64,000 bases of DNA from Beroe forskalii (GCA_011033025.1 WFMF01000549.1:1-64000), one strand, 5' to 3'; shown: positions 1-64,000, counted from the stretch's first letter. The notes: generated by a model from the sequence alone, not told the origin. Numbers and translations: made by a program.

Positions 1-151
1 TTGCTGCTCGTGAGCACCGCTCTTTTACCATAACGACATATCGTGCAGCCGCGATGCATTCATGTTATACAAACCATCACGCTTCGAATCCATGCGCGGG
101 ATATTTTCAGCGCGCGCGATAATTAGTTACGACGCATCGACTATTACCATT

Positions 152-222
152 ATGGTGGAGCCTTATTTTGCCTCTTCTCTGAAGAGGCGCGCTTGCGCGC
201 GCAAAATAAGGCTCCGTAACAT
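152..222. repeat. Short palindromic element
   Basis: The left arm GGAGCCTTATTTTG and the right arm CAAAATAAGGCTCC are inverted copies, with a CG-rich loop containing GCGCGCTTGCGCGCG. It looks like a small foldback or MITE. A related GCGCGC-bearing palindrome lies at 21680-21775. Confidence 0.5.
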
Positions 223-227
223 GGAGT

Positions 228-790
228 AAGTTCCAAGATCTACATCCAGTTCCACGATCCTGTTCCAAGATCTAAATCCTGTTCCACGATCTTGTTCCGG
301 TTCCAAGATCCTGTTCCAAGATCTAAATCCAGTTCTACGATCCTGTTCCACGATCTTGTTCCGGCTCCATGATCCTGTTCCAAGATCTAAATCCAGTTCT
401 GATCCTGTTCCACGATCTTGTTCCGGTTCCATGATCCTGTTCCAAGATCTAAATCCAGTTCGGTTCCACGATCCTGTTCCCTAAACGATCTTGTTCGGCT
501 GCCCATGATCCTGTTCCAAGATCTAAATCCAGTTCTACGATCCTGTTCCACGATCTTGTTCCGGTTCCATGATCCTGTTCCAAGATCTAAATCCAGTTCT
601 GATCCTGCTCACGATCTTGTTCCGGCTCCATGATCTTGTTCTAAGATCTAAATCCTGTTCCACGATCTTGTTCCGGTTCCATGATCTTGTTCTAAGATCT
701 AAATCCAGTTCTACGATCTTGTTCTAAGATCTAAATCCAGTTTTACGATCTTGTTCTAAGATCTAAGTTCCGGTTCCGTTCTTGTTCTTA
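228..790. repeat. Degenerate minisatellite of GTTCC/AGATC modules
   Basis: About 560 bp are built from 11-12 base modules such as GTTCCAAGATCTAAATCC, GTTCTACGATC and GTTCCACGATCTTGTTCCG, in variable order. Open frames across it are only a by-product of the repeat and are not called as genes. Confidence 0.85.
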
Positions 791-1240
791 AATAGCTATA
801 AAAATTAAAATTATTTTAAAAAATGGGAAAACTACGTTGTGCGCGCACAAAATAAGTTGAAAATTTCATGAATAAATAAGTGGTGCCGTGAAAAAAAAGT
901 GGGGCAAAAAATGACGTCACTCAGCCCCGTTTACATGGGAGACATACCGGGAAGGGAGCATGTCCCGTAGGGAAGCGCGCGGCGCGGCGCGTACACACAC
1001 CTATAGCTATGCGGGCCCGGGCTTAGGAAGGGTCACGGCTGTCAACGGCCGACGACCAGACGTCGGGCATTTAGTAATACGCTTAATTGAGCTTGTTGGT
1101 TGATGGGTCAATTTCAAATTGATAAACTGAATTTTCGTGCAAACCTGCTTGATAACATGCAAAAGTAGTCAAGCAGGCTCTGCTTTGTGTTACTATAATT
1201 AAGTAAAAACTCTTGCAAAAATATTCACACTGCTGAGGTG
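791..1240. other. Repeat-rich stretch without a gene
   Basis: No coding signal was seen. A CG-rich piece at about 975-1030, with CACACCTATAGCTATGCGGG followed by CTTAGGAAG, resembles the sequence near 38905-38930, so it belongs to a dispersed family. Confidence 0.4.
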
Positions 1241-1261
1241 CATGTATAGTACGTAGGTAGG

Positions 1262-2925
1262 TTGATCGAATGGATTTGGTTGATGGATCAGCTTCAGTCT
1301 TCAATGCTTCACAGGCTTCTCACTAAGTTGGAAAATTATGGCATCAAAGGCTCAACACTATCTATTTTAAAGGACTTCCTAAGTGAACGAACTTTACGTA
1401 CTTGTGTTAGGGGAAACTATTCATCTTTAAGAAAAGTACTATCTGGAGTGCCTCAGGGCTCAGTCTTGGGTCCCTTGTTATTTATTCTATATATTAATGA
1501 TCTTCCTGACATTATCAATAATCTAACAAAGTTATTTGCTGATGACTTGAAGTTAATTGTAAATGCAAGCAGTGATAACCAAGAAACTGTTGACATTGAT
1601 CTTAAATCACTTGAAAACTGGGAATCTTTGTGGCTTCTTAAGTTTAATACTAAGAAATGCAAAGTCATGCATTTGATTATAATAATAACTCCCTTGAATG
1701 AATATAGAATAGATGAAATTGTTTTAGATAGTGTGCAATCTGAGAAAGATCTTGGAATTGTTGTGAATAACCAATTAAAATGGAAAGACAACATTAACTC
1801 TTGTATTAAAGATGCTAATAAAATGATTGCTTGGGTAACTAGAAACATGCTTACTCGTGATCCAGCTATTTTAAATCGTATCTATAAAACAATGATAAGA
1901 CCAAAGTTAGAGTATTGTGTTCAAATTTGGAACACAAGTATTTGCCATGGAAACTGGTCAACTATTTTAGAGCTTGAATCTGTACAGCGTAGATTTACAA
2001 GATTAGTTGATGATATTGGACTTTTACCATATAGTGAGCGTTTGAAGAAGCTTAATCTTACAACATTAGGTGAAAGGAGATTAAGAGGTGACCTTATTGA
2101 AACATATAAAATATTAAATGATAAAGTTCAATATGGTGAAAATATATTTAGACTTGGTAGGTCAGGAAAGAACATTTTACATAAAAGTGTTAAATCTAGT
2201 GTTTCTGATATTTGCAAATTAAGAGCTCATTTTCTGCCTGAAAGGGTTCGTAATTACTGGAATAAGCTACCAAACTATGTTAAGTCTTCAAATGATGTGA
2301 ATGCATTTAAGAGTAATTTGGAAGTTTTCAAGAATGAATGTTTACATGAAAATGCTGACAACTATTGGCAAGTTTCAAATCTTATATTAGACAAGATTGA
2401 AGGAGTTGGTTATCTAGAAAATAAATCGAAGTTTAATAACTTTTTGATGGAAAACAAATATATTGCAAAGAGAAAAGGTATTAACACCTATAGCAGACCA
2501 AGTACTATTGCATAGTTAGCAGGTGTCTTTATATTTGTTTATTGACAGTAGTTTTTTTAGGTATTTATGATAAAATCAGTTTTGTTATTTTCACTGGTTT
2601 TGCTTATTAGCATTTTGGATTCTAACTATGGCTCAATTATTTATTTCAGTCATTTATTTATTATTGTACCACTTTTTAATTCAAGCAGGGTCAATTAACT
2701 TATTATGTTCATCTTTATTTCTATTTTCACAATTCTGACTTTAGACTGGGGGTACCTTGTGAAGGTATGAAATAATAGTGAAGTATTAGATTGTGGAATT
2801 TTTATTCTATTTTGGACACCTTGGATATAAGGTGTGGAAACGAATGATGAAGTTTATTAGCTTATTTTAATAGAGTTAATCGAGTTACTTTATAGTAAAA
2901 TCATTATATTATTATTATTATTAAC
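1262..2925 (+). mobile_element. 5'-truncated LINE (CR1/L2-like) reverse transcriptase
   Basis: An open frame to 2515 (about 417 codons) encodes the back half of a non-LTR reverse transcriptase. Visible motifs are SGVPQGSVLGPLLFILYIND, the catalytic FADD box, a KKCKVMH thumb-proximal motif and the C-terminal RRLRGDLIETYKIL segment typical of CR1/Rex-like LINEs. The endonuclease and the front of the RT are missing, as expected for 5'-truncated insertion. The frame is intact over the retained part, so the copy is fairly young. About 400 bp of 3' UTR follow, ending in an ATT/TTA microsatellite at 2909-2925, a common LINE 3' tail. The first about 12 codons do not align with RT and may be flank. 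Family assignment is from motif recall, not a search. Confidence 0.85.
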
Positions 2926-3115
2926 TGAGGTGTTTCACACAGAAAATCTTTTAGCTAGTATGGAAAAGAAAACCTGTAATATTGCTTATTCAACCATGAT
3001 CAACTCATTTGGGACCAGTAAAACACACCAGTCATTCTTATGTAGTTGATTGATCCTCCAAATCCATTTGCTTGACCCATGTATTATACATGTGCCTTAT
3101 TCTTTACATTAGCTC

Positions 3116-4160
3116 ATGTTCAAACGTCTCAAACTAGATTGGTTTAGCAGTATTGAATCGATTCTTAAAACTGACACATGCTACTCTGCTGATCATGTAA
3201 CATCATACATCACCCTCATCAAGAACAAACCATTTCAACGAATCCATCCACAAGAAACACATCAATCACAAACAGTACACAAAACAGCTTCATAATTCAT
3301 CGTGGGATAAGGAAAATTCTACCAGCTCAAAAGCTCCAGCCTCTCCCAAGTGAACGGTTTTCAATAATACACATTATCAAATCCTTCAAAAAGCATTTCA
3401 GAGATGTCTGGGAAAGCAACATTAATATTTCCACCAAACTATCTTACTATAGGAGTTTTAAATTATCTTTTATGAAGGAACCCTACCTTGATCTTGTTGA
3501 TAACTGCAAAGATAGACATAACCTAACTAGACTCAGAATTAGTGCACATCACTTAGAAATTGAACGAGGCAGATACAGAAATGTACCAAAGGATAAAAGA
3601 ATCTGCCCCTGGTGTAAACTCTGTCTAGGCAGTGATATCATTGAAAATGAACATCATCTTTTGAATGAATGCGATCTCTACGCAACCAACAGATCCATCA
3701 CATCACAAAAATTATCCACTGCTCGTCAATCAAACATAACTTCAATCACCAACACAATCCATTTGCTCCCGGTCATTAAGGAAGAAGGAGGTGTAACTGT
3801 GGAAGAAAATGCACACTTTTTTCAGACTCTTGCACGTTTCATAACTATTTGCTTCAAGCGCCGTAAAAAGTTTCAAGAGTCACTTAACTCTACAGGTGAG
3901 TAATGTTCGCGAACTGAGTGAATATAAATCGAGATTAACATCAGCGTCTCTATAGCAACTGCCACACCACAGCGCGCCACCATAGCATGAAGAGCTAGCT
4001 AACGATTATGCAGCCAAATTATGACAGATCAGCTGGAAATCTGAACATGATATCTACAGTTATAGACTAGGATATTAGATATATTTATTCTTTTGACATT
4101 ACAATGTAATAAAAAGTATTAATTTGTAATCCTTGTAATCCTTGTAATCCTTGTTCAAGC
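3116..4160 (+). mobile_element. 3' fragment of a second LINE
   Basis: From about 3360 a frame reads through SFKKHFRDVWESN and then MKEPYLDLVDNC, LTRLRISAHHLEIERGRY and ICPWCKLC...IENEHHLLNECDLY, ending at 3903. This is the zinc-binding C-terminal region that follows the RT in a widespread class of animal non-LTR elements. The RT itself is absent. The 3' side ends near 4126-4158 in about three copies of GTAATCCTT, the kind of short tandem tail that CR1/L2-type elements leave. It is a separate, older fragment than the one at 1.3 kb. Confidence 0.65.
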
Positions 4161-6100
4161 ACTTAAAATGTCAGATGTCATTCAATCAACTGGCATCTAT
4201 GCTGGCCCTGTACCTTTTACAGACATTTCATCAAAAACAAATGCTTGTAAAATACTTGTATGTCCAATACCTAGCAATGCATGTCTACATAAACACACAG
4301 GAATGAATTATCTCCAACCACTTCAGTGCTTCAAACTACCTATTCAAGAGCTTTAATACACATTGATTTTTTTCTTTAGGCATAATTTCTGAGGCTGTTC
4401 CTGGCCAGTTTAAAGCGTATCTGAGAAATTGTTACTCTGCAAGCTGTAGATTTACTTGAAAAATTTTAAACAGTCAGGTTTTAAGTGCTAATTTTCATAG
4501 TTCTTGATTTTTGACATAATAAGGAAGCCTTAGATCTCAAACCAAGCTTTCATGCTTTCATGAGCTAGATTATACTGCCATTTTAGTCATGCATTATCAA
4601 CCCATTGAATAAAGATGTCGATGGATCTGATAGACATCCATAACAGATCTGCTTAGATTAGCAAAGTAGAAATTGCTCCATATCAAAGTTAATCTAATCT
4701 TCTAATAAGAGTTCAATTATAGCTCATCTCATGAAAAAAGGGCATTATTTTTTTTAAGATTGATTAGGCTGTTTATTGTACAAAGCAGAATGATTAGGCT
4801 GATAATCTTCAAATCTAAGGCTGGCATTGGAGTCTACTATCCCATTGGATCTTCCTGCACAATTTGATATCTTGGAATGGTAATGTGATGCCTAAGCAGT
4901 AGATTAGAATTTAACAATTATTGTCAATGTATTATTGACATGAAACACCTTTCAGGTCTGTATGCATTTCAAAGTTGTACACTTGTCCCCTTTTAACCAG
5001 TCATCCTACAAATGATCTGTTCTGGTGTTATTGCAAATCCAAAAGAGGGTGCAATTTAAATATCAGTTTACATGCTCCCACTCAAGAAGGTGTCCCTAAT
5101 AACAGGCATGTCTTAGTAACCAGTACACATAACATAGGGGTATCTGGTTACACTGTGGCAGCACTAGGGCGAACCTCTCATGGGTATCATCAAACTGCCA
5201 TCGCACTAATGCTATGTGAATGATAAGTATCCATTAATGCTCATTTCTAGTTTACCTAATAATGTACATAATTACATATTTATGTGGGACAATAATTCTG
5301 GGGACTGAAAACAAAATTATGCTTTTTTGTTGTTGTTTTTTTGTTTCTTAAAATCCCTAAATTTTGTTCCACATATTCATATTTTTTGAAGATACTCAAA
5401 CCTTGGGCATACATAGATTTTAGGTAAATGGTGTATGTAAGTGAATCGTTTATTCTAAAATACAGATAGTGGATACATTAGGTAGACTGTAACCATGGCA
5501 ATTTCTGGTGATGTTACAGTGATGTTACCGTTGCCATGACAACCATGGTGTTTCTGAAATCTCCTGCTGTGTTAGATTAGTTATTACTATCAAGCTGCTA
5601 ACTTGATTGAGTAAACATTTCCGTGACTTCTTCTTATATTACAGTCTAACTCTGCTGTCTTCAATGAAATGTGTAACATCGATAGCACTGTGTTTGTTTA
5701 GCACATGATAGGTGTCACAACTCGCATTTAGAATGGCATTTAGAATACACCGAGGTTAATCTGAAATATTGAGGTCTTGACACCACTAAGATAGTACTAG
5801 TACCATGAGTATTGGGCTGATTACAGAGGACAGATCATGTTTTGCAATGATCGGAGGTCACTGGGACCTGCTTAGTGCAAGTAAATTGAGCAAAATTCGT
5901 GTTTTTTTAACTGTGAACGGTGACAGCATGCAATGCATTACACAATGTAAAATCTCTTGCATGAGTGGGCATGACGTGTAACTTACTACTTATTATGCTG
6001 GATTATATTGATCAGGATGTTTTATGAATAGTTTATTTATCATAACGTAATTTAACAATTTATCGAATATAGCTGTGCTGGACTTTGCTTACGTTGAATC
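4160..6100. other. Intergenic AT-rich DNA
   Basis: Only short unsupported open frames occur here (4168-4356, 4975-5223). No domain, splice structure or repeat array was recognised. Confidence 0.4.
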
Positions 6101-6112
6101 TTCTGTTAGCAG

Positions 6113-6152
6113 GGGAGATGGAAGGGACCGTGTCTGGGATCCTCAGAAAACA
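6113..6152 (+). other. Possible small upstream exon
   Basis: A stretch is bounded by TTCTGTTAGCAG and a GTATCAG donor and contains ATGGAAGGGACCGTGTCTGG. It could be a 5' exon of the LRRC72 transcription unit, but joined to the 6953 exon its frame closes at once, so at most it would be 5' UTR. The support is weak. Confidence 0.15.
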
Positions 6153-6952
6153 GGTATCAGTTTCTATCTGATTTCATTTTGTAGGATTCATATACGTTCT
6201 TCTCACACCCATTGATATTTACATACAATGTACTAATATACCGGGTGTACACTGTATATCATACACAATACATTTCCTATTGTTCAGTATACACTTTACA
6301 CATGACATATTGCCATTTGCCCGGTAGTTCATGTGAAGGCTTTCTGGGCTGTGACTGACTAGCAATTAGTGTATGGACATTGGACACTGGACAGTATACG
6401 TCTAACTGTTCACACCTTTATTGAAAGTGACAAAATGCAATGGATTTGCTCGCTGACGATGTGTAAAGTAAGGCGTGTAATAAATTGAAATACGAAATGT
6501 TGGACAGTAGTTCTCCCTACAGTAATCATTGTTTATTGGATCACTGATTAATTGAGTAATTAGAATGATTGATACCTCTGTTGGGTATTTGCTGCCATCA
6601 TCTGTTGCGTATGGGCCAATCACAGTTATCGGTCAATGAGTTTGATCAATGATCATGACGTGTGCAAATGATGGTGCATATCATTTAATTATGATCGTAC
6701 AGTACATATCATTATCTAGATGGCTGTCACCATAGGTACACCATTGTATCATCTTATCATGAATGATAATATAATATTGCTACGTAATTAGGGTACAGTA
6801 TAAGGGTATGATTCGCTAATTAATCCTGTGATTTGCCCTCCTGTGAGGGGCACATGATGGTACAATGCCTGGTTGCCTGATATTAAATTTGTTGATTTTT
6901 CATCTTTACTTCTCGCGTTGTATTTCTCTCATTTGTTAGATTCTAATAAACT

Positions 6953-9900
6953 ATGTCCAAGTCGTCGCCTCAGAGTAAACCGAAGTCACAGAAGTTTGTC
7001 AAGGAATCTGAGGGAGCTTCCACGACTAAAGTTGGATTTGGAAGAGGAAAGGAGAACAATGCACAACTTGTGGAGAAGGTACCTATAAGTGAAAGATTAA
7101 GCCTTTTTCAAGCTGTTTATAGCACACTTTGGAATTAAATTGCATTATTCCTGTGCTGTTGAAACAGATAAAAATTATGTTATCATTCCGTACTTTTTCT
7201 TGAATTGTAAGTTATTTTCTACTCAATCAAATTCGGATAACTCACGACACTACGCTTCACCTTGACCCAGGATATAGAGAAGCAGTTAACACGGCAAGGC
7301 ATCCGACGTAACACTGACGTAGTGGAGTTGTACCTGGCTAATTCCCGCTATGTGGAGATTCCCTCTCTACACGAGTACAAGGCACTACATGTGCTCTGGC
7401 TCAATGCCAACAAGGTACGTAATCTGGGGTAACAGTTTAAACCTGAGTGATTATTGTTAGTTAGACAATAGTTCAACATGGTATCAATGTACCTAATAGT
7501 TTAGTTTGGCATTTCAACATAACTATGATAGTTGCATCTGGCTAGTGGCCACTTGCAATCTTCTCTCAAATTGAAGTATACAATTCACTATGTCTCTGGC
7601 CCAGCCCCTGACATGTTCCTATGATTTGCCTAAATTTTCTCTATTTGTACTACCTTCTTCTTGGCTCTTGCCTCAATTTGCTCCTGATATTTAACAGCAG
7701 AATGTTACCTGCCTCAGATTTACAAGGTAGACTTCCTGAAGAATAACTATCAGATTACGGAGCTGTACCTCCAACAGAACATGATAGTCAGCATTGCTGG
7801 GGCTCTCAAACACCTCTCATGCTTACAGGTACTCCATCAATACTGTACCTGTTATCTTAATTTAAATTCTTATTTCTTATTCAACTCGAAATTATAATTT
7901 TACAATTTTACCCGTGACCAATAAGAATCTGGAAATTTGAAAAAAGGACTGGGCGTATCGTAGAATTTCCGAAAACTGAAAAGCAGTAGTTCTTGTAACT
8001 ATATACTCGAAGTCAGACCAAGGCAGTCAAAATACGTGAAATTTGCTGAATAGTAGTGTCCGAGCTCAAATTAGCATCCTTTTTATTTCCTATCATTTCA
8101 AAGAATATTTGGAAAATTATTTCCTATCAGTCAGTTAGTAAAAATCAAATCTTTTGACGATTCTCTGGAACATAAATCAAATCTTTTTTCAGGTCTCTGG
8201 AACACAAATTCTGATTCCCCATTTAACAGTGACAGTTAGTAAAATGTATTTCAGATTCTGATGCTGCACGCTAACCAACTGACGTGTTCTCAAGATACTG
8301 TCAATGAGCTCAAGAACATGCTCAGCTTGCACACCCTCAGTAAGTACCTAAAGCTCAGCTTGTACACCCTCAGTAAGTACCTTATTCTCAGCTTGCACAC
8401 CCTCAGTAAGTACCTAATGCTCAGCTTGCACACCCTCAGTAAGTACCTAATGCTCAGCTTGCACACCCTCAGTAAGTACCTTATTCTCAGCTTGTACACC
8501 CTCAGTAAGTACCTAATGCTCAGCTTGCACACCCTCAGTAAGTACCTAATGCTCAGCTTGCACACCCTCAGTAAGTAACTATTGCTCAGCTTGCACACCC
8601 TCAGTAAGTGCCTAATGCGCAGCTTCTACACCCTCAGTAAGTACCTAATGCTCGCCTTGCACACCCTCAGTAAGTACCTTATGCTCAGCTTGCACACCCT
8701 CAGTAAGTACGTACTTGAGAGCTGATTAACACCTCTTGATTTATTGCGTGGGACTTGTAAAAAATACATAGACCCTGACCTATGACATTTTATTTCTTTG
8801 TTGGTTGCATGAAAGTATTCCAATGAACTCTGGGTGACCTACATTTTCAATACATCTACAGGCATGGAGTCTCATGCCAATAACTATACTTCAGTATTTA
8901 TATGAGAAACTGTTGCTATGGCAACGTGATTATTCAAAGCATACTCCCCGAATTTAACCGTGATGAAAATGACCTTTTATCCCTTGGAATAACTATGTAA
9001 GTATAGAATAATGTGTATACCATGCCATGATACCAAATCAGACAATCGTGTTGGGCTATTCAAGAAAATGCTACAATAAAGATTTCTAGATTACAGAACT
9101 TTTAATCTAGTAAAGAAGTAATATCATGATGAGTTCAGTGTAAAATTTCATTCATCCACACTTTAGACTGCAGACTTTATTAAAACTCCAGTGTCTTATA
9201 TCATGAATTATATACTAAAATGAATTCCAAAACAATGATAATGCTACCTCGCAGCATGCATGTCAGAACCACTTCTTAAAAGTAATAATGATGATTATAA
9301 TCTCGTATCTCTGGCTCTACACTGCATATTATAATAGAAAAGTTAAAATTGTAATGATAAAACTCATGAAAAGTCAAATGAATAGCAAGCAGTCGACCTA
9401 GACATATGTATTGCCATGATGCTAGCAAAGACTCGATTTTCAGCTATGTAAAGTTTTGTTTATAATAAAAACAAGAATAGTACTCGCTTTCCAATCGAGC
9501 TTGAAATTAAGCGTGGTCAAAATTAATTAAAGTGTTTTGATAAACGCGCAATCAACTACCTTGACATGAAACGTCAGACAAAGAAATGAAAACTTCAGAA
9601 AAGCAATGAAACCTCAGACAAAGCAATGAATGAATACCTAAATGAATGGCCCTCTGTAGTCTGTAGAACAGCATAAAAGCATAAAGTCCAACACAGGCAC
9701 AAACTTCCGTTTTGGGGTACTACAGATCATCATTTGCAGTTTTAGCTGTATGATTATAGTGCCGATCCAAACTGTATGTTTGTTGAATAAAATGTAGAAA
9801 ATCAGTTCAGCTATTGAGATTGACGATTTATAGAGTTACGTGTTTTTAGGAAAAATCATCAGTGACCTGATGTGGTGGTTGATATCAAGATATTTGGATG

Positions 9901-12900
9901 GATGGATTGATTTACCGGACAAAAATGTCAATAAATGCTTTTACGTACCTATTCTCTGCATTTCAATTTCATCCACAGCACCCCGGTCCATTTGAGGCGA
10001 CACTCCAAGTTTATTCCTGGTAAACGTTACCAGGCAGAGACTGAAGCCTTTGAAAGCTCCTCAGAATGTCCTCTTCAAGTATTAGCAGCGGATTGATGAT
10101 AGAGTTTGCAGGCAGAATTATGACACTAAAGAGAGAATACCAACCGGAAGTGTTAGACAGGTCCAGAATGTGAATAAGCCATACTAGGAAGAAAGACGCC
10201 CACGAAATAACATCTGTTACGATTAAGGTTGTTAACTTCCGTTGGATTTTCTTATTCCTTGCTACCACGAATTTGTTGTTTTGACCAGCTAAATTGGAAC
10301 TTTTGACCGTTATAATAGTAAGGAAAGCAGAACTGATTGTTATTATGACCACACAAACTACGTTACTAGTCAGGACTGTACCCAAAAACCAAATTTGAGG
10401 ATTTCCAGATTCTATGAAGTAATTGAACAGACAAAAACCATTACTTCCATAGAAGCCTATCTTCTTTCCAAAAACGTTTACATTGATGAACATATCATTC
10501 ACTAAGTTGCCAATAGAGTTCCAAGAAAATCCATGTTTTGACATTCTCCCATAGTAAGCTTCAATCACCAAAGAGAGGTGCTCTTTATCCAGAATTCCAA
10601 CAAATAAAGGGTTATTGTCGTATTTTATGGAGTGGACAAAATATGACTCAAAATGAGGAGCGAGCGGAATAAAAGATATCACAGCTGCAACAATGTATAT
10701 TGCACCAATACAAACTAGAATAGCTGTCTTGTTCCTCTTGGTAAGAGACTCCCGTGGTTTGTTCATTGATCTAGCACCCTTTGCCCGGTATACACTAAGA
10801 ACAGTCATGGAGTACAGAGAAACAAGAGATCCCAGAGTTGAAATTACTCCCAACCCTGTACATAAGTGACTAGTCACCCACTCAAACTGAGTTCTACAGG
10901 TGCTCTTGTTGAGATATTTGTCTGAGAACGCAACTAACAGGATGAAAACACCTTGCAATAGGTCACCAGATGACACCACAAGCACGAACAATTCATTTGT
11001 CATTGCTGTGGCTGTTTTCAGAGAGGAATACTTCTTCACGCCCCTGTATATGACGCAAAAATTGCAAAGTGTCGAGATAATGCCAAATACTAATGCTAGA
11101 ACGAACATTGCATTGTTTACAAATATCTTGACCTGGTTGTCACAATCAGTATTGCACTCGTCACTGTAGTCCAAACAGTCGAATTCCCCGTCACACTTTT
11201 TACCCTTAGCTATATACTCACCGGAGTCCAGACACTTGAAGTTATTGAAGCAGTTATCTTCATCAGAAGAATCCCCACAGTCATCATTTAAATCACACAC
11301 TTCCTCATATGGGATGCACCAACCATTATCACACTCAAAGACACTTTGTCCAAAAGATCTGCCACGGTTTTTGAAAGCCACAGACAACTCCTTGTTTCCT
11401 GTTATAGTCAGGACCCTGAACTTGTTCAGATTGCAAGATGTCTGGTTCAAGGGCTTCAAGTTAATCGGGCATTCAATATAATGGCTACAAAGCTTTTTAC
11501 ATGCAAGATGCAAATAAAGTTCCCCATAAACGCTATAACAATTAATTTGACCGGCATATTCAGGACTGAGAATGATGGCAGAATCTGTACACCATAAACT
11601 GTTGGTTCCTTCATCAGAACACTCTTAACACATGCTCCAATGGAGCGCTCTAGACTTCCGAGTCCAGGGTGGCAAAAGAATACCCGCCTGGAAAATGTTG
11701 ATGTGCCAATTTGGCCGGAAATCTTATATTGCCATCTTGACCTTTTACATAAAACCCGATCACAATTTGAAAAATCTGCACACAAATTGTCAACGAAGAG
11801 ATAGTTATCAGACTGTGGACACTTCAAGGAGGGTATATTATTGCAGGATTCTTGTTTCTTGTAGGAATAGATAGCTTTATCACCAGTACCACAATCCCTC
11901 AACCATGTATTTGATTCTTCATCAAACCCATCCATACAGTCCCATATCCCATCCATCACCCAGGACACTGGAATGGGCATATCAAGCTTGGTGTATGAAA
12001 ATCTCCTGACACAAGTTGTATAAGGTACAGTTACACTATCGCATATTGACGCCGTTTCGTCGGTACTGTCTGCACAGTCACTCGTTCCATCACACAGCTG
12101 ATGCTTGTGTACTTCACAGAAATTGCTGAAAGACACACATTTGGTGTCAATATTGTCGTCACACACGTTTTTATCCTCACATATTACGTACTCAGAAATG
12201 GTTGTCGGGTACCCATCTACATTGCAAATGAGAGGACTTATCGGAGAATTTGTGCAGTTCATTTGATCTCGATTATCAGAACAAACCTGAAACGCCACAT
12301 GTCTCTTTGATTTGTTTGGAGGGGAGCACTTGCTTTGAGGATGTAAACGTCGAGAAAAAGTATTCAAGAAACTTTCACAGGTGTCATCAGGATCGCATTC
12401 CAGTTCATCTCGTCTGTTCGCACAATGAGGTAACCTATCACAAATCCTGAAAGGTGGAATATACTCATATGGACCACGACAATTCCTTCGGATAAGAGAA
12501 TATTGCCCAACCCTGCAGATCATTCCGAAAATTGTGTGGTTGCCGTCGCTACATCTTGCCTCATCATAACAATCTTCACAATCACAGATCCTGTCACATA
12601 ATGATGTTTTGGGAACCCTCTGACCGTTTTCCATTCCAGGACATGGTCCACAATGAACCGTACTTTCTACTCCAATGTGATGAGAACACAGTCTTTCATC
12701 CACTGCAATACCATCCAAAGTGTTCAGGCAGTCAACTCGTCCATCACATCTGAATAGAGTTTCACCTTGATCTAAAGTAATGTTCGAACCATCAAGCCAC
12801 GTCCCTGCCCCTGGTAGCTTGTGACACAGTATGTCCCCACAAACCCCCTCTCCTGGGTGGATGACAATGTTACTGGATGCCCACTCGTCATGTCCACATG

Positions 12901-15900
12901 ACTGGTAAAAGGAGGGGTCTCCTGGGCAGGTGAAGGAGTAGGCAATATCCCTCCAATCAATGTAAGTAACTACGTAGAAATGATGAGAGAAAGGACACTT
13001 GAAGTACCAGTTACCATTGCCCAACAGACATCGTTCCTTGATGTAGCCCCGTACAACAACAAACGAACATTCCAACACTTCAAGGGAGTCAAAAGACTTT
13101 TTAATATCTTTGTTAATGAACCCCGTCTTGAAGCTATCGGTAAGGTAGGTTGCACGGACGATGATTGTTTGTAACCATAGTAGAACGATTTTCATGGTCT
13201 CACTTCCTAACTGTGCTTATTTAACTCACAGACGCTCGCTCAACAGTCAACAATCAAATTTTCGAAATACTTGACCATGGGTCAGAAACAAAAGAGAACG
13301 ACGTCAATTATTGTCATGTATGAGTGAAAAATAAATCGTCGAAAAAAATTCTTTACAACAGAAAATCAATAAAATATTTATGTAGAATGAAATATTTATA
13401 TAGACTAATCACACATTGACGTATTGCACGTAACTTGGTTTTCTTTCCCACGTGTGGTGTCGTGAGTCGTCACGTGAGGAGCAGAAACCACGTGACCTTG
13501 TCACAAGCCAAAACTTGAATACGCAGTTGGTACCCGCTCAGGTTTAATGTAAGATCTCAAGAAACTTTCTTCAAAAACTAAAAACCTCAGCAATTCTAAA
13601 TATGCGAAAACTCTCTAAGTCGAACGTAAGGTGAGCGGACAAAAGGTGAGACGAATCAGAAGAACCAACGTTTAGGGCGCTTGGATTTGTCCATTTTTTC
13701 CGAAATTTTCTATTTGGTGTTTTCAGCACATTTCGGCCAGAAGACAGATATGGCTCACAGAGCTTCATTTAACGTTCGGCAAGCTAAAGAATGCTACCAA
13801 TGAGTTCGTGTCGTCGAGACGAATCAGAATAACCAACTTTTAGGGCGCTTGGATTCGTCCATTTTTCCGAAAATTTCTATTTGGTTTTTTCAGCTTATTT
13901 CGGCTAGAACACTACGACACAATGAGGCGGGAAATAAATGATTATGCCTCAAAAAATCAACTTTCCCATCTTGTAGGTATTCCTAATACTGCGTTTTTTT
14001 TCTTTTGTGCTGAAATAGTGGAGCACTACAAGCTACAACGATTCACGGCATTTTCCATGCACCCCATATATCCACTTAGTAAAGTAGTAAGCTCGCCTGA
14101 CACACGGTACCCTCGTCCATATGATCTGAACAGGCATGCAGCAGATTGCAGACTGTGGACAGGTCTTGCCTGGTCTTGGACTGCTGTTTACAGCAAGTTC
14201 TGGCAGGACAAGAGGCTTGGGGCATATGCAAATGTTAAGAATTTTCGCCTGTCGCCATTTAAAGTTATGTTTGTAGTATACCCATACACCTTTATAGATG
14301 AGACATTGGATTTATAAGCGTATTTATGGGCCGTTCAAGAGTTATAGTCTACAACACAAATTTCATTGAGTTGATCAGCCCATAATAAAAGTTTAAATCG
14401 AATTACCAATCTGAAATCAGAATGCATTACAATGGTTTAGAATATCTACATCTGATCAGAGTACATCCCACAGCAGTCATTTCCCGTTGACTTTGTATGT
14501 AACTGTAAACATGATACAGTTAAATGAAGTTAAAACAGTTACACTCACACTAACAATTAATCTCATCATACCCGAACAAGGTTGAGTGATATAATGAATG
14601 ATATGATTCAATGATACAAGTCGCTGGCTAGCACCTATCTCGAATGCGAGAGAACTTTATGTCACGCGCAAAATGACATCAACGAACTTGTTATCCAAAC
14701 TTGAAATCGTAATAGTGACCGTAACATTTTTCACGCCGCGCCGCGCGCGTGAGAAAAAAGTTAACCGATGGCGTGCAAATTTTCAGCTCAATCGGTCAAG
14801 CTTTTCGATTTCGGATCTTGGGTGCCTCAGAAATGAATACCGGCATGGATCACTGTTTTGAGAGGTAAAAAATAGGGTTTTTGGATTTTACAGGAAATCA
14901 AAGGAAAACTGACGAATATCATTGGTTCAGTGGTTTCAGGTGCATAATTTATGACCAGATACACTTCTATTTGACCACCCATGAGACATATACGCCCAAT
15001 AAGGGGCGTGAAAGGCAATTTTTTAGCCGAAAAACGCAATTTTAACCCCCTTAACAGACAGAAAATGGCTGATTTCGGGATTCTAAAGTATGGTATCTCT
15101 TTCTTAGGTCGTCCATGGATGGCTTAAGTTATTAAGTTACGTTTCGTCCGATCTGAGTTGTTGCAAATTCGGCGGTATATCTACCCATCGGTTACCTTAT
15201 TAACAACGGAACCTCATTAACAACTAACACCGGCAACTTAACAGGTGTACTTAACAGGGGTACCTTATTAGCAGCGGTGTCTACATCATTAAGAACGGGA
15301 CTTGAATTAAAATATTTCAGATCTGTTTGGGAACCCGATAGCGCAGGAGGAATGGTACAGGTTGTACGTGATACACAACGTACACTCCCTCAAGTTACTG
15401 GACAGACAGAGCGTTACCTACCACGAGATATGTGCTGCCAGAAAGTAAGTTATGAATCGTAGGATGTTACCCTACGCGGCGCAACGTTCCACATTTGGAA
15501 TTGGACGCACTTTGCCCTTTCTCCATCCGGTCAGACAAAATCTTCGTCCACGTTAATTGTTTGAACAAAACAGCAACATTTTCGCTCAACTTTTCAATAT
15601 ATTTCAAGGCCCAAGGATTTGAGTATGGAAGTTTCACCCTTTTGGGATAACATTCAATGTTTTCCTTTAGATTATTCGCACCACAACTCGTTCGGATAAA
15701 AGATTCCATTAAATTCGGACGAAGGGAGTTCAACAAGCCTCACGAAAATCAGAAGTCTAAACAACCAGGTTTGTTGTACATCTTCTACTCTTTATCTCTC
15801 AATTTCTCGGACGTCTGTCGTCTGTCTACCACGGCTCTAACATCATTTAGTTTCAAATCAATAATTTCCTAAAAATTCGAATTTCGAATGATTTCTAGCT

Positions 15901-16142
15901 TTTCACCTCACTCAACTCCCCTCTCCCTCCTATTCCCTTCCCTGACCCCCTACCACTCCACAGGAAAACGAGCCCGTACATCCCCCGTCCGACCACACCC
16001 CCACTCCAAACCCGTCCTTTCCCCTCGCCGCAACACCACGCCCATGACCTTCACCATATTCGACTGGGAGACCACCGGCCGGGAATTCCTGCATTCCAAA
16101 GCCAGAACAGCTCCAGAAAAACTAACTGTTTCCATCAAGTAA
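6953..16142 (+). CDS. LRRC72: Leucine-rich repeat-containing protein 72 (LRRC72)
   Basis: Seven exons join in phase: 6953-7078, 7271-7414, 7718-7828, 8255-8339, 15321-15444, 15671-15768 and 15964-16142, giving 288 aa, close to the human protein. After a Ser/Lys-rich N-terminus come DIEKQLTRQGIRRNTDVVEL, leucine-rich repeats (LYLANSRYVEI, LHVLWLNANKI, ITELYLQQNMI, LQILMLHANQL) and an LRR cap reading LNLFGNPIAQEEWYRLYVIH followed by VHSLKLLDRQSVT. The tail has MTFTIFDWETTGREF and ends LTVSIK, matching the LRRC72 C-terminus. LRRC72 is an SDS22-like LRR protein, probably ciliary; its exact role is not established. All junctions are GT-AG. The 7-kb fourth intron hosts the antisense GPCR, and the exon-4 donor opens a 33-bp repeat array that copies the splice site. 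Confidence 0.93.
8319..8708 (+). repeat. 33-bp minisatellite carrying a splice donor (11 units)
   Basis: Unit: GTAAGTACCTAATGCTCAGC then TTGCACACCCTCA. The first unit starts exactly at the LRRC72 exon-4 donor (8340), and the last donor copy is at 8703. Each unit holds GTAAGT plus a copy of the last about 19 exon bases. At 33 bp it keeps frame: units 1-7 read SKYLxLSLHTL; unit 8 has a stop (AGTAAGTAA). Confidence 0.95.
8720..10000. other. LRRC72 intron 4, left part
   Basis: AT-rich intron sequence; no exon, repeat array or RNA gene was recognised here. Confidence 0.5.
10011..13195 (-). CDS. LDLa-repeat class A G-protein-coupled receptor
   Basis: An intronless gene of about 1,060 codons starts at 13195 with a hydrophobic leader (MKIVLLWLQTIIV). 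The ectodomain carries about nine LDL-receptor class A-like modules, for example FRCDGRVDCL, CDRICDCEDCYDEARC, LCDGTSDCADSTDE, VCDLNDDCGDSSDEDNC and KCDGEFDCLDYSDEC. Seven membrane segments follow, from VNNAMFVLALVFGIISTLCN to LFSVIILPANSIINPLLI, with NSIINPLL as the TM7 NPxxY-like motif. There are no leucine-rich repeats, so it resembles the LDLa part of GRL101/relaxin-receptor-like receptors only in outline; the ligand is unknown. The ectodomain and the 7TM region lie in two frames that meet near 11621-11628, where one extra base (AAAG for AAG) would restore ACVKECSDEG. This is either an assembly indel or a real lesion. It is nested antisense in LRRC72 intron 4. Confidence 0.85.
13449..13494. 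promoter_or_regulatory. Cluster of three CACGTG E-boxes
   Basis: CACGTG occurs at 13449-13454, 13471-13476 and 13489-13494, about 250-300 bp upstream of the GPCR start codon and in its likely promoter. CACGTG is the core bound by MYC/USF/MITF-type bHLH factors. Function is inferred from the motif only. Confidence 0.4.
13645..13915. repeat. Two direct copies of a roughly 95-bp sequence
   Basis: GAGACGAATCAGAAGAACCA with GGGCGCTTGGATTTGTCC recurs about 171 bp downstream (GAGACGAATCAGAATAACCA, GGGCGCTTGGATTCGTCC) with a few mismatches. Its nature is unknown. Confidence 0.8.
13922..14317 (+). CDS. Unrecognised 131-codon open frame
   Basis: A single open frame lies inside LRRC72 intron 4, on the LRRC72 strand. 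The N-terminal third is low quality and includes a T-run (TTTTTTTTC). The rest is Trp/Tyr-rich, with PRPYDLNRHAADCRLWTGLA and a weakly hydrophobic WTGLAWSWTAVY. I do not recognise a family. TTTGTGCTGAAATAG at about 14005-14019 looks like an acceptor, so if it is a gene the true exon may start there. It could equally be a chance frame. Confidence 0.2.
   Translation: MRREINDYASKNQLSHLVGIPNTAFFFFCAEIVEHYKLQRFTAFSMHPIYPLSKVVSSPDTRYPRPYDLNRHAADCRLWTGLAWSWTAVYSKFWQDKRLGAYANVKNFRLSPFKVMFVVYPYTFIDETLDL
15180..15300. repeat. Degenerate short repeats TTAACARSGGTAC
   Basis: Imperfect modules such as ACCTTATTAACAACGGAACC, ACCTCATTAACAACTAAC, CTTAACAGGTGTA and CTTAACAGGGGTACC lie just upstream of LRRC72 exon 5. 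Confidence 0.5.
15459..15510 (+). repeat. Dispersed repeat, related to 37798-37853
   Basis: GTAGGATGTTACCCTACGCG with GCAACGTTCCACATTTGG is present in inverted orientation near 37.8 kb. It sits just after the LRRC72 exon-5 donor. Confidence 0.7.
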
Positions 16143-16149
16143 TACTTAT

Positions 16150-17900
16150 TTAAAATGTTTCAGCATTATTAAGGCTGCACACATAAGGTAAGATTCTGGA
16201 ATTGACGTTTGTATTACGTATTACCACATGACCGGCCACTTTACGACGTCAAACCGCCTATTTTCCTTGTTTTGCAGCCTTTATTATTGCTTTTGTGTTT
16301 GTGAATCAGTTAAACCCAAGTTTCCTGCCACCAGTGGTTCGTCTCATGGGAACTTGAATTATTGTTCTACTATTTAGATAATGTTAGACGGGTACGTGAC
16401 GCCGGCAGAGATTTGAAATTTGTGATGGTAACACGAGCCATTTCTGAGTGCTAAACTTTAAAACAGTGAGATTTTATCGAGCCGACTGCTTTCCCAAAAA
16501 TCCTGGAATCGAATGACAAGGAAGCAAGTCTTAAATTTTCTTTTCTAGGTTTTTCTTTTCTATCAGTCACAGCTAGCTTGAAACCCCTAAATTTTATCGA
16601 CCAGATAAGGGTTATTTATTAATTAAGATATAGGTTTAGAGGTTTTGTTCTTTTCGCTACCTTATTGCCCTCACCGATTATCGCTGGAAGTCGAAATTGA
16701 ATGTCTAATTTTGATTTAGGCTTCTTTGACAGTTGAACAAGTTGAATGATAATATGATGATGTAGGGTTTGTGGTTATAATTATCCATATTGAATGGATT
16801 GCAATTATATATAGAGTCAACAAATTTCAGGAAATTAAATAATTATTTTTGATTTTACATTAAATTTTTATTCTATTCGATTTTATAATTGTTTGTGTGA
16901 TGCTCTTTACTAAATATTTTATGTTGAAAGATTATTGTAAATAGTATACATATTATATCCAATTCACATCTACACGACATTTAATTACTGGAATACAGTT
17001 GGGACTTATTTCAGCTTTCTAGATCAATAGATTTGCAAGAAAAGAATGGCAGGCTTTCTCTACTTTTTAATTCATGTGCAACTCTTCAGCGAATCAGTGC
17101 TGCTGCAATAGTATGATCTGCAATTTCTTCAATCTTCATTATCGGACACATATTTTCATATCTCATATGCCAACTTCCCAGTCTCCAAATTCCGCAGAAA
17201 GATTTCAATCCTGGTCATTAGATGATGCATTGTGCAGATTAAGTCAGAGAAGAGCAGAACTTACTTACTTAGATCTTTAAAAGCGAAAGCTTATAGCAAG
17301 TTGTGTGATGTGTGTACATGTGCAATTACTCTGCTTTTCAAAACTGTGCTTGAGATCTTTGCTGTGCGTACGTAATTCTCTGTACAACCTACTGGGGACT
17401 GGTACATATTCTGTTGACGCTGAGTTACTGCGTTTTTGCCTGATATATGTACTGAGTTAGTAATTTCTATGGTTTTGACATCATAAGATGGTATAATATT
17501 GTTTCTAGCTCAGGCCATCTGTTACAAGTCCTCTGTTGATTAAACAATGCTCCTCTGGCCCTCGGTACTGTAGTTTACCTCAACAGTTCGATGAGGTGCT
17601 CCCTTTTTAATAGAATGTTTTGCTGTACCATAGCCACTCGCTCCTTTATCCCTCAGCAACGCCATTAATTTCCTACTTTGATCTCTGATCATGACGTCAT
17701 CTCAACTGCATATAAACCAATAGCCGAGTTATTATTCCTTATCGGGAAATGCCCATGAATGAGTTCTCATTGTGTGGAGCTCTATTAACTTATTTACTAT
17801 TGCTGTGCCTTCTACGCGTTTGTTCTTGCTGTGTTTTTCAGAGGTAAAGGTTATTCTTCCCTTGCCCTGAACCGATTCCATCACCTCAAATTCCACGTAC
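16150..17900. other. Intergenic DNA between LRRC72 and the hydrolase
   Basis: No gene was seen. TACGACGTCAAACCGCCTAT at about 16242 and ATGACGTCAT at 17691-17700 are members of the TGACGTCA-dyad family described below. Confidence 0.4.
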
Positions 17901-18023
17901 GATTGGAATTGGATACAAAACATTTGGTTTTTCTGTATGTATTTTTTGATTCAACGCGATGTCATTTCTCCCTCTACTTTATTAAACCTGTACTTACTAA
18001 TTACATCTGTTCAATTAGGTCCC

Positions 18024-20718
18024 ATGGCAAGTGATACCAACGCAGGTGATACCATGACCGGCGATACCATGACTGGTGATACCACAGCTATCGGTGATAC
18101 CACAACTGCCGGTGATACCACAGCTACCGGCAATATCACAGCTATCGGTGATACCACAGCTACCGGTGATACTACAGCTACCGGCAATACCTCTGCTGCT
18201 GAAGATTCGAAGAAGAACATTAAGTTCGTCCTTCAGCCCTCCAGTAAGGCTCGTACGCTACTCCTTACTATGTTACCTGCTGTATCTTGGCAGGCAGGGG
18301 TTAACGACATGCACTGGCAGCTAAAATTGTGGTCCTCAAATTGAGGGCCACCATACGTGACCCTGAATATATATCCTTGATGGTCTTTTGATTTTTATAA
18401 TGCTGTACACTGTACAGTGTCGGTTAAAACCTCCTGCCTCGTCACTTTTTCAGTTTTCATCAGTTTTCATCAGTATCCACTGTATCTGTTGGTTCAAATT
18501 TTTTGTTTAATCATATATTGTTCAATCAATTTCATTTTTTCTTTACGTCAAGTTAAATTCTTTATTCGCTAGAAAGATGTTCTGGTTTCAGGTACGGAGT
18601 AGCTAATACCCCCCTCACTCTTCAGAAGTTACTGCAGACTACTGAGGTAGACGGACTCCCAGGACGCCAGGAGACAGGGACCCTCCTCTTTACCAGACAG
18701 TGGCCTGTACCAAACCCTCGTGCACAGATCTATATTCTCCACGGCTACGCGGAGCATTGCGAAAGGTAATAAGAAGTCCTAATGGTGAAAACGTCTGGTA
18801 GTTTTACCTGCTGCCACCTTTTAAAGCTTTAAGAACCCCCAACATCCGCCTTTTGCTCTTCAATAGCTCCCCGTTTAATACTTGCCACTTGGTGCATGAA
18901 AATATTGTATTGGATGAATGTTCATTATCATATCCTCAAATCGTATCATCATATCAAAGGTACTTTGATTTTACACTTCAATCATCGATATTTGTATGGA
19001 ATTTTAGACCTGATATTATTTCTGAGATACTGAAACAGTTTCCCTCCCTAGGTACGAGAGGTTCTGTGAGCTGCTCAATAACCACGGCTTCTCAGTCGCA
19101 ACACATGACCACATAGGTAAAACAAACGATGTTATTCATGCAAATCTGTATCATTGAATGAAGTGATTTCATGAGCCTTTTCTTCTAAGAATTTTTAAAA
19201 TGCCTTTATGGCATTTTAAATGCCTTTTTGAGTGCGAATTTCTTGGGCAATGTTTAATTCTACATCATTTCTACCTCCATAGGTCATGGACAAAGCCAGG
19301 GCTACAGATTTCACGTTGACCACTTCGACACGTACACGCGTGACGCGTTAGAGTTGATGAAGGAGCAGCGTGAGGTGGCGCGTGACATCCCCTTCCTGGT
19401 GTTTGGTCACAGTATGGGCGGACTGGTGGCAACGCTGTGTATGTTGGAGGAGCCTGAGGTCTTCACAGCGGGAATCCTCAGTTCTCCTTGTCTTATGGTA
19501 AGTACTTTAGTCATTACTAATACTAATACTTGTGGTATGTTCTTAGGGGCTAATATGGTTTCAGTGCTTTGACTGGGGCATAAGAATGGTCAAACCAAAA
19601 TGCGAGAATAGCTCCAATTCCAAGAACCGAATGGCCTTTCGTTGTCGAGACTCGACAACGATGATTATTTGATTAACAACAGCACAACCTTTGCTTCATT
19701 GCCACTGCCACTGCCAGACGTTGTCTGTCTGGCATTTTCTTCATACTATTACTAGTACTTACATGTTGCATCAATTATTCAATGAGTAATCAGTAATCAG
19801 TTTACCACAAGGAAATGTTTTCTAGGTTCATAGCAAGTATAACACTCCGTCCCTGAGGGCTGTTGCTCAAGTGCTGTCTTGGATTGCTCCACGTTTTTAC
19901 ATTCCAAGCCGAGCCCTTGCCTTGGATCCTGTTGATGTGATAGCCGACGAAACAGAAAGGTTTTAAATTAGAATTTAGAAGCCCATTATTAGGGTTTTTT
20001 CGTCTTTGAGGGGCTCTGCCCCAGACCCGGCCGTGGGTCCATCAATTTGTTTTCCACCTTCCCCAGCCCCTCTAAACCCAACCCGCTATTTAAATTTTAT
20101 GCAAAATGGCCATTTTATGCCAGTTCACAATTTCACACCCACAGAGATGCCTACGAGTCAGACCCTCTGATCTGGCGCTACAACAGTAAGCCTGGCTTGA
20201 CGGTAGCCATGTTCGACGCAATACAGAGAGTCCATGCCAACTTATCTCAACTCAAAGTCCGGTGTCTGGTGCAGCACGGGACTGCAGATTTGGTGAGTTT
20301 CAAACTGTTTATTTGTAACAATTCATTTTCTTAACAATAATTGCTGAATTTGAATTTCCATGCCTGGAAAGTGGAAATACGTTCTTGGCAGCCATTCTAA
20401 AGTGAGCTGCTGGCTAGACTGAAAGTTTGAAAATTTCGATTTCAAGATTCCAGGCTGCCAGAGCCCAGAAATTTTTATTTACGTTTAATATTGCTACTAT
20501 CTTGGCGTAATTATTCAATGTCAATTTCAGAACACTATATCAGTATTTAATTGCAGGTATGTGACCCTGCTGGAGTGGAGCCGTTCCGTTTCCTGAGTCA
20601 CGTGGCAGAGCTCAAACTTTATGAAGGAGCACGCCACGCCCTTCTGCTGGACACCCCAGAAATAAAGGAAAGAGTGATTGATGACCTCATACACTTTATC
20701 AATGAGACAGTGAAATAG
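18024..20718 (+). CDS. Monoacylglycerol lipase-like alpha/beta hydrolase
   Basis: Seven exons fit in phase: 18024-18243, 18573-18765, 19052-19116, 19283-19497, 19826-19959, 20145-20292 and 20557-20718 (378 aa). Exons 2-7 give a full serine-hydrolase fold: oxyanion-side HGYAEHCERY, nucleophile elbow FGHSMGG, ALDPVDVIADETERDAYESD, the acid region VRCLVQHGTADLVCDPAG and catalytic His in GARHALLLDTPE. This matches the monoglyceride lipase/lysophospholipase family, which hydrolyses monoacylglycerols to fatty acid and glycerol. Exon 1 encodes a low-complexity N-terminus of repeated GDTTAT/GDTTAI units (18-bp coding repeat, 18042-18190). Its link to exon 2 uses the acceptor TTCGCTAG at 18572. The stronger-looking TTTCAG at 18591 would give a stop, so the 5' structure is the least certain part. 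The exon-5 donor (GTTTTA) is weak. Confidence 0.85.
18042..18195 (+). repeat. Coding 18-bp repeat
   Basis: Tandem units of GGTGATACCACAGCTACC and variants encode GDTTAT. They lie in the first exon of the hydrolase, just after the acceptor at about 18019. Confidence 0.85.
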
Positions 20719-20803
20719 CTTATCTTAAACCCGCTCATGGATGATCCATTGCAATTGCAAACAGCTGGATTCAGAATTCATCAATTTAATCAAGATACCA
20801 TAG

Positions 20804-20970
20804 TTAGGCGATGTCGCGACCTCGTGAAATGAGAATCATTCTGAAATTTCCGATCGCGCGGCGCCATTTATGTACGTTGATATGCTGTTAAATCGGTATC
20901 ACGCACGTACAAATGGCGGTTTTGTGGAAACTTCAGACAACGATCTCAGAGGTGGCGACACCTCAGTTAT
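20804..20970. mobile_element. MITE family B, copy 1
   Basis: Inverted arms: GATGTCGCGACCTCGTGAAA with GAGAATCATTCTGAAATTTC on the left, and their partners GAAACTTCAGACAACGATCT and CAGAGGTGGCGACACCTCAG on the right. Related copies lie at 38545-38692 and 54448-54592. No coding capacity. Confidence 0.75.
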
Positions 20971-21679
20971 ATATCTTGTGCTCCATCGTAAATTAAACTA
21001 TCGTGATGGAATTGAAACACAAGGTTTTCTTTTTTTGAAATATTGGAAATTTCTTTGATTTAATTTTTGTTTTGTTATGTGACTGTGTGATCGAAAATGG
21101 ATTGAATAGTTTTAAATTCGATCAAATTTTACGATTTTAAATCTTAATATTTTACAGCTTAGATGTGCTCGGCTCATAGTTGGAAAGCAATACGTCGAGA
21201 AGTAGGTCAACAAAAGGACTGGGCAAAAAATATTCGAGGCTCATATTATACTCCAAGTTAAAATAATTGATCCCGACGGAAAACTATCAGTATCTAAGTC
21301 CCAACAGGGGCTATGGGACATCAACATATTATGGTGATGAATTTTTTTTTTTTTTTTTTTTTATTTTTTCATTTTTAAATAATAGTTTAAATTTTATCTA
21401 GTGAAGCGTCAAACAATCTAGAATTTTAAGTTCAGAGTTGAGGCCTACTTTTCGACAGCTAAGTATAACTGAAAATTATATTCTGTAATCCAATAATCTG
21501 TTCTAAATTTTCATTTTTTAAAATCAATATACGGCGTTTAAATTTTTAATTTGGAATCTAAAAATCTAACATCAATTTTCAAGTTCAGATTTCATTGACA
21601 ATTATTTGCAAGTCAAAATTATTGATACCATTAACAATACGCGTTGAGTCTCCTAACCTAAACCAGCGAAATGGTTCGC

Positions 21680-21776
21680 ACGACCTATTTTGCGCGCGAG
21701 CAAGCGCGCGTGTATACTGTATTATCTCAATCTGGTTGGAAGAACAGTAACACGCGCGCTTTTGCGCGCAAAACAG
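21680..21776. mobile_element. GC-rich palindromic element
   Basis: The left arm ACCTATTTTGCGCGCGAGCA and the right arm GCTTTTGCGCGCAAAACAGG form a foldback of about 90 bp with ACACGCGCGC arms. It is a MITE-like element without coding capacity. Confidence 0.6.
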
Positions 21777-22514
21777 GTCCTACGTCAACGTGCGCGGCTT
21801 TTTAATTTGCTGCGTAATAATAATATCGTCCACGTGAGGCTGTTATAAGTATTACGGCTGTTAGTGTTTATAGACAGAATTACGCAGCGCATGAGAAAGC
21901 CGCACGTAGGAGTTCGTCATTGGACATGTCTCACTTCCTGTAAACGACCAGGAACACCATACACCTGACCAATTGTTTTGAAGACCAATTCACAAAAACA
22001 GTTGTACGAGGAAGTTTATAAAATATAATTCACATCAAAATACATGTAAAACAGCTCACACGGGGCAAAATCCACTAAATCTCATTCTTCACATTAATAA
22101 GCAAACTATGCGCCCAATCACGAGATCAAGATTTTGCTTTAAAGAGACGTTAAGTTTAAATCAAATCAAATCACTAAGTTTGGAAGACGTAGGAGTAAAT
22201 ATACATACATATAAAGTTTAAATTATGTGATTATATGTTTCACGAGAAATGGATACTGCTTAATTCAAATCCTCCTATTCTGGAAAGAACTCTAGTATTA
22301 AACTAGGAAAACTAGTAGCACTATAATCTTAAGATTCTTGATTATAATTCAACTTGCCTGTGAAAGTCTACAGATGTTTTCCACAGTCAAAAGGCATGAA
22401 TATCTCTCGATCTCAAAATGTCATGATTTATTTTCCACGATATACGATTAAAAAAACGAAAATACAATCATCTATTAATTCCCTCTAACGTCTCCGCGAT
22501 TCATACAAATCGTT

Positions 22515-22652
22515 AACCGATAGGCTACGTTTCAGTTTACTCTCAGCACAGTGAGGTTTGACCAATGAGAGCACAGGATTCGTGAGATACTGCGCCCCGA
22601 TTGGTCAAGCCACAGCGTGTAGTGGGTAAACTAGTACGCCATCGCCTATAAA
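22515..22652. mobile_element. Palindromic element with paired CCAAT boxes
   Basis: CAGTTTACTCTCAGCACAGT followed by TTTGACCAAT is mirrored by ATTGGTCAAGCCACAGCGTG and GTAGTGGGTAAACTAG. This is an imperfect inverted repeat of about 135 bp, probably a MITE. The convergent CCAAT/ATTGG boxes and TATAAATT at about 22648 mimic a promoter. Confidence 0.5.
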
Positions 22653-23040
22653 TTATTGCTATAACACTACAAAACTCCACTCAAGGGCAAAGAAGAGATA
22701 CAGATTGTACTCATTTCTAAAGAAAATTACATTGACCACCTCAAATCCGATGGCAACAGAACTGCTATACCCCAGCACCAAGCTCAACCAGGCCTTTTCA
22801 CAAAGCTATATATCAACTGTCTAAAATTGGTTTCCCAACGAGAATGAAATGCTTGTTCCTTCAATCATGAAATAATAAAATCTCATAAGGCTTTTCCTAA
22901 TAAACAGAATACCCAATTCACCATCGTTTGACCGAATGAGCCCGAATCTTACTCTAGCACTGATAATGAGTTGACTGGAACACAGTGACTTTAACAATTG
23001 GAATGAAATTGCTCGGTACACTGATAATTTTACAGAAAAT

Positions 23041-23442
23041 TACCGAAAAGCCCAGTGTACTCGAAGTCGACCCAGATGAGCAATCAATTGCACAGGAAAA
23101 CCTATATAAAATTCAATACAAAAAGTGAATGAAGAATATACACCATACAGCTACCGTGTCAGCATTAAATATATTGACTAATCTGTGTTCAACAAATTCC
23201 ACTCAGCAACACCGAATACGTACCACTATAATTGCAGATATAGGGTCCCAGGGTTTTAGTAAATATATATTCATATATAATCATGGCAGATAACAGTAGT
23301 TGTCTCTCTTTGTCATCATTACGTAATTTCCAAATCATGGCTGGATGATCTGGCGCCGCTCCTCTCGTTGGATTAAAAACTAAAAGCTCTGCCGGAGACA
23401 TGCAGTGTTTCATTGGTCCGTGTTAAGTGTGGGTGGTGGGCG
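23041..23442 (-). other. Probable ARF6 3' UTR and flank
   Basis: This is the stretch immediately downstream of the ARF6 stop codon (23443-23445) on the minus strand. It has no further coding signal; short open frames here are not supported. Confidence 0.4.
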
Positions 23443-34867
<11,425 letters not shown>

Positions 34868-35566
34868 TCAATAGGAAAATCTGAGATGAGTTGATAATAA
34901 AATTAATTTCCATAAGTTCAAAAATGGCTTGATAGATATAAATGGTCAGCAATTACTCCATCATAAACAGTCAATAAAGCATCTTTAAAATATTACCTGA
35001 TTTATTTCACCGAATGTTGTTCACCATCAATGTACTTCATCATGCATGTCAGCTCTCAAAAGTAGAAGAGTTACTGTATCATAGGAGGGTTGAATTATAG
35101 TATATCACAAAACAGATTGGGAATTTTAGCTAAGGATGATGGTCAATCATCTTCAGTTGTATCTACCTCATCATTTTGCAGAACATGATTGCCTATTGGT
35201 AGAAAAATACTACCATGCTATTTGAAGATCAATTACATCTATATTATGAAGAATAAATAGTATTTCCACATAGATAAAATATTTAAAATGCTTATGAACA
35301 TGTCTGAATCACATATAACAACAAATATAACAAGATATCAGGACCAAAGCATGGCAGTCCAACATATTACATGAAGAGTCATAAATTATAAATAGTTTCT
35401 GATTTACAAACTTTAATACATCCCACAATATAGTTTATATATTTATATACATTAAAAAGTTAAAATGATGTGGACTGAACAATACTTATACCCCCACTAA
35501 CTTGTGGCATGGCTCCAAAGTATATAGTGCCTATGTACCTTATTATGGTTAAGTTTAAATATTTAC

Positions 35567-37216
35567 TTATCCAGCAGCTTCTGTAGAAAAATTAGATGCA
35601 CACTCATTGAGCCTTGCTTCAAACTTTTTGAGAACTGACCTTTGGAGCTCAGCAAATTCATCTGTAATAGGATTGCTGGAAACAGAGCAGCCAGTATCAC
35701 TCACAGTAAATGACTGAGCTTTATTCTCATCACTTTTAAATTTGGGTGAAGTGGCATAATCTGATTTACCATGATCAGATTCAACAATATCATTGTCTAG
35801 AATTAATGAATATTTATTGGATTCTAAATCTGATATATTTCCATAATCATCATGACTGCCTTGCTGATGCATAGCTTTCAGTGACAAATTAGCAATTCGA
35901 AGCTGTTCTACCTCTGCCTTCATGTTTCTCAAATGTCTTTCATATCTCTCTTTTACCTGCTCCACTTCTACTTTTGTTGAGGATGGGGAAGTAATTTTCC
36001 CAGGAATTATAGATTCCTCTGTAATTTTGATTATGCCAGCAATTTCCTTCTCCATGTTTGAAATATTTTCTTTCAAAGAAAGGTTATCAGCTTCAAGCTT
36101 TTCAAGAAACCCTGTTGGACATTGAAGAATTGGATTTCTGTCATGTTGAATGAGGAATTTTTGCAGAAAACTGTTTTCTTTCTGATAAATTTCTAATTGT
36201 GCTCTCAAAAGATCAAGTTCACCCTTAACATTCTTCTCATTAAATTCAGCATCTTTTGTCATCACTGAAATCTTTTCAAGGAGTTGGCCATTTTCATCTT
36301 CAAGACTACGAAGTTTACTAACTAAATCATCAACATCTTTGACTAAAATCTCTTTTTCATCCTTTATGGAATCATAATTTGTCTTCATGTTTGAAAACTT
36401 TGAGTTGTTTTTATGGTTTGATGACAAAACATCCTCAAGTGTGTTCTTCATGTTTTGAATTTCATCATCTTTTGCCTTCAAAATGCCCTTCAAGTTGGAG
36501 ATAGTACCCTCATATTGATCTTTTTGGTTGGAAAACAGTTTTATTTCAGTATCTGTGGCTTTCAGCTTAGAATGATATTCTTTGCGGCATTTAGAAAATT
36601 TCTGTTTCAGATCTTCATTCTTTTTCAGCATTGTTGATCGCTGCTCCTCTAATAGCTTTATTTGGGCAGTATGAGTAGTCTGTTGGATCTCTAACTCTGC
36701 TATTTTGTCTATGTAATGATTACATTCCTTTTTGAGTGTAGTTATAGCCATATCCTGTATGTCAGTGGGTTCTCCAGTGCCTGAGTATGTTTTGCACCTC
36801 ATGCAGCAATTTGCATCAGAATTACCATATGATAATTCAGCTATCTTTGACTCCAGCAGAATGCGTTTTTCATAATTAGATTTATCTATCATCATCATTT
36901 CTTTCCTCAAATCATTGATTTCAAGATCCTTTTCTTTAAGTTCAATTTGATTGCTAGATACAATGTCATGCAATTCCTTATTTTCACTGAATAATTTATT
37001 GTAAGACAGCTCCCAATCAAGTTGCTTCTCACTCAACATTTTTTCTATTTGATAGACAAGTTCACTAATTTCTGCTTCACATCCCTGATAAACTGTACCC
37101 AAATCTTTTAAACATTGGTCCACCTTCTTCATTTGTAGCCTGAATTGTGCTTTGTAATTCCAAACAATACAAGAATAAAGAATCAATATGATGATTAGTA
37201 GAGTAGTAATAAACAC
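35567..37216 (-). CDS. Membrane-anchored coiled-coil protein, family unknown
   Basis: A single-exon frame of 549 codons. Residues 1-20 (MFITTLLIIILILYSCIVWN) are a membrane anchor or uncleaved signal, followed by basic YKAQFRLQMKK, suggesting a single-pass protein with a cytoplasmic C-terminal bulk. Residues about 30-440 are strongly heptad-like and rich in Lys, Glu, Leu and Ser (for example IEKMLSEKQLDWELSYNKLF, AELEIQQTTHTAQIKLLEEQ), so a long coiled coil with breaks. A CMRC pair near 135 and an acidic, Ser-rich tail with SDLESNKYSLILDNDIVESD close it. It could be a tether or golgin-like protein, but no named family is recognised. It lies just upstream of ARF6 on the same strand; 720 bp separate its stop codon from the ARF6 start. 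Confidence 0.7.
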   Translation of the reverse strand: MFITTLLIIILILYSCIVWNYKAQFRLQMKKVDQCLKDLGTVYQGCEAEISELVYQIEKMLSEKQLDWELSYNKLFSENKELHDIVSSNQIELKEKDLEINDLRKEMMMIDKSNYEKRILLESKIAELSYGNSDANCCMRCKTYSGTGEPTDIQDMAITTLKKECNHYIDKIAELEIQQTTHTAQIKLLEEQRSTMLKKNEDLKQKFSKCRKEYHSKLKATDTEIKLFSNQKDQYEGTISNLKGILKAKDDEIQNMKNTLEDVLSSNHKNNSKFSNMKTNYDSIKDEKEILVKDVDDLVSKLRSLEDENGQLLEKISVMTKDAEFNEKNVKGELDLLRAQLEIYQKENSFLQKFLIQHDRNPILQCPTGFLEKLEADNLSLKENISNMEKEIAGIIKITEESIIPGKITSPSSTKVEVEQVKERYERHLRNMKAEVEQLRIANLSLKAMHQQGSHDDYGNISDLESNKYSLILDNDIVESDHGKSDYATSPKFKSDENKAQSFTVSDTGCSVSSNPITDEFAELQRSVLKKFEARLNECASNFSTEAAG

Positions 37217-38229
37217 TACCTAGATAAAAAGCTTTAGCAGTTTATTTACCCATAGGCCTAGGTGTGCACATGTATTATTTGACAAAGATGTGCAAATATC
37301 TTGTATATTCAACAGGTCAATTCCGAGAAAAGTAAATTGCACTGTAAACAGCAGGTCTATATCAATCCCTTTATTGATCAATCAATGGATGTGGCATATT
37401 GGTAACAATAGTATTACAACAAATATTGAAATGTAAATAAAATAGTTGTTGGTCCCCTGATCTTGTTTATAAGTTAACTCATAAAAGATTGTACAACAGT
37501 CTAGTGTGATCCAACTAGGAAAATAATGCTTTCGGAATTTCACATTTAAACCATCATGAAAATTAAAAGCCTTAATTTTTGGCTTAAGTATCTTAAAGTA
37601 AGCATAATGGTAATAAACCATCCTAAATTTCCCATTTTCCCATTTTCATCGAATCATCATAAAATTTCAGAAATTTTTAAAATTAAATGTCAATTTTGGC
37701 CATAAGGCGCCCATAACATTCGTCTGTTTATTGAATGGAATTGGTTGATCGGATCGATATACTCCATTTGAATCGACGGGCGATGTCCGCAAAGTGACGT
37801 CCAAATGTGGAACGTTGCGCCGCGCGCGCGAGGGTAGGGTAACATCCTACGACATTTGAACGAATGATGTGTTTTACTGGTCCTTGTCATACGATGTATG
37901 ACCCGCCGCGAGAGGGTCTGTCAACGTCAGACAAACTTCGGCGGAAGCGCGCGCCGTCGTGACGTTTCACTCCGGCGCGGCGTTAGTTTACAGTTTATGT
38001 GTTTAGCTCAATGCGTAGCAAAAAGCATATCGCGCGTCGTAAAGTTAAACGACAGGCGTGTGTTTTTGAATTTAATTTTTGCTGCTTTCTTCCGCTTTAG
38101 GCTATCGTTGTCTGACGTCGTCAGACCCATTAAATAAATTTATTTAAGTGAGTCGTGGCGCGCGCGCGACAGGGTCAGGCAACGCCTGACAAGGCTACGG
38201 ATCGTTCACTTACACTATCAACCATCACG

Positions 38230-38393
38230 GATGTGTGCAGACCGCTCGATTGACAGAGGCCTCGATAAAAACGCGCGGATTTCCTCTGCGCGCGTCAACT
38301 TTCTATACAAATTACGTCAAAAGCACACAATTTTAGCGCGTCTCTATTATATCGCATCGAGCCCTTTTTCAATCGAGCGGTCTGCACACATAT
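38230..38393. mobile_element. MITE with GTGTGCAGACCGCTCGATTGA ends
   Basis: The 20-base end TGTGCAGACCGCTCGATTGA is exactly mirrored by TCAATCGAGCGGTCTGCACA. The interior is AT-rich with CTGCGCGCGT and no coding capacity. Confidence 0.8.
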
Positions 38394-38544
38394 GCAATAT
38401 GGGTTACGTAATGGTAGTCGGTAAAATGTTACGAATACATTATCAGGGCCGGGGACTGAAGGGGCATTACGAATACGTTCCCTGTTTGTTGTTTGGACTG
38501 AAGGGGCATTACAGAGGCGCGGTGCGCGTAAAGGGGCATCAGGC

Positions 38545-38692
38545 AGGTGTCGACCACCTCGAGAATTCTTCTGAAACGACTGATCGCGCGGCGCCATGCA
38601 TGTAGGTGAGTACTGGTTAAATCAGTATGAATGAGCAATATTGTGGTTTTGTGGAAATTTCAGACACCGATCTCAGAGGTGGCGACACCTCA
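38545..38692. mobile_element. MITE family B, copy 2
   Basis: GGTGTCGACCACCTCGAGAA on the left pairs with GATCTCAGAGGTGGCGACAC on the right. Interior ATCGCGCGGCGCCATGCATG and TTTGTGGAAATTTCAGACA match copy 1. Confidence 0.75.
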
Positions 38693-39330
38693 GTTACAGT
38701 ACATAGGTCGATCGAATGGAATTGATCGATCGACCAACTCCATTTGAACGACTGAGGTGCTTTACTAGTCCCAAATGACTTGAATCGTGGCTGCATTATG
38801 AATGAGCAATATTGTTTTTCTGTGTAAAACACCTCAGTCTTGCTAAACGCGTATATCCCCAAACGGTTTAATTGACCCGTAAAAATATTCGGTTAGCGGG
38901 CGCGGTACGCACACCTATGCGGGCTTAGGAAACCTCAGTCAGTCAGTCGATCAAATGAAGTTGATCGATCGACCGATTCCATTCGATCGACCGATGTACC
39001 ATACGTGCACCTAAGGGCTTTAAAATTAAATACGTCACACGTTATTGTAAAAAGTATACTGACTACAGAGGAGAGGGGTAACAATTGGCCAAAACTTGGT
39101 TACGTAATGTGAACGGTCCCTTAGCGAAGTAAAAATTAAATAGCCTAAATAGTTAATACAATGCTGAAAATCGAAGAGAAACGAGCAAGTTAAATTCAGG
39201 AAATAAAAAGACAATCATTTATTTAACTTTGAGGAAAGAATATCAATTAACACTGTTTTTTTTGGAAAAAGCTGGCTCCAGCAGTTAAACACCATCTCCC
39301 GTGTCCAAGGTGAAGATAAAACCCGCCACT

Positions 39331-39885
<555 letters not shown>

Positions 39886-40520
39886 TTTGCTAAACTTTGA
39901 TTGAAATTAGATTTAGAAAATCATCAGTGGAAAGAGATTTGAATTTAATTGAAATAATAACGTAAATCTGAATTCTAGAATTTGAAATGAAGTGAAGTTC
40001 AAAAGTATAATTCACTTATCCATCATCGGACCAATATTTGACTTATGGAATTGGAAGCAGGTACCTACAAGTACATCTAAGAAACAACAAACAGAGTTAG
40101 AAAAGCTTCTACGAACATAAATGAACGCATACAGAATAATAGGAACTGAATAAATATGTAATCAGACAGCTGATGATGGTAAAATGCAAAACAAGTCACA
40201 GGCGGTGTAAATGAAATCAGATACCCTCATGGAGACGTGTCATGTACAATACCGAGTCAATGTACATCAAATTACACTCCATTTCAATAACACAATCTCA
40301 GCTTACATACCGTTGAAGTTATGAAGTTGCGAAACCTTTGATAAAACGCTGATCAAACTTTAAAATAGCTGGAGTTCTCGAACTGAGTATCAAACGCGAA
40401 AATTCGATCCGTGATTTATCTGCACTGTCTCTAATGAATGTATGATTGAGATATTTTCATCTGTAAACGCCTCAAGCACAATTACAATAACGTCACTCAT
40501 CCCACTGATGACATCACTCA

Positions 40521-40620
40521 TCCCTCTGATGCCATCACAGGTCCTCCTCCTCCTCTCCCTCCTGTTCTCTTCTAGCGTCACAGGTCCTCCTCCTCCTCTC
40601 CCTCCTGTTCTCTTCTAGCA
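40521..40620 (-). repeat. Tandem duplication of the PQBP1 stop-codon region
   Basis: TCACAGGTCCTCCTCCTCCT with CTCCCTCCTGTTCTCTTCTA occurs twice with a 44-bp period. The upstream copy on the minus strand is the coding one ([11 protein letters not shown], stop); the second follows it. Confidence 0.9.
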
Positions 40621-42147
40621 GCTGCGTTCATCCTCAGGATGTCCCCAGGGGCGGGGTAGGGGCGCTGTTGGAAGAGGGGGCCGTTGGCGGTCACATCCAC
40701 CCCAGTCTTAGCGTCCCCGGTCTTAGGCAGACCCCGGTGCCAGTCACCCCTGGTAAAGGGAGGAAGGGGTTGTTCAAAGTGGAAAAGCAGAAATTATTGA
40801 AATGACGAGGAAGAATTTTTCAACAATTTTGTAAAATGTAATTTCACAATTTTTTCATTGCTAGCCTAAGAGTTGAATTGTCAGGTAATTACCAATACCT
40901 TGGGGCGTCTGAATAAGAGGCAGGGTCCATGGGATCTATTTCCTCCTCATCCTTCGGTTTGTATCGCTTCGAATCACGCTTCCCTTCTTTGCGACTCTGG
41001 TAATGTTTGTTTATTGAAGGGTTCAGGAACTATATACAACCACAGAATAGAAAAACCGCTATCAATCGCTATAGACACTAGACAGAAGTTTTCAAAATTA
41101 AATTACTCACTCCTAACTCTTACCAGATTCCACAAAATTCTATGATCTATAATTCTATGAAGCTGAAAACACTGACCTGGCTTGGAGGGGGAGGCATCTG
41201 GATATCATCCACAGATGGCATCTGGATATCTGGGGGAGGAGATCGGCCTCGTGGCTTGTCACGCGACCAATCACGCGCGCCGTCGCTGTCACGTGGTCTA
41301 CCACGTGACTCGTCACGTGCTGCATAGGTGTCACGTGGGTTGCCAGGTGTGTCTAGCAACGGAGTTTTCTGAATTGGAGCAGAGGAGGCCATCGCCTTCT
41401 CTTCTGCAGAAAAACAAAGATAATAACAACAAGGGAATATCAAGTTTTCGTCGTAAGATTTTTGTAAAAATTGATCAAATTACAGTCCCTTTTAAACTGA
41501 AAGTTCACACTAAAGTGACAGACTGACTATCGAGGATGACAGGGCAGCGCCACTGGACCACGTTAGTGTTGGTGTTCCAGAAGTAGCAACATCCCGTATC
41601 CTCATCAGGGACCAGCCGCCAGCAGGAGGGGATCTTATCGAATATGTCTTCTATCAGCAACTGAGAGGGAGCGAGGGATCATTGTCGACAGGTTACCAGT
41701 CTCATTTCACATTTGAGTCATTGACCAAGACATAATTGGAGATGCGGATGACGAATGGGGATGATAAAGATAACAGCAGAAAATGGGATGACCGGAAAAG
41801 TGGTAATATTACTTTATCGTCCGTACGATCAAAATTTTCGAATGATTATGAATTTAGGACTGGATTTTAGCGGTTTTTGGTAGGCAGTTTTCCAGGTTTT
41901 CTTGCACCAGTCGTTGCAGGAATGGTACTTGTTCCACGTGTTAGGACACTCCCAGGCGTCATCTGTGTCCCCTGTAACAGGTTAGAAATAGAAGAAATTT
42001 AAGGCCTTAGGCAGGAGAAAAATTTTCATGAAATCAAAAACTTGTCAGTATGCAAGAATCTCAATTATGGTTATCTCAGGTCTCCCCTGTAACAGACTTG
42101 ACCCCCTTAGCTTTGAGCCTCTCAAGGAGGGCAGAGGAGAGAGGCAT
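40578..42147 (-). CDS. PQBP1: Polyglutamine-binding protein 1 (PQBP1)
   Basis: Exons: 42087-42147, about 41870-41971, 41528-41660, 41177-41403, 40899-40996 and 40578-40749. The start [16 protein letters not shown] matches the PQBP1 N-terminus. Exon 2 has a Cys/Trp module ([16 protein letters not shown]) and exon 3 the WW domain ([20 protein letters not shown] then VVQWRCP). A charged RD/RG linker follows, then the hallmark [20 protein letters not shown] and [20 protein letters not shown]. That C-terminal motif binds the spliceosomal U5 protein TXNL4A/Dim1, so the gene works in pre-mRNA splicing. Two boundaries are unclear. Intron 1 has no GT donor in phase but is flanked by a 13-bp direct repeat, and the exon-2 donor could not be placed. 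The last about 44 bp, including the stop codon, are tandemly duplicated downstream. Confidence 0.9.
41290..41337. promoter_or_regulatory. Four CACGTG motifs within a PQBP1 coding exon
   Basis: CACGTG occurs at 41290, 41302, 41314 and 41332, spaced 12, 12 and 18 bp. The spacing follows the protein repeat (Arg-Asp/Arg-Gly dipeptides), so a coding origin is the simplest reading; an exonic enhancer is possible. Confidence 0.25.
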
Positions 42148-42149
42148 CT

Positions 42150-42757
42150 TCAGGAAATGTCAGACGATGTAGCAGGAAGTGGAAAAGGGAGGATTCGAGA
42201 AAGGGGTTGCTTTAATTCGTGTCCGTCATAGCTAGGATAAACTGTTATCTTGGGTGATGAAATGAAGTAAACGAGGTTTAACAGTTACTCAAAAGTATGT
42301 GTATGTTGTTGTAAAGGTCAAAGAATGTACACCGGATCCATGAATTTCACAAAATGCCCAACATTATTTTGCAGTAGTCAGAAGATACCAAGTGAATGAC
42401 ATCGAAGTTTGATATCAGTAACATGAGTTTAACAATTATTAAGTTAGAATAAATAGAATAGATTGCCTATTGAGACTTAAAAATAGCTCAAATTGTACAT
42501 GAAAAGACCGAATAATGGCCGATAAAAAGTAAAATGTAATTAGATATTTAAATTCATAATTTATGAAATAATTAAAAATGTTTATCTAAGAAAATAAAGA
42601 TGGAATACTCAGCCATCAATAAGTAATAAATATTAGGTGTAGAAAGAATTTAATAAATACGAACTACTTTCTATAAATACGTGGAATAAAACAGTCTGAT
42701 TAATTAAGAAGTACCACATCTTAAATTAATCATTAAAAAGCCACGTGATCTACAGAC
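42150..42757. other. PQBP1-dUTPase intergenic spacer
   Basis: About 600 bp between the PQBP1 start and the dUTPase stop on the same strand. It probably holds the PQBP1 promoter and dUTPase 3' UTR; no TATA box or repeat was recognised. Confidence 0.4.
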
Positions 42758-43943
42758 TTAGCTTCCTGTCATGGTGACGTCATCCTTCTCCAGTTGATCG
42801 TGAGTTCGCTTGTTGTTAGGTTTGTCAGTAGTACTGTCAGTAGTACTGTTGGTATGGTTACCGTTGGTATGGTTACCCTCAGTAACGTTACCATGGTAAC
42901 CAGTGCTCCCGAAACCACCTTCACCCCGTACAGTACTGTCCAAGTCATCAACCTGAACCAAGTAAATTACAGTAATGTTCAATGTACGAGGTATATTTCT
43001 AGTGTACATGAGTACTATCTTTTTAGAGGACATCTTGGTCATATTGTACACCCAGAAAACTTGCAAAATAATCCCATGAAAAGTCAGAACTGTTTTCACT
43101 ATGAGTACCAATATATACAATAAATATTCTAACCAACCTCTACAACGGCCGGTGTCATGATCCTCTCTAAGACGAGTTGAGCTATCCTGTCTCCTTGTTT
43201 TACAGTGTAGTCAGTGCTGGCGTGGTTAAACATAACTACCTTCACTTCTCCTGGGTGGGAGTGTGAGGGGGTGAGGAGCATTGGTTAAACATAACAACCT
43301 TCACTTCTCCTGAGAGGGTGGGAGTGTGAAGGGGTGAGGAGCATCAATGGAAGCAGAAAAGCATAAAATCATTCGCCCCATAGAATTATTCGCATATTAT
43401 TTGGTGATATTAATCTGAAACATCTTCAGTCGAAAGACAAAATTATTGAAGAAACTGTTAAAGTATTGTATTTGCATGATTATAAGCTCTAAAATCTCGT
43501 CCGAATTTTGAAAAAAAGGTATTGCATTGAAGGTAAACCTCTGTAGTCCTTGTCGACGACACCCCGCCCCAATGTCAATGTGGTGTTTTGCTGCTAGACC
43601 AGATCTGGGAGCAATCCTACCGTAACACCCATCTGGCACTGCGATAGAGATACCAGTACAGACCATAGCCTGGAATACAAGGAAGGGAAAGTTAGTTTTT
43701 TAGAATCAAACATTGCACGAAATTGCATAAAATTTTCTGATGAAACATACAACTTTGCACTGAAGAGTTATTAAAGAGATAGTTAAAACCACCCTCCCCA
43801 ACTCCTACCTTTCCCTGCGCCGGGACAGCAGTATCTTCGCAGCTGTACAGGTCATAACCAGCCGCCCCCTCAGAGGTACGAGTGGGAAGGTGGGCGTGAG
43901 GTTCCCTCCTCTTCACTCGCAGTTTACAGGGAGAGTCAGACAT
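42758..43943 (-). CDS. DUT: Deoxyuridine 5'-triphosphate nucleotidohydrolase (dUTPase)
   Basis: Four exons: 43809-43943, 43539-43669, 43138-43250 and 42758-42952. The five trimeric-dUTPase motifs are visible in order: AAGYDLYS (1), the uridine-binding [14 protein letters not shown] (2), VVDKDYRG (3), GDRIAQLV (4) and the P-loop-like [10 protein letters not shown] (5). The enzyme hydrolyses dUTP to dUMP and pyrophosphate, keeping uracil out of DNA. A low-complexity tail rich in Asn, Thr and His follows motif 5. Motifs 2 and 3 in exon 2 lie in different frames: the run at 43562-43570 (CCCCGCCCC on +) carries one base too many, most simply an assembly indel. The exon-3 acceptor with about 26 exon bases is duplicated upstream in the intron. 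Confidence 0.92.
43250..43345 (-). repeat. Duplicated dUTPase exon-3 acceptor (2 copies)
   Basis: On the minus strand TCCCACCCTCTCAG + GAGAAGTGAAGGTTGTTATG precedes the true TCCCACCCAG + GAGAAGTGAAGGTAGTTATG by about 73 bp. The polypyrimidine tract, AG and about 26 exon bases are copied. Confidence 0.95.
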
Positions 43944-43944
43944 T

Positions 43945-44540
43945 GGGGCGACAACAGCTACTATTGGATGGGAGTTGGTTAGGGATGTTTACACATATTA
44001 TAGCAAAATATCTGACAGGTCGTCCAAGAAATAATTTTAAGATTGCGTGTAAAATTTTGTCTTCGTTACAACTTACAGATCATACATCTATTACAGTTTT
44101 TTCTTATTATCGACAGCGTATATTATTCTTGGACGAACTTATTCACCAATAAATATTAATTCCTGAGTTTAACAATGGCAGTAATACAGAAACAACGCCT
44201 TATCAATAAAAAGAAAGAGTGAACGAAAATGAAAGCAATGGATGCATAAGGAATAAATTAAAAAATTATTAACTGTGAAATATAATGGGACAGAATTCTT
44301 CCGCCAAGATATTATAATAACGATAAAAAATAAGATGAATAAAAACATCTTATGGAATTCAGTGACATTCGGAATGAATAAACGCAGATAAGGCCGCATT
44401 ATTGATACGGTGATAAGGTTTCGGCAGGTGGTTAAAAAATTCTGGTGAGTTAACGGTGTTCTTTCAAACCGTGAATTATCTCAGTAGTCAGTAATCTAGA
44501 TCTGTAGATGTATAAATCTTTGGAACACCAACTTGTCAAC
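43945..44540. other. Spacer between dUTPase and the hnRNP gene
   Basis: AT-rich, no gene recognised. It probably contains the dUTPase promoter and the 3' UTR of the hnRNP-like gene. Confidence 0.4.
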
Positions 44541-44544
44541 ATCC

Positions 44545-47500
44545 TCAAAACTCTTCCCCACCTCCCTCCTCTTGGCTGTATTCCTCATAGTCTGGTTGGA
44601 TGGTGAATTCAGCAGGGAGTACTCTAGCTCGAGGGGGACCTGAGTAGGAAGGGGGTGGCGCCCCGCCTCTTCCTCTAAACGCCCCTCTGCCTCTAGGAGC
44701 CCCCCTACCTCTAGGGGTGCCTCTACCCCAGGGAGCCCCTCTAAAGCCGCCGCCCCTACCTCTAACGCCTCCTCTGTCTGCTCTACCACGTTTAGAGAAC
44801 CGGTAATCTACGGATATTTTAGAGGTGAATCACAGTATTGATCACATCGGATCATATTCATGGTAATAATTCTCGGAATAGGTCCATGATATGAAGCAGA
44901 AACTTTTCATAATTTCAAAGTATTGATGGAATGAAAATAAAAGTAGGTAGTATGATATTTGAATTTTCTCACCCTCATCTTCATCAAGAGGTCGGACCGC
45001 CCCAGCCATCAGACTTTTCCTGACAGGTTTCACAGTGGCAGCACTGGCCGCAGCCGCCCCATTCTGTGCTCCTGTGCCACCCCCATAGGCTTCTAAGCCA
45101 CCACCATGAGCACCTGAGCCATCTTGAGCTTGTGAAGTGAGGCTTGCCGCTGACACTGGTCCTTGAGAGTAGGTGTGTGCGCCGCTTTCTGACTGATTCA
45201 CAGTGTTACCTGGCGTAGCCGGCGGCGGTGGGGGTGGCACAAAGCCACTGTATAGAACGGCTTGTGCATCGCTGTAGCCGGCACTGAACGCCGCCGCTTG
45301 GGGATCAGTACTCTGATAAGATTCGTAACCTGTTGCAGCTCCATATTCAGCGTACCCTGAAGCTGCATAACTTGGGTCTGGATAAGCCGCCTGCTGTCCA
45401 GCAAACGGCATGGTAAAGGGAGGGAATGGAACTCCTGACATGTCAGGGTAACCAGTTCCATAACCAGGATAAGCAGAAGACACCGCAGGGTCATAGCCCT
45501 GGGTTTGGGATGCAGGATCGTAGCCTTGGGTTTGGGATACTGTTACTGAAGGACCATAGTCCGGAGTTTGGGATGGGTTTGTGGCAGGGTACCCAGAGGA
45601 CGGATTACTCTTACTCGCTGGAGCTAACCCGTGAGCTTGTGCTATCAGCTCCGCTGCTCTTTTAGCTGCATCATTCGCTGCCATGCCACCTCCTACTTCG
45701 TCTGTATATCCTTCCGCTTCAGATTCCAGGAACAGCTCAACATAGCGAGATTCTGAAACGGAGAGAGTTGCAGTGAAAAGTAGTTGTAGGCACTTGCGTT
45801 GGGATAGAAACACATCGAGCATCAATTGAAACTAACTATGAATTTGCAGTATACCAGTATAATTGGATTGGGGGAATGGGGGTTTACGGGGCTCAAGTAA
45901 CTATGAAATCTTCCTTACTAGATTTCCCATCAATGAATGATACATGTTGATATATTCATTATTCAGTGTACTTTGTATCTCGCAAGCAACTAACTCAAAC
46001 ATTTTAAAACATGGTAGTAATCTGTATGCACTAAGCACATGACTGTGTAATCAGTTTCGTACTTTTGCTCTCGTTACTTTTGATTAATCAATCAATTTAT
46101 TGCATCTCTAACTCCCAACTTTACTAAAAAATCTCGACCTTAATCAATAGTTAAGGCTCATTCTAACGGATAATTGGGGAGTGGGTATCTATTTCATAAA
46201 CTAGGAGGGGGGGGCATTTGAACATGATAAACCCACCCATATACGATCGATCTTTCTGCATAGCTTCCAGTGCATCCTCGTGGGTATTAAAGAAAACATA
46301 CCCGTCGCCCGAGGGGCGCCCGTCATCCCCCACACCCAGCTCAATGTGTTTGGGCATGAGGGGGGAGAAGAATTTGATGACATCCCCTTGGGACGCCTTA
46401 AAGGGGATCCCCCGGATAAAAACTTTATGTTCTTTTATCCCACCCCTGAGGAATGAGGGGTGTTTGAATCTTGGGGCTTCATGAAGAGGGGGGGGGATTG
46501 AAGAAGACCACATTTGAAAAATTTATGACAAAAAGACGCGCCACTCAAATTCATAGCGACGTTCGACGAGGGTCATCTGGGCATTTCGAAACTAGAGCCA
46601 ACTGGAGCATGAAACCCACATAAAAATGAACTTACTTCATAGTGGGCCAGCTGCTGGGATCCTTCTTTGGTTTCTGTGTATCCAGAGGTTGTTGGTGCTG
46701 CATTTCCTTGAAGTTCGCTTTGAAAATCTCAATGTACCTAAGACATGAGAATGATTACGCCGACATTTTCTGATTTTTAATCTACACTTTCATAATACAT
46801 AGCCCGTATGTCAAAACCTTATAACTCGATTTGTACAGTTCCTTACAATATATAATTTTAATCAATATCGGGGTCGTTAAAATCACACAATACCTCTTTC
46901 CTATGGCCTGCATGTGTTTCTCCAGAGCTGCAGTGGCTTCTTCCTGCCTGGAAAACTGAACATACGCCTCCCCCGTCATACGTCCTTCATTCTCTCTAAA
47001 CTGGGGATTTTATTTGATCAATGAAAATTAAAATCTGTTTATGTGGTCTCTTCTGCAATAAATGGACGCCACGGTCATCTGGACGAAACAAATTTTGCGT
47101 ACCATCTGCACTGAACCATTGACCATTGACCAAGTTGTATCTTGATGTTAGTAACAATGTACCTTGATACTAGTAACTGACAGACCAGTAAAGAACTCCT
47201 TGACATCATCCTCCGTCACGCTGAAAGGGAGTCCCCTCATCTTGACAACAGGAGAGTCCTTACCCCCGTAGGCTCGTTTGTTAATAGCACCCTTTTTCAG
47301 GGCACGAGCCAAGTCATTCTCATCGGACTCGTATATCTCAACGTACCTGTCAGGAGGAAGTCAGCGGATCTTTACTTTTAGTAGTTCAGTAGGTACCATT
47401 ACGGCGGAAAAAGGATTGGTTACCTTAGTACATGAAATTAAGTAAGCAGAAAATTAAGCACTCCAGCCGCCAAAAATGCTTAATTTGATGTAACGTAGTA

Positions 47501-50500
47501 ATGTGCTTTCTTAATTAAATGGTCCGACATTAAATGCGTTCTTAATTTATTTCAGAATCAAATCAAAACGTGCACCGTGCATATTTAACCATGTCATGAG
47601 ATAATCAGACACATAAATATGATGTAGAAGAGATACACCAGTAATCGATTTAGGATAGTATGATTAATAATCAATGGGTGGAAGGGAGCTGGTATTTTCA
47701 GAGAGATTTAGGAGTGTAGGAGTCCATTAGTAGACCAGCTACTAGACCTGTTCTCAAACATTCAAATTTGTGATTATTAAGAATTTAAGAAGCGTTGTAA
47801 AGTTTATCAAAACTTTACAACACTACTTTGGGTATTTTATTCAATCAAATTTGAGACCTAAAGATGTCGTAGAACGACGAAATTGATTGTCATTAAAGAA
47901 CCACATCGTTTAGATTAGTACTTGTACCATTGAGTCAAGAGAGAATAAATAAATTACTCATCAATTGTAATCATGCGACTCTTATTCAACGACCCGATCC
48001 GTGAAATCAATTTAAGAAGCCCAATGGATCATAATATTTACTTTTGTTATTTCCCTTAAATGAAAATGGTCTCATTCTTACTGCCTAAATTTAGCTCGAA
48101 TCAATTACTCAATCAGGTGAGGTGCAGGAAATTAAGAAAGCATTAAATTAAGTAGCATAAAATTAAGCACTGGGGTCACAAAAAATGCTTAATTTGGTGC
48201 TGCGTAATATTGTGCCTTCTTAATTTTCGGAGTTCTTAATTTCCTGTACTAAGGTATTCTCCCTTTTCAGGTCTTTAATTAGGGTTTGAGTCATATAATT
48301 TTCTTGGGAGGTGAATGTATGAATGATATTAACTTGTAAAAGAATGGCTGCATTTCTTTACAGTATCTATTCATAATCACGTGAAAAGGGCCTCGTAGCC
48401 GAAGTCCAATAAGGCATACCCAGCGTTTACAGTGTTACAATGTGCGCATTGCGCTGACTTTTGATTTTACCACCCAATGGATCATATACCTTAACGTTGA
48501 TGGAAATGATTACATAATAATACAGATCATTAGAATAATTGTGTGTAATTATTAATTACACACAAGCTTGCAACAAAACATTGTGTGTATAGCAGCACAA
48601 ATCCCTATATAATTAGTATACTGTACACAAAACAAAAACCAGTGATCCAGTGGTTAATATCACATGGGAACCATTGTACCCCGGGTACCTGTTAACATGG
48701 CATAATAATATGTACCTGGTGTACCTAGCATTGGGTTTTGTGCATGCATCTTATTAACCTCTTGTAGTTGTATGTAGTTGTATGTATGCGAACTTTGTTA
48801 TGTAATGAATTCATGGCCTGGTTACAGGATTGATTTACTTAAGCCGCTTGAATCTGCGTGATATTTTGACAGTTAATTCTGCAGATTGAACAGATAGCGA
48901 TGCTAATGCAAGTGACGAATGATTCGACAGTTTTTGGTGGAATTTGAATTCTTTTTAGATTATCTTCTTTTTTTCTACTGAATCTCTAACTTTCATTTGT
49001 GATTCACTTCTTTTCTGTAATTTCGTTTTATACTATCGTTTCCACTAGCAAGCATAGAAGCATCAATAGAACATTCCAGTAACCGCCTTGTGACTTGCTG
49101 TATACGAGCCATGCAGCAAAAGTAAGCAGTTGTGAGTGATGTCATCATCAAGGTTTAACATGGCCTATAAATAACATCAAAAAGCAAATTTTTGCTTTCA
49201 AATCTCGTCATGTTAGGACGGTTACAAAGATTTAATCTGGTCGGATCTAGCACAGAAAATTGGCGTACGTTTAAATTTGAAAAGCTATCAAGTGATCTTG
49301 TATATTGGCATGACGGAAAAAATCAAAAATTTTAGCTCATCAAGAATAAAGACAGGGTTTTAATAATCGACAAATTTCGAACCAAAAAACATAAGTTCTG
49401 CGCAGTGCGAAGTATAAATTACATCACAATTCTATCAATAATAAGTGTAAATTTGTTATTGTCTTTAATTTTATCGTGATTATATTCTAATACTGATGCT
49501 TATTTGAGGAACACTCTTTTTAAAATACGAGCAAAAGTGTGTCTTGTATAATTTCGAAACGTCACTGTAACTCGTGTCGACTTGTAGCTTTAAAGATAGC
49601 CTTACTTACGACAGGAAAAGTCATATATTAAAAGATTCATCAAGTTTTGATTTTATAATTTCAATTATTTTCTTTGCTTTGTACATCGTTTATGGGAACA
49701 GTTGTCTTTGATAATATTTGTTGACAAATCCAAGCTGTAAACCGTAACATGACTCATTCAGGTACTAAGCAGTAATCGATATAACGTACACATGACCAGT
49801 GACCACAAATATATCATAATTACTAAATTACTAATTAACTAACGAAACATACGATCATTATTCTTTATCAGTCGGTCCATGAGCCAATTATCATATTATG
49901 GAAAGTTCTCGATGTTTCCACTTTTAGAGATGTTCGTAGTTGGATTTCTCTAGTTGAGTCACATATGTAAACATTATGCAAATTGTAAGACGGCTATAAC
50001 GTCATGAAACATTTCTAAGACGCCCATTTGACGTGGAAATTGCCTGATTGACTGAGAATTAGAGATAATCATTTATCATCCAAGGAGATAGTGTCTGACG
50101 ATTATTTTTGGACTTCGTTTCGATAAATGCTAAGCTCATGAGTGCATAAGCTCATGTTCTTTGAATTTGATAAATTAAATTTGAATGTAAATGGTCACAA
50201 TCCAAGCTATTTTTGTGGTCAATTTGCCGATGATATCAATATTAGTAATACTCATTATAAATACTTTAAATCCCGGAATCCTTCCAGAGAGTTTAGAAAT
50301 GTAACCATTATCCCCATGAACTGCAGTACTTTAGTACCAGTGGAGTGGGAAGTTTAACAAGAGTTTTAATGGTCTAGAAGAAGTGATAGTTCTCAGATAA
50401 CCAACATCTCAGAAAAATTTTTATTTCGTGGAGTCTAAAGATCTCAGGAAACAAGTCTGAAGATCACCATTCGAAAACACAGAAAAAGTAACCCAAACCC

Positions 50501-53500
50501 AGTGAGAGCGATAAAACGACCTCCTTAGATTGAACCCCACCAAATCAGATCCAAACCAGCAGCACATCACCATGATTCTCTCCCTCTTCCTCCTCCTTCT
50601 AACACCCCCAACACAGTCCCTCCAGTGTGAAATGTGCTCGGAGTACGAGATTTACGGGTACACCACCTTCATTGCTGATGTGGAGGACGATGATGGAGCT
50701 ATTCTCCCACGATGTTCAGAGGTATTGATATTTAAACACGTACTTATTGGGTCAATTTGGGAAGCTTCCTATGGGTTGTATTCTGTTAAGACCAGCAGCC
50801 CGAGGGTCTAAACAAAACAACCCAGCATTTCCAGATTAGGGCGGAATAAGGATTGTTAAATAAGGATAACTTTGACACTTTGAAAATGATGAGAATGAAC
50901 TTGCTATCTGGGCCATTTCCATACACCAATTAACCTATCTAACTTTTCAGTATAAGAATTGAAAATAGTGACACTTTTCACTTTTTTCATTTCTCACGCC
51001 CCCATTTCTCTCTAAAACGTCACTTTCCCCACATCAGAGCCAGGCACAGAAGTGTGTCGTGACTCGGGTGGGAGCTCGTGTGTGTACTACGTGGTGAACA
51101 CGGTCTACCTGAAGGACAGGTTCACTCACCTCGAGAAGTACATCGTGAAGGGGTGCGCTAACGTAAGTCTTACATCGTCAAGGGGTGCGCAAACGTAAGT
51201 CTTACATTGTCAAGGGGTGCGCTAACGTAAGTCTTACATCGTCAAGGGGTGCGCTAACGTAAGTCTTACATCGTCAAGGGGTGCGCTAACGTAAGTCTTA
51301 CATTGTCAAGGGGTGCGCTAACGTAAGTCTTACATCGTCAAGGGGTGCGCTAACGTAAGTCTTACATCGTCAAGGGGTGCGCTAACGTAAGTCTTACATC
51401 GTCAAGGGGTGCGCTAACGTAAGTCTTACATCGTCAAGGGGTGCGCTAACGTAAGTCTTACATCGTCAAGGGGTGCGCTAACGTAAGTCTTACATTGTCA
51501 AGGGGTGTGCTAACGTAAGTCTTACATCGTGAAGGGGTGCGCTAACGTAAGTCTTACATTGTCAAGGGGTGCGCTAACGTAAGTCTTACATCGTCAAGGG
51601 GTGCGCTAACGTAAGTCTTACATTGTCAAGGGGTGCGCTAACGTAAGTCTTACATCGTCAAGGGGTGCGCTAACGTAAGTCTTACATTGTCAAAGGGTGC
51701 GCTAACGTAAGTCTTACATCGTCAAGGGATGCGCTAACGTAAGTTTTACATCGTCAAGGGGTGCGCTAACGTAAGTCTTACATTGTCAAGGGGTGCGCTA
51801 ACGTAAGTCTTACATCGTCAAAGGGTGCGCTAACGTAAGTCTTACATTGTTAAGGGGTGCGCTAACGTAAGTCTTACATTGTCAAAGGGTGCGCTAACGT
51901 AAGTCTTACATTGTCAAAGGGTGCGCTAACGTAAGTCTTACATCGTCAAGGGGTGCGCTAACGTAAGTCTTACATCGTCAAGGGGTGCGCTAACGTAAGT
52001 CTTACATTGTCAAAGGGTGCGTAACGTAAGTCTAACATCGTCAAGGGTGCGCTAACGTAAGTCTTACATCGTCAAGGGGTGCGCTAACGTAAGTCTTACA
52101 TCGTCAAGGGGTGCGCTAACGTAAGTCTTACATCGTCAAGGGGTGCGCTAACGTAAGTCTTACATTGTCAAGGGGTGCGCTAACGTAAGTCTTGCTCATT
52201 GTCAAGGGTGCGCTAACGTAAGTCTTACATTGTCAAGGGGTGCGCTAACGTAAGTCTTACATCGTCAAGGGGTGCGCTTAATCGTCAAGTCTTACATCGT
52301 CAAGGGTGCGCTAACGTAAGTCTTACATCGTCAAGGGGTGCGTGTGCGCTAACGTAAGTCTAACATTGTCAACGGGTGCGCTAACGTAAGTCTAACATCG
52401 TCAAGGGGTGCGCTAACGTAAGTCTTACATCGTCAAGGGGTGCGCTAACGTAAGTCTTACATTGTCAAGGGGTGCGCTAACGTAAGTCTTACATTGTCAA
52501 GGGGTGCGCTAACGTAAGTCTTACATTGTCAAGGGGTGCGCTAACGTAAGTCTTACATCGTCAAGGGGTGCGCTAACGTAAGTCTTACATCGTCAAGGGG
52601 TGCGCTAACGTAAGTCTTACATCGTCAAGGGGTGCGCTAACGTAAGTCTTACATCGTCAAGGGGTGCGCTAACGTAAGTCTTACATCGTCAAGGGGTGCG
52701 CTAACGTAAGTCTTACATCGTCAAGGGGTGCGCTAACGTAAGTCTTACATCGTCAAGGGGTGCGCTAACGTAAGTCTTACATCGTCAAGGGTGCGCTAAC
52801 GTAAGTCTTAACGTAAGTCTTACATCTTCAAGGGGTGCGCTAACGTAAGTCTTACATCGTCAAGGGGTGCGCTAACGTAAGTCTTACATCGTCAAGGGTG
52901 CGCTAACGTAAGTCTTACATCGTCAAGGGGTGCGCTAACGTAAGTCTTACATCGTCAAGGGGTGCGCTAACGTAAGTCTTACATCGTCAAGGGGTGCGCT
53001 AACGTAAGTCTTACATCGTCAAGGGGTGCTCGCGCTAACGTAAGTCTTACGTAAGTCTTACATCGTCAAGGGGTGCGCTAACGTAAGTCTTACATCGTCA
53101 AGGGGTGCGCTAACGTAAGTCTTACATTGTCAAGGGGTGCGCTAACGTAAGTCTTACATCGTCAAGGGGTGCGCTAACGTAAGTCTTACATCGTCAAGGG
53201 GTGCGCTAACGTAAGTCTTACATCGTCAAGGGGTGCGCTAACGTAAGTCTTACATCGTCAAGGGGTGCGCTAACGTAAGTCTTACATCGTCAAGGGGTGC
53301 GCTAACGTGAAGTCTTGTCACATCGGGGTGCGCTGTCAAGGGTGCGCTAACGTAAGTCTTACATCGTCAAGGGGTGCGCTAACGTAAGTCTTACATCGTC
53401 AAGGGGTGCGCTAACGTAAGTCTTACATCGTCAAGGGGTGCGCTAACGTAAGTCTTACATCGTCAAGGGGTGCGCTAACGTAAGTCTTACATCGTCAAGG

Positions 53501-56127
53501 GGTGCGCTAACGTAAGTCTTACATTGTCAAGGGGTGCGCTAACGTAAGTCTTACATCGTCAAGGGGTGCGCTAACGTAAGTCTTACATCGTCAAGGGTGC
53601 GCTAACGTAAGTCTTACATTGTCAAGGGGTGCGCTAACGTAAGTCTTACATCGTCAAGGGTGCGCTAACGTAAGTCTTACATCGTCGGGGCATCAAGGGG
53701 TGCGCTAACGTAAGTCTTACATCGTCAAGGGGTGCGCTAACGTAAGTCTTACATTGTCAAGGGGTGCGCTAACGTAAGTCTTACATCGTCAAGGGGTGCG
53801 CTAACGTAAGTCTTACATTGTCAAGGGGTGCGCTAACGTAAGTCTTACATCGTCAAGGGGTGCGCTAACGTAAGTCTTACGGTAAATTGAGCGCGCCAGT
53901 ATCAGGCCAGTACCACGCCAGTATCGCGCCAGTATCAGGCCTACCTCACGCCGTTATCACGCCAGTATCGCGCCAGTATCTCGCCAGTAGCACGCCAGTA
54001 GCGCGCCAGTAGCACGCCAGTAGCGCGCCAGTAGCACGCCAGTATCGCGCCAGTATCGCGCCAGTCGGAACTAACTTTAAGCCAGGACGCCAGTAACACG
54101 CCAGTATATGATCTGAAACTGACGTGCTACTGGCGTCCTGGCTATGTTGTCGACTGGCGTGATACTGGCGCGATACTGGCGTGCTACTGTCAGCCAACTA
54201 CTGGCGTGCTACTGGCGCGCTACTGGCGTGCTACTGGCGCGATACTGGCGTGATACTGGCGCGATAACGGCGTGAGGTAGGCCTGATACTGGCGCGATAC
54301 TGGCGTGGTACTGGCGTGGTACTGGCCTGATACTGGCGCGATACTGGCGTGATACTGGCCTCGACGGATCGCTCAATTTACCAGTCTTACTTATTATTTA
54401 GCTCACGGCCCGTTCGCCGAGTTTGAGATCCAGTTTACGGAGCGGCCTCGTAACTGAGAGAATGACTCTGAAATTTCCTGTCGTGCGCCATTCGTACGTG
54501 CGTGATTATATGATTCAACCGTGTAATCACTAATCACGTACAAACAACTCAAAATTTCAGACAATGATTCTCATTTCTCACCATGGCGACCCCAGCAGTC
54601 CGAGACTAAACTCTCTTCAGAATATCCTTAAATTCCAGGTATCGTGTGAACCAATCGCAGCTATGACAAGATCCGAAGTGGAGTCGTCTGGCAACACAAC
54701 AGTGGTAATTTCAGCGTCGTGCGACGTACTGGCACATTGCCAGACAGATTACTGTAACCATGGCAACGATAGAGACCCAAATATGGGGGTGGTTCTTAGT
54801 GCGATAGTGTTTGGGGTTTTGGGGGTGGTTTGGGATTGATCGATATACACGGTGGTTTTATGATAGGGTAATTTGATGTTTGGGAGTTTTTCAATTAAAA
54901 CAAAAAAGATAAGTTCGAAAATAACATGTCACATTTATTATCTATGAACGATCATGTGTTACTTTTTATTGTATTACGTGGCAGTGCCAATTGTTATTCA
55001 AAAGATTTTAATCGAAGTATATTGTATGATTATTATCAATACTATTTATTTAATTGAGAGGATTTAGTTTATGATATTAATTGTTTATCAAAAAATTGCC
55101 TTAGTTCAAAACTTTTAATCAATTTTGTAAAACTGTGTTTCTTTACGTTTATTTTTATTAGTGATATTGTGAAATTAATTTAAAATAATGAAAATAAATT
55201 TCAGAATACACTATAACCAAGTTTTACTGCCTCTACCTTGATTCCATGTATTCATGATTCTTTCTAAGAGCGTTCCAGTAACTGTCTTCATCAGCAAATA
55301 TCACGAAACATTCGCCAGATGGTCGCCCTGGAAAGAGAGTGGAGGGGTTAGAGAAGCTGAGATTTGGTTTTAAATGTGGCGGAAGGTTACATTCATTTGA
55401 CATTCATTTGGTCGCCCTGGGAAGAAAGAGGGGTTAGAGGAGATGAGGTTTCGTTTTAAATGTGGCGGAAGGTTACATTCATTTGACATTCATTTGGTCG
55501 CCCTGGGAAGAAAGAGGGGTTAGAGGAGATGAGGTTTCGTTTTAAATGTGGCGGAAGGTTACATTCATTTGACATTCATTTGGTCGCCCTGGGAAGAAAG
55601 AGGGGTTAGAGGAGATGAGATTTGGTTTTAAATGTGGCGGAAGGTTACATTCATTTGACATTCATTTGGTCGCCCTGGGAAGAAAGAGGGGTTAGAGGAG
55701 ATGAGGTTTGGTTTTAAGTGAGCCGGAAAGTAACAGTCAATTGACAAACTGGAATCAATCAGCTCATTTGAAGGTATTAAATATTAATGAACTATAATCT
55801 AGTTGCTATGATGATAGCTATAGAAATCCACTGAGATGCGAGCGCTTCTTTAAAATATGTTCCCTCTAGCATTCTTCTGTTCTCTATTTTCTCAAGGAAT
55901 TCCCCCACTCATAACTCAGGACTTACCCTCATCGTTGTATGTGATGTGAATGCTTTCCTCCAGTAAATCCCTCACCCTCAACACTTACCCTCATCGTTGT
56001 ATGTGATGTGAATGCTTTCCTCGAGTGGCCCCCACAGCAGACTGTTGTTAAACCAAGCCTCCAGCTGTGCTTTGGTCGCCTTGAAGGGGATACCCCGACA
56101 TCGCAATATCCACCGGGGTTCCCACAT
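44545..56127 (-). CDS. hnRNP F/H-like RNA-binding protein with three RRMs and an RGG tail
   Basis: Eight exons in consistent phase: 55989-56127, 55237-55327, 47163-47346, 46894-47000, 46636-46737, 46237-46445, 44973-45752 and 44545-44807, about 624 aa. Three quasi-RRMs are visible: WILRCRGIPFKATKAQLEAW...GRPSGECFVIFADED...RYVEIYES; VVKMRGLPFSVTEDDVKEFF...GRMTGEAYVQFSRQEE...RYIEIFKAN; VFIRGIPFKASQGDVIKFFS...GRPSGDGYVFFNTHED...RYVELFLES. They match the hnRNP F/H/GRSF1/ESRP class, which binds G-tracts and controls splicing. A Tyr/Gly/Pro/Ala-rich region (SQTQGYDP repeats, a PPPPPP run) and a C-terminal RG/RGG stretch follow. The start is taken at MWEPRWILRC; an acceptor at 56141 implies a 5' UTR exon upstream. 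The 7.9-kb second intron contains the antisense LU gene. Three of its splice sites are duplicated. Confidence 0.9.
47428..47530. mobile_element. Palindromic AT-rich element, copy 1
   Basis: ATTAAGTAAGCAGAAAATTA and AAATTAAGCACTCC face GCCAAAAATGCTTAATTT and GTGCTTTCTTAATTA as inverted arms. A second copy lies at 48125-48240 in the same intron. Confidence 0.65.
48125..48240. mobile_element. Palindromic AT-rich element, copy 2
   Basis: AAATTAAGAAAGCATTAAAT with AAAATTAAGCACTGGGG faces AAAAAATGCTTAATTTGGTG and GTGCCTTCTTAATTTTC. Same family as 47428-47530. Confidence 0.65.
48539..48565. repeat. Near-perfect 27-bp palindrome
   Basis: TTGTGTGTAATTA, a central T, TAATTACACACAA: two 13-base arms with no mismatch. 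Confidence 0.9.
48570..50500. other. hnRNP intron 2 (left part), no gene
   Basis: AT-rich; short open frames such as 50142-50357 carry no recognised domain. Confidence 0.4.
50572..54839 (+). CDS. LU (Ly6/uPAR) domain protein, probably GPI-anchored
   Basis: Three exons, 50572-50721, 51040-51162 and 54639-54839, encode 157 aa. Residues 1-16 (MILSLFLLLLTPPTQS) are a signal peptide. The mature start LQCEMC is the classic LU opening, VCRDSGGSSCVYYVVNTVYL and YIVKGCAN follow, and the domain closes with CQTDYCN, the C-x(4-5)-CN signature. The hydrophobic end MGVVLSAIVFGVLGVVWD suits a GPI signal. LU proteins are three-finger cell-surface modulators or receptors; the partner is unknown. The exon-2 acceptor is CATCAGAG, the in-phase choice. 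Intron 2 is filled by about 80-85 copies of a 32-bp unit copying the exon-2 end and its donor, followed by a 502-bp foldback element and a MITE. The gene lies antisense in hnRNP intron 2. Confidence 0.88.
51139..53880 (+). repeat. 32-bp minisatellite of exon end plus splice donor, about 80-85 copies
   Basis: Unit: TACATCGTCAAGGGGTGCGC, TAAC, then GTAAGTCT. The first copy is the real end of LU exon 2 (TACATCGTGAAG...GCTAAC at 51139-51162). From the true donor at 51163 the array runs 2.7 kb. Most units are identical or differ at C/T in ATCGTC/ATTGTC; a few are shortened or scrambled (about 52280, 52795, 53030, 53300, 53690). Nearly every unit keeps GTAAGT. Confidence 0.98.
53881..54382. mobile_element. 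502-bp foldback element with 8-bp target-site duplication
   Basis: The ends are GGTAAATTGAGCG and its inverse CGCTCAATTTACC. Both arms are built from CGCCAGTATCG/CGCCAGTAGCA repeats and their inverse, so it can fold into a long hairpin; a loop of about 60 bp lies near 54060-54120. AGTCTTAC flanks both sides (53873-53880, 54383-54390). An 8-bp duplication suits hAT- or P-type transposase use. It carries no coding sequence and landed in the minisatellite. Confidence 0.92.
54448..54592. mobile_element. MITE family B, copy 3
   Basis: CTGAGAGAATGACTCTGAAA with TTTCCTGTCGTGCGCCATTC on the left is mirrored by AAAATTTCAGACAATGATTC and TCATTTCTCA on the right. It sits just before LU exon 3. Confidence 0.65.
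55321..55740 (-). repeat. 86-bp tandem repeat carrying an hnRNP acceptor
   Basis: The acceptor and first bases of hnRNP exon 2 (minus strand: CCAG + GGCGACC) are copied four more times upstream, with GGTCGCCCTG on + at 55410, 55496, 55582 and 55668. Each unit holds TTTCTTCCCAG + GGCGACC plus about 70 bp of intron filler. Confidence 0.95.
55921..56030 (-). repeat. Duplicated donor of hnRNP exon 1 (2 copies)
   Basis: The exon end GGAAAGCATTCACATCACAT + ACAACGATGAGG with GTAAGT occurs at 55989-56024 (true) and again 62 bp downstream at about 55927-55962. Confidence 0.95.
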
Positions 56128-56510
56128 GACACATTGAGACCTAGTGTGAATAGGGAGGGTTAACGGGGTATTTTCTTACATTGGGACCTAGCGTGAATAG
56201 GGGAGGGTTAGAGGGGTACCTAAGAGTACATGACACATTGAGACCTAGTGTGAAGAGGGGAGGGTTAACGGGGTATTTTCTTACATTGAGACCTACTGTG
56301 AAGAGAGTTGGGTTAGGATGGGTGTTTTCTTACATTGAGACCTAGTGTGAAGAAGGGAGGGTTAGAGGGGTGTTTTCTTACATTGAGACCTAGTGTGAAG
56401 AAGGGAGGGTTAACGGGGTATTTTCGTACATTGGGATAGGGGAGGGTTAAAGGGGTACCTAAGAGTACATGACACATTGAGACCTAGTGTGAAGAGGGGT
56501 GGGTTAGATA
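56128..56510 (-). repeat. Tandem repeat carrying the acceptor upstream of the hnRNP start codon
   Basis: About seven units of roughly 50-60 bp. On the minus strand they contain TTCACACTAG + GTCTCAATGT, a copy of the splice acceptor and the first exon bases at 56140. Some units also copy GTGTCATGT, including the ATG. Confidence 0.9.
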
Positions 56511-57137
56511 TAAATTTAAGGTTTTAAGGTTAGTTTATACGTTTAATGCTTTTGAATAAGAAACCAATGATTAAATAAATCAACGGGTTGTGATATATTG
56601 GTGATTTCTCGGTATAAATTATACAATTACAAATAGCGTTAGAGTACAAAACAAAATCCTAATTCTCATCAAATCAACATAATACTTTCCTAAGGTCAGT
56701 CATGATATAAATTAACAATTGAGATAATTAATTGGCGATTTTGGTTGGACAAATCTTAAATTAAAACAGAATCAAATGTTTCTTAATTCGGAGAGGTGTT
56801 AGATCCAGATTTATGATCTTCAAGACGTCTAAACAAAAATTTCATGCTTATTAATTATTGTCTTAGGCTAGTAAAATGGTTAGCCAGTTGATCAGAAAGA
56901 ATTGAAAACATTAAGCAGCGTTCATTTCAGTCAGTGCAAAATGGGCACTTGAAAACATTAAGCAGCGTTTAGTTCCTCAGTCTACAACCTACAACCCTTT
57001 GCTAGCATAACAAACTTACATTAGTCGCTGGGAAAATATTACTTCAGAAATTACTCACTCAGAAAAACCCCTTATCAGGGCATTATATGTACAGATTACA
57101 GAACAACTCAAGATTCACTCAACTCCCCCCACTACAT
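56511..57137. other. Spacer between the hnRNP gene and IDH3A
   Basis: AT-rich, no gene recognised. It should contain the hnRNP promoter or first exon and the IDH3A 3' UTR. Confidence 0.4.
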
Positions 57138-60100
57138 TTAAGCTCGTATCTTCCTGCATATCTCTGCAGTGTACTCAGGATTGGTAGCACGGCCTCCTAT
57201 GTCACCCGTTACCACTTTCCTTTCCTGGAATGAAGGAGGTGTAGTGAGTAGTGATTGCTTTAGTTGCAAAGCATGAAATATTGGAGCTTGATGATTACCC
57301 CTAGGACCCAGTTATAATCACAAATAATCATGGACCGATTCGAATAACTGATGACTACCCCTCGGGTAATGGAAAAGAATCACAAATAATCAAGGACCCA
57401 ATTTTAGAAGAATATTAAAATTTATCATCTCTATTCCGTCTAGAAGGATCTCCTACCATGAGAGTTGAGAGGACAGCCTTCTCGATGAGATCAGCCTGAG
57501 ACTTGAGTTCCAGGTGACGTAACATCATCAGACCTGACATCAGCAGAGCCGTGGGGTTGCCTTTATTCTGAAACATTTGATTTGAAGATTCTAGAGAAAA
57601 AATGAACTTCCTTTATTCTGAAAGCATTGCAAAATAAATCGTTTTTGAAGATTCCAGAGAAGATTCCAGAGAAAACATGAACAAAAGTTCATTTCATTCT
57701 TAATTGTTTGATAACAGTTACGAGACGCCATTTAACTGGATTTTCTCACAGGAAAATTTCAGTTTTTTACAAAATGGAGGCCACAGGGCAAAATTGCATT
57801 TAAATTCATTCTAACTCGATTACTTTCACAACATGGCGCTCAGATAATCTGATCATGACAGCTGGTAAAACTTGGACCAATCAGGACTGACTTCATGACC
57901 AAATCCACCAATAGAACTCGAACCTTGTCACGAAATTTGATTTTAATGAACCTGGTCGTTAATAAGAATGGGAGTTTGTTCACTAATAACCAGGTTTCGA
58001 ATCATGAGTTGCAGGATGTAAAACTCATGGCAAAAGTGACGTCATTATCATCATCTAGAATGGTGTATTGATAACGTAAAATATCCCGTTACTGGTGAGC
58101 AGCAATCCTGTGATAGCCAGGAACTTACCATACCTTACCATTAACAGCTGTGTTCATTGTAACTCCATTTTAACATTTCCCACGTACGGCAAAATCCAAT
58201 CAACACCAAATAATAAGGTGACATGATTACGGGGTGACTTAATCCAATAACCACGAAACAAATCACGCCATGTTGTCCAGCAAAACCAATATAAAAGTCC
58301 TCCGCTCTCTGCAGAACCACTTCTACCGAACTCAAGTCTACCACGCACAACAACACCAAATCTCTCTCTCAAGTGTTCTCGCTGTTGTCACTCTCCTACA
58401 CCGATATGCAGCTGACAACACTCCTGCTCTCCCTGACACTGCTGACAACAGCTGCTCACGCCAGTGTGGGCATGTGTATCCATGACAACAAGATCTACCT
58501 GGAGGGCGAACAGTTCACGGATCAGTGCAGCATGTGCGAGTGCGAGGCTGATGGAAAAGTCACGTGCGACGGTACGTGAAATACAATGATTTCAATTTAA
58601 TTTAAACGAGTTAATGATCATTTTGTTTTCCAATAGCATCTACCCCGATGTGTATACGTATCAAGTCATAATATCTTTGAATCAATGTTGTCAAATCGTC
58701 AACAATGTACATGCTCCAAATCGGTCAAGAACAGTTTCATGAATCTGATACTCTTTACTCCCCCTAAACCTTCTCTCTCAGTTAAACTCTAAACACCCCT
58801 AAACCATATCTCCTTCCTCAGGTAAACTCTGTCCTCCCTGCACCTACATGGGACCTACAGGAAGACCATCAGTACCACCGGACAGTATAACGACGGGTGT
58901 AACAACTGTATCTGCACCATCACTGGCGAGGCTCTCTGTACGGACATCTACTGCCCCTCACAAGTGTCATGCTACCAATGACGAGGGGATCATGGGATGG
59001 ATCCCCTTCGATGCATCCCTGACTCTAAAGTCGGAGAAGGAGGGGTGTGTCAAGGTGTGCACGTGCAAACCTAACAGGTTCTGGTTGGGATCAGCGCTGT
59101 ATGAGTGTGAGGATAAGTGCGAGTAAAGGGCGTCAAATGGGGACATTGTTGAGAAACAGGACATTGTTGATTATGAGTATGCAGCATTATAGCATCCAGG
59201 TTCCAAGACTTTATTGGAGTTTTGATAATGTTTTTTGATCTGAAGTTAACTTAGCGTTCGGAGTGCATGTATTAAAAAAATATTGAGCAATCACTGAGCA
59301 ATTAACAATGACACCGAAGGACGAGTTGTTAATTGACACTCCCGGGCGATTATCAACTTTATTCATTCATGAGCCAGATGCTTAGATCGTACCACACAAT
59401 TTTGTTTGTAATTATCCCGACGATAAATAATGTTATATTTACATTTGTACGGTATTAGAAATGCCATTGTTTAAAAAATGTTTAAGACGCTGTGTTTCTT
59501 TTTGATATTCCAGAAATTGAAATATGAATTAAATCGATTGAAAAGCAAGTTAAAATACTGTAGACTTATGCACTATAAAAACCTCAGGACTTGAGGCATA
59601 ATGCATATTGCATATAATTTCCTTACGTCTATTTTACGAGTCCCTCATTTCAGCACGAGAAGCTGTTATGGCGTTAATGCGTTATTTTTTAACATTTTCA
59701 TTCGCTTTGAGAGCAAATATGTTCCCAGGCACTTGTTCATTTGTTCAAGCATTCTTAAAAACGACAAAAACAACCCCATAGCCTGGTCATTGGCCTACCT
59801 TAAATACGAATAATTAAAATACTCGTCTGTGTAACCTGAAACAGCCCTGAACTTCGCACAGCAGACAATAGAAGAATAAAGTGGGTATCGAATGACACTC
59901 GGTGTCGCTGCTAAATGCGGCTAACATCTGTGCACTATTTCATACAACTACACAAGATTCCTACGCACAAATATAGCTGATTCTTATACATAATTTATTA
60001 TAGTATGTTGTGGGACGTTGTTATCTCTGATCTATGAATGTTATACTTATCTTTTTGTATTTTCTCGTAACAACGTTAACCTCAACTCATTGCGTCATTA

Positions 60101-63100
60101 ATTTGTTTGGTTATCAGGCTTTTCGTTTTCCTGGCGAATCTTGGTTCTAATTATATTTCATCATTTCTTTATTTCGCTTTTTGAATTTTATGAATTAAAT
60201 TACGCCTTACTAATGGTTGGTTGTCTGACTGGTAGTCAGTACAACCAAATTATTCTTTAGTGTCAGACTGGTTGTCCATGCAACCAAATTACTCGTTAGT
60301 CATTCGATATTAGAGGCCTTATGAATGACGTCCCAAGGTTATTATTCTGAATAATACTATGATGCGTTTCTTTACTTTTGTGTTTCATTCAAACCAGAAC
60401 ATAGAATCCCGGACAGATTGCTTCTTTAATTTTCATAGCATGCTAACGTATATCTCACTATACAAAATACATCATGTACAAGCTATAGAATATACAATAC
60501 ATTATACAATATACAGTACACAGCAGCAACTTTTCAAACAACAGTTGCAGCTTCATAGCAATAACCAGTATTAGCTTTCTAAGACAACGAATGAAGTGTG
60601 GTATACAGTGTCACCATGGTGACTCGACCTTTCAAGAGCAGAGTTTTACGCCGCGCAAGATCAATTTCTGTGGCGCGTGATAGCGCTCAAATGTGCTTTA
60701 CTGAGTGAACTACGCAAAAATAACATTTGTGCGCACTGTCAAGTACCACAAAAAGCATGGCGTAATACGCCGCGCCTAAAAAGGTAAAGACACTACAGCT
60801 AGTGTTCAGTATTTTATGTGGTGACGTGTGTTGCTCACAGTAGACAGTACCTTCTTCGTGGAATGGATAATTTTGACTTCCAATTTGAATTGTGTAGTGA
60901 GTAGATGCCCATATTTGTGACATTTCATAATCTATATTCTCCTTAGTTCTAATATATAATCTCTATAAATTTGAAGTGGGTACTGAGTAGCATAAGTAGG
61001 AAAATGTCGACTCGAATTCTCCTCCCATTTTCATTCTTCCAATAACTTCCCTTTATTCTATGCTTGTGAGGTTGTGACATGCTGATCTCCTTTATATTTA
61101 CAGTACTCAATTTGACGTACGACTTGACAGTGTTTTAAATTCACTGCAAATCTCAGTTAAACGTTGTAGATTGTAAAATCGGGACAGTTATTTCAACCAT
61201 TTTCAATATTAGCAAAACCTTTATGAGTTGATTCCGACCGTCAACCTCTCAATGGTGATAGATCATTGAACCTACAACGCTAGTCACATGGCCTTTAAAA
61301 TAACTTAATTAAATTCGACAATTATGTGTGAATTTGCACTATAACCACACAGACTTCTACTGAATACCCCTATTGAGTGCATTTCTGCGGTAATTGCAGC
61401 CGCCTTGTAACATGTTCTATGTTCGAGTATCTTTGTGCTTATGTGATGTTGTAACTACATTTTTAACTTTTCGACCATTTTCTACAAGTACATGTTATTG
61501 TTCAATGTTCAAGAACGTTTTGTGAAAAGGTTTTGTTTATTCGATAGTTTATAACAGATACTACACAGTACATTTACGAAGTTTTTCTTTGCATTCATGA
61601 ATTCTTAGTTTCAACGAATCGAAAAGCCTAGAAAGCTATTTTCGTCTCTATCACCTGGCGCCAAAACGTACACTGAACTAGTGCACTATAATTCAGTGAT
61701 TTTTGAGCGTGATGATCTTTTTCATTAAAGTTGTACGGTATAAAAAGTCAGTGGACCAGGTGGCCAGTGAATTGAATTCCAAGTGAAATCATATATGATC
61801 TGATTTTAACTCTATATCATGTCAAAATCCAATCAAATGGTGAATTTTCGGGAAGCCAATGTATTTACAATAATAAAAAGTTTGCTACCATTAAAATCAT
61901 GTTGCTTACGTGTTCCGTAAGATCATCAGCAGTTCCGTGGACTGCTTCGTAAATAGCGATACCACCACTTCCCATGTTACCACTAGGAGCGAGGCCCAGT
62001 CCACCGATCAAACCTGAAAGTATATTGAATCCAATTTAAAGAAATACCTTTCGAATGTTTGATAAAGGAGTAGTTTAACCAATGTTCAGGACCAGTTGTA
62101 CAATGTACAACACAACGTGATACATAAAGCCTTTGCAATTTGAGGCTACTTAGTTCAGACAGGAACATATGACGCATACCAGGTAGATGCACGAATTCCT
62201 GAACTAAAGAGTCGCTCAGTAACGATATATCAGTTGCTGTCAGCAGGACTTTTCCTACTTCGCGATTATAGTACAACTACAACTCTACAAGTTGCATAGA
62301 TACGTTTTCATGTGTTGTTGTTACTGATGAAGCGGGCTAGGATAAAGTTCGATTCAAGCACCTTGTTCTCAAAATGGGCCAAACCACGGATTTTCGGGTC
62401 TGGAGAACTTTACAGAGTAACCATGGAGACGAGTGAAGAACAGTGGAATCAGCGTGGACCCTCCCTAGTAGGCTACCACCCAGCCCTTGCAACGCTGCTG
62501 GGTTCCGTCATGGACAAATACTACAACCCCACTCATCTGACTTACAAACGGAAGTTGGTTAACTTGACGGACGGAGGGATGGTGGCGGTGGACGAGATAA
62601 CGGACCACACCGCCACGCCAAACCCCGCCCTCCCCAACATCCTCCACCTGCCGGGCGGCGGGATGCACACCTTCTCCCCGCGAACCCGCCGGATCTCCGA
62701 CTGGTTCCTGCAGGCGGGGTTCCCCGCCGTCTACATCGCTAACAGGCGGGGCTGCTGTCACGTGCCCCTCTACACTCCCCGTATCTCCTTGTTTGTAAAG
62801 GAGTATAACGACACCCCCCAGATAGTGGACCGTTTAGTCGCAGATCAGCCTCACAAGAAGTGGATACTGATTGGGAGTTCTCTGGGGGCTGCTCAAGCAC
62901 TCGACTACCTGTCTCACGCGAGTTCAGACAGAGATGAAGTGATCGGAGGTGTGTTTGATAGTTCGGTCTTCAATGGGGCCCGGTGGCTGAATACCATGCT
63001 GAACGACAACTGCTACACCATCCGTAAAATCATCGAAATAAACATTAAATTGTGGGCCCGGGAAGTTTTTAAGAACCCAGCAAATGATCAGGTTAGAGAA

Positions 63101-64000
63101 GAAATAGCCCGACTTGTAGATAAGGACAAGTTCACGGAGAAAAACATAAAATCCCTGAATCGGGATGAGTTGGTACACCTCCTCTATTACGACCTTATGG
63201 CCAACATGTGTCGAGACAGCTCAATACCCCTCAAAACACCGGAGGACTTCCACATGAACGCTTTCCCCTACTACACCAACGCCACGCGGTCCTTCATGAA
63301 GATCAACAAGCCGGTTGTCATGGTGATCAGCCAGGATGACCGCATGGCAGAGGTGGTGGAGGAGGATCTCAGTGTCATGATGGAGAACCCTAATCTGTGT
63401 CTGTGGATGTATGCGGGGGGCGCGCACATGCGGTACACCGCCTCCTACTTTCCTTATCACTCGTTTCTCAAGGAAGTGTACTTGGAAAACGTTAATTTGT
63501 TAGCTACATCACAGTTATAATCGAATGTTCTAGTGTGTGTGATTGATTTCATAGATTTTTGAATTGTGTTTGAAACCTTCTCAGAAATAACTGACAGTAT
63601 AGCAAGAATCATTTTGTATCATCAAACAACTATTTAATTATTCATATATGAAAAGTATTATAACCATGGTGTCTCGACCTTTAGCTTTTGAGGCATAACA
63701 TAAAAGAGCACGTTTGCGTGATATCACTCGCCGTGAAAAAAGTGCACAAGCTTGTCGTGATACGCCGCGCCTCAAAAGGTTGCGACAAGACGGCCAATTT
63801 AATGGTCAGTCTGAATACCTGAGGTGAGGTCGCTGAGGATGTCCCCGTAAAGGTTCGGCATGACCATCACATCGAACTGGGAGGGGTCTTTGACGATCTT
63901 CAGAACGGCAGAGTCTAGATACATCTCCCGGTACTTGATTTGAGGGTACTGAGATGAAAAGGCGGTTGAGATGACGTCATCATCATAGCTCAAAGTAGTA
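57138..64000 (-). CDS. IDH3A: NAD-dependent isocitrate dehydrogenase, alpha-type subunit (3' exons, partial)
   Basis: Four in-phase exons are present: 63819-63948, 61910-62013, 57457-57567 and 57138-57224; the 5' part lies beyond the window. The protein reads [100 protein letters not shown] and ends [29 protein letters not shown] and the HGTA motif are conserved metal- and NAD-binding features of the isocitrate/isopropylmalate dehydrogenase family, and the C-terminus fits the catalytic alpha subunit of the mitochondrial TCA-cycle enzyme. Intron 61909 to 57568 (minus direction) hosts the VWC gene, and the next intron up hosts the ABHD gene. The acceptor of exon 57457-57567 is duplicated. Confidence 0.93.
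57561..57665 (-). repeat. Duplicated IDH3A acceptor
   Basis: On the minus strand GATTTATTTTGCAATGCTTTCAG-type sequence + AATAAAGG at about 57610-57620 precedes the true ATGTTTCAG + AATAAAGG (57560-57570) by 50 bp. The flanks share CTTTATTCTGAAA and GAAGATTC. Shorter AGAAGATTCCAGAG repeats follow. Confidence 0.85.
58037..58078. repeat. TGACGTCA dyad element
   Basis: GTGACGTCATTATCATCATC, TAGAATGGTGTATTG, ATAACGTAA. Same layout as 25183-25223 and 30407-30450. Confidence 0.6.
58290..58297 (+). promoter_or_regulatory. TATA box of the VWC gene
   Basis: CCAATATAAAAGTCC, with TATAAAAG about 115 bp upstream of the start codon at 58406 and a CCAAT overlapping it. Confidence 0.55.
58406..59126 (+). 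CDS. Secreted VWC-type cysteine-rich protein
   Basis: Two exons, 58406-58571 and 58822-59126, give about 156 aa. [19 protein letters not shown] is a signal peptide. Exon 1 encodes a von Willebrand factor C-like module ([34 protein letters not shown]), finished by KLCPPC. The exon-2 end, [20 protein letters not shown] followed by ECEDKCE, is also cysteine-patterned. Between them the continuous frame is Pro/Ser/Thr-rich and cysteine-poor, whereas the next frame reads [20 protein letters not shown] then IYCPSQVSC, a clear VWC-like module. Two compensating one-base shifts, near the GGG at 58850-58852 and near 58955-58975, would reconcile them, so the middle is probably misread or has shifted. The gene is nested antisense in an IDH3A intron. 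A partial copy of the exon-2 acceptor lies at about 58761-58790. Confidence 0.8.
58761..58835 (+). repeat. Duplicated VWC exon-2 acceptor
   Basis: CCCCTAAACCTTCTCTCTCAG + TTAAACTCT at 58761-58790 is followed by CCCCTAAACC...TTCCTCAG + GTAAACTCT at 58796-58830. The AG of the first copy is at 58780-58781, the true one at 58820-58821. Confidence 0.85.
59130..61900. other. IDH3A intron, AT-rich
   Basis: No exon recognised. GGTTGTCTGACTGGTAGTCA with GTACAACCAAATTA at 60218-60255 is followed by a worn second copy to about 60297. A MITE lies at 60612-60793. Confidence 0.4.
60612..60793. mobile_element. MITE family C, copy 1
   Basis: ACCATGGTGACTCGACCTTT with GTTTTACGCCGCGC faces GTAATACGCCGCGCCTAAAA and AGGTAAAGAC. 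A related copy lies at 63665-63790. Confidence 0.65.
62327..63520 (+). CDS. ABHD-type alpha/beta hydrolase (intronless)
   Basis: A single-exon frame from ATG 62312 (or 62327, MKRARIKF, or 62423, METSEEQW) to 63520, up to 402 aa. It shows [20 protein letters not shown] (oxyanion side), the nucleophile elbow in [20 protein letters not shown] (GSSLG, Ser nucleophile), an acid region [20 protein letters not shown] and a catalytic His in [20 protein letters not shown]. It belongs to the ABHD1/3/15-like hydrolase group, several of which cleave phospholipids or acyl groups; substrate unknown. Lack of introns, GC-richer coding sequence than its surroundings and a position inside an IDH3A intron on the other strand suggest a retrocopy that kept a full frame. 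No poly(A) tail was seen. Confidence 0.82.
   Translation: MKRARIKFDSSTLFSKWAKPRIFGSGELYRVTMETSEEQWNQRGPSLVGYHPALATLLGSVMDKYYNPTHLTYKRKLVNLTDGGMVAVDEITDHTATPNPALPNILHLPGGGMHTFSPRTRRISDWFLQAGFPAVYIANRRGCCHVPLYTPRISLFVKEYNDTPQIVDRLVADQPHKKWILIGSSLGAAQALDYLSHASSDRDEVIGGVFDSSVFNGARWLNTMLNDNCYTIRKIIEINIKLWAREVFKNPANDQVREEIARLVDKDKFTEKNIKSLNRDELVHLLYYDLMANMCRDSSIPLKTPEDFHMNAFPYYTNATRSFMKINKPVVMVISQDDRMAEVVEEDLSVMMENPNLCLWMYAGGAHMRYTASYFPYHSFLKEVYLENVNLLATSQL
63665..63790. mobile_element. MITE family C, copy 2
   Basis: ACCATGGTGTCTCGACCTTT and AGCTTTTGAGGC are mirrored by GATACGCCGCGCCTCAAAAG and GTTGCGACAAG. Matches 60612-60793 at both ends. Confidence 0.7.

Follow-up and report, generated by a model that had tools for sequence, protein, structure and literature searches.

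Tandem duplications across splice sites in a 64-kb window: the anatomy of amphioxus mirages, at high local density and probably in a new lineage

Why should short tandem duplications lie across the splice sites of several unrelated genes within a single stretch of DNA? The stretch analyzed here, referred to throughout as the window, is 64 kb long, and all statistics were computed within it. Genes were rebuilt by homology, and the main ones have Pfam support (LRR_9, Arf, TMA7, RRM, VWC, Iso_dh, dUTPase, Hydrolase_4 and LDLa/7tm_1); Rfam and tRNA scans of the window gave no matches. We mapped 75 splice sites, each possessing a GT or AG together with a joining frame or a protein match where this was testable. 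The MGLL exon-1 donor was removed from the set (a frame without a join) and the LU exon-2 acceptor was shifted by 2 nt, and the match counts were unaffected by these changes. Duplication across a junction was measured by a gapped span score with +1 per match, to which each flank of the junction had to contribute 6 score units or more, within 300 bp. Without the length limit the score bridged between arrays, and that version was not used.

Strong splice-spanning tandem duplications were found at 8 of the 75 sites (span score 15-56), and at 10 of the 75 when two weak sites, the VWC exon-2 acceptor and the ARF6 exon-2 donor (12.5 each), are included (Table 1). An earlier note on this DNA had put the number at about 11 of roughly 80. 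A single dinucleotide-shuffled window contained no position with a span score of at least 14 and had 0.044% of positions at 12 or above. The strong eight comprise three donors (LRRC72 exon 4, LU exon 2 and hnRNP exon 1) and five acceptors (hnRNP exon 1, hnRNP exon 2, dUTPase exon 3, ARF6 exon 4 and IDH3A). Direct reading of the sequence reveals a second copy of the junction at all nine of the main sites that had been claimed as duplicated. The copies are highly identical, and in the alignments and by direct reading the duplicated part takes in 8-42 exon bases plus some intron, compared with the 8 to about 48 exon bases given previously. On the exon side the units end 8-42 nt from the junction and on the intron side 6 to more than 60 nt from it, rather than at the GT or AG. 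The sites have between 2 and about 84 copies, and unit lengths are 32, 33, 48, 50, 59, 62, 86 and 100/178 bp, many of them not multiples of 3, as would be expected of intronic DNA. Scores and alignments agree with the earlier description that donors and acceptors are both affected, that the copies are local and reach into the intron, and that the unit sequences are unrelated between genes.

Table 1. Tandem duplications at exon-intron boundaries in the window, with one comparison case at a stop codon.
Feature	Coordinates	Strand	Boundary and unit	Evidence
LRRC72-like exon-4 donor	8318..8710	+	boundary after 8339; 33-bp unit x 12	TRF, span score 49, Pfam LRR_9
LU-like exon-2 donor	51139..53880	+	boundary after 51162; ~84 copies, 32-bp unit	TRF, span score 51
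hnRNP exon-1 donor	55920..56022	-	boundary 55988/55989; two near-identical copies, offset 62	span score 39, sequence
ARF6-like exon 2 (switch I), weak	34383..34473	-	17-nt direct repeat CATCGTACAGCATTTAG, offset 72	span score
hnRNP exon-3 donor, weak	47136..47177	-	boundary 47162/47163; 22-bp x 1.9	TRF
hnRNP H/F-like 5'UTR acceptor, first coding exon	56124..56507	-	boundary 56140/56141	TRF, span score 43.5, alignments
hnRNP exon-2 acceptor	55319..55746	-	boundary 55327/55328; 86-bp unit x 5	TRF, span score 18, alignments
dUTPase exon-3 acceptor	43223..43344	-	boundary 43250/43251; two copies, 59-62 bp	TRF, span score 42, Pfam dUTPase
ARF6-like exon-4 acceptor	26658..27064	-	boundary 26700/26701	TRF, span score 56, alignments, Pfam Arf
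IDH3A acceptor, degenerate	57558..57690	-	boundary 57567/57568	span score 15, sequence, Pfam Iso_dh
VWC exon-2 acceptor, weak	58760..58832	+	boundary after 58821	span score 12.5, sequence, Pfam VWC
PQBP1 stop codon (comparison case)	40535..40619	-	exact 43-bp duplication; CDS edge, not splice site	TRF, 100% match

The two large donor arrays are those of LRRC72 and LU. The LRRC72 unit is composed of 22 exon nt and 11 intron nt, and all 12 copies keep the donor signal; in the spliced protein the donor of the first copy produces the canonical LRR join LHTL/NLFGNP to exon 5 at 15321 (here and below the slash marks the junction). The LU unit is composed of 24 exon nt and 8 intron nt (TACATCGTCAAGGGGTGCGCTAAC/GTAAGTCT), with GTAAGT directly following 81 of the 84 exon-end copies. 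The unit starts with TAC, and TAC is found again after the last copy, a 3-nt microhomology. The gene takes the name LU solely from its cysteine pattern, since a Pfam scan of the LU-like protein found no family. At the hnRNP exon-1 donor, each copy holds ~34 exon nt and 6 intron nt (GAGGAAAGC...GATGAGG/GTAAGT), and a filler of ~22 nt lies between them. Two further donor cases are weaker. The ARF6 repeat is present once inside exon 2 and again just past the donor, with scores of 12.5 at the donor and 17 at the repeat, which upholds the previous listing of switch I as a weaker direct-repeat case. The hnRNP exon-3 donor, which the earlier note did not include, has the repeat TTACTAGTATCAAG/GTACA followed by TTACTAACATCAAGATACA and is under the span-score threshold.

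On the acceptor side, the first coding exon of the hnRNP gene is preceded by ~48/97-bp units with CACACTAG/GTCTCAATGTGTCATGT, carrying up to 17 exon nt, and the units at the exon-2 acceptor each close on ...CCAG/GGCGACCA, with 8 exon nt. The dUTPase copies carry ~28 exon nt each. The ARF6 exon-4 acceptor has the presumed functional copy and three intronic copies of 41-42 exon nt apiece, the best of which is identical at 100 of 102 positions, and the array has a higher-order period of 178 bp. For IDH3A, TTTCAG/AATAAAGG is found again at an offset of 50 with 8-9 exon nt, and the VWC duplication consists of CTCAG/GTAAACTCT with ~9 exon nt. The AG is kept in all aligned acceptor copies.

The earlier note knew of no animal described as having such duplications so often, but the same anatomy is established in amphioxus. 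The amphioxus mirages are minisatellite-like tandem duplications over 5' and 3' exon-intron boundaries, described in Adh3, the globin genes BflGb6 and BflGb9, troponin C and PGBD5; their units are 10-160 bp long and of unrelated sequence, AG and GT are kept, the coding exon is intact, splicing is apparently normal and the arrays are unstable in length (PMC3087553, PMC3902484). The duplications in the window are like the mirages in that the unit spans the boundary (8 of 75 sites strongly, 2 more weakly), both boundaries are affected (3 strong donors, 5 strong acceptors), the units are of 32-100 bp (plus the 178-bp ARF6 period) and unrelated between genes, and the splice signals are kept (81/84 copies in LU, 12/12 in LRRC72, and the AG in aligned acceptors). 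They are unlike them in density: the amphioxus reports concern single genes, whereas here 8-10 of 75 sites are affected in one 64-kb window and one array has ~84 copies. All the mirage reports that we found come from cephalochordates, and a genome-wide frequency of mirages was not found in the literature. What we describe has the same anatomy as the amphioxus kind, at high local density and probably in a new lineage.

We think it likely that the arrays are mirage-type minisatellites, which would have arisen by tolerated local duplication over an existing boundary and been expanded afterward. A short local tandem duplication would happen to span an exon-intron boundary and would leave an extra exon edge and splice site on the intron side. 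Such a duplication could be neutral, tolerated in the same way as intronic DNA, because the exon could still be defined by the exon-proximal site, which is intact. Some duplications would later expand by unequal exchange or slippage, to give the 12 and ~84 copies of the donor arrays. An origin in the repair of DNA breaks would fit the TAC microhomology of LU and the 22-nt filler at the hnRNP exon-1 donor. Small tandem duplication from break repair is a described mutation class (PMC8355091), and the duplications here resemble it in being short and local; the published cases come from induced breaks in cultured cells, in contrast to the splice-site-associated germline arrays of the window, and we infer the link between them. 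With the exon-proximal sites the reading frame runs on unbroken in LRRC72, hnRNP and IDH3A, as it does in LU, where the exons were joined by hand. Because the exon-proximal copies give continuous conserved proteins, the extra copies are most likely silent in the intron, and protein homology points to the exon-proximal site as the one in use. Simple neutral duplication would not predict the excess at junctions, relative to intron interiors, that is seen when arrays are counted.

Whether the duplications are enriched at splice sites depends on the null: enrichment is absent by position and present by array. Local tandem duplications cover 11.5% of positions in the window, and a per-position test with shifted maps of the window found no enrichment (8 sites observed against 8.7-8.9 expected, P about 0.55). 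Coverage stays level at ~9-10% for 100 bases into the intron and declines within the exon over ~40 bases, with no peak at the junction in the window. Taken literally within the window, the comparison with shuffled positions, which the earlier note had named as one way to refute its claim, speaks against enrichment. With circular shifts counted by array, 8 arrays match a splice site against 3.2 expected (P 0.003); with founder units placed at random, the figures are 8 of 25 loci against 1.2-1.4 (P 7e-6 to 2e-5), and for intronic arrays only (introns and their edges) 7 of 19 against about 1.0 (P 5e-5 to 1e-4). The founder-type tests together have about 1.0-1.4 expected and P about 1e-4 to 1e-6, and all of these array-level P values are optimistic because the list of arrays was curated by hand in part and the choice of window followed from its striking look. 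The claimed concentration at splice sites is consequently seen by array or founder unit and not by position, and is suggestive, resting as it does on one selected window.

The per-position result is what would be found if a minisatellite-rich genome had some of its arrays on splice sites by chance and the window had been picked for containing several. The flat coverage is consistent with this explanation, as is the exact 43-bp duplication on the PQBP1 stop codon, which indicates that boundary duplications are not confined to splice sites. In the candidate relative Hormiphora, tandem repeats make up 13% of the genome (PMC8527503). However, a few large arrays dominate the position test, and counting by arrays or founder units gives 8 against 1-3.2 expected (P 0.003 to 1e-6). 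Chance together with the choice of window is possible, but we consider it unlikely.

It could also be that selection retains the spare splice sites, either for robust splicing or for regulated choice. Among the unused copies of the LRRC72 and LU donor arrays, no substitution falls in the 8-nt donor core: 0/96 against 17/300 in the rest of the unit for LRRC72 (P 0.017) and 0/552 against 13/1587 for LU (P 0.027). These P values are nominal and come from copies that are homogenised together. The retention of GTAAGT in 81 of 84 LU exon-end copies and of AG in the aligned acceptor copies would agree with such selection. Eighty-four copies, however, far exceed the needs of redundancy, and exact duplication is found on a stop codon too. 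The invariance of the donor cores is no more than a hint of constraint, given that array copies are not independent, and we regard selection for spare sites as improbable. A more ambitious proposal would be that in an animal outside the cephalochordates, probably a non-bilaterian, a junction-directed process copied about one-tenth of the splice sites, that the unused donors are under selection, and that mirages are widespread and functional; this we consider quite improbable.

Intron gain, or the sliding of boundaries, could come about when exon sequence that contains AGGT is duplicated in tandem; related events are reported in Drosophila (PMC2891723) and potato (PMC4974935). The Drosophila event is likewise a short tandem duplication carrying splice signals, as is that of the potato RdRp gene, whose unit, like those here, runs across an intron-exon boundary, but in contrast to both no new intron is evident here. 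The signature of such gain, an intron start resembling the downstream exon start and an intron end resembling the upstream exon end, is absent for nearly all introns. Only PQBP1 intron 1 (13.5) and the IDH3A eb-ec intron (12.0) exceed the 99th percentile, their donor-acceptor likeness being above that of more than 99% of mismatched pairs. The two copies of the PQBP1 repeat lie 115 bp from each other, in comparison with an intron of 122 bp. It is a direct repeat, as had been noted, of only 13-14 nt and out of register with both splice sites. Own donor-acceptor similarity has a mean of 6.83 compared with 6.55 for mismatched pairs, and the units of the strong cases span one existing junction, with copies inside a longer intron and not at its two ends. 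Intron gain, one of the processes put forward earlier, is unsupported because the donor and acceptor junctions of an intron resemble each other no more than mismatched ones do and because the unit spans an existing junction, and we judge it very unlikely. A mutational bias tied to GT/AG junction sequence, also put forward, is unsupported because the unit ends lie within exon or intron, away from GT/AG. Of the proposed shared process at exon edges there remain the local duplications themselves and the per-array excess.

An assembly or sequencing artefact is hardly credible: an apparent 1-nt frameshift in dUTPase exon 2 and a frame break in the nested GPCR gene do indicate an assembly with errors or broken alleles, but the copies differ by substitutions and indels, unique sequence borders the arrays, and such duplications, built on unrelated units, turn up in at least six genes.

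The lineage of the host bears on how far mirage-type minisatellites extend. The ARF6-like protein has clearly diverged from human ARF6, whereas lancelet ARF6 is expected to be nearly identical to it. The host is for this reason probably no lancelet and would lie outside amphioxus. The nested genes and the tandem-repeat load of the window resemble those of the ctenophore Hormiphora, in which nested genes are common and tandem repeats form 13% of the genome (PMC8527503). We found no similar features in the literature on ctenophores or other non-lancelet animals, although their absence is unproven. If the density seen here holds genome-wide, mirages would be no peculiarity of amphioxus, and the lineage would offer a natural laboratory in which to study how the spliceosome selects one among many near-identical sites spaced by a few tens of bases. 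It could also show if duplicated boundaries contribute to the sliding or gain of introns.

Several other features of gene structure were observed. Long introns that host other genes are found in LRRC72 (intron 4, 8340-15320), hnRNP (intron 2, 47347-55236) and IDH3A (introns within 57568-63818), and the genes nested in them are an antisense LDLa/7tm_1 receptor, the LU-like and VWC genes, and an alpha/beta-hydrolase-like single-exon gene. The nested receptor gene has two overlapping open frames at 11459-11624 (minus strand), a split that is probably due to a frameshift or a short intron. In dUTPase exon 2 (43538-43669, minus strand) an apparent extra G (GCGGGGTGTCGTC) breaks the frame and probably reflects either a homopolymer error or a broken allele. 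A 17-residue stretch of ARF6-like exon 2 (34400-34486, minus strand) differs from ARF6 GQSVTTIPTVGFNVE, altering the normally invariant switch I; the cause may be a pair of small indels, a hidden microexon or an error of assembly. Where the donor of ARF6-like exon 4 would be expected, about 26558-26561 on the minus strand, there is no GT (GACG/CTAAGT), and a minisatellite of ~950 bp (25594-26544) starts directly after the exon. The LU intron contains, at 53894-54359, repeats of ~11 bp (CGCCAGTATCA) followed by their inverted counterpart (ACTGGCGTGAT), which together form a large inverted-repeat minisatellite.
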